The notes beneath the pieces were generated by a model that was not told where the DNA came from, made no database searches, and saw only the letters and a list, made by a program, of their open reading frames with translations. The position numbers and the translations under genes were made by a program. From Leucosporidium creatinivorum (Eukaryota; Basidiomycota; Microbotryomycetes; Leucosporidiales; Leucosporidiaceae), in assembly GCA_001600635.1 (NCBI GenBank), contig BCKL01000012.1:310001-374000 (forward strand): 64,000 nt of DNA, read 5' to 3'. Within the stretch, counting starts at the first letter, position 1, and every line of letters starts with the position of its first letter. This document shows positions 1 to 64,000 of the stretch, piece by piece.

Positions 1-458
1 CGCAGAACGTCCCTCGCCGCCTCCATCCTCGACTTGACGAGATCCAACACGCGGAGCTTCTCCATGACTTTGGTGACTTCGGAATCCTGTCCTCCTCCCG
101 AGCGCGTGCGAATGGCGTTGAGGGTGAATTGAAGGAGCAAGGCATTCTCGCGCATGAGTTGGAGGTCGAAGGTGAGCCTGGGCACCGAGCGGGAAATCTC
201 GTCGATGGTGCGGTCGACTAGGGAGGACGTGTCATGTGTAGCCAAGTCGAGTAAGGTGAGGGTTTTGGAGAGGGTCGAGTCGAGCGAGGCGAGGGATTGG
301 GACGGCGAGTCGTTGGACTGGGCGAGTAGCGAGTTGAGCCAGTCGGATTCTGTAGTGAATTGCTCGTCGTCGGTGAGGAGTGAGAGGTCCAGTGTAGGTG
401 GCGGTAATGAGGGCGGCTGGGCCAACGGCGATGTAGCCAAAGGAGTAGGGCTGCTCAT
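1..458 (-). CDS. COG7: Conserved oligomeric Golgi complex subunit 7, N-terminal part (cut by window edge)
   Basis: Read on the minus strand from an ATG at 458, the frame stays open to the window edge, giving about 152 residues. A proline-rich start is followed by an acidic stretch (SLLTDDEQF) and helical, coiled-coil-prone sequence ending in a segment like VLDLVKSRMEAARDVL. That resembles the conserved N-terminal helix of COG7 (VEIDQVKSRMQ... in animals). COG7 is a lobe B subunit of the COG tether, which captures retrograde vesicles at the Golgi and keeps glycosyltransferases in place. The gene diverges from the Hrp1-like gene. The rest lies outside the window, so the call rests on the N-terminal motif alone. 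Confidence 0.75.
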   Translation of the reverse strand, partial: MSSPTPLATSPLAQPPSLPPPTLDLSLLTDDEQFTTESDWLNSLLAQSNDSPSQSLASLDSTLSKTLTLLDLATHDTSSLVDRTIDEISRSVPRLTFDLQLMRENALLLQFTLNAIRTRSGGGQDSEVTKVMEKLRVLDLVKSRMEAARDVL

Positions 459-464
459 CGTCGG

Positions 465-523
465 CTGTTGGAGCGAGACGCGTGTTAGCTGAGGTCTGGC
501 TCAGAGAAGAGTGAGCTACTTAC
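465..523 (-). other. Probable 5'-UTR intron of COG7
   Basis: On the minus strand a GTAAGT donor (518-523) and a CAACAG acceptor (465-470) bracket 59 nt containing a CTAAC branch-like site. The acceptor lies 7 nt upstream of the COG7 ATG. Inferred from splice signals only. Confidence 0.5.
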
Positions 524-819
524 GGTGTAGTGGAGCGGTCCAGCTCGACCGAAATCACTAGTAATCCTCTGACAAGTCCTTTCGAAGGCGAGCGCCGAGA
601 TCGAAAGCCGAGCAAGTAGAGACGAGTAGGAGGGAGAGCTAGAGAGGCGTCGACCAAGGTTAGCTTCTTACTGCTCGCTGCTCGTCTCGACTTTCAACTT
701 TCGACTCGTTACCAGCAACGTAGTACAGCCGTACCGACCGACCTACAACCCTACATCTTCCAGCACCTCCCCTTCGAACCACTCGCCTTCTCTTCTCCCG
801 CTCCAACCAACCGCCCAAG
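524..819. promoter_or_regulatory. Shared divergent promoter region, COG7 / HRP1
   Basis: About 300 bp without a credible gene separates two genes transcribed away from each other. Its right half is pyrimidine-rich on the plus strand just before the HRP1 ATG, as is common in fungal 5' leaders. No specific binding site was recognised. Confidence 0.4.
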
Positions 820-3216
820 ATGAGCGCCGTCAAGCCCGAGGACGGCTACGACGACCTGTACGGAGATCTTTACGGCGACAACGACGAGGAGGTCCTCGCC
901 GCCACTTCTACCACCCCCGTCGTCCCTTCCGCCGCCTCTGCCAGCACCAGCGGTCTCCCTGCCGTTCCTTCGGCCGCCGTCAAGCAGGAGGACGTTACCA
1001 TGGCCAACATGGCGCCCGTCCAGCAACAGCAGCAGCAGCAGGGACAACAGGGAGGACCTGCTCCCCTGCACTTTGATGCCAACTATGCGCAGAGGGCTGG
1101 CGACCGGCCGCTCAACGTCAGGCCGTCCGATATGCCTGATGAAGGGTAGGTTGACAGCTTCTTTTTTTCGCTGGGAGCTCAGTTCTCGATCTTCTGGCTC
1201 GCTTTTGAAGTGGGAGCGATGGGAAGGCAGCTCGGAGCAGCAGCGGCGAGATGACCAGCGCGCGCGTCGTGGCTTGGGAAGGCGGGAGCCATTTTTGAGG
1301 GTGCGAGGGGCAAAGAGGGGATCGGGGAGCACTACAGCATCGAGCGATTGAACACTAGCCCTACTAGCCAACACCGAGCAGCCCTTGCGCCACATCCGAG
1401 TTGAGCAGTTCCCCTTCGCTTTTCCTTACTTCTCAGCTATCTCTCCTTACTATCAAGCTTTAACCCGTGCTGTAGAGCTGCTAGCTGATCATCAATCTAA
1501 CCCATCTCTGTCTCCCATCCTCCTCCTCGTCCCCTCTGCGATTGACCCTCGTCTCCGATCCTTCCCTTCGCTCGGCGCTCGTTCGCTCACCCTTCTCAGC
1601 AAGATGTTCATCGGCGGTCTCAACTGGGACACGACCGACGGTGCGTGCTCCTCTTCCTCCCTGCCTCTTCTCCTCGCCCTCGTCGCTGATCTTCCTCGTC
1701 GCCAACCAGAATCCCTCAAGACCTACTTCTCCCAGTTCGGCAAGATCACCCACTCGACCATCATGCGCGACGCCGAGACGGGTCGCTCGAGGGGATTCGC
1801 TTTCCTTACGTTCGAGGACTCGACCGGTGTTAGTAGGGTGTTGGAGAAGGAGCACTTCCTCGACGGAAAGACGGTGAGTTGGCTTCGGCGCTAGCTTGCT
1901 GCTCGGGCGCGAGGCGGTAATAAAGGCGGTCGCTGACTCTCTCTGCCTCTCTTGCCCCTCCTCACCTCCACCGACACTCCAGATCGACCCCAAGCGCGCC
2001 GTCCCCCGTTCCGAAGCCCAAAAATCCGACAAGCTCTTCGTGCGCGCCATTCCCCAAACCTGCACTCCCGACTCTTTCAAAGCCTTCTGGGCGCCCTTTG
2101 GCACTGTGACGGACGCGACATTGATGATGGATAAGGAGACGGGGAGGCATAGGGGATTTGGATTCGTCAATTACGCGCAGGGCGAGGCGGTCGAGAAGGT
2201 GCTGAGTGCGGGACCGCATTATATGGATGGGCAGTTGGTGCGTTGAAGCTTTCTCTTCGGATTAGACTCGCTATAGGGAGACGAGCTGACCTTGTCTCGC
2301 CCACGACCGAACAGCTCGAAGTCAAGCGCGCCCAAGCCAAAGGAGAAGCCCGTCGTCCCGACTACGGCATCAACACGAACCAGCACAACCCTCACGGCGG
2401 CGGCGGCGGCGGCGGCGGGCACTACGCTCCCGCACCGGCGATGAACCCCGCCATGAACCCGATGGGCGGAATGGGAATGGGAGGAGCGCCAGGAGCAGGA
2501 GGGTTCGACCCCGTCGCCATGTCCAAGTTCTTCACCCAGATGGGCTGGGGCGCTTGGAACCCGATGATGATGGGTGGGATGATGGGTGGGATGCCAGGGA
2601 TGGGAGGGGGCATGCCCGGTATGGGAGGAGGGATGGGGCAGATGGGAGGGATGGGAGGGTTTGGCATGCCGGGAATGATGGGTATGGGTGGGATGGGAGG
2701 GATGGGAGGTTTTGGTGGAGCGCAGCAAGGAGCGGGAGCGGGAGCGGGAGTAGGTGCTGAGGGTGGAGGAGCGGCCGAGGGAAGCGTTTCGCCGAATGCG
2801 GGACAGCAGAGTCAGTGGACGGCGCCGATGGCGCAGCCTATGCGAGGTGGAAGAGGTGGAGGAAGGGGTGGACGGGGTGGTCATTTCAACCCTCCTGTAC
2901 GTCTCGCTTTCCTCGATTCTGGAGCGCCGAGCTGACCTTGCTTCGCTCTCCTCCTTCTCCCTTCTCTCTTCGCTCTCACTCGACATCTACCGCCTCATCA
3001 CACAGACTGGACCTGCCGCGATGCGTGGACCCGGTGGTGGAGCATCCCCCGATGGCGGTGCCAGCGGATCAGGAGGAGGATCCGGAGCTGGTCCGCAGAG
3101 GACGAGGGGAGGAGGAGCGGGCTACCACGTTCGTCTTCTCTCTTCTCTCTTCTCTCTCGCTTGTGAAAGCGAAGAAGCTGATCTCCTCCTCACGCTCGCA
3201 GCCTTACTCTCGTTAA
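820..3216 (+). CDS. HRP1: Hrp1/Nab4-type RNA-binding protein (cleavage factor IB), two RRMs
   Basis: Seven exons (820-1145, 1600-1640, 1710-1873, 1983-2237, 2315-2896, 3006-3128, 3202-3216) join in frame to 501 residues. A Gln-rich N-terminus is followed by RRM1, opening GKMFIGGLNWDTTDESLK (RNP2) with RNP1 RGFAFLTF. The linker IDPKRAVPRSEAQKSDK is diagnostic of Hrp1. RRM2 opens KLFVRAIP with RNP1 RGFGFVNY. The tail is Gly/Met-rich, then RGG repeats, then a tiny last exon encoding PYSR. Hrp1 binds AU-rich efficiency elements of pre-mRNA in 3'-end cleavage and polyadenylation, and shuttles between nucleus and cytoplasm. RRM2 has FVRAIP where FVGGI is usual. Intron 1 is 454 nt, far longer than its neighbours, a place where such proteins often regulate their own mRNA (inference). 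Confidence 0.9.
2397..2740 (+). repeat. Coding minisatellite-like tract: Gly run, then Met/Gly repeats
   Basis: A (GGC)n run encoding eight glycines (about 2398-2418) is followed by degenerate GGNATGGGNGGN units encoding MGGMGGM-type sequence within HRP1 exon 5. It is part of the low-complexity, prion-like tail. Such tracts usually vary in length between strains (inference). Confidence 0.7.
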
Positions 3217-3472
3217 TCCCACCTTGACCGACCAACCACTTGCTTTCTCGGCTCTCCCCCTCGCTCGCTTGTCTAGCCTCGCTTCCTCTGATCCTCGATG
3301 TAAACGAAACATACACCATTGTCCTAGTGCCAGTACGATAAATTAGGCAGGTCGCGTCGCGAGAGAAAGCGAAGACGAGAGCGCGGCTCGGCGAGGGAAG
3401 GGGAAGGAAGAATCTAGACCGAACGATGGGGGTGCTATACAAGAAAAGTGTCCTCTACTCCACCGCTCCACT

Positions 3473-6182
3473 CTACTGATCTCTGAACGGATCCTCCGTT
3501 TCCGGATCGGCATTAATCACCCTCAATGGCGTATGAGGCCTCAACACACTGGGCACGGTCGATCTCCTACTCTGCTCCGACGCCCGGCTCGTTGCTCGAC
3601 TCGTCGCTGCTCCTCCAACGACTGCTCGCACAGAGCCGGGAGTGGAGGACCGGGAAGGGACTTGGACCATCTCCCCTGCTCCGCTGCCCATGAACAGCTC
3701 GCCGCCGGCCGAGGTGGAGGAAGGCTTGACGAAGTCCAGCCATCCGGGACGAGGGCTGTCGCTCGTCAACGCTACTCCGAACTCCTGCTGCTGAGCCGGA
3801 GGGGTCGCCTCGCCATAGGCATCCTTCTCGTCCTCGGGTTCGGCTTTGGCGATGGAAGGAGTGGGGGTGTTTGAGCGAAGGGAACGACGAGCGGCGAGTG
3901 TGGGTGGTTTGGCGGTGTAGGTATCCGACGACCGAGAGGAGGACGTGGAAGAGCGAGTGACGGTACGGGTGAGGGCGGCGAGGTAGGGGATTGAAGCTAC
4001 GGAGGCGAGGGAGGGGGAGGCGCCGTCCTGCTGCTGCTGCCGGGGGTGCTGAGGGGTGGGGCGAAGTTGACCGATTTCGTCGACCTGGTGCGCGTCTGAA
4101 AAGGGATCTTGCGCCTGTCCCATCATCGCTCCTCCTCCATGGCCGAGGGAAGAGGGAAGGTGATCCAACCCCTCACTCTCGGCGACGCTCCTCCTCGCGC
4201 TAACCGTGCTCCCCAGACTCAACATCCTACTCTTACTCGGCCGAGTATACAGCAGTGTGCTGACGAACGGCGCAGTGAAAGTCGCCGGCGCATCCGGCTC
4301 GGGGTGCTCCTTCCTCTTGCGAGAGTTGCGGCGGCGGATGAAGAGCGCTGCGAGCCCGACGACGGCGACGAGGGCGACGAGGGAGGAGACGGAGGCGGCG
4401 ATGGTGCGTTGCTTCTTGGTGGCGGCTTCGGAGGCGGCGGCGAGGGATTGGGAGGTGAGGGTGGAGGAGGCGCTCGGTGCGGAGGAGGAACGAGACGAGG
4501 AGCGTCGAGTGGAGGAGGAAGACGGTTGGCGGGGAGTGGTGCTGGCCGTCGATGCTGGGGCTTGGTAGCTCATTGTCTCCGCCTCCGAGGCGTAGACCAT
4601 GTTCCCCGAGCTGTCGATGGTGGCCTTCGGGTTGACGACGACGGCGTGGACGACTGGCGCCGAAGCCGACACTGTGTGGTCCTCCTCCTTCGGCGAGGAC
4701 GACTCGACCTCCCACTCCTGCGTCCAAGTATAAGTCCCATCCGTCTCATCGAAGCTCAAAAAGAAGAGCTGATCACTCGGTTCTCCCACCTCCGTATCCA
4801 TCCCGAAAGCAACGACAATCACTCCTTCTTCCGTCAGCGTCGCGGTATGCCACGCCCTCGCCGGCGCGTTGAGGGAATGAGTAGAGATAGAGAGTGTACT
4901 CCATGTCCAGGATTCGGTGAGGTCGGCGGAGGGGGAGAGAAGGTGCAAGTCGGAGAGAGGGGAGTGAGTGGAGGAGAGGCCGCCGTGCAGGAGGAGTTGG
5001 TCGGAGCCGAGGGAGAGGAGGATGTGCCCCATGCGGGGGGAGGGAATGTCGCCTGTTGCGGGCTGTATGACGGCCGCCGAGGTCAGTTATCGGCGCGAGA
5101 GAGAGAAAGAGAGGCAGAGAACGGACCTGAGCAGTCCAACTCCTTGAATCGACATCAAACACCAACACGCTGGTCATCTCGACCAACACACCACTCGCCG
5201 TCTGTCCCCCAACCACCGCCACGCTCCCTTCATCCTCCAAGACCACTGCCGTCGCATCGCTCACGGGCGGCTCCCATCCACTCCCCGCTCCCGCTGGTGC
5301 CGTCCATCCAAAGATTTCAACCTCCCCCGTCGCGGTATTATAGCGATCAATCCCTCTATACCCAATCACTCCCTCTGAGCACGTAACTCCATCTGCAATC
5401 CCTCCAAAGACGAACAAGTCGATCCCCGAGGTGGTGGAGTTGACGAGAGAGACGACAGCGGATTGACGACGTCGTGGAGGGGCTCTTGGGGAGAGCGTAG
5501 GGGACGACCAAGTCCCATCGGAGCCGAGGACGTAGGCTACGGGATTGGTCGAGCAGTCCTGAGTGACGCCGCCGAGGAGCCAGGTTCGGTCTTGGGCGTC
5601 GAGGGCTGCGCTTGCCCAAGCGTGAGCGGGGAGGGTCGTCGAGTCGATGGGAGAGGGGTTATCAGGGATTGAGGATGTAGGTCGATCGCCCCAGAGGAAG
5701 GAGGATTGGAGGTTGAATTCGAGGACAGAGGGGGTGAGCTGAGTCCCTTCAGAGCCGACTTGTCCGCCGATGAACAGGATTTTGGAGGCTGTTGGAAGGT
5801 AGATGGCCGAGTGGCCGTAGCGGGCTACTGTGGAGGATGAGGTGTCGTTGACGGTGACGCCGGAGGAGGAGGAGTTGGCTGAAGTGGAAAGGGTGGGAGC
5901 TGTAGCCGAGTAGGAGCGAGGTGCTCTGATTGCGTTGAGAGGGGAGGAGAGGAACGAGGCTGTAGCTGTTGCTGGCAGTGTCGTAGCGAGGACGAGGGCG
6001 GCCAGTAGGCGTTGCTTCGAGTTGAGCGATCCTGCTCTGGTTGCTGTAGGAGAGCGCGATGGGGCTGTAGTCGAGCCCATCTCTGCTGTAGCCGAGTAGC
6101 TCGAGCTGCACCTGCTAAGCTGTAAGACGAGAGGCGACGACGAGAGAGCGAAGGAGCAAGAGGCAAAGAGAGGGCGAATCAC
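3473..6182 (-). CDS. Kelch-repeat protein with one C-terminal transmembrane segment
   Basis: Two exons (6182-5127 and 5062-3473) with a 64-nt intron join in frame to about 881 residues. The acceptor after CATACAG preserves the PATGDIPSPRMGH reading. The N-terminal half has about six kelch-like blades ending in hydrophobic-GG (ILFIGGQ, TWLLGG, DLFVFGG, VAVVGGQ, LLLHGG). After a Ser-rich stretch comes one membrane helix (VSSLVALVAVVGLAALF) followed by RRRNSRKRK, suggesting an extracytoplasmic propeller and a long cytoplasmic Ser/Pro-rich tail. A second ATG at 6080 gives MGSTT and places a signal-like hydrophobic stretch (LLAALVLATTLPATATA) nearer the N-terminus, so it may be the true start. Specific role unknown; comparable ascomycete proteins are also mostly uncharacterised. 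Confidence 0.85.
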
Positions 6183-6539
6183 TCAACTCCTCGAGCCAAA
6201 CTCTCGGCGCCGCCCCCGCTAATGCTGCGCGATCGCCTTTCCTCGTAATTCTATGACCGAATTCACTTCCAGTAGAATGCGCTGCCGGACTCGGATCTGT
6301 AGCTAATACTCATCCTCCTCGCTCGGCTGGCAAACCTTCCGCCGAGAGAATGGGAAACCGGCCTTTAAACGGGGGGCTTGCTGTACTGGAGCCGCCAAAG
6401 TATGTCGTAGCTTACTGAGATACCGCCGCTACAATTGTCGCTCAAACCCGAACCCGTTCGCAGCCGTTCGCCGACCTCAACTTCCTTGCGAAGGCCCGCC
6501 GAACCTCTTTCCTTTCGACCGCTCGCCGCTTCGCCCAAG
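6183..6539. promoter_or_regulatory. Divergent intergenic region, kelch gene / USP-like-Tsr4 gene
   Basis: About 357 bp between two divergent starts. No gene was found. An upstream open stretch in the frame of the plus-strand gene begins only with TTG at 6435 and is probably leader. No known motif recognised. Confidence 0.4.
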
Positions 6540-9500
6540 ATGATGACGGCAGATCGACATGGCGACGACGTACAGCAGCTGATAGGACTCGGAATGGAGT
6601 ACGATCAAGCAGAGCGAGCACTCAAGGTAAGCTTCTACAGCCCTACAACTCCAGCCTCAGAGCTTGCGTCTCTGCTCGAGCTGAACGTCTCACCTCGGCG
6701 TTATAGCGGTGGCCCGACGTCAACACAGCAGCGATCAACTTCTTCGAAGGCAACTTGGATCTGCCAGACTTGACTACAGACGATGAGCCGCCCCCATTGA
6801 TTGCCATCGACGAACCGCCCGCCTACGACCACTTTGGCCCTCAAAACTACGTCGAAACTCGCATTAATACCACGCCTACACCGAGTAAAGAGGTGGCTCT
6901 TTGGGGTGGGTCATAGCCCTCTTAGCTTGCTACAGCTCTTGTCACTGACCAGCTCTTGCTTTCGCGCGCACAGCTCCTCCCTCGGGCGCTCCTCCTCCTT
7001 CCTCCAACCCGGGCGGAGTCATCGACCTCACAGGCGACAACGACGACAAAGGCAAAGATGACCTCGCGCGAGCACTCAAGTTGTCCACCGAGACGGAGGC
7101 GGACGACTTTGACAAGGCGCTGGCGATGAGCATGAGTGATTTGAACCGGGGTGATGCGGCTGGCGGTGGAGAAGGAGTAGAAGGGATTCCTGCTGAGCAG
7201 CGTGCTCGAGTCGACAACGAGTGAGTCCCTCTCGTTTTCTCCCCAGCTCGGCGCGCTCGGCTCATTCGCGTTTCTCCCCTCCCCCTCCCTCCTTCGCTCG
7301 GAGCAGACCCGTCATCCTCCGTTCCCTCTCCCCGCTCCTCACCCTCCTAGCCTCCTACCTCCAATGCCTCTTCGCCCTCCCCACTTGGCGCAAAGCCATC
7401 CTCGAATATCGCCCAACCCAATCCGACTTCGGTTCGAGGCGCTCTTTCGAGGGCTTGTGGAGAGGCGATGAGGGAGAGAGGTTGCAGAGCAGTAAGGTTG
7501 GGATGGATGATGAGAGCTGGGGTGAGTCTTTGCCTTCCAGGGGAGCAAGAGGTGAGAGCTGACCGAGGTGGATTGAACCGAACAGGCATGATCGCCCTTC
7601 AACGGCTCTTTGCGCTCATGATCCACACCCGCCGTTCCTTCCTCCACGTCGAGGAGATCGTCAAGAACTTGCCCGACATCGACGATATCGGCCGGCCGGG
7701 CAACTTTGCCGTCTACGCTCTTTCAGGTGAGAATCGGCTCGGCTCTCTTCACCGATATCGCTGGCTGATGCTTGTATACGCACAGCTCTTCACAACGAGT
7801 TGGTCGAGAGGTTCAGGAAAGCCGAGTTGGCGCAGATCGTCAATGCGGAGGGCCTCAGCGCCGAGGATATCCAGAAGAAGCAGAAGGCCGCCGAGGCGTG
7901 AGTGCCGTGCTTCTCCTCTACGAGACGAGGTCAAGCTGACCCCCCGACGCTGCCGTCGAACAGCCGCTTTTCCTACCATGGTCGCCGAGTCGAGAACAAC
8001 GACTACATCAGCATCCTCCCTCCCGTTCCAGCCAGCGAGGACAGCGATCATGTCGCTGTTCGTCCCCCGCTCTCCTTCTCTTCGCCCTCCACTGACCTAA
8101 CTCGTACTGCTCAACAGGTCACCGAGCTCTCCATCCCCTTCTCCTCCTCTTCCCCTCAAAACCTTTACACCGCCCTCGACTCTCAATTCGTCCTCTCCCC
8201 CTCCTCCTCCTCCTCCCCCTCCGGCGCCCTCGCGCTCCTCACCACTCTCCCTCAAACTCTCCTCTTCAACCTCACCCGCAAAGCCGCTGAAGTGACCAAT
8301 CTCGATTCCTTCGGCTCGGCGGAGGGGGGGAAGAAGGAGCCTTTTGGTGTGTTGGAAGAGGTTTGGTTGGATAGGTATTGGGTGGGGAATCGGGTGAGGA
8401 TTAGTGAGGGACGGAAAAAGGTCAGCGAGCTGGAAGGGGAGTTGGAGGGGGTGAGGGAGAAGAGGGGCAAGCTGGCGGTCACGAAGGTGGGTTCTCTCGT
8501 CCTCCCCTCTCGCTCGAAATACGAGGCGGCCGCTGATCGTGTGCTGTGCTGGTGTGAGCAGGACGGCAAGGATGGCATCGACCTTATCAGGCAGACGGTC
8601 GGGTACTTTGAGCAGGCTAGCTCGGAGGAGGGGGAGAGGAAGGAGAGGCAGGGGAAGCTGGCGGTGGAGTATAGGGCGGTATTGGAGGAGATGGAGCGTA
8701 AGGTGGCTGGTACGTCGCTCTCTTCTCCTCTCCTCTCGCCGAACCGAGCTGACCCCTCGACCGCTGAGCAGAGTACGACGCCTCGATCCACTCGCTGCAG
8801 AAGGAAATTGATCAGGTCTTTGATGGCGAGGAGATGAGGAGGCAAGGTCCTTACAAGCTCTGCGCCATCCTCATGCGCAACGGCCTGAACGGACGAGGGA
8901 GCAGTTGGTCCGTCGTCAAGGATGTGGAGGGGAGGTGGTGGAAGATCTCCGAGTTGGAGAAGGTGGAGGTGAGTTGCTCGAGCGATCTTCCGCGAGGAGT
9001 GGGAGCTGATCGCGCGTGTTGTGGGGGACAGGTCAAGCTGGAGGATGCGCTCAAGGATACGAGTGGCATCCACATGAATGCGGGAGCGACGATGCTCTTC
9101 TACCAGCGCTCGGACGCGGATCTCGAGCTCGCCGAGACGCCTTTGCTACTCCAGGTTCGTCTCTCGCTCTTCTCCCTTACCCCCACTAAACCTCCCCCAT
9201 CTGCGCACAGGACCTCGCCCTCGAAGACAACCACTCCTTCGCCGCCGAGCTTCCCCTCTCCATCACCGACTCATGGGACCTCCCTCCCCTCCGCCCTCGC
9301 TCGCGCTCTCCTTCCCCCACCACCGACTCCCGCTCCCGCTCCGTTACGATGGAAGCAGTCGACGAGATCCTCGCTTTCCCCGACGATGCGAGGTACTCCC
9401 CTCCTGCTGTCGATGTGATGATCCCGGCGGATACGAAGGAGGACGCGAGGATGGAGTCGCCCGCGCCTGAGAAGAGGGTGGAGGAGGTGGGAGGAGGAAG

Positions 9501-10931
9501 CAAGATGGCGGTGGATGGGGAGGTGGAGCACGTGGAGAATGTGGTGTCGGGTACAGTGGACGAGGATGAGGAGACTATGAGGCTGCGAGGTGGTGCGGCC
9601 GACGGGGTTGAGGAGGAAGAGGATGAGGAGGGGAGCGAGTACGATGAGGAAGAGTATGATGAGGATGAGGTCGAGCTGGGGTGCTTGGAGCCTATGCCGG
9701 AGAGCTGGGATGTGGACTTCGCGGTGGGAAAGGTGGGAGGGTTGCCGGTCTACCTCGATCCGACCTCGCCGCTTTCGCCGAAGGACGTCGAGTGTGGAGT
9801 TTGCGGTGGGACGATGTCGCTGCTGCTACAGGTGAGCATGCTTGCTCCGTCTCCCTCGTTGGATCTCGCTGACTCGCACCTCGCAACAGGTCAACTCGCC
9901 CGACGACCAACGAGCCCACGCCGCCGCTCGGGCGCTCTACGTCTACGCCTGCAGGAGCAAGGACTGCTTCACCAAGGACTCGAAGAAGGCGGCCAAGCTC
10001 CTTCGCGTGCAGATGCCCAGTCCCAACGCCTTCTTCCCTCACACTGAGGAGACTCAGGCGAAGCGGAAAGCTCTCGGTGAGTCGTTACTTGTTAAGCTTC
10101 GCCGTCGTCGAGTCGCTGACAAATCTTTGTTTACTACAGAGGACGCCCTTGCGCCAACACTCGGATTTTCGGGACCTCCATCATCGTCGTCGGTCAAGCC
10201 GTGGCCCGAGTGGGACATCGCTTGCGAGTCGGAGCCTTACGAGGAGTCTTACCTTCCTGGTGGGCTCTCACTCTCACTCTCTTCTTTCCACACGTTGGCT
10301 AAAGCTGCTCTCCTACAGATCCCATCGACAAGACTACCGAGGATGGCGCCAACGGAGAGGATGCCGCCGAGCCCGATACTCGGACGGGCGTCGATACTGC
10401 CTTCTTGGCTTTCCAGGATCGGTGAGTCGACCTGTCATTCGTCACTAGGCCCTCGCCAACCACTGACACTGTCTCGCAGGATCGAGCGAGTGCCCGAACA
10501 GGTCCTTCGGTGCGTGATTGCTCTCGACCTCGTCCTCGGCGATGCGCTGACCTCTCCTCTCGCTCAGATTTTACCGGCTACCAGGCGTCGAGGACCCTCA
10601 ACCGCTCTGGGCCAACAACAAGAAGATCGACGCCAGCGTCATCCCTCCTTGTTCCCTCTGCGGTGGGCCTCGTCAGATCGAGTTCCAGGTTCGGCTCGCG
10701 CTTCCTCCCTCCTCTCCCACTCGCTAATCCTCTCTCATCGAACCGAAACAGGTCGTCTCCACCATCCTCAACTTCCTCAAAGACGACTTCTCCTTCGACT
10801 CTCTACTCGCTTACACCTGCGTCGAGAACTGCCCCATTCCAGCGCGCGAGGAGGGCAAGACGGGATGGGTCGAGGAGTGTTTGGTGGAGGATTTGTTTGA
10901 TGAGGCGGGTGTACACTTTGGTCAGGGTTAA
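6540..10931 (+). CDS. Degenerate USP25/28-like ubiquitin hydrolase domain fused to Tsr4/PDCD2
   Basis: Eighteen exons join in frame from ATG 6540 to TAA 10931, about 1097 residues. Order: UBA-like region (VQQLIGLGMEYDQAERALK); two UIM-like helices (DDLARALKLS, FDKALAMSMSD); a USP-type domain resembling USP25/28 (VTELSIPF, QNLYTALDSQF, WWKISELE, ATMLFYQR) over about residues 178-640; a Pro/Ser/acidic linker; then Tsr4/PDCD2 (LGCLEPMPESWDVDF, GGLPVYLDP, CGVCGGTMSLLLQ, PPCSLCGGPRQIEFQ, YTCVENCPIP). Exon 12 (9211-9831) is one open exon of 621 nt carrying both the USP tail and the start of Tsr4, with no stop between them. The catalytic Cys box reads LTLLASYLQCLF and the His box GRGSSWSVV, so the hydrolase looks inactive. 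Tsr4 chaperones ribosomal protein uS5. Two genes sharing the exon through internal initiation remains possible. Confidence 0.8.
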
Positions 10932-11261
10932 TCGAATCGAGCTCTTACGCTGCCTGTTTATGGGAGCGAGGCGATGTGAGCGGCAGAGCCGAGGACGGGA
11001 GAATCGCTTGTACACTCTTCGGGTTCAGTGCGGCTTCGGGTTAGCTGCTCGTTAACTATGTCGCCACTCAGCTTCCCTGTCCTATTTGTCTTCATCAAGT
11101 CCGATCTTGAGCCTTGACCCTTGAGATGAGGCGAGCCCGACTCTTGACTTCCGACCATATCGAGCTTTCCGCGCTTCTCTTCACCTCGTCAGGTAAGCCC
11201 CTCAGAGCAGCAGTGCAGAGAGTAGTGCATCTCACACAATCCACCTCAACAGAGCCCCGCC
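10932..11261 (+). promoter_or_regulatory. Upstream region of the 11262 gene with a probable 5'-UTR intron
   Basis: 330 bp. A GTAAGC donor at 11193 and a CTCAACAG acceptor ending at 11252 mark a likely 60-nt leader intron ending 9 nt before the ATG. The first part is the 3' flank of the Tsr4 fusion gene. Nothing else recognised. Confidence 0.45.
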
Positions 11262-12494
11262 ATGCCGACGCTTCCCACCGACGTGCTCGCGCTCATCATC
11301 TCTGCCGACAACTTCTGGTCGCAAGACGGCTGGGGCGACCTCTTCCGCATCTGCCTCGTCAACAAGAAATTCCTCCAACTCGGTCGAGCTGCTCTCTGGT
11401 GGCGCCGCTACGTCCGCTGCTACGACAAGAAGAGCAGGAGGGAGGATGCGCCTCCCCTCGCGCTCGGCAACCACATTCGACACCTCGCCTTCCGCTTCGA
11501 CGACGAAGAGCTTCCCGACCTTCAAAACGAGAGCACCGAGCGTCTCATCATCAACTACATCAACTCCGGGCTCGCCGCCTCGCCCAACCTTCGCGCTGTC
11601 ACCGTCGAGCTCGAGGAAGTCATCTTGGAGGTCTACAGCGATCCCGTATACACGGTGCTGGCTGCTTTGGCTCAAGAGCCGTATGCCTCGCGTATCGCGA
11701 AGGTCACGATTGACAGCGGCATCGAGGCTTCGATGTACGGGGAGAGTCGTCGAGGTCCGGGGGCCGCCGAAGAGTGGATGATGCACCTTCAGGATATGTC
11801 CAATCTGCGCTACCTCAACCTCGGATTTAGTGCAGCATTCACAACCAGCTTCTCTCCACCCTGTGAGCTTCCGCTCCACAGCCTCTCCCTCGAAGTCACC
11901 AACATGCCCTTCCTCTCGGATCAAGAGCGCGCTGCGATGGACTGGACGAAGTTCGGGAAGGCCGACTTCGCCACAAGGGTCATGATGGAAAGCGCTACCA
12001 CCCTTGGCCGACTCGAGCTCACCGACGCCTGGGAGCCGGCCCTCGCCGCTATCGCCGCTATCGCCGAAGACGCCGGCAAGAGCTTCCAATCCCTCACCTC
12101 GCTCCTCATCTTCGACAATTTCGGCGTCTTCGTCTCGAATAGATTTCACGTTCAGCTCCTCCGCGTCCTTCCCCTTCTTCCCGCCTTGATATATCTCGGC
12201 ATCGACGCGGTCGGCACCGAGCTCGTCGAGCCAAATGTCTTCAACGCCCTTCCCCTCGGCCTGCAGAAGCTCGAGCTCGGCTTTGAGATCGGAAAAGCCT
12301 TCAAGGACGACACCGAGCTGATTGCGGAGGCAGAAAGGGAGCTCGGAAGCCTCTTAAGCTTCATCAAGGGAGGGAGGTGCTCGGCGCTGAGGGAGCTCGT
12401 TCTCGATCAGCCGGACGGCGAGGCGAAGGAGAAGATCAAAGCTGCCTGCGAGGAGAAGGGGATCCTACTCAGTGAGCTATTCTCCACGACTTGA
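11262..12494 (+). CDS. F-box-like protein with leucine-rich, ribonuclease-inhibitor-like body
   Basis: Single-exon gene of 410 residues with the ATG in good context (GCCCCGCCATG). The N-terminus reads LPTDVLALIISADNF followed by LFRICLVNKKFLQLGRAALWW, an F-box-like helix set (Leu-Pro start, hydrophobic spacing, terminal L..LW). The body contains irregular leucine-rich segments (LRYLNLGF, LPLHSLSLEV, LQKLELGF). The C-terminus KAACEEKGILLSEL resembles the ends of the six MAGWNDLP family proteins further on, so it is a probable distant relative without their shared leader or intron. F-box proteins usually select substrates for SCF ubiquitin ligases; that role is inference. Confidence 0.7.
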   Translation: MPTLPTDVLALIISADNFWSQDGWGDLFRICLVNKKFLQLGRAALWWRRYVRCYDKKSRREDAPPLALGNHIRHLAFRFDDEELPDLQNESTERLIINYINSGLAASPNLRAVTVELEEVILEVYSDPVYTVLAALAQEPYASRIAKVTIDSGIEASMYGESRRGPGAAEEWMMHLQDMSNLRYLNLGFSAAFTTSFSPPCELPLHSLSLEVTNMPFLSDQERAAMDWTKFGKADFATRVMMESATTLGRLELTDAWEPALAAIAAIAEDAGKSFQSLTSLLIFDNFGVFVSNRFHVQLLRVLPLLPALIYLGIDAVGTELVEPNVFNALPLGLQKLELGFEIGKAFKDDTELIAEAERELGSLLSFIKGGRCSALRELVLDQPDGEAKEKIKAACEEKGILLSELFSTT

Positions 12495-12859
12495 GCCGAC
12501 GAGCCTGCTAATCTCACTCTCTTTCGCAGCGAGGCGCCGATACGGCTGGCAGAGCTGAGCTGGGAAGTGGTTGTCTGGGCGAGCTCGGAGAGTGTGGAGG
12601 ATCTTGCTTGAAATACTGCTGTGCTTTTTTCAGTGGGTCACGGTGCGGCTAATTCTCGACACGACTTCGCAAGTCGACTCGGTGAGGGGCCGCCCTCGGC
12701 GCCGAGCACCTCGAGAATATAGGTTGACAGTACGGCGAGTCTGCAGCGCGCGGAGAGCACCTTATAGAGCTATCTTTGACACTGCAGAGAGAGCAAAGTG
12801 AGAAACGGCAGGAGGTGGTCACGCTCAGCTCGCTCGAACAACTCTTGCCCTCCCGCCTC
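12495..12859. other. Intergenic region
   Basis: No gene seen. It holds the 3' flank of the 11262 gene and a perfect 12-nt palindrome CTCGGCGCCGAG at about 12695-12706 in a GC-rich stretch. Confidence 0.4.
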
Positions 12860-13135
12860 ATCTTTCGCTCGTCTCTCGCTCGCTCGACACTGCTCTGTGT
12901 GCTATAACTCGACTGCTAGGTAGGCTACACCAGCTCTCTGCTCTTCTACAGTTACGTTCGCTCGTGCACTGACCCGCTCCTTGTTGCTCGAACAGGACCC
13001 CGCTCGCTCTGGGAAGCTCTCGCCGTCGCTGCTGGACTACAAAGCAGGAACCTACAGTTTTACTCGCCTGCACACTCCCCCCTCCTACGCCCGCTCGCCC
13101 CTTCGTCGCCCTCGTCGCTTGCTCGCTCGCTCAGG
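12860..13135 (+). promoter_or_regulatory. Family leader A: shared 5'-UTR with intron
   Basis: Upstream of the MAGWNDLP gene at 13136. It has a short first leader exon ending in GACTGCTAG, an intron to CGAACAG (12995) with CTGAC branch site, then leader exon 12996-13135 containing CTGGACTACAAAGCA and the run CCTACGCCCGCTCGCCCC also found in other members. This is the most diverged of the six leaders. Confidence 0.6.
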
Positions 13136-14312
13136 ATGGCCGGCTGGAACGATCTGCCGACCGAGCTCAGGCAGATCATACTGGAAGTCGTGCATGATGA
13201 ACCGGGTGTACGACATGGAACTGCGCGTCGAAACGAGGGATTCCGGACGCTGCTTGCTCTGAGCACGATGGATCGAGAGCTCTACGCCCTCGCCACCCCG
13301 CTCCTCTGGGAGGTGAGCTACTCACCTACACGTCGTCGACTTCCGCACTGACCTCCTCTCTCACCGACAGACTATCACCATCAGCGACCGCTCCATCTCC
13401 CGTCACGTCACTTTCGCTCAAGAGTTCGGTCCTCGCAAGGGGCGGTTCGTTCGCCACCTCGTGCTCTATCACCCTAAGCTTAAGGCCAACAAGCTCGGTC
13501 GTATCTCTGAGACGTATGGAGCATGCCTGGCTTCCGCCCCCAACATCCGAACCCTTCACCTTCACGCCCGATCCGCCTTCGTCGTCGGCATCATCCCCCT
13601 CCTCTCGCCCGAAATGGGGGCGAGCGTGACTTGGTTCGTGCTGCACGAGACAGAGTACGACATCCTCGAACCGTTACACGTCGCCGCCCTCCTCCACGCC
13701 CTCCCACGACTCGTCGACGTGGAGCTCTCGGGAGTCAACGAAACGGACGGCGCGGCGCTGCTCATCAAAGCACTTCGCCAGCTACCCAGCCTGCTGAAGT
13801 TGCAGATGGCTTCCGGTGATGCGTTGGTGCATCGCAGTGTCGGCCAGCCCTGGAAGTCGTCGCTCACGTCGCTCAACCTCGACGGCAGCAATATTATCGA
13901 CTTCGCCGTGCTCCAAGCGCTCCTCTCACACCATTCCAGCACACTCCGCGAGCTCTCCCTGCCATCCTGGCTACGCAAGCAGCACGACTTTCCCTCCTTC
14001 AGTCTGCCGCGCCTGGAGACGCTGCAGCTCTGGACGTCCGAAATCTCGGCTCCCATCCTTCTCGCCTTTTCACAGTCACCACTGCGCAGACTCAGGATCA
14101 AGATGTATTTGACGGACAATGAGATCACGGAAGAGGTCGAGGCGGTACTCGCGACAGTGCAGCAGCATGTCGGAACGCTTCAAGAGGTTCGACTCAGCGC
14201 TCGTGCCTATTACCCGGCGGCCATAGACGAGGAGCATGACATGCTGGATAGGCTGGAAGCGTTGTGCATGAAGGAGAAGATTGTGTACAGAATCGGGTTC
14301 GAGTCGTCGTGA
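13136..14312 (+). CDS. F-box-like/LRR family member A
   Basis: Two exons (13136-13312, 13371-14312), 372 residues. Exon 1 encodes the family N-terminus MAGWNDLPTELRQIILEVV with F-box-like spacing, ending MDRELYALATPLLWE exactly at the intron, the same phase and place as in the other five copies. Exon 2 holds irregular leucine-rich repeats (LASAPNIRTLHLHA, LTSLNLDGSN, LETLQLW) and the family C-terminus LDRLEALCMKEKIVY. Likely an SCF substrate adaptor by family analogy, but no CUL1/SKP1 evidence is available from sequence alone. It is the left member of the first pair. Confidence 0.8.
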
Positions 14313-14659
14313 TACGTACCGCGCTGTACTGCAAGATCCATAGCTCGCTTGAAACGCCGAGTGCCGAGAGGGAGAGGAGAGAGGCATTAGCGTTCATCAC
14401 TCCTATGAGGCTACTCCAAGACTCTTCAATTTGCTTCAGTGTAACCCGTTCAGTCGACCTGCCTCGGAAACCTCTCTGATCCGATCTGGCGATGCTCGGC
14501 GCAAGCGTGAACGCCGAAGGGGTCGCCAGATTGAGCAGGGAGAGCGCAGTGAGCTTGAGCTTGGCCGGAAAGATTCTGTTCTTTCCTTTTCTTCAGTCGA
14601 GCCCTGCTGTAGTGCGGAAGACGACCTTCGCCTGAGCACTTGAGGCGGACGAGTCCAAA

Positions 14660-15005
14660 CGTCGCTTGCCCTCCTGCCACATCTTTGCTCATTCTCGCTT
14701 CGACTCGCTTCGTGCTCTTCTGCGATACTCGTACAGCTGCTAGGTGAGCAATGAACCTCTCTGCGCCACTCCGGCACCTCCCTACCACCCTACAACTCGC
14801 TCCACGTCGCCCCCTTCACCGGCTCATCAAGCTCGAGCGCGCTGACCCTCTTGTTGTTCCTCGCAGCTCGCTCCGGGAAACTCAGTTCGACGCTAAAGGA
14901 CTACAAAGCACCTCCTTGAACCTCTACTCGTCTGCATCCTCCCTCTCCTGCACCCGCCCAGCCTCTCAACATCCTCCAGTCGCTCGCTCGCTGAGCTCGC
15001 TCAGG
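14660..15005 (+). promoter_or_regulatory. Family leader B: shared 5'-UTR with intron
   Basis: Carries CCTGCCACATCTTTGCTC, then ACTCGTACAGCTGCTAG followed by a GTGAGC donor (about 14741), an intron whose interior is also conserved (ACAACTCGCTCCACGTCGCC and GCGCGCTGACC), acceptor CGCAG at 14866, then a leader exon 14867-15005 with GGACTACAAAGCACC. Near-copies precede members C and D. Confidence 0.7.
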
Positions 15006-16200
15006 ATGGCCGGATGGAACGACCTACCGACCGAGCTCAAAGCGTTGGTAGTGGAGCTTGTTAACGAGCAGGGAATAGGTCGAGAGAGTACCCCGGGTTA
15101 CCCTTGGGACGAGTCGCCAGTCCCGTTCTCGGAGGAGCGGCGCGCCTTGTTGGCGCTTAACGGGATGGAACGAGCTCTCTACCTTCTGACTGGCCCAATA
15201 CTGTGGAAGGTGCCCTCGAGTGCTAGCCAGCGCTTGGAATAGAGCTGACTCCTCCTCTTAACAGACCCTCATCCTCGGCACGCGACCCCTCGCTTCGATT
15301 CAAGCATTCGGCGCTGCCGTCAACTCGGAACGCTGCCGCCTCGTTCGCGTCGTCGACTGCCGCCGCGACCGATTCCAGACGGGGCACGTGCTACATGAGC
15401 AGATCGCCCCGGCTTGCGCGCAAGCCCTCCGGTTCACGCCCAACATCCGAGAACTTCGCTTCGACGGGTCGGGCTCGGTCTGGGTCGAGCATCTCCCCTC
15501 CCTCGCCAGGCTCAGGACGACGGTCCGCATTCTCAACCTGAGGACTTGGAGGTCTGGAACTTTGAACGCCTCCCAGACCGCCGCCATCCTCCGCTCCTTC
15601 GACAAGCTCGTGGACGTCTCGCTCCCATCTCACCTCAACGACGAGGACCAGGCTTTGATTCCTCACGTCCAGGGGATGAGTTCCTTACGCAGGCTGAACC
15701 TCGGCTGTCCCATGCATTCAGAGCACGAGCACTACTACCCAATCCTCATGCAACCGTGGAGCGGCAGGCTCACCACCCTCAGCCTCGACATGTGGATCGA
15801 CGAGCCGACCCTCCGAGGACTCCTCAACCAGATCGGCAACACCCTTCAGTTCCTCCATCACGAAAACGCAATGGAGCTCGCCACGCCCGCAGCTCTTGCG
15901 CCATACCACCTCCCCGTTCTCACGCAGCTCGGTCTCGTCTGCGTCTGGGAAGGTGGCCTCGAGCTTTGCTCAGCGTTCTCGAACGCGCCACTCAAGTCGA
16001 TGTACACCTCTCCGGACGAGTACTACGTGGCACCCGATCTCGACGTGCTCTGCGGAGTCGTGAGAGCGCACTCGGCGACGTTGGAGGTCCTCGAGATTCG
16101 CCTTGGAGGGGAGGAGCCGGGCACACTCGATGAAGCGCTGGATAGTCTAGAAGGAACGTGCAAGGATCACGATGTACTACTGGAGGTGGTCCAGGTCTGA
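15006..16200 (+). CDS. F-box-like/LRR family member B
   Basis: Two exons (15006-15209, 15265-16200), 379 residues. The N-terminus MAGWNDLPTELKALVVELV is followed by a longer insert than in A, C, D or E (RESTPGYPWDESPVPFSEE), then RRALLALNGMERALYLLTGPILWK at the intron. The exon-2 body is clearly closest to member F on the opposite strand: both have AAIL near a conserved VDV.LP segment, QPWSG.L..L.L..WIDEPTLR.LL, and a Cys-containing C-terminal helix (EGTCKDHDVLLE). Leucine-rich spacing suggests an RNI-type arc. Substrate unknown. Confidence 0.8.
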
Positions 16201-16458
16201 GCTTGAGACGATGAGGTAAGTCTCGGTGCTCGTCTTCACCCCGACCGAAGCTGAACCGTCTCCCTTTCGTAGTCGTGTGCCGAAGCGGTGCTAGAGTCTG
16301 TGTACAGCAGTCCATTGAGGAGCAGAATAGGCTACTCTTCTTGATCCGGTCCCGGCCTGAAGAGAGCCGAAAGAGCGAAGATGAGAACTCCCTTCCTCCC
16401 TCGCTCCGACTTCAGCGCGAATCTATCCCACCGCCCTTCTATTCCACCTCGCCAAACT

Positions 16459-18529
16459 CTACTGCCTCGGCACAAAGCTAACGACCGCATACTTGCCATT
16501 AATCCTCCATTTCGGATCTTCGACGTCCAGCTCCTCTGCCCTTCCCTCGGCGAGCCCGACGCAGACGTCGGCTTTGCAGGTGCGCAGCGAAAGGAGGGGG
16601 AAGCGGCCTCGGAGGGGGCCGAGGGCGGTTTCGAAGGGGGTGGTGGTCGGCCAGTTGGCGTCGGAGGTGAGCTTGCGCTGTTCGGGAGGGGGCAAGGGCG
16701 AAGAAGGACGAAGGCGAGCGAGGAGGGGATGAGAATGGCGAGGCGAGATGGACGGTGGAGGAGGAGAGGAGGACGTCAGCAGATGCACGGCAGAGTGCAA
16801 CAGGACTCGAGCGCAACTCACGTAGTTCAGGTCGCCCTTGAAGATAACGAGGCTCGACTTTTGCAGCTCGGCGAGGAGGGCAGGCGCCTTCTCGGGCAGG
16901 TCGGAGAAGGGGTAGGCGGTGGTCCAGACTGTAGGGAGGATCACAATGGGTCAGCAATCATCCCTACGATGCAAGACGAGCCGGCGGTCCCGCGCCGAGC
17001 CTTTCAGCGAAGCGAAGCGAAGCCAACTCACAATCGGCCAGCTCTCCACCCTTGCCACCCATCTTCAAGTCCAGCGGGGTGCTCAACCTGAACTTGCCCT
17101 CATCGACATACTTCTGCCACCTCTGTACCATATCCTTCAGTGCGACCTTCTCCCCGTCGGTCGCGCCGTTACTCGACGGGAAGAAGGAGGGGTCGAGTAG
17201 GGAGGAGAGGGTGAGGGTGAAGTCGTGAGGTTGGCTGTGGTGGGTGACGTGAAGGGTTGGTAAGGAATGGTGACGGTGAATGGTCGAGGGACGGAGTGAA
17301 GCGAAGAGAAGGGATGGGAGACAGCGAGTCAGCCGACGACTCGAGCCGAGAAGAGGAGGATTGAATACGCACACATCCGAGACGAACCAAGGCATCAACT
17401 TGGGGTGGAAGACGACCTCGGAGGCGTAGGGCGAGAGGGTGAGGAGCCAGTCGGCGAGAACGAGATCCGAGAAGAGCTCAAAGCCGGACTACGAAGAGCT
17501 GACGGTCAGCTGTCAGCCGTAAGGAAAGCGAAGGAAAGGTTCAAGGCGCACGTTATCCAGCACAATATCGATACGAGCGTCCTTGAGTCCCTTGATGTGC
17601 TCCCATGACTTGAGGAAGTCGTCCTTGAGCACGAACTTGGATCCCCTCTCGACAGACTGAAGCTCTTGGATCTGCTCATGGGTGAGCGAAGTGAGGAGCG
17701 ACAGGTCGGTAGCGTTTCCTGTTCATCGCCACAACGTCTTGAAGTCAGCTGCGGTTCTCGACTCGGTCGACTCGGCGCAACTCACCCCAAAGGCAGACCT
17801 CGAGCATAGCTTGCCAATCAGCATGCAAGACGACCTCATCATCCGTCTTGCCCTTCTTGACGAGCTCAGCTACAGCGGTAGCGAGCGTGTGAATGCCCTT
17901 GGAGCTGCTTCGGAAGGCCTCAATCTTCTGCGAAGCGAAGCAGTCGAAGCCGACCCAGTGGGAGGTCGCGGCGAAGAGGCCTCGGACTCGGCGGTACCTA
18001 CGGAGAGCTTGTCAGTGATGACAGCGAGGTTCAGAGACTAAGAATTTACATATAGCACTCCGCGTAGAGCCACGAGGCGTTGAACCAGCGCAAGGGGGTG
18101 CCGGCTGAACGGGCAGACTCGAGCTCCTCATTGTACTCGGTGATATCGTCGGGGAGGCCGGTCGCTGTAAGAGAGCATCAATCAGCTCAGTTCAAGCTCA
18201 GAGATTAATCACCGTAACTCACCAGGCAGCAACGGCAGCTCGCGATCGTGTCGCATCTCGTAGATGAGCTCTGCGAGCTTGCTGATGAGCTCCTTCGACT
18301 CCTTCACCTTCTCAGCATCTTCAGCAGCTAGTAGCGATCCATTGATGCGAGCGAGCTCGTCGATGATACCCGTTAGGATGGTAGGCCAGCTGCAAGAGTC
18401 GGTCAGCGTCGGCGTTTGGCGTTGAAGAAGCGAGAGAAAGACATACCGCTTTACAGTAGATTCGTAAGCAAAGGAAGACTTGTCTGAAGCAGAGGAGAGC
18501 GAAACGGGAGGTGTCCAACGAGCGACCAT
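16459..18529 (-). CDS. DUF89/ARMT1-family damage-control phosphatase
   Basis: Nine exons on the minus strand (18529-18447, 18389-18223, 18164-18050, 17997-17786, 17718-17552, 17488-17373, 17234-17032, 16928-16822, 16677-16459) join in frame to 462 residues, a normal length for subfamily III. Diagnostic motifs in order: KRWPTILTGIIDEL, PLRWFNASWLYAECYMYRR, VLDNSGFELFSDLVLADWLL and PKLMPWFVSDV. The Asp-Asn pair and the later Asp fit the divalent-metal site known for DUF89. The family (yeast YMR027W, human ARMT1) dephosphorylates reactive sugar phosphates such as fructose-1-phosphate; a protein carboxyl-methyltransferase activity has also been claimed. The gene diverges from UBXN1 with only 170 bp between the two starts. 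Confidence 0.9.
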
Positions 18530-18699
18530 GGTACACGAGCAGGCGAGCAGTGAGAAGCGGGAGAGAGAGTCTCAACGCGACGATTCGAGCTGAAGACGGC
18601 TTGGACTCCTACACTTTTCGGCTTTTCGAGTTCGCTGCAGGCCTACAGCGTTACTGCACACCCGTTACCGCCCTATCGTCCTACAACGCTCACTGGATC

Positions 18700-20256
18700 A
18701 TGTCTGATCGCGAGACCCTCACCAGCATGGGCGAGTCGTCTCTCGAAGCTCTTTCTCGCGCTTCGAAGCTGCGGACTGACTCTGGTTCTGCACCTCTACA
18801 GGCTTCACCGAGGTCCAAGTCACCAAGGCCCTTTCTGCTACCAAGAACAGCGGCCTTTCCCCCGCGTAAGCGTCGTCATCGCGGACGCTCGACAGCAAGC
18901 TGACCTGTAGCTCTACATCTCCGCTCACCAGGCTCGACTACTTGGAGAAGCACGCCGACGAGTCTGCTGCTTTCTGGGAGGCCAAGGAGGAGACTCACGA
19001 GGAGGGAGACGAGGAAGGTGCGCCGGGTGGGGCTGCTGAGGCCAAGGTGAGCCGTAGTAACGAGGTGCAGAAGCTGGGATTGTGCTGACGTGTTCTACGA
19101 CGTTACTCGCAGCCCCTTACCTGCTTGGACTGCGGCAAGCGCTTCCGCAACGTCGCTCTCGCCGAATACCACGGAACCAAGTCCGCTCACTCTCCTCGGC
19201 GTGCAACAACGGTTCGCAGGTTGACGTGACCTCGCTCTACTTTGCCACAGGTCCGGTCACGCCAACTTTGAGGAGTCCTCGGAGGAGATTGCTCCCCTTA
19301 CCGAGGAGGAGAAGGCTGCCAAGTTGGCCGAGGTGAGCCTTTGCTGCTACTTTCGACTCGCTCTTTTTCGCTGACCGTTTTGGTTACACAGCTGAAGGAG
19401 CGCATGACCGAGAAGAAGAAGATCAACGCCAAGCGCGAGGCTGAGGAGGTGAGCGGTGCTGCTTGGAACTCGGCGATGAAAAGGGCGGGCTGACTTCTCC
19501 TTCCCTCGCAGGCCAAGGCCAATGAGGCTATCCGTCGCAAGGGAGGCAAGGACCAGAGCGCCATCAAGGCCGAGCTCGCTCTCAAGGAGGCTGTACGTTC
19601 CAGGACCTCGCTTTCTCCGCTCCCAGCACCGAGCTGACCTCCTTCGCCCTCCCCGCCTACCGCCTCGCCTCCCTCTTCACTCGCCTCTCTCCACACACCA
19701 CAGAACAAGGAAGCCCTCCAACGCAAGAAGGACAAGCTCGAAGACGCCCGCGCCAAAGCCGCCGTCCGCGCCCAAATCGAAGCCGACAAGAAGGCGCGCG
19801 CCGACAAGGCCGCTCGGGAGAAGGCTCTTCGGGATGGTACTCCTCTTCCTGGAGCGGATGCCAGTGCTCCCAGCGCAGCGACTGTGGCGCCCGTGGAGAA
19901 GAAGAGTACGGCGAGCAGTACGAGGTTGCAGATTAGGCTGCCGAGTGGGGGACAGCCTTTGGTGCATGCGGTGGAGAGTAGTGCGACGCTCGGGGAGGTG
20001 AAGAGCTGGGTGTTGGAGCAGACGGGGTTGGGAGAGGCGACTTTCAGCTCGGCGTTCCCAAGGTGAGTTTCGCGGGTGTCTTTGAGGAGCCGAGCTGACC
20101 TCTTCGACTCAAACAGGAAAACATACGGCGCTGGCGATGAGAGCAAGACGATGACTGAGCTCGGATTGGCGCCTTCGGTGAGTTGTCGCCCTCGTCCTTT
20201 TCGCTCGGATCTGACCGAGCTCTCCTCCTCTGCAGGCCGTCCTCATGGTCCAGTAG
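18700..20256 (+). CDS. UBXN1: UBX-domain protein 1 (SAKS1/UBXN1 type)
   Basis: Ten exons join in frame to 312 residues. The N-terminal UBA domain (LTSMGFTEVQVTKALSAT, DYLEKHADE) is followed by a C2H2-like finger (CLDCGKRF...EYHGTKSGH), a long charged coiled coil (about residues 115-215) and a C-terminal UBX domain (STRLQIRLPSGG to LAPSAVLMVQ). Human SAKS1/UBXN1 has UBA, coiled coil and UBX and bridges ubiquitylated clients to p97/Cdc48. The finger resembles the one in the fungal relatives (inference). Exon 1 (18700-18730) ends at a GC donor: the frame GHxx continues only if GCGAGT at 18731 is used with the acceptor at 18801. Without that splice the frame stops after about 68 codons. Confidence 0.88.
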
Positions 20257-20671
20257 CTGCAAGCTGCGCCTAATTGAACTACACACGCTTTGTTCTGACC
20301 CCCGACGACCCCTTGCCGCCCTCACGTTTCCCGAGGAGGCGCGATGGCTCGGCGCTCGGCCTTCTTCGCCTTCGCAGCCGACGCGGCTGCCCCTTCCGCC
20401 TCCTTCCGACGTGCAGTACCCCTGTAGGGCTTATGCTTCGCCGAGCTCTCGCTTCACTCGACATCATTCTCTGCCGACCTGCACCTTCCCTCCCATTTTC
20501 CGACGCTTTGACCCCTTCGCCCAATCATCAACCACTTCGCGCCTGGCCCCCTGCCGCCGAACGCTTCCCTTACGTTACCTCATCTGCCCAGCGCGCGGAA
20601 AACTGCTCGTTCGCTTCTTGTGCCCCAACAGCTCAAGTTCGAACTTGCACCGCTTCTCGGACTTCGCCAGA
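20257..20671. other. Intergenic region upstream of the ABC transporter
   Basis: About 415 bp with no credible gene. Open frames here have no coding character and run into exon 1 of the transporter. Probably the UBXN1 3' end plus the ABC promoter and leader. Confidence 0.35.
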
Positions 20672-23600
20672 ATGCCCCCCTCGTTCGTCGCTTCAAGGCG
20701 CCGCCCGTCCATCGGCGCAACGCAAACTCCCAGCCGCGACGAGCTCTCAACAGAACGCGGCGCGCAGGAAGCACCAAGCAGAACATCAGCGGAAACACTA
20801 GCAGAAGACGGCCACGTCCATGTACGAGAGGCGGAAGCCGAGTTTGAGGTGCGTCGCCTCCGAAAACGAAGGCTTGGGGCTCCAGAGCAACGGCTGACCC
20901 TACTCTGCTACACAGGCACTTCGTCGGCATCTCTCTGGACAGTCATCTGCTGCTCCCTGTCAGGATCCGGAGAAGCAGGTCGCTTCCTCGATCCATTCGG
21001 ACGAGTTTGACCTTGGCGCCTACCTTCGCGCCGAGCTCGACTCTGCCGATGCTGCTGGTCATAAGAGGAAGGCTCTTGGAGTGTCATGGGAGAACCTGAG
21101 GGTCGCTGGCGAGGGTGGCGAGAAGGTGAGTTGCTGCTCTGCGCTGGCTGGCTGTCGCCGAGCTCGCCTTTCGGGTTCGTCGTCGCTACCGAGGAGCTGA
21201 CTCGTCTCTCGCTCACAGGTGGCCATCGGGACCTTCCTCGATGCATGCCGAGACTGGGCCATGTACCCCATCAACAAGACCATGCAGCTGAGCGGTTTCG
21301 CCAAGCCAACGCCGAAGGATCTCCTCGTCGGTGCGTTCCCGTCTCTTCGGTGGTCGCTTCGCTCGTCCACTCGTAGCTAATCTTTCCGTCCCTCTCAGGC
21401 TTCGACGGCTGCCTTAAGCCTGGCGAGATGTGTCTCGTCCTCGGTCGACCGGGATCAGGGTGCGCGCTCACACTTCTCGAGCTCTTGAAGCAGCTGCTGA
21501 CGCGCGATTCGCCAACAGATGCACCACATTCCTCAAGACCATCGCCAACAACCGTGGAGGCTACCTATCGGTCGATGGAGACGTCTCGTACGGCAGCATC
21601 CCCGCCGCCGAGATGGAGAAACGCTACCGGGGGGAGGTGGTCTACAACCCTGGTCAGTGTTGCTCTTGCCGTCTTACCTCCCATGCATCGCTGACGTCTT
21701 CTGCTGCTCAGAGGACGACATTCACGCCGCCAATCTCACCGTCGCCCAAACGCTCCTCTTCGCTCTCCGTCTGAAGACACCGGGCAAGCTGCTTCCCGGC
21801 AAGACGAACAAGAGCCTACAGGTCGAGGTGATGGACGTCTTGACCAAGATGCTCGGTATCTCGCACACCAAGGGAACGAAGGTCGGCTCGGCCGAGGTTC
21901 GAGGGATCTCGGGAGGAGAGAGGAAGCGTGTGTCGATCGCCGAGATGGTTCGTGAAGGCCGCGTCGACAGATCTTGAATCTGAGTTGACATCTACATCCC
22001 TACAGCTCGCCACTCGCGCCACTGTGTGCTCGTGGGACAACTCGTGAGCAGCTCTTCCTCTGCCCTCTTTCGCCCGAGACTGACTCCCGCAACCACAGGA
22101 CTCGCGGTCTCGACGCTTCATCTGCCCTGGACTACGCCAAATCACTTCGCATCTTGACCGACGTGCATCAGATGGCTACCTTCGTCTCGCTGTATCAGGC
22201 GGGCGAGGGATTGTTCGAGCAGTTCGATAAGGTGCTGTTGATCGACGAGGGGAGAATGGTCTACTTTGGTCCTGCTTCCGAGGCTAGGCAGTATATGGTG
22301 CGTTCTCGCTCGCGTGCGAGCGCCTTTGATCAACGTGCTGACCGAGATCCGAATCGCCGAGCAGATGTCGCTGGGCTACGCCAACCTTAAGCGCCAGACG
22401 ACCGCCGACTACCTCACAGGATGCACCGGTACACTTCAGTCTTTCGTCAGCCTTTTCTCCTGCTGACTTGACCTATCTCCGCACAGACCCCAACGAGCGC
22501 AAGTTGGCCGAGGGCCGAACCGAGGCCGATGTCCCTTCGACGCCTCAGGCCCTCGAAGCCGCCTTCCGCAAGAGCAAGAACTACGCTCGCATGATTGAGG
22601 AGCGTGACGCCTACCGAGCCCATGCTCTGGAGGACGACCGACACGCTCGGGACTTCCGAGAGGCCGTCGCCGCCGACAAGCGCAAGGGAGCGAGGCAAAA
22701 ATCGCCCTACACGGCTTCCTTCTTCTCTCAGGTGTGGGCCCTCATGGTCAGACAGTGAGTCCCTTCGCTCAGACTCGGGATGGAGACGCTGTACTGACCA
22801 TCATCTCTTCGTTTCCACTTCGCATTCCGCCTCTCCCGCGTCTTCTCCCTCTCAGCGTGCAGCTCAAGGCGCAGGACCGGGTCGATCTCATCACCCAATA
22901 TGTATCAACGCTAGTCAGTAAGTCGAGCTGTGCGCATCATGTACTGGGAGCGGAGAGCTGACCTTGCTTTTGCTGCTCGGCGCTTGCCAGTCGCCCTCAC
23001 CATCGGCTTCACCTTCTTCCAGCTGCCGACGAACTCGTCGGGCGCTACTTCCCGAGGAGGAGGCATCTTCTTGTCCGTCATCTTCCTCGGTTTCCAGGTA
23101 AATTGCTCTCTCCCTACCATTCCAAGCCGAGGAGTCGACCGAGCTCGTCCTGCACGACCTCGCTACGATCGCAGCGAAGCTGACCTTCACTCTCCTACAG
23201 GCCTTCAACGAGCTTCCATCTCAGATGACTGGTCGCCCCATCGTATGGAAGCACAAGACGTTCGCCCTCTACCGCCCTTCGGCCGTTTCGCTCGCCTCCG
23301 TCCTCGCCGATCTACCTTCCCATCTCCTGCTCAACTTCCTCTTCCACCTCATCATCTACATGGCCATGGGACTGTATCTCTCGGCCGGAGCTTTTTTCTC
23401 GGTAGGTCCTCCTTGCTTCCGCCGAGGATGCTCTCGCTGAGCTTCCTCTCCTCCAGTACTTTGTCTTGGCCACTGCCTGCTATCTAGCAGTCTCGGCCGT
23501 GTTTCGCCTCATTGGGTCCGTGTGCAGCAACTACGATCAGTGCAACAAATACGCCGTGCTCGCGACCACCTTCTTCGAGCTGCTGAGGTGAGTTTGACCT

Positions 23601-26600
23601 CCGAGACCGTCGGCCGAGCGTTTACTGACCTGTCCCTTGATGCAGTGGCTATCTCATCTCGCTTCCGGATCAGCGTGCCTACATTAGGTGGTTGAGCTAC
23701 GTCAACCCAATGCAGGTGAGATTGACTAAGCTGTGAGCTAGCTTGAGGCGAGCGCTGACTATCGCCCTTCGCAGTACGGCTTCTCGAGTGCGATGATGAA
23801 TGAGATGAAGCGCATCAACTTCACCTGCGACGGCTCTTACATCTTCCCCAATTCGATGGATGGCCAGCTCCCACAATACCCTACGACCTTGGGCGACTTC
23901 CAGAGCTGCACGATCGCAGGTGCACGGGCTGGTTCCAACATCATCTCGGGTCGCGACTTCCTTCTCGCTCGCTACGGCCTGCGCGTTGAGGATCAGGTGG
24001 GTCTTTCGCTCGCCGAGAGCCCTTTGCCTTGAGCTAACCACGATTCGAACAGTGGCGCAACTTCGGCATCATGATCGCCATGTACATTTTCTTCCTCTCG
24101 GTACAGGCGCTCTGCGCCGAGCTCATGCCCGACGGCAACACCGCCCCTCGCATCAACGTCTTCGCCAAGGAGGACAAGGAGCGCCAGCACCTCAACGCCG
24201 AGCTCGAGAAGAACAAGCAGGCCTACCGTCGAGGCGAGATGGAACAGGACCTCTCGGATCTCGTCCAAACCAAGAAGCCCTTCACGTGGAAGAACCTGAC
24301 CTACACCGTCCCCGTTCCCGGAGGTCAGCGCCAACTCCTCGACCACGTCTTCGGCTACGTTCGACCTGGCCAACTCACGGCGCTCATGGGCTCCAGCGGC
24401 GCTGGGAAGACGACCCTTCTCGATGTTTGTTCTTTCCTGCTTCGAGCCTGATCACGCTCTTCGACTGACCTTCGCATCCTCCACAGGTCCTCGCCAACCG
24501 CAAGACCGTCGGAGTCATCGGGGGCGACCGACTTGTCGCTGGTCGAACGCCCGGCAAGGAGTTCCAGCGTGGAACGGCCTACGTTGAGCAGCAAGATGTG
24601 CACGAGTCCACGCAGACCGTTCGCGAGGCTCTGCGCTTCTCGGCCTACCTGCGACAACCCGCCGAGGTCCCCAAGGAGGAGAAGGATCGCTTCGTCGAGG
24701 AAGTGATACAGCTTCTTGAGCTCGAGGACCTCGCCGATGCCATGATCGGTGAACCTGGCTTCGGACTGGATATTGAAGCTCGCAAACGAGTTACGATTGG
24801 TGAGTCTCGACTTCGCCGAGCTCGCCCCCGCTAACCTCTCTTCTCTCTTACCTCGTAGGTGTCGAGCTCGCTTCTAAGCCACAGCTTCTTTTGTTCGCCG
24901 ATGAGCCGACCTCGGGGCTAGATGGACAGTCGGCCTACAACATCGTCCGCATCCTGAAGAAGCTCGCCGCCGCCGGCCAGGCCATCCTCGTCACCATCCA
25001 TCAGCCGACGTCGTTGCTTTTCGAGTCGTTCGACCGCCTGCTTCTGCTCAAGAGTAGAGGCCGCTGCGTGTACTTCAACGAGATCGGCAAGGACTCGCAC
25101 GTCCTCCGAGCATACCTCGCTCGCAACGGCGCGCATTGCCCTCCTACCGCCAACCCTGCCGAGTGTGAGTAGCCTCTCCTATTTTACAACGTGCTGCCCG
25201 ATTCTCTATGCTCGCATAAATGTCCGCTGACCCACTGTACTCCCTTGCAGACATGCTCGAGGCGATCGGCGCTGGCTCTTCTCGTCAAGTTGGCAAGAGG
25301 GATTGGGCAGATCTATGGCTCGAGTCGCCAGAGTTCGAGCAGGTCAAGCGAGAGATCGTTGAACTCGATGAGGAGGGTCTTCGAATGGACGAGTCGACCG
25401 ATCCGAGCTTGCGCAAGGCCTGTGAGTTCGAGCTCGCTGCATTTGCTCGCGTCTAGCGCTGACGCGCCTATGTCGACTCGATAGACGCCACATCCTTCTT
25501 CACTCAACTCCCCATCGTCAGCAAGCGCGCTCTCAAGTCGTTCTGGCGCTCGCCCGACTACGTGAGCTCACCCTGCGCCGAGACGTCGAATCCGCCAGAT
25601 CGGCACTGACACCTTCGCTTTCGGCTTCCTGCAGGGCTTCACCCGTCTCTACAACCATGTCTCGACCGCAGTCTGTCTGGCCATCATCGTGAGCATTTCG
25701 TTCTCTCGCTACTCGGCGCTCGGCCCTCGGCGCTGACGCCGGCCATCTTCAGTACCCCAATCTTGGCAACTCAGTCACGGACCTGCAGTACAAGCTCTAC
25801 GCAATCTTCTACCTCGTCGTCATCCCAGCCTTGATGATGGCGCAGGTTCAGCCCATGTTCTGCGATCAGGTGAGTTCTTCGGCCGAGGATCAGAAGAGGC
25901 CCGAGGAGAGAGCCGAGTTGCTCCCAACTCGGTCAGCGCGCTGACCTGACTACTCACAGCGCGCCATTTTCCACCGCGAGGCTTCGTCCAAGATGTACTC
26001 GTCTCCCGTCTTTGGTCTTGCGCAAGTCATCGCCGAGGTCCCGTATTCGATTCTGTGCTCTATCGTCTTCTTCCTTCTCTTCTGTGGGTCACCGCAAGGA
26101 TCTGCGTCGATTTGAGGCCTAGCTGACACCTCTTCCTTTCCCACCAGACTATCCCATCGGCCTCAACACCGATTCAAATCGCGCCGGATTCGCCTGTTCG
26201 TCCCTTCTCCTCGCTTTTTCCCTCTCACACACTCTCCATATCCTCCATCAAGTGAGAGGATCATGCACGCGCTGACCCGCGCTCTCCCCTCGCAGTCATC
26301 ATGATCTTCCTCCTCGAGATGTTCTCCATCACCATGGGACAGACGATGGCCGCTCTGATGCCTACAGCAAATGCTGCTGAGCTTTGCAACCCCTTCTTAC
26401 TGGTCATTTTCAGCGCTTTCGCCGGCGTTACAATCGTCCCCGACCAGCTGGCCCATTTCTGGAGGAGTTGGCTTCTGCAGGCGAATCCCTTTACCTATTT
26501 GGTCGAAGCAATGATGGTCAACGAAGTCGGAGGAGCTATCATCGAGGTACGTGACTGCAGCTTCCTTCCTCAACTCGAGCTGACCTCGTTCTCAGTGCTC

Positions 26601-27043
26601 GGCGAGCGACCTTCGGCCCTTCACTCCTCCCCCTGGCCAGACATGCCTCGAATGGGCCGGCGACTACGTCTCGCTTGCTGGTGGATACCTCGTCAACGGA
26701 GACGCAACCAGCGACTGCTCCTGTACGTCTTCTCTACGCTCGAGCGAATCGCTCGGCGCTGACCTCCTCCCTTCTAGATTGCCCCTACGCGACGGGCGAC
26801 GAGTTTGCGAGGCAGTACGGCTGGTTATTCGAGAACCGCGGACGAGACCTCGGCATCTTCCTTTGCTACATCATCGTGAGGTGATGCTTCTGCTTCCTGA
26901 GCCGAGCCGAGCTGACCTCGGCGCTCTCCATTTCGACCCTGCCTTTGCTTTCATGCTCCTTCGCATCCTCTCACTCGTAGTTCAACATCATCGTCACGGT
27001 CCTCGCCGCCCGCTTCCTCACCCACCGCTACTCGAAGCGATAG
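20672..27043 (+). CDS. Full-size PDR-type (ABCG) multidrug transporter
   Basis: Twenty-nine short exons join in frame from ATG 20672 to TAG 27043, about 1470 residues, the normal PDR size. Order: N-terminal ABC domain with GRPGSGCTT (Walker A, Cys variant), [11 protein letters not shown] signature and WDNSTRGLDAS; first six-helix membrane domain (about 22.9-24.1 kb); second ABC domain with [12 protein letters not shown], variant signature [12 protein letters not shown] and [13 protein letters not shown]; second membrane domain with the fungal PDR extracellular loop ending in [12 protein letters not shown]. The asymmetric Walker/signature motifs are standard for this family, in which only one ATP site is fully catalytic. 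Such pumps (Pdr5, Snq2, Cdr1) export drugs and lipids at the plasma membrane. The substrate cannot be told from sequence. Splice sites are canonical GT-AG throughout, many with CTGAC branch sites. Confidence 0.93.
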
Positions 27044-27219
27044 ACTGCTCGGCGCAGGCTGGCCACCCCTTTACACGCCTCTTAGAAGGCTCTAATCACT
27101 CACAAGCCACTTCTGTTGTACAATAGACATCTCACAGTCACCCTTAAAGTAGCTCAGAGAGTCACGAGATGCGAGCTGCTGAGAGGTCTTCCCCCGAACT
27201 TCGCCGTTCGCTCCTTGCC

Positions 27220-27543
27220 CTCCTCCCTCATCCTTGTTCTCGCTTCGACTCGCTTGCTGCTCTTCAGCGACACTCGTACAGCTGCTAGGTGAGCTAAAAC
27301 TTCATCTGCACCCCTCTACCACCTCCCGACTCCCCTACAATTCGCTCCACGTCGCCCCCTTCACCAGCTCATCAAGCGCGCTGACCTCTTATTGTTTTGC
27401 AGGGACTCGCTCGCTCTCGGAAGCTCAAGCCATCGCTACTGGACTACAAAGCACCAGCTCGAAGCTCTACTCGCCTACACCCTCCCCTTCCTACGCCCGC
27501 TCGCCCCTTCGTCGCCCTCGCTCGCTCAAACTCGAAGCCCAGG
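27220..27543 (+). promoter_or_regulatory. Family leader C: shared 5'-UTR with intron
   Basis: First leader exon with CACTCGTACAGCTGCTAG, GTGAGC donor, intron with CAATTCGCTCCACGTCGCC and GCGCGCTGACC, acceptor TTTGCAG at 27402, then leader exon 27403-27543. Its core (GGAAGCTCAAGCCATCGCTA, CTGGACTACAAAGCACCAGC) is essentially the same as in leader D. The last leader exon happens to be open in the frame of the gene, but this is not conserved in the other copies. Confidence 0.75.
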
Positions 27544-28738
27544 ATGGCCGGATGGAACGACTTGCCGAACGAGCTCAAGAGGATGGTGGTTGAGATGGTC
27601 GACGCGCGGGGTGAGGTGGCGGGCGGATTTGTAATACTCTCATGTGAAGAATGGGCGACGCTGCTTGCTCTCTCCACGATGGATCGCAAGCTGCACGCTC
27701 TCACTGCGCCGATTATCTGGCAGGTGAGTTAGCTACAACTCCTACCGGGAGACTCAGCTGACCAACATACCATCTTTGCAGACTCTCCCTCTCAGTAACG
27801 CCTCCCTAAATCGTCTTGCCTTCTTCGCTGGCGACATCGGGCCTTTCAAAGGACGACTTGTGCGCCGCCTCATGCTGTACCAGCCCAACACCACCCCAGA
27901 CGACTTTTCAACCGTAGTCGGCGTCTACTCTCAGCTCATGTCGACGGTCCCTGGCCTCAACAGCCTCACCCTCCGATCTCCCTCGGACGTCGTCACGGCT
28001 CTCCTCCCACTTCTGCCGACAAGCCTGGCGCAGACGCTCCAATACCTCGATATGAAGGGTTGGAGTCACTTGGAGTTCATCAGCTCCTCCGTTGCGGCAA
28101 CCACCATCGCCGCCTTTCCAGAGCTTATAGCGCTCCACCTTTCGGACATTCGCCAGGGTGAGGATAAGCAAGCAGCTTCTCTCGCCGTCAATGCGCTTCG
28201 CAGCCTTCAGAAGTTGAAGGTACTTCGCCTTGGGACGGGAGATGGATTCGATAGTCGTTCATCCCTCACCCTTCCCTGGAAATCGTCTCTCCTCGAACTC
28301 GACCTCGGCGACATGGATGGCTCGGATCTCGACGTCTCCACGCTTCGCCTCCTCCTTGAACAGCACGCTTCCACCCTTCAGGATCTCGTGCCACCGTTCT
28401 ATGTGAACGACACGCACTTCCCCACCATCTGCCTTCCTCAACTTCACACGTTGACGCTCTACGTTAACGACGACTCGGCGCCCTACCCCCTCTCCTTCTC
28501 CGCTTCCCCTTTGCGCGACCTGGGCATCGAGATGCTAGGTGAAGAAGGGGAGGTGGAGACTATGGCTCGTAGACTAGCAGAGGCGATCATGCAGCATCGA
28601 GAGACGCTGGCATCGGTGTGTGTGCAGGCTTTTGCCGACGAGGTCGCTCGCGAGAGGGATCAAGAAGCGCTCGACGATTTGGAGGCTCTGTGCGAGAAGA
28701 AGGGTATCAGTTACTACTTTGAGTTGCTGGGGCCGTAA
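27544..28738 (+). CDS. F-box-like/LRR family member C
   Basis: Two exons (27544-27723, 27782-28738), 378 residues. The N-terminus MAGWNDLPNELKRMVVEMVD runs to LALSTMDRKLHALTAPIIWQ at the conserved intron. Exon 2 has leucine-rich repeats (LNSLTLRSPSD, LIALHLSDI, LKVLRLGTG, LLELDLGDMDG, LHTLTLYVN) and the C-terminal family helix LDDLEALCEKKGISYYFELL. By eye the body shares little with member D only 1.7 kb away, although their leaders are nearly identical. Confidence 0.8.
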
Positions 28739-28949
28739 TGAACACCTCGTCCGCGCTGTCCTTGTCGGCTCTGAGAGTGGCTCGGTGAACTGCTCGGCGA
28801 AGGCTGCCCTGCCTTGGTCGGGCGGAGCTCAGCCAACGGTATGGCGAGACCTCTCATAGGGGTTTTCACAGCTTCAGAACCCCCTCGGCTAGCGAAGCAA
28901 GCAATGAGATGGAGCTCGACTCGCTCGAACTCGACTTCGAGTTGCCGCC

Positions 28950-29287
28950 CGCTCCTTGCCCTCCTGCCACATCTTTGCTCGTTCCCGCTTCGACTCGGCC
29001 GCTGCTCTTCGGCGAGACTCGTACAGCTGCTCGGTGAGCTTTGAGTCTCTATGCACCCCTCTACCACCTCCCCTCTCCGCTACAACTCGCTCCACGACGC
29101 CGCCCTTTCACGAGCTCATCAAGCACAGCGCGCTGACCCTCTTGTTGTTCTGCAGGACTCGCTCGCTCTCGGAAGCTCAAGCCATCGCTACTGGACTACA
29201 AAGCACCAGCTTGAAGCTCTACTCGCCTACACCCTCCCCTTCCTACGCCCGCTCATCCTCTCCTCGCCCTCTCCTCGCTAGCTCAGG
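28950..29287 (+). promoter_or_regulatory. Family leader D: shared 5'-UTR with intron
   Basis: CCTCCTGCCACATCTTTGCTC, GACTCGTACAGCTGCTCG with GTGAGC donor, intron containing CTACAACTCGCTCCACGACG and GCGCGCTGACC, acceptor CTGCAG at 29155, then leader exon 29156-29287. The exon matches leader C almost base for base up to CTTCCTACGCCCGCTC, then diverges. Confidence 0.75.
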
Positions 29288-30498
29288 ATGGCTGGATGGA
29301 ACGACTTGCCGACTGAGCTCAAGCAGAAAGTCGTCGCCATGGTAGATACCTACGATCTCGTCAAGCACGGAGAGCATAAACCGCTGTCGTGGGAGCTTGG
29401 AGCATTACTAGCGCTGAACGGCACGAATCGCGAGCTGCAGGCGTTGGCGCGTCCGATCTTGTGGCATGTACGTTTCTTACCAGCCGGCTGCATGCAGAAG
29501 AACGAATATTGACCAGCTCACTGGTGCTGTAACAGACCGTGAAGCTCAAGGGGACCTCTGTCGAGCGGATTCAAATCTTCGCCGAACGAATCGCTCCTTC
29601 AGTAATTCAGCTCATCCACCGACTAGACTCGCACCGCCTGGGAGCCGAGCCGAACTTTGACATTGTACGCGCCGTGACGTCGGCCGCCACCATCGCCAAC
29701 CTAACGGCCAATCTCAAGGCGCTCGGCCTTCGCAGCCAGGAGATGTCACAGTCCGCCCTCTTCCTCGTCGGTCTCCTCAGCTCCGCCATTCGACTTCGTC
29801 TGCGAGAACTCACTTTATCGGCGGGCAAAGAGGACGACCACCAGTATTTCAACGAGTATGGCTTGAGCGCTCCCAGCGGTGCCCTCGTCCTCTCGGCGTT
29901 TCCCAATCTCGTCAAGGTCACGCTGCGCGATGTCGACGATGAGGCCCTGCCGCTCCTCATTCATGCGCTCAAGAGCTTACCTTCCTTGCGCATACTTTAC
30001 ACAAAGTCGGTCGACCTCAACGACCCCTCTCTCACCAACGGCGGCGAGTGGCAGGGCTCGCTCGTGGAGCTCAACCTCCACTATGGCCTCCCTCCTCGCC
30101 TTCTCGCCGAATTTCTCACAACGCACCAGAGCAGTCGTCAGAAGCTAGAGTACACCTTCTTGGCTGACAGAGGGCCTCTTCCCCCATCTCCTACCATCTC
30201 CCTTCCCCATCTCACTTCCCTCGAATATTGGCTTCAGCCCGACACGAGGTGGCTCGCCCTTGCTTTCCCGGACTCGCCTCTCGAACATCTCCATGTCTAC
30301 GTCTCAACCTACACGGAAGAATACTACGAGCTGCTCCAGCTGGCCTTGCAGATGCTTCTGCAACACCGAGGAAGCTTGAAGTCGTTCGAGATTGGCTGCA
30401 AGTACAGGAAGGAGATGGGGACGAGCGTTGACGCTGTCGAGGAGATGGATCAAGTGTGTGATGAGGATGGGATCAAGTTTGATGTAGATTGGTGGTGA
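29288..30498 (+). CDS. F-box-like/LRR family member D
   Basis: Two exons (29288-29467, 29536-30498), 380 residues. MAGWNDLPTELKQKVVAMVD leads to ALLALNGTNRELQALARPILW at the family intron. The second exon carries leucine-rich segments (NLTANLKALGLRS, LRELTLSAG, LVELNLHYG, LTSLEYWLQ) and ends VEEMDQVCDEDGIKFDVDWW. Same architecture as A, B, C and E; function beyond the presumed adaptor role unknown. Confidence 0.8.
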
Positions 30499-30857
30499 AT
30501 CGTTATTGCTCTCGCCGAAGCTCGGCGCCGAAGCCCTTCCTCGAACGCTGTGCGCATCGACGTGTATCGAAGAGCGAACGTCTGCCCCGATACCAGTGGA
30601 CTAAAGCTGGTCCCCATGCGACTGAGCTCGTCAAACTGCGATTCGATCCGCGCAATTGGCTGGAGCTCGGCGCCGAGCAGCTGGTCGAGTGCGATGCCGA
30701 GTTGAGAGGTTTGCTGGTCGAATAGCACTTTTGCAATACCCTACAGCTACCTGCTCTGGCTAAATAAGGAGGAGATTGCTTACAGCTCCTCTTCCCTTGC
30801 GCTAACCCTCTCATCTCGCCTCGTCGCCTCTCTCTCTCCCGCCTCATCGCTCCACCA
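30499..30857. other. Intergenic region with CTCGGCGCCGAG palindrome
   Basis: 359 bp with no convincing gene. A perfect 12-nt palindrome CTCGGCGCCGAG lies at about 30666-30677, the same word as at 12695-12706. Confidence 0.4.
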
Positions 30858-31382
30858 ATGTCGTCTCCTCCTCAGCACTCTCACCCTCTTCTAGCTGGTC
30901 ATGCGCCTTCCGGTGAGCCTGCGCTCCTTGCTTACAGTTTGCAAGGTTACAGAAGGGGGGCACCACATTAAGATGGACAGCTGACCCGCATCTTCTGCTC
31001 GGACAGTCAAGGTCGCTGGCCAACGCCGAGCCAGCACGGGAGCGGGCAGTAGTAAGAGCCCTCCCAAAGTCAATGCGTAGGTCGGTGTACTGTCGGAGTA
31101 CAGAAGAGAAGCGCTGACGATTCCAACCCCGCATCTCACTTTCCATCTCTCGCTCTTCTCGCTGCTTGGCTGCTGCTCTACGTCGAACAACGACCCCCTC
31201 GGACGTACTACAGCACCCTCTCCACCTCCCCTCCTTCGCACTCCTCGCACTCCCACGCCCACGGCCAAAAGCCAAACGATTCCTACGCTCAGACGGGAAA
31301 GCAGGCGGCTCCTCCTGCTAAGCATTCGCATGAAGGCGAGACGGGAGAAGGTGTCGGAGAGGGATACCCTAGGCCTGCTTAG
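30858..31382 (+). CDS. Small low-complexity protein, unknown function
   Basis: A three-exon model (30858-30912, 31007-31076, 31214-31382) with canonical GT-AG sites keeps one frame to TAG at 31382 and yields 97 residues. The first intron has a CTGACC branch site. The second is long (137 nt) and its CTGAC lies far from the acceptor, which makes this intron less certain. The product is rich in Ser, His, Pro and Gly (HSSHSHAHGQ, GEGVGEGYPRPA), with no signal peptide or membrane helix. No family recognised. It sits between family member D and HEM4. It may be a real small gene or a mis-joined transcript. Confidence 0.5.
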
Positions 31383-31769
31383 GTTGGAAGATGGAAGCTT
31401 GGCGGAGGAGAGGTTCGGCGGAGAGGATAGGCGACGTCAGATAAGATGGAAGATATGCGGCGGAGGAATAAGCTGTGACAATGTATAAGGAATGTGGACT
31501 TCATGGGCTCGTAGGGGTTGAGGAAAGAGCTAGCGAGCAGCGAGTGAACGCCGGAACGAGCGCCGAATCGCCGTTTCACCCTCTCGTGCACTCGCCGCTC
31601 CTCGTCCATCGAAAGTCGTACAATACGGGATTATCCGTCTCCGGCCTTTCTATTAGCCTGCCTCGCTTATGCTCACTATTCGTCTATCTCTCCCGTCACC
31701 GCCCCTCCTCCTCTCCCCCGCCTACTAAGGTCCACCCCCCTAACCTACCTCCAGCCGAGCTCAACTTCA
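31383..31769. other. Convergent 3' intergenic region
   Basis: 387 bp between the small plus-strand gene and the HEM4 stop. No coding signal seen. Presumably two 3'-UTRs. Confidence 0.35.
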
Positions 31770-32729
31770 TCATAAGTACTCCAACTCCCTCTGCAACACC
31801 GCCCTCAAGCTCTCCGCCTCTGGCTTCTCCGCTACGAGCACGTCCTCCGCCGAGATGCCCTGCTCGTTGATCAGGTAGTTGGAGGTGACGGGTCCAATGG
31901 CGATGAATCGGAGGTTGAGACGCGGCGCTGAAGAGGTGTAGGAGGAGGTTGGTGAAGGTGCGGTGCTGGATGGCGAATTGGACGGTGAAGTCGGAAGTAG
32001 GGCGAGTCGGCGGAGGTGGGTGAGCGCTGGAAGGGCCGAGGAGGGAGAGAAGAGGGCGACGTAGACTGTCGGTGGCGGCGGAGGTGGTGATGCTGGTATC
32101 GGGGGTTCGGATGGTGCTGATCCGAGGGCGGCGAGAGACTCCAGCGCCTCCTTTAGATCCTCGCCGAACGATCCCACCACCTCGGTCTCATACACCTGCA
32201 CCCTATCCGTCTCTATCCGCCCATCCCACAGGATCTGTTGAATCGTCTCCTTGTTCTTGTCTCCCACGAGATAAAGCAACGGCTTCCTCTCCTCTCCCTC
32301 CTGCTCGGCGCCGAACCGCTCCCTCACGAAATGCGCCAACCGCTCCCCTGTGCCGCTCTCTGCGCCGAGCACTCGTTCATGCGTCGTAGGGCAATCCTCC
32401 AATCCGAGTAGGGCGTTCGAGGTCGCCTTCCCAACGACAAAAAACCGCAGCTGCTCCCATCCTCCCGCTCCTCGTCCTCCCTGCGCCGCGGCGAGTTCCC
32501 AAGCCCTCACTGCGCGAGCAGAGGTGATGATGACTCCGCTGTACCTCTCCGCTGGTGCTCTGTCGTCTGCGAGGATGGTCCCTAGGGTAGAAGGCAGCAG
32601 CTTCGTTTCGAGGACGGGCAGGTGCGTCAAGGAGGTGCAGAGCGGGCGGAGAGCTGTTCCGTAGGAGTCGGAGGAGAGGGGCGACAGCGGCGTGCGGAGG
32701 AGGAGGAGGTGCGCTGGGCTGGGCGCCAT
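31770..32729 (-). CDS. HEM4: Uroporphyrinogen-III synthase
   Basis: Intronless gene of 319 residues. It shows the two-lobed HemD pattern: LLLLRTPLSPLSSDSYG at the start, GVIITSARAVRAWE (the ITSxxAV motif), FFVVGKATSNAL, LLYLVGDKN, VQVYETEVV, a second lobe with VALFSPSSALPAL, and FIAIGPVTSNYL near the end. The enzyme closes hydroxymethylbilane with D-ring inversion in haem biosynthesis, in the cytosol. A Pro/Ser-rich insert (about residues 205-265) makes it a little longer than yeast Hem4. It diverges from the citrate carrier with about 130 bp between start codons. Confidence 0.9.
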   Translation of the reverse strand: MAPSPAHLLLLRTPLSPLSSDSYGTALRPLCTSLTHLPVLETKLLPSTLGTILADDRAPAERYSGVIITSARAVRAWELAAAQGGRGAGGWEQLRFFVVGKATSNALLGLEDCPTTHERVLGAESGTGERLAHFVRERFGAEQEGEERKPLLYLVGDKNKETIQQILWDGRIETDRVQVYETEVVGSFGEDLKEALESLAALGSAPSEPPIPASPPPPPPTVYVALFSPSSALPALTHLRRLALLPTSPSNSPSSTAPSPTSSYTSSAPRLNLRFIAIGPVTSNYLINEQGISAEDVLVAEKPEAESLRAVLQRELEYL

Positions 32730-32859
32730 GTCGAGGTGAGATGTAGGTCGATAGAGCGGGAGGGAAAGCTGCGACGGCTCGGTTCGGAGCTTGGCTTGCG
32801 ACGTCCTTGCAGGTCCTTGCTGCTTGATTTCTCGTGCTGCTTGATTAGGCTACAGAGAA

Positions 32860-35018
32860 ATGGCTACTACACAGCAAAAGGTGAGTCATACTGCTACTAC
32901 GCTACAACTCGCTCGCCCGCTCACTCTCATGCCCAAAACGCGCCTCTCAGCAATCGCCCGCCTTGTCGCTCATTGCAGGAGCTACAGCAGGAGCCGTCGA
33001 GGGTGCTATCACCTACCCTTTCGAGTGTACGTCCAGTCGCTGCTCTGCAGTTGACGCAGCAGCGCAGGCTGACCCGTTCGCTCGCCTCGCTCGCCATATC
33101 CCTCGTCTCCGCTTTCAACCTGCCCCTGATGCTGCGCCGCTGCTGTCCATCCTGTAGTCCTCAAGACCGAGTCCCAATTCGCTCACCGCAAGGACGGCAA
33201 GGTGCGCCCACTCTCGCTGCCGCTCTCACTCCCGGCTCTCGCTGACCTTCCGCCGACGCTCGCGAAACGATCCTATAGCCTCCCGGACTTGTATCCATCA
33301 CCAAAACGACCTACGCTCGCCATGGTATCAAGGGGTTTTACTCTGGAGTCGGGGTCCGTTCTCTCTCGAGCCATTCCGGCGACGACCGAAGCTGATTAGA
33401 GCTGCACCGTTGAACAGGCTCTCGTGGCTGGTAACTCACTCAAGGCTGGTGTGAGGTTCTTCTCGTATGACAAGTTCAAGAAGATGCTGGTGGATCGCGA
33501 TGTAAGTAGTTGGCTTCGGCGCTGTGATTTCGGCGATTTTAACCCTCTCTCCCTCACTCTCACCCCCTTCCCGCCACCAACTTTCTCTCTTCCACATAAT
33601 TCAACTCGCTTCATACTGCTCTCGCCTCTCCCTCCTCGCAACAGGGCAAGCTGTCCGGCCCTCGCTCCCTCCTCGCCGGACTCGGAGCAGGCATGTGCGA
33701 GGCTGTCTTTGCTGTTACGCCAAGCGAGACTATCAAGTGAGTTCATTCTTTCGATTCGGCTTGTGCTGAAGGTCTGGGGGAGGTAGGAGGAGATGAAGAT
33801 GGCGCGGCTCAAGGAGCGCCGAGCCCGCGTCCGGTCAATCGAGGCTCGTGCTACAGAACAGTCGCTCTCGCACACGGCGCTGCATGCTGATCGCCTCTTA
33901 CCGTTCCCCTCGCCCATTCTCGACCTCTCCACCACCGCAGGACCAAGCTCATCGACGACCAAAAGCTCGCGACACCCAAATACCGTGGACTTGTGCACGG
34001 GACACTGTCCATCGTGAAGGAGGAGGGTATCGGAGGTATCTACAGGGGATTGGGACCGGTCGTATGTACAAGTGGCGTCGATGGGGAGGGAGCCGAGAGC
34101 TGACTTCGGCGTGATCATCAGGCGGCTAGGCAAGGTGCCAACTCGGCAGTGAGGTTCACGTCGTACAGCACGCTCAAGGTGGGTCTCTCTCTACCCTTCC
34201 CTATTCGGGTCTCGCTCATTTCTGCCTTCCCTCGCCCAGAACTTCGTCGCTGGCAACGCACGACCAGGAGAGTCCCTCCCAGCTGGCGTGACCTTCGGTA
34301 TCGGAGCTATCGCTGGAGTCATCACCGTGTACACCACTATGCCCTTGGAGTGAGTTGCTGCTATCCGTCTCTCGCTCCCCCACAGCTGACCTTTCTTCCT
34401 CTTCCCCTCCTCTTCCCCTCCTCCCTTCCCGGTCTCTTCTCCGTACGCCCCACTCGCCCGACTTATAGTGTCATAAAAACGCGCATGCAATCCCTCGAAG
34501 CGCGCACAGCGTACCGGAATTCCTTCCATTGCGCGGCGAGGATCTTCAGCGAGGAGGGCGTGACCAAGTTCTGGAGGGGGGTGAGTTGGTGTTTCTCTAT
34601 CGGCTGTTGGTGGCGATGAAAGGCAGTGGATGCGCAGACTGCGAGCGGGCGGGAGGGAAGGCGTTGGAGGCGATATCGAGCTGGGCGGAGGGCGAGCTCG
34701 GCGAGGGGAACGACATCGAGGGACGGCCTCGAGGAGCAGATGCTAGTGCGGTAAAGCAATCGAGTGCTGACCATCATCCTTACCCTTCCTCTCCCTCTTC
34801 TCCCTCTTCTCCCTTCTTCTCTTCGCCTCTTCGCCTTGTCGTCTCGCCGTCTTCTCTCCTCTCTCTACTCGCTCCCTCCCCCGACCTCGTCCCCTCGCCT
34901 CGCTCTTCCCTCCCCTCGACAGGCCACCCCCCGTCTCGCTCGTCTGGTTCTCTCTGGAGGTATCGTCTTCACCGTCTACGAGCAGGTGATGAAGGCGCTC
35001 GGTGGAGTGGGAGTTTGA
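32860..35018 (+). CDS. CTP1: Mitochondrial tricarboxylate (citrate) carrier, SLC25A1/Ctp1 type
   Basis: About nine to ten exons from ATG 32860 (MATTQQK) to TGA 35018. After exon 2 (QSPALSLIAGATAGAVEGAI) come the three mitochondrial-carrier repeats with signatures YPFEFLKTESQ, TPSETIKTKLID and MPLDVIKTRMQSLEA, plus VAGNSLKAGVRFFSYDKFK and ANSAVRFTSY, which are typical of Ctp1. The protein exchanges citrate for malate across the inner mitochondrial membrane and supplies cytosolic acetyl-CoA for lipid synthesis, which suits an oleaginous-yeast-like organism (inference). The PFEFLK reading depends on a split codon across the intron at 33027-33157. Confidence 0.9.
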
Positions 35019-35330
35019 GCGGCGAGATGAGCGCAGGGCGAGTGAAGCAGGAAGGGACGAGAAGGGGAGAGGCGTGTAGTTATAGAGCAGAGGGAATCCC
35101 ATTGATTTGATCACGCAGAGCAGCGACTTGTAGTCATCAGCGAACGACGCGCCGCCGGACCGAGCAAAGCGCGCCGAGCCTCAGTAAGCTTGCTGGGACA
35201 GCTCGGCGGTTCTGAAAGTCTTCTCTGTCCGCTCGCGAGTCTCACTCTCTCAGTGTGCGCTGACACCGAATGCGATACTTCTCACACAAAAGCAAAAAAC
35301 GAGTCGCAGCAGCTCCGAGCCTCCCGCCCG
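35019..35330. other. Convergent 3' intergenic region
   Basis: 312 bp between the carrier stop and the stop of family member E. No gene seen. Confidence 0.35.
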
Positions 35331-36514
35331 TCAAAAGCGGTCCTCTTCCTCCTCATCGCTATCTCCACCCTGCCAATCGATCTTCGCCTCAATACCTTCT
35401 TCCTCGCAGAAGCGGTCAATCTGGCTCATGGGCCTGTCGGCCGCCTCATCGAGTCCGGTGACTTTGATCTCGACCAGCACGTTGCGCAGCGTATCCTTGC
35501 AGGCTTTGACGACCTCGTACGTCTGGATACCGGCGATTCGGACGTCCCTCGTATCCCCTACAAGCGTGACGGTGAGACTTTGCAGTGGGGAGGTGGCGAA
35601 GGCGGAGACGAGGTCGGCGCTCGGGGCAGCGAGGGTGAGCTTGAGCGCTTGTAGATGGGGAAGAAAGAGGGGTGGCATGCCAGTAGTAGGCGTGGGGCTG
35701 AGTAGGGGTAGCTCCAGGCTACTAAGGGTGCTGCTCAGGACGGAGAGCGTGCTGAAGAGGAGGGGAGTCGAAATCCGCTGGTCCAGTTCGAGGTCGGAGA
35801 GAGGACAACTCCAAGCATCCGAGAGCGTAGGGTGATCGAGTCCAGCGACGGAGTTCAGGGCTAGGGCTTCTAACGACGAGTTTTGGAGTGTCGATATGAG
35901 GGACGCGGAGCCATCTGCCGAGACGTTGGAAAGGAGAAGAGCCTTGACTTGAGGGAAGTGGCCGAGGATCATGGCTGCCGAGAAACCATCAAGGCTTCCA
36001 GGGAGCTCGCTTCCCGAGAGGTAGACGGCGTATATCCTTTGCCTCCAAGGCTCTGGAAGCAGGCCGACTACGGCCGCCGCGAACGCCGAGCATTGGCTCA
36101 TGTAAAAGTGTTTGACGCTGGTCGCAAGCGCGAAAGCTTTGGCACAGGTTTGAGCCGCCTTCTGTACGTCCTCAAGGCTTTCCAACTCGCCTTCGACGTC
36201 AATGCGCTCGAGATATCGAGCTCGGCGAGGGGCGATGGAAGAAGCGAGGAACTCGAGCTCGTCGCTGGTGCGTTTACTGAGCTTGAACTTGAGGGACTGC
36301 GAGGTTTAGATTAGCTAGCGCAAGGTGCTCCCGGCTTTCTAAGATCACGCACCTGCCAGAGAATGGGGCCACTTAGAGTGTAGAGCTCGCGGCTGGTTGA
36401 GCTCAACGCGATGAACGTCTGACGCTCCTGCGAGTCGGCGGATTCTTCATCTTCCTCCACGGCAGACACGATGCGCTCCTTGACCTCGGTCGGCATGTCG
36501 TTCCATCCAGCCAT
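35331..36514 (-). CDS. F-box-like/LRR family member E
   Basis: Two exons on the minus strand (36514-36353, 36296-35331), 375 residues. MAGWNDMPTEVKERIVSAVE runs to FIALSSTSRELYTLSGPILWQ at the family intron, with a shorter insert than in B or F. The exon-2 body has leucine-rich motifs (VKALLLSNVS, LEALALNSVAG, LSDLELDQ, LQALKLTL, LQSLTVTL) and ends with the family helix IDRFCEEEGIEAKIDW followed by an acidic GGDSDEEEED tail unique to this copy. Confidence 0.8.
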
Positions 36515-36810
36515 CGTGAGCTTCGGACCAGCAACGAGGGTGACGAAAAGGCGAGGGGGCGTAGGAGAGGGGGAGTGTAGTCGAGTAGAGCTTCGAGCTG
36601 GTGCTTTGTAATCCAGTAGCGATGGCTTGAGCTTCCAAAGCGAGCGAGTCCTGCACGACGAACAACAAGCAGAGGTCAGCGCTCGAGCTTTGATGAGCTG
36701 ATGAAAGGCAGCGACGGGAGCGAGTTGTAGGGTAACAGGGAGGTGTCGGAGTAGTAGATATGAAGCTGTAGCTCACCTAGCAGCTGTACGAGTATCGCCG
36801 AAGAGCAGCA
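36515..36810 (-). promoter_or_regulatory. Family leader E: shared 5'-UTR with intron
   Basis: Read on the minus strand: CTCGTACAGCTGCTAG, GTGAGC donor at 36776, intron to TGCAG (36651), then leader exon 36650-36515 with GAAGCTCAAGCCATCGCTAC, GATTACAAAGCACCAGC and TCGAAGCTCTACTCG, close to leaders C and D. Confidence 0.7.
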
Positions 36811-37211
36811 GACGAGTCGAAACTGAGAACGAGCAAGATGAGGAGGAGACCAAGAGACGTCGGACTCGGCAAGTCGAGGTCGAGCGATCCGTACCCCCAC
36901 TTTCTCTTCGCTTCGCCGGCCTCTGAGGCTACTCCCACTCGTTTGAGAGGTTTCCCCACTCGTTCAACTCCTCTCAGCAACACGCGAAGCAGGGAGCCAA
37001 CGCCGAGCACAAGACCGAGCGACTTCGCGAATGCGAGATGAAAGTCGGAGCGGAATCGTTTATCCACAAAGTTCAAACTATGGACGTAAGCCGCCTCTTC
37101 TCTGGTACACAAGCTTCCGAATCATCGGTCGAGGCGCCTCTGACTGTCGAGAGAAGAAGGATCAGCCTCGATGCGAATCCAACACCGAGCGAGGGCACCT
37201 ACCTCACATCA
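36811..37211. other. Intergenic region between family members E and F
   Basis: About 400 bp containing the distal promoter of E and the 3' flank of F, both on the minus strand. No gene seen. Confidence 0.35.
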
Positions 37212-38414
37212 CTACATCTTCCACCTGCTAATCAAAAACAGCTCCACGCTCCTGCTCTTGCACAGCACTCTCAACGTCTCCACCGCCTCGTCCAGCTCGC
37301 CTTCCCGCTCCTCGTCGCCGAGGTAAACCTCGAAAGCCTTCAACGTCGACGAGTGCTGCTCCACGACCTCCCTCAGCACGTCAAAGTCGGCGACTCGGAG
37401 GCTCTCGCCAGACCAGACTGTAATCTCCTTGAGCCGCGCCGTGGAGAACGCCGAGAAGAGGGCCAATCCGCCATCCCACACGCTGCGAAACTCAAATCTC
37501 TCCAGGAGGGGGAGGTTGTAAGGACGGAGCGGGGTCGAGTCGAGGAAATCCCCAAGATCCCCGTACCTGAGGTCTACCAGAGTGGCTCCGACCTGGTGCA
37601 GAAGCGCTCGAAGTGTCGGCTCGTCGATCCATACCTGAAGGTCGAGAGACTTGAGGCTGCCGCTCCAGGGTTGAGCGAGGACTGGGACGTAGCGAAGGTG
37701 ATCCGAGGTAATCGAAGAGCTGAACTCCAATCGCTGTAAGGAGCTGATGGATTGGAGATGCGGAAGGACGAGTTGATCCGGGTCATCGAGAATGGGCAAA
37801 GCGACGTCCACCAACCCAAACAGCGAAGGATGGCAGCGACCTCTGGGGCACTGAGATCTGATTCGAAGGACGCCGTGAGGGTGAGAGTTCGGATTCGACT
37901 TCTCAGCTTGGTCAGGGAGGGTAGGAGGTCGACCCAGCCGGTGGCCGAGCCAAGACCGCCCAAGCGGAGCTCTTCGACGTTCGGCGTGCGCTCGAGTGCA
38001 CGAGCGCATACTTCGGCAATCTCCTCGACCTTTGCGCTCGCCCCTGGGAAGATGTGGTGGCGGCAGTCGACGACGCGGACAAAGCGACAGCGATTCGAGC
38101 TGACAGCATCGCCGAAAGCCTGGATGGACGCCGCGGATCGGGCTCCCAGCAGGAGGGACTGTCGGCGAGAAGTTAATCCTGCTTTGGGCTACAGTGCATC
38201 CAAGACTCACCTCCCACAGCATCGGTCCCGTCAATGCGTAAAGGGTTCGATCCGTCTCGCTCAGAGCCAGCACGGCGCGACGCTCTTCGGAGGTGGAGGA
38301 GGGCGCAGGATCTAAAGGATGACGGGGCGTAGCTTCCCTCGCTCGACCTTCTTCAGAAACGAGCTCCACTACGCGCGTCTTGAGCTCGGTCGGCAAGTCG
38401 TTCCATCCGGCCAT
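37212..38414 (-). CDS. F-box-like/LRR family member F, carrying a frame disruption
   Basis: Exon 1 (38414-38211) encodes MAGWNDLPTELKTRVVELV to LSETDRTLYALTGPMLWE. Splicing at the family position (52-nt intron, acceptor at 38159) gives an exon 2 homologous to member B (SLLLGARSAASIQAFGDAV, ILRCLG). Near 37815-37822 the frame then slips by one base relative to B, and the rest of the homology (LVDVALPILDDPDQ, QPWSGSLKSLDLQVWIDEP to the end) continues in another frame. Oddly, the unspliced message is open from 38414 to 37212 (400 codons) and ends in the correct C-terminal frame, because the 52-nt intron shifts the frame the other way. So the gene may be newly broken, may use intron retention, or may contain a sequencing error. 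Confidence 0.65.
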   Translation of the reverse strand: MAGWNDLPTELKTRVVELVSEEGRAREATPRHPLDPAPSSTSEERRAVLALSETDRTLYALTGPMLWEVSLGCTVAQSRINFSPTVPPAGSPIRGVHPGFRRCCQLESLSLCPRRRLPPPHLPRGERKGRGDCRSMRSCTRAHAERRRAPLGRSWLGHRLGRPPTLPDQAEKSNPNSHPHGVLRIRSQCPRGRCHPSLFGLVDVALPILDDPDQLVLPHLQSISSLQRLEFSSSITSDHLRYVPVLAQPWSGSLKSLDLQVWIDEPTLRALLHQVGATLVDLRYGDLGDFLDSTPLRPYNLPLLERFEFRSVWDGGLALFSAFSTARLKEITVWSGESLRVADFDVLREVVEQHSSTLKAFEVYLGDEEREGELDEAVETLRVLCKSRSVELFLISRWKM

Positions 38415-38760
38415 CCTGAGCTTCGAGCGAGCGAGCGACGAGGGGCGACGAAGGGGCGAGCGGGCGTAGGAGGGGAAAGATGTAGGTGGATAAAGTTTCG
38501 AGCTGGTGTTTTGTAGTCCAGTAGCGCTGGCGAAAGCTTCGGAGATCGAGCGAATCCTGCACGACGAACAACAAGAGGGTCCGCGCGCTTGAGCTTAATG
38601 AGCTGGTGAAGGGGGCGACGTGGAGCGAGTTGTCGGGCGGCAGAGTGGCGCAGGAGTGGTGCAGAGTAGATTTTAGCTCACCGATCAGCTGCACGAGTAT
38701 CGCAGAGAACAGTTGAGTCGAAGCGAGAACGAGCAAAGATGAGGAAGAAGGGCAAGGAGC
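38415..38760 (-). promoter_or_regulatory. Family leader F: shared 5'-UTR with intron
   Basis: Minus strand: CTCGTGCAGCTGATCG, GTGAGC donor at 38681, intron to TGCAG (38557), leader exon 38556-38415 with GCTACTGGACTACAAAACAC, CAGCTCGAAACTTTAT and CTCCTACGCCCGCTCGCC. More diverged than C, D and E but clearly the same element. Confidence 0.65.
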
Positions 38761-39315
38761 GAACGAGCTTGTCCGCCTCTTGTGCTCGACGGCGCCGTCG
38801 TCCACTACGCTACAGCAAGCCTCGCCTTGAGTTACAAGACAATAGATCATCGCTGCGAACCACTCTTGTTAAGCTTGCACCTTTCGTCCTCCCTCCGTCG
38901 ACCCCTTCGGCATTCATCACCTGCGCCGAGCCTCGCTAAAGTCGAGAAGACTCGTTACAGAGGAGCAGTAGGCTGAGAGGCCGACGCCTGAGATCAACTC
39001 CGTTCGACTAAACACTCCGCTTCGTCCCGAACTCCTGCAGGCCTGCAGCACCAGCTGAGCGCCTTCCGACCGAACCGCCGAAACAGCAATGACTGCCTCG
39101 AGAGAGGACTAGTGATTCCAGCTGCTCGACCGCAAGACTCCGACGCTCGTACCGTCTTGCTATGACCAGGCGAAGGGCTGCATGGCATCAGATCAGGCTT
39201 CAGCTCGGCGCAAGGGAGTCACGCGAAGCCAGCTCACCTCGGTCTTACCCTCGAGTACTGCCCTCCCCTCCGCTCGGATCCGGTACTGGCTTATCCTATC
39301 CCTTTTCACTCCACC
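38761..39315. other. Intergenic region
   Basis: About 555 bp between the leader of member F and the stop of the small membrane-protein gene. No credible gene or known element seen. Confidence 0.35.
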
Positions 39316-39708
39316 TCACACCTTGACCGCACCCTCCTTGTTCTTGACCCTCCTCAGCTTTTCCTGAATGTCCTGCGCCTCCTTGGCCAGCTCAGCTTCG
39401 TGCCGCCTGAGCATCTTGATCCGATCCTCCACTACAGAAGGACTCGGTGCGGTGGAGCTGGTGGGTTCTTGAGCGACTTGCGAGTCCTTGCGGTCGCGAA
39501 GGTAGTAGCCGATGGCGGCGGAGGCTGGGGGACCGCGAACGGGTCATGAGCTACAGCGAAAGCAGGGCGACGTCGAGCAAGACTTACTCGGCAAGATAGT
39601 GAGAACCAAGAAGCCGTAGATGCGACGAGAGCGAACAGTTTCGAGCACTGAAGGGGCGAAGCCGGTGAGCTGGGCGAAAGAGAGCTACAGAAAGAACGAG
39701 AGCTCACT
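39316..39708 (-). CDS. 89-residue single-pass membrane protein with split start codon
   Basis: No ATG exists in the open frame upstream of MLETVRSRR. It is created by splicing: A at 39708, GTGAGC donor, 60-nt intron, CTTCAG acceptor (39648), then TG at 39647. Exons 39708 (A only), 39647-39588 and 39524-39316 give 89 residues. The product has a basic N-terminus, one hydrophobic helix (IYGFLVLTILPTSAAIGYYL) and a charged C-terminal coiled coil (DRIKMLRRHEAELAKEAQ). Size and layout resemble small mitochondrial inner-membrane assembly factors, but no family was recognised. It diverges from MCM10 with about 160 bp between the start codons. Confidence 0.65.
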
Positions 39709-39866
39709 GGTGGTGTTCTGTAGGTCTGGCAACTAGATAAGATGATGCTCGAGTCTCCTAGTCGCAAAGAAATGTAGCCGAGTGAGTCGTCGAAGGGAAA
39801 GAGACTCAGCTCGCTCGACGCGACGACCTCTTGTTCTCCGTCCTCTCACCTCTACAGCACCTCGAC

Positions 39867-42800
39867 ATGCAGCGGCGACAATCAAAGTCGCCTACACCGC
39901 CGCCACGGAAGTCTGTAGCTCAGCTCAGAGCAGAACGAGCTCGTGTCGACGCGGAGCTGGCGCGCGCGGAGGCGCTCGAGCAGGCTGAGCTTGAGGAGAA
40001 AGAGACGTTTGAGGGCGCCAAGGTCATCGTACCAGCTAGTCCAAGTCCACGTAAGTCCCGGCAGCCTGTCCAGTTCACTCAGGCTGACCTTCCGCCTATC
40101 TTCAGGCAAGAGACGAGCGCGTCAAGAGGATCACTTCCCGAGCAGTCGCGCTCCCTCTGGTTTCCGCGATTCGACGCTCGCAGGGCCACCAGAGTATTCG
40201 TACAGCGACAGCCTACGCGCCGCTCAGCCCCCTGCGCGCGACTCCCAGTTCTCTTCGCACGAATCGGCGCTGCCTCGTCCGAGTAAGTCTGCTCTCCGCT
40301 GGGGTCTCTTAGAGGCTGCTGACCTCTTGGACCACTACAGAACCTTCCTCGTTTCTTGCTGGACTCGGCCAGATTGGTCAGAAGAGCTCCGACCACAAGT
40401 CGCGCAAGCAGCAAGTCGCTCAACGAGCAACGGGGTTCGCTCTCGACTCGTCGGCTCGCGGCAGCTCGAATAGCAAGGCGTCGACGTCAAGCAAGAACGC
40501 CACCGCCAGCAAGACCAAGGAGGTAGAGCGGAGCTTGGCCGCACCGTCTTCGTCGCAGGAGCAGAGCCAGCCCGAGGTCAAGCGGTCACCTTCCTCGCGC
40601 GGCGGAGGCATGAGTCGCCATGCGGCCGCACCGAAGGCGAAAGCAGCTCCTGCACCGATCGTCAAGAGTCGACCCGCCTGGGACGACGAGGAGGGTACAG
40701 CCGACGAAGAGGAAGACGACGAGGACGACCTCGACATCACCGACGGGCCGACAAAGCCTCGCACTCGCCACGCCGATGGCACTCTCATCGAGAAGCTCGA
40801 GGTCGGACCCTTCGACCATGACCCACCCTACGGCGATCCCAGCTTCGAGACCATCGAACCCATCAGCGGCATCCATCTCAAGTGAGTTCGGATGCTCGCC
40901 TCCCCTCGGCGATGTTCTCGGACTGACATTTCGTCCCGCACCCTGCAGGAAAGGCTCCCGCGTCATCACTCACGACCAAATGCAACAGCACTTCGACTCC
41001 CGCTACCACCTCTCTCCCTCCCTCGTCTACTCTCTCGCTCGCAAAGCCCCAGGCTCGGATCACGTCGACGTCGACGTCGTGGGCGACTACATCGTCATCG
41101 GCGTACTCGCATGGAAGGGAGATGTACGAGTCACGAACCCCAACGCACGCGAGGAGTCCAAGGAGCGCAAGAACCTTCGCTTCACTCTCGTCGACCTCTC
41201 GACCGTGCAGGCGGCGGCGAGCGGGACCGGAACGCTCAGTGTTATGCTGTTCGAGTCGGAGACGGTCGATACGGGCGTCAAGGATGGGTACGAGGCCCCG
41301 GTGTACAAGGGAGGAAGTGGTGGAGCGTACGAGAAGTTCTGGAAGGAGAGCGTTGGAGCTGTCGTCGCCATTCTCAACCCTCAGATCCTCAAGCCGAGGG
41401 TGGTGAGTTGGGCAGCTGTGCTTTGAGACGTTTCGTGCGCCGCACGCTGACCGCTCCTTGCACGCAGACCCCTGGCCAGCCCAACATCTTCACCATCACG
41501 CCTCGCTCGGCCGACTCGATGATGGTCATCGGTCGCGCAAAAGATCTCGGGAGCTGTCAAGCGCGCAAGGCGAGCGGACACCTTTGCGGCGACTGGTGTG
41601 ATGCGTGAGTGTTGATCATGTCTGTCCTTCGGGCGGCGAAGGCTGACCTCCCTCTCACTCCCTTCTCGAAGCCGAGTCAACCGTCACTGCGCTTACCACG
41701 TCCAACGAGCAATTGGCGGTACCAAAGCTTCGCGCCCCGAGACTGCCAACACGTATGTCAGCCTTCACTCTACACCTCCTTTCTCCGCTGACAGCCCTCG
41801 CCGAGCACAGCACCTCGAGCATGTCCAGTACGGCCTTGTTCGACAAGAAGAAGTTCGCCTCGAGCCTGAAGAACGGCGGCAAGTCGACTTACAACCCCGA
41901 CAAGAAGACTGGCCTCCTCCCCGACTCTCGTCGAGCTCAAGTCGCCGAAGGACTCGTCACCTACGTCTCGGCGGGCACGGGCGGCGGCATGCGCCACGGC
42001 AAGCACACAGTCGTCTCCTCTGATGGCGCTCGACGAGCCGCTGCCATTCAGAGTGGGAATGGGAATGGAGGGTTCGTCAGAGGTGTGAGGGATGGACCGA
42101 CGGCGGCCGATTTGGTCAAGGAGAGGAAGGAGAAGGAGAGGGTGGAGAGGAGGAGGAAGGAGGAGGTCAAGGCATTGATGGGGCAGGATAAGGGGAGGAG
42201 CGTGGGTGGGGAGTACGTCGAGTTGGCTACTAAGCAGAGGAAGGAGCGGGAGAGGGCCGAGAGGAAGAAGAGGGAGGAGGAGGAGAAGGCGGGCATTGTT
42301 GCCAAGGGAAAGAAGAGGAGGAAGGTGCAGAGCGAGTCGGAGTCGAGTGAGGAGGAGGACAATGATGAGAACGGAGCGGGGGAGAAGGGCAAGAAGAAAA
42401 AGCGGGCGTTCACGACGGCGGCGGTTCGGCTTATAGGCTACGATCCTACGAATCACAAGGATGCCGAGGACGAGGAGACGAAACGACTACGGGTGAGTAG
42501 CTCTTTTGATTCTAGCGTCGACCCCCTCGCTGACCCAGCTCCATCGCCTCCCAGCTCTCCGCCATCACCTCCCTCACCGCCGACCGACCTGCACCCAAAC
42601 TCTCTGCTCCTCCCGGTCCCAAGGTCCGTTCCGGTGTCAGCGCTCCTACCGCCAAAGCCAAGCCTACCTCCGTTGTCGAGAAGAACGAGGAGCTGCCCGA
42701 CCTTAGGAGGAGTGGCAAGCCAGCACCGCAGGAGGAGGACAGCGACGACGATCTGGTCGTGGAAGGAGCGCCGGTGAGGCCGCCTGTCAAGGTGCGTTTA

Positions 42801-42928
42801 GTTTGTTGCTCGCCGGCGAGACTCGAGCTGATCAGGCTGCCCTACAGGTCGCTCGCCCTCTTCCCCGAGTCGCCTCCAAACCCGCCAGCCCAACCGCCTC
42901 ATCGTCCGCGGCCGCCTCGCAAGCCTGA
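39867..42928 (+). CDS. MCM10: Replication initiation factor MCM10
   Basis: Nine exons (39867-40050, 40106-40282, 40341-40881, 40949-41402, 41468-41604, 41672-41752, 41811-42492, 42555-42791, 42848-42928) join to 857 residues. A disordered, charged N-terminus with coiled-coil start is followed by the OB-fold region (GDYIVIGVLAWKGDVRV, NLRFTLVDLSTVQ, VAILNPQILKPR, NIFTITPRSADSMMVIG) and the MCM10 zinc finger: DLGSCQARKASGHLCGDWCD then NRHCAYHV. The C-terminal half is Lys/Glu-rich. MCM10 activates the CMG helicase and binds Pol alpha and DNA at origins. The match of zinc-finger spacing is the strongest evidence. Confidence 0.92.
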
Positions 42929-43064
42929 GCAACATCTGTATCATTCCCATCAAACCCTCGTCATATCCCTGTAGCCTCTCTTCGCAGTCTCGCATGCCCT
43001 GCATCGTAGTTTTACGTGTTCTCGCTTCATTTCAAGGCGGAAGCGATAGATAGCGCGAGCATGC

Positions 43065-45416
43065 TTAACGCTTCGATTTGGACGTATCGACGTCGATGTA
43101 CTGCTTGGGCACACCTCGGGCGATGAGAAGCTTGCTGACGAGGGCGTCGTGGGTTCCTGCGAGTGAAGTCAAGGTCAGCGAACGCTCTCTCTTCGCCTCC
43201 ACGTCGGATCGACATCGAAGAGAGCTCGGTGACCCACCTTGGCACATGATCTCCACCTTGGGCTGTTGGCCCTTCTTGGCGCTACCAGCGAGGGGCTGCA
43301 CGGCGGTGGAGGAGGCAGAACGGTGCTTGAGCTCTTCGGCAAGCTCGTCGGAGGTGAAGAGGGACCAGGGTTCGTGGCCTGCTTTGCACGAAGTGGAGGA
43401 GGAGTGAGAACAGTGGGAGGAGGAGGAGATAGGCGTAGTTGTGGTCGGAGAGGAGTAAGTGGGAACGAAGAGAAGGTCCAGGTCAGCATCTGCACTGAGC
43501 AGCGGCGAGAGCGAGGACGACCCACCAGAAACGAGAGTGACCTGTCGTTTGCCGACGTTCTTGATAGCGACCTTGATGACGGGAGGAGATCCCTTCCTGC
43601 TCGGCAAGCCAGTGATCAGCACCTCCATCTCTCGCCCTCCATCTCTCACCACGGCGCCGAGCACGACTCACTTGACCACCTTCTCCTCCCCTCTCCTCTC
43701 CATACTCCACCAAGCCGTGCACCCATCTCTCAACCTCTTCTGCGCATCCTCCTTGGTCAACACATCCACCGCCTCGCCCTTCTTGAGCAGGATCTCTTGC
43801 AGTAGGGGGTCGAGCTTGATGAACTTTTGGTCCCGAGGGTGTGAGAGAGAGTGCGAGGCGATGTAGGAGGTCAAAAGGGACTTGAGCTCGGTGGGAAGGT
43901 AGAGGTCGGACTCGGGGCTGGGAGGTTGGTGGGGCGGGTTGGCCAAGGCAGAGAGGAAGGGGTCAGGAGGAGAACGGTCGCAGGCCGTCAGCCCGAGGCA
44001 AGCGCATGAGCTGGAAGTGTTGCAAAGGCTCACCGTGCGTGCTCGACCGCTTGGAAAATGGGCAAGATCGAGCTAGAAGGCTTGAAGAGCTCCTTGACCA
44101 CAACCGAGCTTGCGGAGCCAGAGCTCGACGCTGGTCCTCCCTCAGCAGCTTCTGGTGCCGATGCTGCTGCTTGAGTAGCGGCTTGCGCCATCGTCTTGTA
44201 AGAGCGAACACTTTGAACGCTGTTAAGTGCCGAGGGATCAGCTCGGCTCCGCGAATTGAACGAGAGCATCAACTCACTCTGCATGCTCCCCGTTCACGCT
44301 CAACACCAATAGCTCTCCTTTGACCTCCTTGGTAGTCACCACCCCCGCCTTGACCGCCTGCTTCATTAAAGCCGCCAATTTCTTGAACGAGCTCTTCTTG
44401 ATGTCCGCCGAGGGAGGAGTCCCAGCAGGTCGAAAAGGAAGGATATAGGTGCTGTACAGCGAGGAAGCGGGCATGGGGAAGAGCTTGGAGCTTGACGGCT
44501 TGCGGAGGATGGTTTGGATGGAGAGGAGGAGAGCGTTCCGGAGAAGGGTGTCAACATCTTGAGGGGTAAGCTCGGCGGTGGGGTCGGCAGATGGCGCTGA
44601 AGAGGAAGGCGTAGCATCGGAGGAGATGGAGGTCGAAGCGAGGGTGGTAGAGAGATCGTCCTCGGCGGCTGAGGTGGGTTTCGTGGGCTTCGAGGAGGTG
44701 GTCTCGGCGATGGGCGATACCTCGACGCCGGATCCAGCGGCCCAGAGGTAGTCTCCGCGGGCGTGGAGCTGTAGAATCAACCTTCAGTCAGTCTTAGAGA
44801 CCTCGGGACGTCTCAGAGTGGCTCAAAAGCTCACCGTAATGGCAGCCTTCCCCTTTCCGTCGGTGGCGATGAGATCCTTCTTATCCGCTCCGAGTTGTCC
44901 AATAGCGACAATGGGGCCATCCGCACGGATTGCAACAAGGTGCCCTTCGAGCATGGAGTCTGGCAGCTCGCGCAGGGACCGCGTAGAGACTCCCGCCGAG
45001 AATAAGGCTGCGAAGGAGAAAGAGCGTTAGTGCGACGTCATTGGCGCTGTTGAAAGGTAATAGGAGCAACGCAGCGTACCTGCACCTGATACGAGATTCT
45101 CCACCACCTGAGGCGCCGTCACCAGCACTGGCAGCAGCTCGGGGACGAGATCAAAGGTGTAGCAAGTCGGGATGAGCGCTCCGTCGCTCCCCTTGCCTGG
45201 TCGAAAGAAGCGGGGGTCTCCATTAGGTGCCGAGTAGATGGTAAGAGGCTCCTCGAGGTGGTTTGTAGCCTTCTGGACGAGCAGGCCGTCGGGCAAGAGC
45301 GATTTGGCCAGCGCGGCCGGGAGGTCGAAAGCGGTCTGTAGCTCTTCACGAAGCTTGCGAGCGTCACTGGACCTTAGCGGAGCTGAAGTCTTGCTGGTGT
45401 GCGGTCGCTTGAACAT
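43065..45416 (-). CDS. TMA64: Translation factor eIF2D/ligatin (Tma64)
   Basis: Multi-exon minus-strand gene from ATG 45416 (MFKRPHTSKTSAPLRSSDAR) to TAA 43065. Domain order matches eIF2D: the N-terminal DUF1947-like fold (LREELQTAF); a PUA domain (FFRPGKGSDGALIPTCYTFD, GHLVAIRADGPIVAIGQL, GKAAITLHARGDYLW); a central winged-helix region (LPFRPAGTPPSADIKKSSFK); a SWIB-like part (PTELKSLLTSYIASH); and a C-terminal SUI1 domain (PPVIKVAIKNVGKRQVTLVSG, LAEELKHRSASSTAVQPL, KYIDV-like end). eIF2D recycles 40S subunits and delivers tRNA independently of eIF2. The gene converges with MCM10 (136 bp between stops) and diverges from VPS35. Confidence 0.9.
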
Positions 45417-45650
45417 GGTGAAGTCGAAGTCAAGAGATCGGCGGAAGGAGACCCTGCTCAGCGCTGAGAGGCTCTCTCCCTTCTCCGCACCGCTCGTCTC
45501 CAGCTCGACCTCTCGCCAGCGTACGGATCGACTACAGAAGCTCCTCTCAGCGCCCTCTTCGCCTCCTGTACCTCTTCCCAACTCCCTCCTCGTCTGACTC
45601 TCAGCTCAGCACGACCACGCACCTCCTGCTCCCGCCCGCCCTCGTTCAGA

Positions 45651-48600
45651 ATGGCCGAAGAGGGCAAACTGCTGGCCGAATCGCTCGCGACGGTTCGCAC
45701 ACAACTCGGACAGCTCAAGCGATGCCTCGTGAGTCCTTGGCACTGGCTTGGAAGCGCTACAGAGGCCGGTGGGGGCGTAGCGTCATGCTCGAGAGGGCGA
45801 TTGACAGCCAGGGAGCCGTCTTGGTGGTACAGCGAAGGCTGAAGGCGACAGCAGAGAAGAAGGTGGACCTGCCAACCCTGTCGCGACTCGATGAAGTGGC
45901 CTGCGCTGCGCTACAGCGCACGGGCAGCGATGCGCCTCCTGGAGGGCTCGCGTGCTCGTTGTAGCTCGTTGTAGGCGTGCAGGAGGGCTCGGCAGGGCTG
46001 GAGTGAACGACCTCGTGCCGTACAGCACGCTGGAGCTACTGCGATCGGCCTTAGCTGCCTGCGCCGAAGGGGCGCATCCGCTATCTGCGTGGGGCGCCTC
46101 GGGCTGAGGTGGAGAGTTACAAAGGAGCAGGCCACGAGCCCGCGCTATCACTTGGAGCGCTTTGCTGACCCGAGATTCTCAATCCAACAGGATGGCGACC
46201 AGCTCATGGATGCGCTCAAGAGCGCCTCCACCATGCTCGCTGAGCTCAGGAGCAGCACCTTCAGCCCCAAGCAATATTACGAGCTCTGTACGTTCAGTAA
46301 TCCTCGCCTCTTCTCTCGCTCGCCGCAACCCCCACATTCCGCTTCGGCTTCGGCAGACGATGCTCGGCCCTCTCCCCCCCCGGCCTCTGCCCCTCTGCGG
46401 CGAGATCGCTACTTTCGAGCCAAGGGGCTGACCTGCATGACTTCTCACAGACATGGCCGTCTTCGATGCGCTTCGACACCTCTCATCCTACCTCTACGAC
46501 GCCCACGTCTCGGGCCGACACCACCTCGCCGATCTGTACGAACTTGTGCAATACGCCGGAAACATCGTACCGCGTCTGTGTACGTTGCTCCTTCCTCCCT
46601 CCAGCTGCTATCGCCGTGCCGATTGCTTGCCTCGCCCTTCGAGAGTGCTGCTCGGCGCCCAACTCAAAAACATGAGCTGACCCCTCGTCCTTCTTACAGA
46701 CCTCATGATGACCGTCGGCACCGTCTACATGTCGATTCCTGACGCGCCCATCAAGGAGATCATGAAGGATATGATGGAGATGACGAGGGGAGTGCAGCAC
46801 CCGACGAGGGGACTCTTCCTTCGGCACTACCTCAGCGGCATGACGAGGGACCATCTGCCAGTGGGAGACGATCCTGGGTAAGCAGTCGATCTTCTGTACT
46901 CGTTCGGATGGATGAGCAAGCCGCGACGGCGAGGAGCAGCGGCTTGGCGACGACGAGCAGAGCTGACCTCTCGCTCCTTCACCAGACCGGGCGGCAACCT
47001 CCAAGACTCGATCGGCTTCGTCCTCACCAACTTTATCGAGATGAACAAGCTCTGGGTCCGACTACAGCACTCGGGCCTCAGTCGGGATCGGGAGCGCCGA
47101 GAAATGGAGCGTCGCGAGTTGAGGATTCTCGTCGGTACGAACCTCGTTCGGTTGAGTCAGTTGGAGGGAGTGGATTTGGAGATGTACAGGAGGACGATCT
47201 TGCCGAGCGTACTGGAGCAGGTCGTCAATTGCAAGGACGTAATCGCGCAGGAGTATCTCATGGAGGTCGTGATCCAGGTGAGTCTGCTCAATTCCCTCTC
47301 ATCGCTCGACAATACTGACTCCACTCGCTGTACAGGTCTTCACCGACGACTTCCACCTCCGCACCCTCGGCCCCTTCCTCTCCGCCGTCGCCCAACTGCA
47401 CCCCAAAGTCGCCATCAAATCCATCGTCATCGCCCTCATCGACCGCTTAGCCGCTTACGCCGCTCGAGAAGCCGAGAACGAGTCTCCCGAAGAGCGCGTG
47501 CGTCAAGAGGAGGAAGCCGCTCGTCGGCTGGTCGGCGAGGTCAAGAAGCAGCGAGCGAGGGAGCGGGCAAAGTTGGATGGAGTGGAGACGGGCGCGATCA
47601 ATGTTGATGGGGAGGAGACGGAGGGATGGGGCGCTGTTGTCGATGTTGGAGGGAGTGAGGCGCCCAAGGATGATGGATTGATTGATGGGCAGGTGCCGAC
47701 CGCCGTCGCGGGGCAGGAGAAGCCGGTGCGCAAGTTTAGGGGGATCCCGGAGGATGTGAAGCTGTTCGAGGTGTTTTGGGGACAGATCGTCGAGCTCATC
47801 AAGGTGCGTTCGAGCGTGCTTACGATCGCCGAGACCGAAGCTGACCTCTCTTCCCCTCGCAGGCCCGCCCCGACCTCTCAATACAAGATATCACGGGCCT
47901 CCTCGTCTCGCTCGTCAACCTCTCCCTCTCCTGCTACCCCGACAAGCTCGAGTACGTCGACCAGGTCCTCTCCTTCGCCCAGGCCAAGGTGCAAGAGTAC
48001 TCGGAGTCGCCCGACCTCCACCACCCCGCCACGATTCAGAACCTCCTCTCCCTCCTCCTCGCGCCCATCCACTCTTACCTTACAGTTCTCACTCTCCTCG
48101 CACTTCCCGCCTACCAAACCCTCCTCGCTGCTCAGCCCTACTCAACTCGCCGCGCAATCGGCCACGCCATCGTCGCCAACGTGCTCAAGAACGAGACCGT
48201 CATCGAGACGCCCGAGGATGTTCGAGGCGTGTTGGAGCTCTGTCACGTTCTTGTGAGGGATCAGAAGGATAGGAGTATGGGACCGGCGATGGGTCAGGGA
48301 AGGATCGGTCAGGGTCAGATGGGCGGTGGTGGACGAGGGCAGCAGACGTACGATGTCGAGGAGATGGCAGAGGAGCAAGGGTGGATCGCGAGGATGGTGC
48401 ATCTGTTCAAGGCCGACGATCTCGAGGTGCAGTTCAAGGTGAGTAATCCGACCTCTCGTCGAAGAAGACCGAAGCTGACACTCCCCCCCACAGCTCCTCC
48501 AAACCGCCCGCAAGGAGTTTTCGGAAGGCGGCGACCGCATTCGGTGGACCTTCCCGCCACTCATCGTCGCCGCCATCAAGCTCGCCCGTCGCTACAAGTA

Positions 48601-49637
48601 CCGAGAAGCCTTCGTCGTCGACTGGGAGCCCAAGATCGCCACGCTCTTCAAGTTCATCCACCAGTGCACCTCGGTCCTCTACAACAAAGTCGAGTCCTCG
48701 GAGATCTGCCTTCGCCTCTACCTCCTCGCCCTCTCCGCCGCCGACGAAGCAGGACTCGAGGAACTTGGCTACGAGTTCGCCGTTCAAGCCTTCACCATCT
48801 ACGAGGAGTCGATCTCGGAGTCGAGGGCGCAGCTGCAGGCCATCACCCTCATCATCGGCACGCTGCAGACGACTAGGGTATTCGGCCCCGACAACTATGA
48901 TACGCTCATCACGAAAGCTGCGCTACACGGAGCCAAGCTGCTCAAGAAGGGTCAGCAGGCAACGGCCGTAGCGCTCGCGAGTCACCTCTGGTGGCAGACC
49001 GATGCTCCTGGCGCACCAGAGACGGGCAAGGTGAGTCTCGCGCGCTTCTCGCCTCTTCTCGAGCTGAAAGCTGACCTCGCTCTCACTTTCGCAGAAGCCT
49101 TACCGAGACGGCAAGCGCGTGCTCGAGTGCCTACAAAAGTCGCTGCGGATCGCCACTTCATCCATCGACGAGCTCACCAGCGTTCAGCTCTACTGCGATG
49201 CTCTCGATCAATACCTCTACTATTTTGAACACGGCGTTGAAGCGGTCAGTCTTCTCGCTTCTCGTCTCTCGGGAGGGCCTAGAGCTGACCTCCGCTCTCG
49301 TCCACAGATCTCGGCCAAGCACATCAATTCCCTCGTCGAGCTCATCACCTCCAACCTCGACTCGATCCACTCGACCGACGTTCACCCTTCGGCCGGCTCC
49401 GCTACCTCGGGCCTCATCGAGGGAGTCAACACCGCCGAGGCCGTCATTCGTCACTTCCGTAACACGCTCAACTACATCCAAGCGCGCAAGGAGGGCGTCA
49501 GTCACGAGGGAGCGAACGTCGGAGTCTTGGGCGGCGCCGAGCTTGGTGGACAGGGAAGCGTTGGTGCAGAGGAGGCGGCCAGGCTGTTCGAGGATGTCGA
49601 CGTGGCAGGACCGCTACTGAAGCTGGGTAATGTGTAG
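45651..49637 (+). CDS. VPS35: Retromer subunit VPS35
   Basis: The gene opens with [20 protein letters not shown] and [20 protein letters not shown], the N-terminal Vps35 signature that binds Vps26 (PRLYLMMTVG follows in exon 4). The alpha-solenoid continues through [69 protein letters not shown] and [14 protein letters not shown] to the stop at 49637. Retromer retrieves sorting receptors from endosomes to the Golgi. Intron 1 (45729-46190) is 462 nt, several times longer than the other introns. A Lys/Arg/Glu-rich insertion (about 47.5-47.7 kb) loops out of the solenoid. Confidence 0.95.
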
Positions 49638-50173
49638 GAGTGTGCTATAAGTTGCAAAACGGGGTTCGTTTCGTATGAGAAGCTTAGCTCGGCCGAGGCG
49701 AGGACTGGAAAGGAGTTCTTCGCCAGTCGCTCTCGCACGCGAAAACTACACGGTGTTCGGTGTGCTGTACCGCCGAGCTTCACATCCAGAACCCTTCGCT
49801 CGGCCTTGCAAGCTCGATCCTCACCTCGCTCAGCTTGCCCAGCCCCGATGGCCTTGGATGACGGAGTCGAGTTTCTCGAGTCGACCGAGGCTTGCACTTC
49901 TTCCTCACTTCCTGCTTGCACTCGCTTTCCTCGTTTCTCTGCATCTCAACTAGCCCGCTACATCCATCGCAAGCTCTGCACTCGACCAGAAATCAACGCT
50001 ACCAGCCACCTTTGTGAGGCGCTCGATCTCGAGGCGACGGGGCTTTCTCGCTGACCTTCTCGTCTCCCTCGACCGCTGTACGCTCGCAGAGGTGTACTTC
50101 GAAGCTGAACAAATAGCTTCTCCCTTATTCCGCACCACCCCTCGTCCCTGAAAGCCTACGCCCGACCTCTAAG
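49638..50173. other. Intergenic region upstream of the DUF1295 gene
   Basis: 536 bp. A 60-odd-codon frame from an ATG at 49848 (MALDDGVEFLES) has no family resemblance and ends before the next gene. It may be a leader uORF. Otherwise nothing recognised. Confidence 0.35.
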
Positions 50174-51562
50174 ATGCCCGTTCGGCACGTCTTGGACGAC
50201 TACTACCTCGCCATCACCTTCCTCGTCTCTCTGGCGCTGCAAGGATCCCTCTTCCTCATCTCCTTCACTCTCCAGACCGATAAGCTGTGAGTTGTGGCCG
50301 TCTACGAAGCCCGAGCAAGAAGCTCACCCTCCTTCTCTCCAGCACCGACTTCGGTGGATCCCTCAATTTCCTCCTCCTCGCCTTCCTCACTCTCTTCCTC
50401 GGTAATGAGGCCAACTTTGTCGCTCGCAACATCCTCGCCTCGGTTTTCGTGATCATCTGGGCGATGCGGCTCGGAGGTTTCCTCTTCTTCCGTGTCCTCA
50501 AGACGGGCAAGGATGGTCGCTTCGATGAGATGCGAGCGCACTTCTTCAAGTTTGCCGGCTTCTGGACATTCCAGCTCTTCTGGGTGAGCTCTTCTCTTCG
50601 GTCCTTCGGCTCGACCTCGGCGCTTAAGGCTGACCTTCTTTGTCGCAGGTATGGACCGTCAGCCTTCCCGTTACCATTCTCAACTCGCCCAACGTCTCGG
50701 ATGCTGCCTCGGGTGGAGGACATTTGGCTTTTGGTACTGCAGGGGTAACTCGACTCTCACTCGGCGCGATCAGTCGAACGACTCGCTGACAGCTTGCTAC
50801 GACAGGACATCATCGGCGTCATCCTCTTCGCTGTTGGATTCCTCCTCGAGGCGACTGCAGATCAGCAAAAGTACCTGTTCAAGAGCAGCAAGCCGCCGAA
50901 GGGCTCGATCATGACCAAGGGCGTCTGGGTGAGTGTACTCTGTCTGAGTTTATCGAGACGATGGCTGATTCGCTGGCCTACAGCGCTGCATGCGTCACCC
51001 CAACTACACCGGAGAGATCTGCCTATGGTGGGGAATTTGGGCACTCTGCGTTTCGCCGGCGACTCACGGCGTCGTTCGTGGAGGAGGCCGACAAGCGCTT
51101 CTTGCTTCGGTCCTCGGTCCCATCTTCATCTCTCGTACGTATCTGACTTGAGCCGAGTGGGGAATGTCTGTACGAGAGCCTGACTCCGTCTTCAACTCCC
51201 TCCAGTCCTCCTCTTCTTCGTCTCGGGCCTGCCGCCTAGCGAGAAGCCTACAGCGAAGAAGTACTACCTCATGTCGCACGGCGCCAACCCCGAGTCAGGT
51301 GACAAGTGGGCCGAGTACAAGGTGCGTCGCTCTGTCGTTAAGCTCGCTCGCCTAGACTGACCCTCGGCGTTCGCAGGCCTACCTAAACCGCACCTCCATC
51401 TTCTTCCCCATCCCTCCTTCCATCTACCGTCCGATTCCGAAGGCGATCAAGCAGACTTTGCTTCTGGACTTCCCCATGTTCAAGTTTGACGAGCACAAGG
51501 ATGGCAAGGAAGCAGTCGAGGAGGAGCGGCAGAAGAACAGCGAGCAGGGCGGGGAGGCCTGA
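50174..51562 (+). CDS. DUF1295 integral membrane protein (steroid 5-alpha-reductase-like fold)
   Basis: About seven exons from ATG 50174 (MPVRHVLDDYYLAITFLV) to TGA 51562. Several membrane helices are followed by ASVFVIIWAMRLGGFLFFRV and the DUF1295 hallmark RCMRHPNYTGEICLWWGIW, which resembles the NADPH/isoprenylcysteine-methyltransferase-like C-terminus of this superfamily. After the last helix (GPIFISLLLFFVSGLP) comes a soluble tail (AEYKAYLNRTSIFFP, YRPIPK). Members are ER-type membrane proteins with proposed reductase activity on sterol- or lipid-like substrates, but substrates are mostly unknown. The acidic C-terminal tail is rich in Glu, Lys and Gln. Confidence 0.88.
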
Positions 51563-51725
51563 GGGAAGTGATGGGATAGAAGCGTTCGGATAGCCGTAAC
51601 CAGTAATTCTCTGACCCTATGCTATTGCTCAGATAAAGCTGCGTGGAGCGAATCATCAGCCTACCCGCGCCGAGGAGACGGGACTAAGAGACGCTTTGCT
51701 GAGGTGAGGATTAAGGTACTTGAAT

Positions 51726-51925
51726 GCACTCACGAGGGGCAGTCGTATCCAGGGATGAGTTGAAACGCCTGCAGATGGTGGGTCAGCTCTGGCGGATCGA
51801 AGACGGGCGAAGCGAGCTCGGCGAACGCACGTAGGGCCCAAAACCCTGTGCGGAGTGGACACGAGGTCAGCGCTGGGTCTAATTAGCTACAGAACTTCAT
51901 TTTTTGGCACATAGAAATTGTCGAG
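51726..51925 (-). pseudogene. Isolated 200-bp copy of an internal copper-amine-oxidase segment
   Basis: Matches 54221-54420 at 199 of 200 positions read by eye (one difference at 51918/54413), same orientation, 2495 bp apart. It contains copies of the 15-nt microexon (GGT..TAC), the 35-nt following exon and the introns between them. On its right the similarity continues but decays over the next 40 bp or so. On its left it stops abruptly. It lies 3' of the amine oxidase gene and cannot encode anything by itself. Confidence 0.85.
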
Positions 51926-52103
51926 GGCTCGTGCCGCATTGAAGCGGATCAGCGCTCCATTTACTTCGCCGAGATTTCTCGGACTTTGGTCGCTTTGCGC
52001 GGAGACCATCATGAGGGATTGTCATTCTACATGTATTCAGTTCGCCGTACCGATCTAGTTGGTATGCAAAGCTCCTGTAAGACCTCAGCCTTGTCTGAAG
52101 CTA

Positions 52104-55100
52104 TCACTCGGCGACGGCTGCAAGGATCGAGGGTCAGCTAGACGATCTAGGATCGGTCAACGGAACGCGTACTTTGGTTGTAGGGCTCCAGAGGTGTGTA
52201 GGGGAACTTGCGGATGTTCACATCGCCGGAGTCTGAACGGAGAAACGTGAGCCCTCGGCGTGCCCGGCGATGCAAAATCGGCACTCACAGGCGTAGAAGT
52301 CCGTTTGCATGGCGGTGAGGTTGACCGATCCAGACGCCTGATGGGAGCCAAACATGTGCGCAGTAGACACGATGTTGTCCGCGCTCGCGTTGTAGTCCAA
52401 GCGGATCATCTGCTTGGTCTGGCGCGAAGGATCGCCGAGAAGGTAGTTGTGGGGCGAGAAGATAATGGCCGACTGCGCGGTAGTCTGCACGGTGTTGGGA
52501 AGATCTCCTGTATGATGCGAAGGCCAGAGTTAGCTGCCGAACTGTGCTTAACCTTCAACCGAAGCGGCGGCGCGCCCCGAGGTGCGACGATTTGAGGACG
52601 TGGAGATGAATTTGGAGAGGGGCAAGAGAGACATTGACGCACCCGTGTGGGGGACATGGTGCACTAGAGCAAGTAGGGTGTCAGCCAAGCTCGCGGCGCA
52701 GCGTCGACGCTTGAGACAGCGAAGCCAGCTCGGCGGACGGCCGAGCGAGTCGATGAGAGATGAAGGGCTCACTTCCGAGGTTGTACCACAGGGCCAGGTC
52801 TTCCTGGAGAAGCGATTCTCCATCGAGGTAGGTCGAGAAGTCGATGAGAGGGTGTTGAGGGTCGTTGGCGTTGGCAGCGTGGCTGGCAGCGACCTCGGTG
52901 TCCTTGTGCTTAGTGACGAAGAGCTGTTGCGGGTTAGGTCGGAGTCAGCTCGATATTCACGGATTTAGGTAGTCCCTGGCTCTCTTATAAAGACGAGGGG
53001 CGGGAACAGGAGGGAAGAGGCAATCGCGGAGGAGCAGCCTCGCCGAGGAAGAGAAAACTCACGGGAGCGGTAGCAAAGTGCTGCGAGCGGAAGAGGTTGT
53101 CCGACTCGGTGATGGTGAGTCCGATTCCGACTCCACGGGAGGGCATGACTCGGTAGCCGCGCTCCTCGCCGTACTTGTTCTTCTCGTCGTGGTTGACGAT
53201 CTGCGAAAGGAAGGCGTTAGTTGAGGGTGATGGGCCTGTAGCGTGATGCAGAGCTCACCATGTACATAGACTGCGAGTTGTGGGGCCATTGCTGCGAATA
53301 AGAGCAACGGGTCAGCTGAGAAGCGGAAGAGATCGCCAACGCCGAACTCACGATTGTTCCGTCGTCCTCGTTGGTGATGTTGCTCTTGCTGAGCTTCATA
53401 GTTTTGCGAGTACTAGATAATAGAGGCTCTGTAAGCTACTGAGCTCGCCGAGAGATGCAAGCACGGCGAAGGTGGGCCGGGAGGGTCGCCGAATGTCGAC
53501 AGAAGAAACGGTCAAACTCACGTGTTGCTCCAGATGTAGTCGACGCTGGCCTTCTCGATGGTGTGCTTGACGAAAGTGTTCTTGGTGCCGAGAATGTCAA
53601 AGTCGGCTCTGTGCGCCAATGAGAGAGAAAGTCAGCGAGGACTCGGCGTGAGAGAGTGGCGTCGACAAAGCTCACTTGAAGGTGAGGGCGTGGTCGTGCA
53701 TGGATCCCGAGAGGCCATTCTGAATCTTGTAGCCGTACTCCTCGTTGTGAGCATAGAAGGCCGATTGGATGTCTGTGAGAGAAGAGAGGTCAACCGATGC
53801 CATCGCCGAAGCCGAGCCGAGCAACTCACATCCACTGGCTTGGACCACCGACTCGATCGAACCGTCTTGGTAGAAGTTGTAGGTGAAAGAGTAGTCGTAG
53901 TTTCCGATGGTAGAGATGGATCTGAGGGAGAACATGATGTTCTTCGTCACCGAGACGTAGCTGTCGGTCGAGTGGCGGCCCATGGGGTAGCCTGCATCGG
54001 ACTCGAAGATGCAGATTCCGCCGCGGTGGGTGGTGGAGACCTCGTTCATGTGGAAGGTGGCGTTGAGGAAAGTAGCATATCTAGGAGAGCGCACTCGTCA
54101 GCTGAAGCGGGCAGGTCGACCGAGCTCGGCGAGGGGTCGGAGCTCTATGACTCCGAGAGCTTCGCCACTCGGAGGCAGCGCATCTGCCTCTGTACCACAT
54201 CTACAAAGGGTCCAACACAAGCACTCACGAGGGGCAGTCGTATCCAGGGATGAGTTGAAACGCCTGCAGATGGTGGGTCAGCTCTGGCGGATCGAAGACG
54301 GGCGAAGCGAGCTCGGCGAACGCACGTAGGGCCCAAAACCCTGTGCGGAGTGGACACGAGGTCAGCGCTGGGTCTAATTAGCTACAGAACTTCATTTTTT
54401 GGCACATAGAAACTGTCGAGATAACTCGTGCCGCTCTGAACCGGATCCGCGCCCGAATCTAACGTTTGAAGCGTCCAGGAGCGGCCAAAGAATTTGCAGA
54501 GGATGCGTGAGGTAGGTCAGAGTCAGCGCGAAGTCAGTACAGCTCCAGAACCGTCCATAAACGATGTCAGAAGCAGCGACCGAGCCTCACAGTGTGCAAC
54601 GGCCTCTTGCAGCCCAAGCTCGTACAGAATCCGGTCGCCCTTGTACTTGATGTCCTGCAGCCTCACTCCAGTGTCGCGCGAGAATCCAATGAAGAAGGAG
54701 AACTCGCCTGCGCGGCGACAGAGTCAGTAGAAGTCGACACGAAGCTCGGCGCTCGACTCACCCCACTCGACGTAGCCTTGGTCCTCATCAACAGCAAAAC
54801 GGTTACCCTCGGGCTGCACCTGCATAGGGGGAGCGCGGTCGTCATACTTGAGCGGCTCTCCAGCCTTGTCGGTGCCAATCCACTCCTCCATAGCTCCCGA
54901 GTTCCGAGTCGCCGTTTCGAAGCCTTCCGACGCAAAGTCGGCGCGGAACTCGTCGTGAGTCTTGTAGATCTTGTTGTTGTAGAGCCAGGCGATGTGCTGG
55001 AAATTGAAAAAGTCCCTGCCGGTGATGTCGCTCTTCATGTAGAGGCCTTGGGGGAGGAGGGTTCCGGCGCCTTCGCCGCCGGGAGTCTCTGCAGGAGGCA

Positions 55101-56253
55101 GAGGGGTCAACTTGGGTTCAGAGGTTTCTCGAAAGGCAAGCAACGTACCAGCGACGCCCCAGAAGCCGGCCCAGCTGACGACTCGCTCCTCTTCATGCCA
55201 GAGAGGGTCGATTCTGATCGCCGAAGCGAGCGTCGAGGTGAGGATGAAGAGGAGGAGAGAGGTAGGGTCAGCTCTGTGTGCACCAAAGCAGCTAACAACT
55301 CGTGTTACTCACCCCCAGATGTCGAACGAGTCGCAGCCATGGCCCAAGAGCGCGATGACGATGTCCTCAATCTCCTGCGAGCGCCGAAGACACCGGGAGG
55401 TCAGCTTGGGCTCGCCATCAGCTTCAATGAACGTCCACAGGAGACGTACAGAGCACTGCTTTTGCCTGAACTTGTAGACGAGGTCCGAGTCGGCCGAGTA
55501 GTCGCGCTGCTTGACGTTGCCGTCGTGGCGAGTTGAGCCGTCGACGTAGGGAACGGCGGTGGTCGAGTTGGAGAGGGGGAGGGGGCCAACGAGCCACTCC
55601 TCGAGGTAAGGCTCTTTCGTAGCTTGGACTGGAGGGGCGGGAGGAGGTCAGAAGAGGTGCAGGAGGAGGCCGAGTGGGCTCGGCGTCAGGCGCTGGGGCT
55701 CGGGCTAGCTCGGAAAAGCGGAAGGAGAGTTGGTCGGTCGACGTACAGTGGATCAAAACCTTAGCGTAACGGTCGGGAGATGAGACCTATGTACAGAGAT
55801 GAACGTCAGACCATACCCTTGCGAGCTTGCCCTACCGCTCGTCGCCGAACTCACCGAGTCAGGCGAGGCCGTGTAAGCAAGGGCCTCGTCCTTCTTGGGA
55901 TGAGCGAGGTCGACGGTACCAATCCAATTATCCCAAGTCGTAGCATCTTCAGCAGCAGTGAGGTTGAAGCTCGACTGCGAGTGAAGGTAGGAAACAGCAT
56001 CGGCGGCCTCCTTCGCGGTGAGAGAAGCCCAGATGTTGGTATAGGGAGCCTTGACGGTAGGCTTGTCGTTGATGTCGGACTTGGTCTTGAACTCGGCAAC
56101 GTTGGACTTGAGGTCCTCGAGGACTTGGGCGGGGATAGGGCGAGAAGGACGAACTCGGTGGAGGCCTTGGAGGGAGAGCTCCTTGGGAGCAGGGGCGGCG
56201 GCTACACCCGAGACGAGGGCGGCGGCGGCGAGAAGGGCGTAGGTCGTCCTCAT
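52104..56253 (-). CDS. Secreted copper amine oxidase
   Basis: Many-exon minus-strand gene from ATG 56253 to TGA 52104. A signal peptide (MRTTYALLAAAALVSGVAAA) is followed by CAO N2/N3-like domains. The catalytic domain carries LYELGLQEAVAHYSGADPVQ, PGYDCPSYATFLNATF, the TPQ precursor tyrosine in STIGNYDYSF, the copper-ligand pair in MHDHALTFKADFDILG and the third His in GMHHVPHTGDLPNT. The C-terminus is reached by splicing from EPYNQ to TVAE, as an intron with a CTGACC branch site lies there. The enzyme oxidises primary amines to aldehydes with release of H2O2 and ammonia. A signal peptide indicates secretion or a cell-wall location. Exon 54340-54326 is only 15 nt (GFGPY) but is required for the conserved reading. 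Confidence 0.93.
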
Positions 56254-57032
56254 GCTGTGGAGAAAGAGAACGCTCACGAATCGAGAGAAGGAGAGAGAGA
56301 GAGAGAGGCGAGCAAGCGGACCTTATTTCCTGTTCGGGTGGTCCGCCGAAGGTCGGGGCGCGTCGTTATCTACCTGCAAGACAGTCGCGCGCTGTTGCAA
56401 GTGCCGAAACTGCCGACAGTCGCCCCGACAAGGCGTGGAGCGAGCGCGATAAACGAGACATTGGGCAGCGGGGCTGCGGCGAGATGTGATCTACAGCGTG
56501 ATGTCCAGGTGATTTTGGAGCTTCAAATGTCGAAATGAACACATTAACGCAATGAGCTTCGTCGCTGAGGCAGCCTACTCGCCCTCCCCAGCTTCGGCGT
56601 TACAAAGGAGGCGCTCACCGAGCAGCTCTCTATACCGGCTTCTAATCGCCCGTTGCACTCTCTTATCTTCCATCACATCGCCGCGTGCACCACTTGCCCG
56701 AACCTGACTAGTCGTACCCGCCCGCTGCCTTGGCAAGGCGGAGGGAAGCTGGGGAATTCGAAGTGGGCGGCTGTAGCGAGGTACGGAGCCGGTGGGAACG
56801 GCCGAATTGTATCTCAGCATATCTTGGGCGCGCGTAAAACACCGATGAGGATGCTGGAAAGGGAGAGAAGCAGATAGGCGAGGCCGAGCACTGAGCACCG
56901 AGCACCTCCGCCGAGCAGCTCCGCCCTTTCATTCGCCTCAAGCAGCTCAGCACGCTAGCGCAGACGTCCATCGTAGAACAACTGTTACAATGAGAGCTCC
57001 AACGCCCTGCAAAAACCCTCTCCACCACGGGA
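56254..57032. other. Intergenic region with one doubtful minus-strand ORF
   Basis: 779 bp between the amine oxidase start and the PDAP1-like stop. A minus-strand frame ending at 56575 (MEDKRVQRAIRSRYRELLGE near its end) has a helical look, but it lacks a clear start and homology. The remainder shows no coding signal. Confidence 0.35.
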
Positions 57033-58162
57033 TCACTTGCGACCGGGGATTTTCTTGCCGCTCTTCTCCAACCCCGCCTTGGTGGCAGTCTCCTTGGCTG
57101 TGGGAGTGAGAGGAGGTCAGCGAGAAGGTATACGACAGTGAAGGAGGAAGAACGAACCCTCAGTCTCGGCCTTGCGCCTGGCAGCGGCCGCTTCACGTTG
57201 CTTGCGGATCTCGGCGAGACGTCCCAAGTCGGCGCGAGCCTCGTCGGTCTGCAGAAATACATCAGAGGTCAGCGAGAGGTCTGAGCGATAATGATCTGAA
57301 GTGCGCACCTTTCCAGCGGCATGCATCTTGGCATAGCGCTCCTTGGCGGCGGCCTTGTCGGCCTGCTCCCTGTGAGATGGAGTTGACTCAGTCATGGTAG
57401 CTGTAAAGCAAAGGCCTGGCTCAAAGCTCAAACAGCTCTCGAACCTGAAGCTCCAAGCGAGATGGAAGGACGCACCTCTCACGCCTGCTCATCTCCTTGG
57501 GAGCGCCGAGGTCGGCGAGCTTCATGTTCTTCTGAGCCTTCTTGTTGTCGTTCTCCTCCTCGCTCTCGCTTCCACTTCCAGGCGCCTTCTTGGCGGCCGG
57601 CTTCTTGCCAGCAGCCTTGCGGTCCTTCCTCGCCTGAGCGACCTCGTCGGCCGTCTTGACGTTTCCCCTCCTCGCAACCGCCGCCGCCAGAGCCTTGGCC
57701 TTGGCCTCCTCCTCCTCGGGCGTCAATGGTGCGGTCGAAAGCTTGGAATTGAGGTTGGCAGTTAGGCCGGCGATGGGCTCGTCGTCTTCGGAGCCAGAGT
57801 CGGCGATGGGGGGCAGCTGCCCGATCCGAGCTTGAGGGTCCTCCTCCTTTTCCTCGGATGATGACTCTTCCGAGCTGGAATCATCGCTTCCCTTTCCGTC
57901 GGGGTTGTGGTCGGGATCCAGGCGAGACAGGTCGCGCGAGAAGCTAAGAGCGAAAGGCGATGAGTCGACGCAAAGTGGTCAGCCAAAGTGTGCTGTGCTG
58001 CAGGGCTGTAGCATAGCAGGGTAGACGTAGAGAGCAATCAGGAACTTACTGCCGTCCCCCGCCACGCTTAGCCTTCCCAAATTTCCCAGCGTTTCTGACC
58101 CTGACGACGACGAGGGCTTGTTAGCGTTCGAAAGCTGCTCCGAGGGCGGTAAGGACCTACAT
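57033..58162 (-). CDS. PDAP1-like (28 kDa heat- and acid-stable phosphoprotein) with split start codon
   Basis: Six exons join to 245 residues (58162-58161, 58100-58050, 57943-57476, 57369-57309, 57248-57158, 57097-57033). The protein opens MVRNAGKFGKAKRGGGRHFS, an acidic Ser-rich region follows (SSSEESSSEEKEED), and the conserved PDAP1 core is ADLGAPKEMSRREREQADK, AAKERYAKMHAAGK and ARADLGRLAEIRKQREAAAA. The start codon is assembled by splicing: AT at 58162-58161, GTAGGT donor, intron with CTAAC branch site, CAG acceptor, then G at 58100. The family is abundant, intrinsically disordered and associated with translation in some species. Its molecular role is still unclear. Confidence 0.88.
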
Positions 58163-59239
58163 GATGAACTGTAGTAGGTTCGAGTGAGGTGTTGTAAAGA
58201 GTTCCTGCTGCTGTAGGACAAGTCGAGCTGTCTAGACGAATTGCGGCGGAGCTCAAGCCTCGAAAGCGAGCGAATTGGCCTAGTCGTCTCTTTGCTTCCT
58301 CCGTCTCACTCGTCAACCGTACGTCGTCCTTTGTCGGGCACTTTGCCAGCTGTCAAACGTGCACAAGAATAGCTGCATCATTACTGCAGCCCCCGTCGGG
58401 AGGTTCGGCGCATCTACCTATTGATAGAGCCTCTTCGACGGCGCGCTTTTCTCGGTTTCTTCGGAGGCTGGGGGAAGGGCGACATCGGGCATGCTAGAGC
58501 AGCTATTCCTCACGTTTGACAGTTCAGTGTAGTATCCCACAGCTGAGCTGATAAAGTTTTGGATTCATGCCTACAGGACACAGCCCTCAACCACCGACCC
58601 CTTGGGCCCTCCGTCAACGCCGACACTGCAGCCTTTGGGCGGTTCACACAGCACAACAGCCCCCCTTGTACACCCCCCCGCGTTCGCATGTTGCAATCAC
58701 CTGTCCTCGCTCTCGTCAACCACCGCTGCCTTCGCAAAGGGTCACTCCCCCCGACATTTTTTCCCTTCTTCGACTCTGAGAGATGTACACGAGGGTCGTA
58801 CGATCTCGAGATTGAACTTACGACATGTTGTCACTCGAACGGTGCATGCTTGTGGCGAGACAGCGGTTACACGGGGTGGAGAAGGCGGTCGGCGATGATT
58901 CGGCTCGATGGAGCGGAGGGGTATTCCAGGCGCGTGCGGAGCCTTTCAGAGCGCGGAGGTGATCGCAATCGTCGAAAGTGTCTCCAAAAAGGTGCTTCGG
59001 TGGTCATCGTCGAGAGGATGAGGAGCAGAAAGCCACAGGTTTCGGCGAGAAGCTGGTTCGCTCTCGGCGCCTTCCACTCGCCACAGTGGCCTGACTTGTC
59101 AAGAGCAGGTATCGAAGATCATGTAGAACGGTGTCAATGAACTTCGGCTTTGCTCCCAGTGCACCACCACTGCCTTCGCAGACGAAGAGGAGAGGCAGGC
59201 TGCTCGGCGAAGACTGACCAGCAAAGCATCGGCTCACAC
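58163..59239. other. Long intergenic region without recognised gene
   Basis: About 1.1 kb. The left part is the PDAP1-like promoter and leader. A plus-strand open frame 58559-59140 lacks an ATG at its start, coding composition and homology. No known repeat or RNA gene recognised. Confidence 0.4.
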
Positions 59240-60050
59240 CGCTCTCCAAGTCCCAACGAGAGCTACTAATGGATGCTCGAGTTTGAGATCACAGAGAGAG
59301 CAGGGAAAGTCCTATCTACAACAATACTACAGCTTGTCGGCCTTCGATGGGTCCGCTCGGAGATTTCGATCGTTGCCGAAGGGCTCGCCGCCGAGAGAAC
59401 CTAGTACCTTGGGTCGACGAGCTTTTTCTGCTCGGGGTAGACGGGGTCTTTGACCATGCCGAGCTCTTGCAGCTGAATGAGCATGGCGGTGTGCTTGGAG
59501 TAGCTGTGAGAGAGGAGCGAAGTCAGCGCCGAGAACGCCGAGATCAGCGCCGAGAGCCAGTGAGAACGTACCAGCGAGCCTGCACGGGTGGGTGACGAGG
59601 AACAGGTCAGCTTTGATATCTTTTCCCCTCCCCCCCACTGCCAAGGCCTCTGTTCCTCTCTCCTCCCCTCTCTCCCCTCCTCCTCTCCTTTCTCCTCCTC
59701 CTCCTCTCTTTCTGCCCCGAGATCATCAATCCGGGGAAATCTGCGCACTTGAAACATGTTACCTGATTGGAGGTAAAACCCTGGGACTCCCGAGTTGCGC
59801 CAGACACCCGGCTGAGGTAGAGAAGGAGGAGGGAGTGAGATTGGACGGGAAATGGAGGAAAGGAGGGTGGTCAGCTCGGCTTGAAGAACGGGATTGTAGA
59901 AGACCACTCACAATTTCCCCCTGAGCGTCTTTGCCCCAGCAGGGTCCTATTCGGTTGGCCACGTCCTCCGAAATGATGCGCCGAACCGTCTCGCGTTGCG
60001 AAGTGTAGCCCGTGGCGAGGACCTGTAGGCGAGCAGTCGTCAGCTAGAGC
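59240..60050. repeat. Left arm of an inverted repeat enclosing the flavin monooxygenase gene
   Basis: The reverse complement of this arm matches 62866-63685, arms about 0.8 kb. It covers the last exons of the monooxygenase, its purine-rich intron, and about 160 bp past the stop (both arms share AGCTTGT, CTACAACAATACTACAGC and GAGATCACAGAGAGA in complementary orientation). Similarity is high but not perfect. Confidence 0.8.
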
Positions 60051-62120
60051 TGCAGCAGAAACTATCACACCACTCACGACGATATCAGCCTTGATCTCGG
60101 TGCCATCCGCCATGACAATGCCATCCGCCGAGAGTCGCTCGACCTCGTGGCCCTGCTTGATCTTGATCTTGCCATCGGCGATCAGCTTGGAGGCGCCAAC
60201 GTCAATGTAGTATCCTCCTCCATCGCGGAAGTACTTGATGAAGAGCCCTCCAGGGTAAGGGTTGAGCTTGAAGCCGACCTTCTCCAATCCGTCGAGCATC
60301 TCCTTGTCCTTGACGGCGATGGCTTTGGTCGCCTCGATGTGGTACTCTTCGAGCATATCAACGGGGATGGAGGTGAGCATGATGTCGGCGTCGTCGAGGG
60401 GAGGTCCATTCTCCTGGGAAGATCGAAAAGGTCAGCTCGGCGCGTTCTCCGAAAGGCGAGAGAACGTGGTGCATACCTCGTAGTAGCCATTGAGCAAGCC
60501 AGGGATACCGTGCTTCGAAGACATCACGTAGGTGGAGCTACGTTGGATCATGGTGACGTCGGCGCCGTGCTCGTAGAAGTCGGCGGCGATGTCGTGACCC
60601 GAGTTGCAGCAGCCGACGACGACGGCCTTCTTGCCCTCCCAACCAGATGCTCCCTTGTGGCCCGAGGAGTGGGTGACGGTGCCCTTAAACTCGTCGCGAG
60701 GGAAGGAGGGGAGACGAGGCTCGCCCGAGAAGCCGGTCGCCATGACGAGGTGGTTGACGACCATCTTGCGAGGAGGTTGGCCGTCGTGAACGACGCTGAC
60801 CGTCCACTGCTTGGTCGCCTCGTCGAAGACCGGGTCGCGCTCCATAGTCGAGTTGAGCCAGACATTGAGCTCCATGATCTCGGCTGTGGCAGACGAAAAG
60901 CGTCAGCTCTCAACTCAGCGCCGAGAGCGAGGGGGGCCGAGCTCACCGTAGTGCTCGAACCAGTTGGCAAGCTTGTCCTTCGGAGTGTAGATGGGCCAGC
61001 TGGGAGGGAAAGAGACGTACTGACGAGACAAGGACGGTCAGCGCCGAAGCTCGGTTCAAGGAGATGCCTTGCGCCGACTTACGGGGAAGTGGTCGGCCCA
61101 GACGGGGTCGTGAAGGCAGAGGGTGTGGTAGCGGTTGCGCCAGGAGTCTCCGAGACGAGCTGCAGGGATGAGATGGTGAAGGGTTAGCGCTCGGTCATGT
61201 TCGGCGCCGAGAAGTGCCAGCTCACGATTCTTCTCGACGATGAGAGCGTCAATTCCGAGGACCGCGAGCCGAGCTGCGAGCATGAGGCCGTTTTGTCCGC
61301 CTCCGACGATAAGGACCTTGGGATCTGACTCGTCAAACTTGATTTTCTCTTTGCGCTTGTCGAGCCAGTTCAACTCGGACGAGTGCTCTCCATGCTCGGC
61401 TCCGAGCGGTCGTCGATCTCTGGCAAACTCCTCGGCGCCCTTCACCTCCCAGGTAGCCGTGAAGAAGGTATAGGCCTGCGGAGCGAGCTATTAGCTTTCT
61501 ACGACTTCACTCCTGAACTCCTACACTCACCTTCCAATCGCCTGCGCCGGGCGCCGACTCGCGAAGGCGCACGAAGCCCTTGCCTCGGGTCTTCTCCGTC
61601 TCGAAAGTGATGAAGGCTTGTAGCCAAGTAACAGACTCGCTGACGGGGACGATGGCGGCGTCGAGAGGCTGTCGGAAGTGTGTCAGGAGATTAGGTTAGC
61701 GAGCTCGGCGCCGGGCAAAGTGAGCCGGCTCACCTTGATGACGGTCAATTGTTGAATCTTGGGGACGCCGAACTTCTTCAGCGCGTCTCCCTGTATGTAT
61801 GAAGAGTTAGAGTTGGCTTTAGAACTGATCTGTAGTGCAAAACTCACGAGTTCGGGCGTCCTGAAGGCATTCCAGTCTCCCGAGTCGATGCAGAGGATGT
61901 CGCGCCAGAAGCCATCGTCGCGGAAGTGCTTGACGATGCCTTGGATGTCCTCTGCAGAGATGGCAGCTTGAAGCGAGTTGACGAAGGCGGTGGCAATCTC
62001 AGCAGGCGAAGCGTTGGGCGTGGGTTTGGCCTCTCCTCCGAGAGGGGCCTGCACCGAGTCTGCTGCAGGGTAGTGTTCGTTATGCACCATGGAGTGCTTA
62101 ATCGTGTCGATGGTAGCCAT
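59401..62120 (-). CDS. Flavin-containing monooxygenase with N-terminal SnoaL-like domain
   Basis: Minus-strand gene from ATG 62120 (MATIDTIKHSMVHNEHYPAA) to TAG 59401, with about a dozen exons. An N-terminal SnoaL/NTF2-like region (FVNSLQAAISAEDIQGIVKH, FWRDILCIDSGDWNAFRTPE) is followed by FAD-binding KVLIVGGGQNGLMLAARL, RLGDSWRNRYHTLCLHD, a second Rossmann motif VVVGCCNSGHDIAADFYE, the LATGYTSQR motif and the C-terminal VWRNSGVPGFYLQSGNMFQA, CYSKHTAMLIQLQELG. Fungal relatives oxygenate small organic substrates; the substrate here is unknown. An 8-nt microexon (59579-59572, GCTCGCTG) is needed to keep the C-terminal frame. The frame is open upstream to an ATG at 62522, but that extension has no domain-like sequence. 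Confidence 0.9.
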
Positions 62121-62865
62121 TGCAAGGTGATGGTTGAAGGGAGAAAGGCGAACTCGCTCTGAGCCCCACACTCTTACACTCTTCGCTCTCGCTCTTCGCC
62201 TCCGCCTTGCATGTCCGACCCTTCCGACCTCACCAGTTCTGCAGCGTTCATTTGGGTGCAGCATGACCTGTTTCTCCGCAACGCCTCCACTGAGGGGCCC
62301 TGACGAAGTCAAGCGGGGACGAATCTTGCGCGGGAAAGGGCTTGGAACCTCCCTTCGAGCTTGCGACCTGCCGAATCCCGGCAAGTCGAGAGCATCGTAA
62401 GTATCAGCTGGCTCGGTATCGAGATAAGTAACCACCCTCGCCCCTCCCGCGTCGACCCTAGTTTCAGCGAGGGGGCGAAGTGTCCTGTAGCGAAGGCGAG
62501 CAGTTTTGTACACCTCGGGCATTGATCTCAGGATGGGAGGCGATTCGAGAGCAATCTGAACCTCTTAGCGTCAATGGTACCTCGAGCTCGGCATTCGCCT
62601 GAGGCATCTCGGCCGGCAGCCTGCCCTCCGAGCTACTAATCTTCGCGTAGCTGAGATGCGGAAGGCTTGCATGTGTTGTAGCAAGTAGTACGAAATAGTG
62701 CAAGGCTTCTCGGACCGTCACAAAGTCGGCTGCAGGAGGAGGCGAGAGGGAGAGACTGCGCCGAGCTCGGCGAAATGGTCGGCGAACCTTGCCTTCGCGC
62801 TGGAGAGGACCGGCTCAGCTTCGCGAGTCGGCGGAGGATAGACAGTGTATAGAGGCCTGTAAGAA
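62121..62865. other. Intergenic region, promoter side of the monooxygenase
   Basis: About 745 bp. It contains the upstream in-frame extension of the monooxygenase and short minus-strand frames with no recognisable homology. Presumably promoter sequence. Confidence 0.35.
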
Positions 62866-63685
62866 GTACTGCCAGCTCGCCTACAGGTCCTCGCGACGGG
62901 CTACACTTCGCAACGCGAGACGGTTCGGCGCATCATTTCGGAGGACGTGGCCAACCGAATCGGTCCTTGCAGGGGCAAAGATGCTCAAGGAGAGATTGTG
63001 AGTGGTTCAACTACAGTCTGCCATGCTTCTCACTCTTCGAGCCGAGCTGACTGCCCTCCTTTCGCTCTTTTTCGTCCAATCTCGCTCCCTCGTCCTTCTC
63101 TGCCTCAGCCGGGTGTCTGGCGCAACTCAGGAGTGCCCAGATTCATGATAAGTAGTGGTAACCTTTTTTAAGTGCCTAAATTCCCCCGGGTTGATGATCT
63201 CGGGGCAAAAAGAGAGGAGAAGGAGGAGAAGGGAGAGGAGGAGGGAGGGGGAGAATCGGAGAGAGGAAAAGTAGCCTTGGGGGTGGGAGCAAAGTGAAAA
63301 GATATCAGAGCTGACCTCTTCCTCTTCTCCCACCCTTGCAGGCTCGCTGGTACGTCCTCGCTGGCTCTTGGCGCCATTCTCGGCGTTCTCGGCGCTGACT
63401 TCGTTGCTCTCCCATAGCTACTCCAAGCACACCGCCATGCTCATTCAGCTGCAGGAGCTCGGTATGGTCAAAGATCCCGTCTACCCCGAGCACAAGCAGC
63501 TCGTCGACCCGAGGTATTAGGTTCTCTCGGCGGCGCGCCTTTCGGCAAGGATCGAAATCTCGGAGCGGACCCATCGAAGGCGAACAAGCTGTAGTATTGT
63601 TGTAGATAGGACTCTCTTCCCTTTCTCTCTGTGATCTCAAACTTGAACGTTCATCAGTAGCTCTCGCTGGACTTCGAGAGCCATC
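62866..63685. repeat. Right arm of the inverted repeat (monooxygenase 3' end, plus strand)
   Basis: Begins at CAGCTCGCCTACAGG, the end of an intron of the parent gene, and runs past the copied stop codon to about 63685 with decaying identity. The arm includes copies of intron sequence, so the duplication came through DNA and not through a processed mRNA. Confidence 0.8.
62887..63520 (+). pseudogene. Truncated inverted copy of the last four monooxygenase exons
   Basis: Exon 62887-62997 matches the parent exon 60022-59912 in length (111 nt) and nearly in sequence (LATGYTSQRETVRR). The next exon begins PGVWRNSGVP but ends RFMISSGNLF followed by TAA where the parent has FYLQSGNMFQ, so the CAA codon before the donor has become a stop. 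The 8-nt microexon (GCTCGCTG) and the last exon (YSKHTAMLIQ to VDPRY) remain intact to TAG 63520. There is no start or N-terminal domain, so this is a 3' fragment and not a gene. Confidence 0.8.
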
Positions 63686-63815
63686 GGGCGAGCACGACTT
63701 CGCAAGAGGAAGCAGTCAGCCCGAGCATTCTCATCGGCTCTCTTCGCGCTTGACTCGCGCCGACTAAGCACAGATCAAAAAGCTTATCGATGTCGAGTCT
63801 CAGTACGTGTGGCCC

Positions 63816-64000
63816 TTACACGAGCCTCCCGATCCTCTCTCCCACCTGGGACAGTGTCGGAACGAGGTCAGCTCCGAACTTGAAAGAAACGAGCTCGAAA
63901 GCGAGTACTCACCCTCACGGCCGTCTCGATAGGCACAGTCGAGTTCGTCAACAAGTCTTCATCCCACCGCACCTTTCCAGCAGGGAACACAGCGACGATC
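63816..64000 (-). CDS. 3' end of an unrecognised gene (cut by window edge)
   Basis: Two exons on the minus strand: 64000-63919 reads IVAVFPAGKVRWDEDLLTNS then TVPIETA. A GTGAGG donor, CTGACC branch site and CCCAG acceptor lead to 63845-63816, VGERIGRLV and TAA. Splice signals and continuous frame support a real gene. The 36 visible residues do not match a family I can name. Confidence 0.6.

Follow-up and report, generated by a model that had tools for sequence, protein, structure and literature searches.

Six genes of one layout were found in the window (the whole stretch of DNA analysed, 64 kb), with start codons at 13136, 15006, 27544 and 29288 on the forward strand and at 36514 and 38414 on the reverse strand, and are referred to as M1 to M6 in that order. 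These positions and strands agree with a preliminary description of the same DNA, as do the three tandem pairs, which had been put at about 1.7–1.9 kb and were measured from ATG to ATG at 1870, 1744 and 1900 nt. The leaders (exon A, intron, exon B), the coding regions and a neighbouring ORF are located as follows.

11262–12494 (+), neighbour ORF: single-exon, F-box-like, 410 aa, without the leader
12844–13135 (+), M1 leader: exon A 12844–12919, intron 12920–12995, exon B 12996–13135
13136–14312 (+), M1 coding region: exon 1 13136–13312, intron 13313–13370, exon 2 13371–14312; 372 aa
14665–15005 (+), M2 leader: exon A 14665–14743, intron 14744–14866, exon B 14867–15005
15006–16200 (+), M2 coding region: exon 1 15006–15209, intron 15210–15264, exon 2 15265–16200; 379 aa
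27214–27543 (+), M3 leader: exon A 27214–27288, intron 27289–27402, exon B 27403–27543
27544–28738 (+), M3 coding region: exon 1 27544–27723, intron 27724–27781, exon 2 27782–28738; 378 aa
28955–29287 (+), M4 leader: exon A 28955–29033, intron 29034–29155, exon B 29156–29287
29288–30498 (+), M4 coding region: exon 1 29288–29467, intron 29468–29535, exon 2 29536–30498; 380 aa
36515–36854 (−), M5 leader: exon A 36854–36777, intron 36776–36651, exon B 36650–36515
35331–36514 (−), M5 coding region: exon 1 36514–36353, intron 36352–36297, exon 2 36296–35331; 375 aa
38415–38756 (−), M6 leader: exon A 38756–38682, intron 38681–38557, exon B 38556–38415
37212–38414 (−), M6 coding region: exon 1 38414–38211, intron 38210–38159, exon 2 38158–37212; frameshift near 37820

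The intact proteins (M1–M5) are 372–380 residues long, and M6 is probably a pseudogene or the product of a sequencing error, the two halves on either side of its frameshift matching M2 in different frames. The coding intron is in phase 0 in all six genes and follows LW(E/K/Q/H), as had been described, except in M3, where it follows IWQ. The bodies of M1–M5 could be aligned along their full length at an exon 2 pairwise identity of just 20–34%, and the C-terminal cysteine noted earlier was recovered as one residue invariant across M1–M5 and the neighbour ORF. Sequence comparison thereby supports M1–M6 as paralogs of one duplicated LRR family with strongly diverged bodies, the neighbour ORF being at most a distant relative. 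In the body tree, M2 groups with M6 (support 100/99, the closest bodies) and M1 with M3 (91/95, under the star threshold of the tool), so that tandem neighbours are not each other's closest relatives.

An AlphaFold2 model of M3 exon 2, built from 5 sequences, alternated strand and helix at a pLDDT of 87, and exon 2 is predicted to form an LRR horseshoe, giving the C-terminal LRR solenoid that characterizes F-box-LRR proteins. Foldseek with this model returned 34 matches at E ≤ 0.001 (TM-scores 0.27–0.58 by query length), including COI1, D3, Skp2, FBXL17, NLRs and RanGAP; the named PDB matches at this threshold were mostly LRR proteins, and the Pfam LRR signal was sub-threshold and present in M1 alone. 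At the N-terminus, the F-box-like model PF12937 scored 13.5 and 13.6 bits in M4 and M5 and 12.6 bits in the neighbour ORF, against a cut-off of 24.3, and ranked best among 24,736 Pfam models in M4 (E 0.061), third in M5 (E 0.058), and as the sole match in the neighbour ORF (E 0.12). No F-box reached the Pfam gathering cut-off in the six proteins scanned, M1–M3 gave no F-box match, and none came up when PDB sequences were searched with profiles.

From these matches an F-box at the N-terminus is plausible, and the likeliest job of the proteins would be that of substrate receptors in SCF-type ubiquitin ligases, in which the F-box would bind Skp1 and the concave side of the LRR would pick the target. 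That they are instead LRR proteins working outside SCF ligases, with an N-terminus that resembles an F-box merely by coincidence or no longer binds Skp1, is unlikely. Such a role would accord with the sub-threshold scores, with unrelated families at similar E-values (DUF7730 and FliG_M score as well as or better than the F-box-like model in M5), with the many non-ligase LRR proteins matched by the exon 2 model, and with the low confidence of the exon 1 model (pLDDT 59), but that same model places helices at 9–26, 35–46 and 48–59 in a three-helix layout, and M4, M5 and the neighbour ORF align to one F-box-like model over nearly its full length (model positions 1–2 to 44–46 of 47, starting at residue 2–4). 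For a single named model out of 24,736, such a match has a chance of a few in a million, by arithmetic from the scan.

The preliminary description had read the family as a recognition family with a diversifying LRR body and had called for dN/dS per exon. For M2–M6, the best-aligned pair, dN/dS was 0.35 over the whole coding region and 0.41 in exon 2, and in the other ten pairs tested exon 2 gave nominal values of 0.45–0.78 at a dS of 1.17–2.12, near saturation; these values show no gene-wide positive selection. The predicted concave-face positions were the most variable of five classes (mean pairwise identity 0.103 vs 0.156 for exposed helix, p 0.04 by permutation), and in M1–M3 the concave strand positions were the sole class with pN above pS (0.62 vs 0.50, from small numbers), which was not the case in M2–M6. 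The bodies thus vary most at the predicted recognition face, with weak support, and of the earlier reading the duplicated LRR family and the high divergence of its bodies hold. We give an even chance to the reading that the divergence reflects old duplications and loosely constrained F-box/LRR bodies, without diversifying selection or a role in conflict; the low ratios of M2–M6, the near-saturated synonymous sites of the other pairs and the already broken state of one copy in six (M6) suit it, but the variability of the concave strand positions and their excess of pN in M1–M3 do not.

The intron-containing leader of about 300 bp ascribed to all six members was recovered in each, at 292–342 nt with a GT..AG intron of 76–126 nt. 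Mean identity over the 15 pairs was 73.7% in exon A, 74.3% in the leader intron and 76.5% in exon B, against 37–40% for shuffled controls. A profile of the leader matched the 64-kb window in exactly six places, those of M1–M6 (weakest E 3.8e-78; next match E 0.54), and exact leader DNA patterns gave 0 matches in two contig collections (viruses, prokaryotes). The leader as a coding extension was rejected, each of the three frames having a stop in at least one of M1–M5, the genes read, and so was the leader as a structured RNA (covariation term +1.09, unfavourable; two-sided change in 6 of 48 pairs); no Rfam match was found in the window at gathering scores.

Constancy extends only a short way into the coding region. 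Amino-acid identity was 83% in the first 13 codons, 42% in the remaining exon 1 and 25% in exon 2, with DNA identities of 86% and 52% for the two parts of exon 1. Four-fold third bases were identical at 48 of 66 sites in the first 13 codons, 60 of 181 in the remaining exon 1 and 283 of 625 in exon 2, silent sites past codon 13 being as diverged as in the body. The earlier contrast of a constant exon 1 with a variable exon 2 therefore stands for exon 2, but exon 1 is constant only to about codon 13. Past that codon, the exon 1 protein is less diverged than that of exon 2. Exon shuffling was ruled out as the source of the border, since the border lies inside exon 1 and not at the intron.

The history of the leader was compared with that of the body. 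On the same topology, the scaled body tree lost 83 log units in its fit to the leaders compared with freely estimated branch lengths (lnL −1723.2 vs −1639.9), the stem of M2+M6 measuring 1.22 in the body and 0.026 in the leader. The leader tree is star-like, with inner branches near zero; it is compatible with the topology of the body tree (M2+M6 p-AU 0.39), the branch lengths alone being rejected. The M2–M6 leader distance stood at a ratio of 1.01 to the distance of these leaders to M3–M5 (bootstrap interval 0.84–1.20), and M2–M6 leaders were further apart than M3–M4 leaders (difference 0.036–0.215, 99% bootstrap interval). Singletons made up 89 of 148 polymorphic columns in the leader (60%), compared with 133 of 789 in exon 2, 18 of 90 in the remaining exon 1, 6 of 33 in the coding intron and 30 of 216 upstream; 4% is expected under saturation. 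The leader segment has a younger shared ancestry than its flanks, as concerted evolution requires, and within the window the bodies are far more diverged than the leaders, the opposite of the slower-evolving bodies that the preliminary description had set as grounds against its reading.

The leader is best explained by ectopic gene conversion confined to the 5′ end, the chief alternative being constraint on a leader with a regulatory function. In the latter, purifying selection would preserve the leader as a regulatory unit common to the copies, which would exchange little or no sequence, the candidates being a promoter-proximal element, intron-mediated enhancement and the translation start context; we regard it as possible, on the unlikely side. 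As such a unit might, the six spliced leaders contain 0 ATGs; 2000 single-base shuffles averaged 9.2 and never had fewer than 1. Without M1, homology boundaries are nearly equal in most pairs, which is also expected from a functional element. In M2–M6, the motif GCTCGGCG occurs on the same strand 154–175 nt ahead of the leader (in M1, on the opposite strand and 137 nt upstream), the chance of a same-strand occurrence at 140–180 nt from a random point being 0.019, so that its position relative to the leader looks conserved and hints at shared promoter architecture. As a family-private promoter motif GCTCGGCG was rejected, being over-represented throughout the window (59 occurrences vs 7.9 expected). 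The PHI mosaic test was negative on the leader (p 0.63–0.96 at four window sizes; p 0.04–0.26 at three window sizes on the body as control), which counts against conversion and is also in keeping with constraint, and 5′ introns alter promoter output in Rhodotorula toruloides according to PMC5124236, a precedent if the source yeast is related.

Against constraint, the leader intron is conserved like the leader exons, and constrained leaders simulated on the body tree (25 rate regimes × 300 runs, with site-specific base preferences left out of the model) reproduced the star-like pattern, with its distance ratio, and the 60% singletons jointly in 0 of 7,500 cases; the observed excess of 0.12 of the M2–M6 over the M3–M4 leader distance was reached by no run in the 25 regimes. 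Equal site preferences predict equal numbers of private changes per copy, but these were unequal (38, 16, 3, 3, 12 and 17; p 8e-11), also without M1 (23, 6, 7, 25 and 25; p 1.7e-4). Sequence exchange thus explains the similarity of the leaders better than slow evolution alone.

Several patterns within the leader bear on the number of exchanges. The adjacent M3 and M4 differ at 1 of 98 sites over the initial 100 columns of exon B and at 45 of 262 in the remaining leader (p 4e-6, for a tract picked after seeing the data), and M2 and M6 differ at 31 of 92 sites over the same columns. Of the 38 changes private to M1, 28 fall in exon A or the intron, and of the 16 private to M2, 14 fall in exon B or the codons (p 5e-5, post hoc); over all six copies, placement gave p 0.002 with small cells, and the SSUF runs test on the leader gave p 0.0005 (five copies) and 0.0007 (six). 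A 5′ cassette of leader and 13 codons, transferred in one or a few copying events to already diverged genes of the family and with no continuing exchange, would also yield a young 5′ end common to all six, the star-like tree, the sharp border within exon 1 and the negative PHI result. It is nevertheless quite improbable: the near-identical M3–M4 tract and the segments specific to single copies speak for more than a single event, and the genes keep the same coding intron and alignable intact bodies, as ordinary paralogs whose 5′ ends would be homologous anyway.

We slightly favour the whole reading in which M1–M6 are paralogous SCF-type receptors whose 5′ ends have been homogenised by ectopic gene conversion, with the bodies spared. 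After old duplications the bodies would have drifted far apart, while ectopic conversion overwrote a 5′ segment between copies, from about the putative transcript start, across the leader intron and as far as codon 13; sequence upstream and downstream would have escaped, and the overwritten segment would therefore have a younger common ancestry than the remaining gene. The leader and its intron probably double as a common 5′ expression unit. An extension of this gene-conversion reading, a fungal recognition system of constant head and variable body, strikes us as decidedly improbable. In it, conversion would keep one shared expression head (leader, intron and first 13 codons) equivalent in all members of a dispersed array, and diversification of the LRR bodies would take place at the recognition face; every body would then be joined to one common regulatory head, and expression might be coordinated or one at a time. 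Should the conversion reading be right, exchange homogenises an intron and other non-coding sequence between paralogs while coding bodies diverge, the opposite of what is expected of a gene family; the locus would be a compact natural case of a recognition family with common control but diverging binding parts, and would bear on whether expanded fungal F-box families resemble immune or conflict receptor families.

No account of this family was found among the matches listed in the open-licence literature, judged mostly by title or opening of the abstract, which is not proof of its being unpublished. In the order of its parts, an F-box-like N-terminus followed by an LRR horseshoe, the family resembles the FBXL receptors of SCF ligases (Skp2, Fbxl3, COI1), and its LRR part matched Skp2, COI1, D3 and FBXL17 in Foldseek; it differs in its sub-threshold F-box, in the low identity of its intact exon 2 sequences, and in a conserved intron-bearing leader, which is absent from the FBXL definition. 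The tandem F-box families of Caenorhabditis, as PMC8665587 presents them, are likewise clustered duplicates with a conserved N-terminus, where purifying selection acts on about the first 50 residues, and a more divergent substrate part, whereas M1–M6 are constant over just 13 codons plus a non-coding leader and intron, and their leader has its own history. Intron-containing promoters of R. toruloides likewise carry an intron near the gene start in the expression unit, and there 5′ introns strongly change promoter output (PMC5124236), but those promoters belong to separate genes such as ACC1, FAS1 and LDP1 and have measured activity. Plant NLR families such as RPP8 are likewise LRR recognition genes with intergenic gene conversion between paralogs, and polymorphism shared between RPP8 paralogs is densest around the LRR, according to PMC6771003; in M1–M6, by contrast, it is the 5′ end that carries the exchange signal, with the LRR spared.

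The start codons of the six paralogs, M1–M6, were confirmed at 13136, 15006, 27544 and 29288 (plus strand) and 36514 and 38414 (minus strand), and the coding intron separating exon 1 from exon 2 has GT..AG borders and, as claimed in the preliminary description, a constant phase, which is 0. The leader of about 300 bp with its own intron was also recovered (292, 341, 330, 333, 340 and 342 nt 5' of the ATG in M1–M6), and in all six was divisible into exon A (75–79 nt), an intron (76–126 nt) and exon B (132–142 nt). Mean identity over 15 pairs was 73.7% in exon A, 74.3% in the leader intron, 76.5% in exon B and 86.1% in the first 39 coding nt, falling 3' of codon 13 to 51.7% in the rest of exon 1, 46.8% in the coding intron and 43.2% in exon 2; the flanks gave 40.4% (300 nt upstream) and 37.1% (150 nt downstream), and shuffled controls 33–40%. 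Protein identity was 82.6% for codons 1–13, 42.4% for the rest of exon 1 and 24.9% for exon 2 (five intact members), and four-fold third-base identity was 48/66, 60/181 and 283/625, respectively, counted over non-independent pairs with M6 used in exon 2 only in its pair with M2. Since all three identities drop after codon 13, the constant part is a 13-codon head and not, as had been proposed, exon 1 as a whole; the strong divergence proposed for exon 2 was borne out by its DNA and protein identities.

No ATG was present in the six spliced leaders (2000 shuffles: mean 9.2, minimum 1), and no open frame was common to the five members translated, which would fit a 5' UTR; the leader-bearing genes are presumably transcribed and spliced. 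A leader profile search of the window returned the six copies and no others, and the family is real and well bounded. The 300 nt 5' of the leader were near chance identity in most pairs. In M2–M6 the octamer GCTCGGCG has the same orientation as the gene and lies 154–175 nt 5' of the leader; in M1 it lies 137 nt 5' of the leader on the opposite strand.

Copies of GCTCGGCG before the leaders
12707, minus strand, octamer
14494, plus strand, octamer
27047, plus strand, octamer
28792, plus strand, octamer
37008, minus strand, octamer
38931, minus strand, octamer

The chance of a same-strand copy 140–180 nt upstream of a random point is 0.019. The window holds 59 copies on both strands, where 7.9 would be expected and 100 dinucleotide shuffles gave at most 15. 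Because it is frequent throughout the window, GCTCGGCG does not mark this family in particular and is proposed as a candidate for a shared promoter word.

The window has a GC content of 59% and compact, intron-bearing genes, and the neighbours of the family are recognisably eukaryotic; the general impression is of a basidiomycete yeast resembling Rhodotorula. A Pfam scan of ten neighbouring ORFs gave matches above cut-off for six, a sub-threshold MCM10 match for one, and no match for three.

Neighbouring ORFs with Pfam matches above cut-off
4773–6182, Kelch protein
26301–26762, ABC transporter membrane part
31770–32729, HemD
34149–34619, mitochondrial carrier
44274–44780, eIF2D
47989–48876, Vps35

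An inverted repeat (59241–60034 / 62875–63681, ~800 bp, 85% identity) is perhaps one gene present twice in opposite orientation; the one ORF tested that overlaps it (59871–60380) had no Pfam match. Direct repeats were seen at 51726–51955 / 54221–54452 (232 bp, 96% identity, 2.5 kb spacing) and, within an ORF rich in charged residues, at 42118–42166 / 42232–42280 (49 bp, 84%).

The proteins of the family are likely F-box-like/LRR receptors, a reading graded no higher because F-box matches are sub-threshold, the exon 1 model is poor and PDB profile matches are weak. In a Pfam scan at a loose threshold, where all F-box-like matches lay under the curated cut-off, F-box-like was the best match of M4 (E 0.061), the third of M5 after two unrelated families (E 0.058), and the sole match of the ORF adjoining M1 (11262–12494; E 0.12); M1 matched an LRR model weakly, along with two unrelated models, and no match was returned for M2 or M3. 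The adjoining F-box-like ORF is a single exon without leader, and its C-terminal, Cys-containing stretch resembles that of the family; a family exon 2 profile built without this ORF matched it at E 0.085 only. Exon 2 of M3, modelled from an alignment with four paralogs, was predicted as alternating strands and helices (mean pLDDT 87), with 34 PDB matches at E ≤ 0.001, titled mostly as known LRR proteins (named matches include COI1, D3, Skp2, FBXL17 and yeast Rad7, also NLRs and RanGAP), the top match being to a chain without a name in an axonemal microtubule structure; TM-scores were modest (0.27–0.58 by query length). Exon 1 modelled alone was poor (pLDDT 59, three helices), and whole-protein sequence-profile searches of PDB returned weak LRR matches only (E 0.98 or worse) and no F-box. 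A ligase function of the family is presumed.

Positions were sorted into classes by combining the predicted secondary structure with a rule based on hydrophobicity. Mean pairwise identity was 0.103 for outward strand, 0.156 for exposed helix (permutation p 0.04) and 0.40 for inward strand positions. In the M1–M3 comparison pN exceeded pS in the outward strand class alone (0.62, 0.50); in M2–M6 it did not (0.47, 0.72), and single-pair Fisher tests were not significant (0.27, 0.14). FBXL proteins bind preferentially on the concave face (PMC7729025). These values hint at, but do not prove, diversifying selection. A conflict role may be supposed. M6 (38414, minus strand) aligned with M2 in two frames, 112 residues at 53% in the first and 196 residues at 46% in the second, so M6 is broken by a frameshift near 37820; read onward, the first frame stops after 262 residues. 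A 400-residue ORF at M6 has the intron within it and probably does not represent the gene's product.

The body tree joined M2 with M6 (support 100/99) and M1 with M3 (91/95, not starred), and placed M4 and M5 without resolution; the physical pairs M1–M2, M3–M4 and M6–M5 are therefore not sister pairs, although the rejection of M3+M4 is no more than marginal (p-AU 0.06). M2–M6 exon 2 gave dN 0.45 and dS 1.1 (ratio 0.41), and the other ten pairs tested were near saturation (dS 1.17 to 2.12). For the leader, lnL was −1639.9 under the body topology with free lengths, −1639.7 under the best leader tree and, far worse, −1723.2 under the body's branch proportions, the M2–M6 stem being 1.22 for the body and 0.026 for the leader. 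Pairwise distances between leaders were 0.26 for M2–M6, 0.14 for M3–M4, 0.19 for M3–M6 and 0.24 for M2–M3. The leader alignment has 148 gap-free polymorphic columns, 89 of them private to one gene, versus 133/789 in exon 2, 18/90 in the rest of exon 1, 6/33 in the coding intron and 30/216 upstream. The 5' head has its own, younger history than the bodies, and this, above the variable exon 2, is the family's most interesting feature. The upstream 300 nt were alike only in M2–M6 (54%), which agrees with the body tree, and M4–M5 (51%), which has no resolved counterpart there (other 13 pairs 32–45%).

Simulations asked whether a leader under selective constraint, evolving on the body tree, can give the observed ratio and singleton fraction (5 gamma shapes × 5 invariant-site fractions × 300 runs; target mean identity 0.77, observed 0.764; 6 of the 25 regimes could not reach the target and were run at their limit). 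None of 7,500 runs gave both features, nor did any with the ratio relaxed to 0.84. These simulations lacked site-specific preferred bases, and such preferences could also be a source of many singletons. They are opposed by the uneven numbers of private changes among the copies (38, 16, 3, 3, 12 and 17 in M1–M6), the different places of these changes (M1, 28/38 in exon A and intron; M2, 14/16 in exon B and codons), and an M3–M4 stretch in which 1 of 98 columns differs, versus 45/262 elsewhere in the leader, this stretch and the M1/M2 contrast having been picked after inspection. A runs test on leader polymorphic sites was significant (p 0.0005), which may be due in part to rate variation along the leader. 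The PHI test was not significant (p 0.63 to 0.96; six sequences, 55 informative sites), an outcome that either speaks against recent mosaic exchange or stems from low power; with columns and pairs non-independent, all p values are rough. The best explanation is ectopic gene conversion, in which an old F-box-like/LRR receptor family would have had its 5' end overwritten, perhaps with the aid of selection favouring a shared unit of expression; the expression behaviour of the family is presumed.

Homogenisation confined to an intron-bearing 5' leader and a dozen codons was not described among the literature matches listed. The F-box domain is depleted, not expanded, in Microbotryum versus other basidiomycetes, in a survey including Microbotryomycetes (PMC4469406), and 5' introns alter promoter output in R. 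toruloides (PMC5124236). Two further papers describe Caenorhabditis F-box genes as tandemly expanded, with a conserved N-terminus and a faster substrate part (PMC8665587), and plant RPP8 LRR paralogs as exchanging sequence, with shared polymorphism densest around the LRR (PMC6771003).
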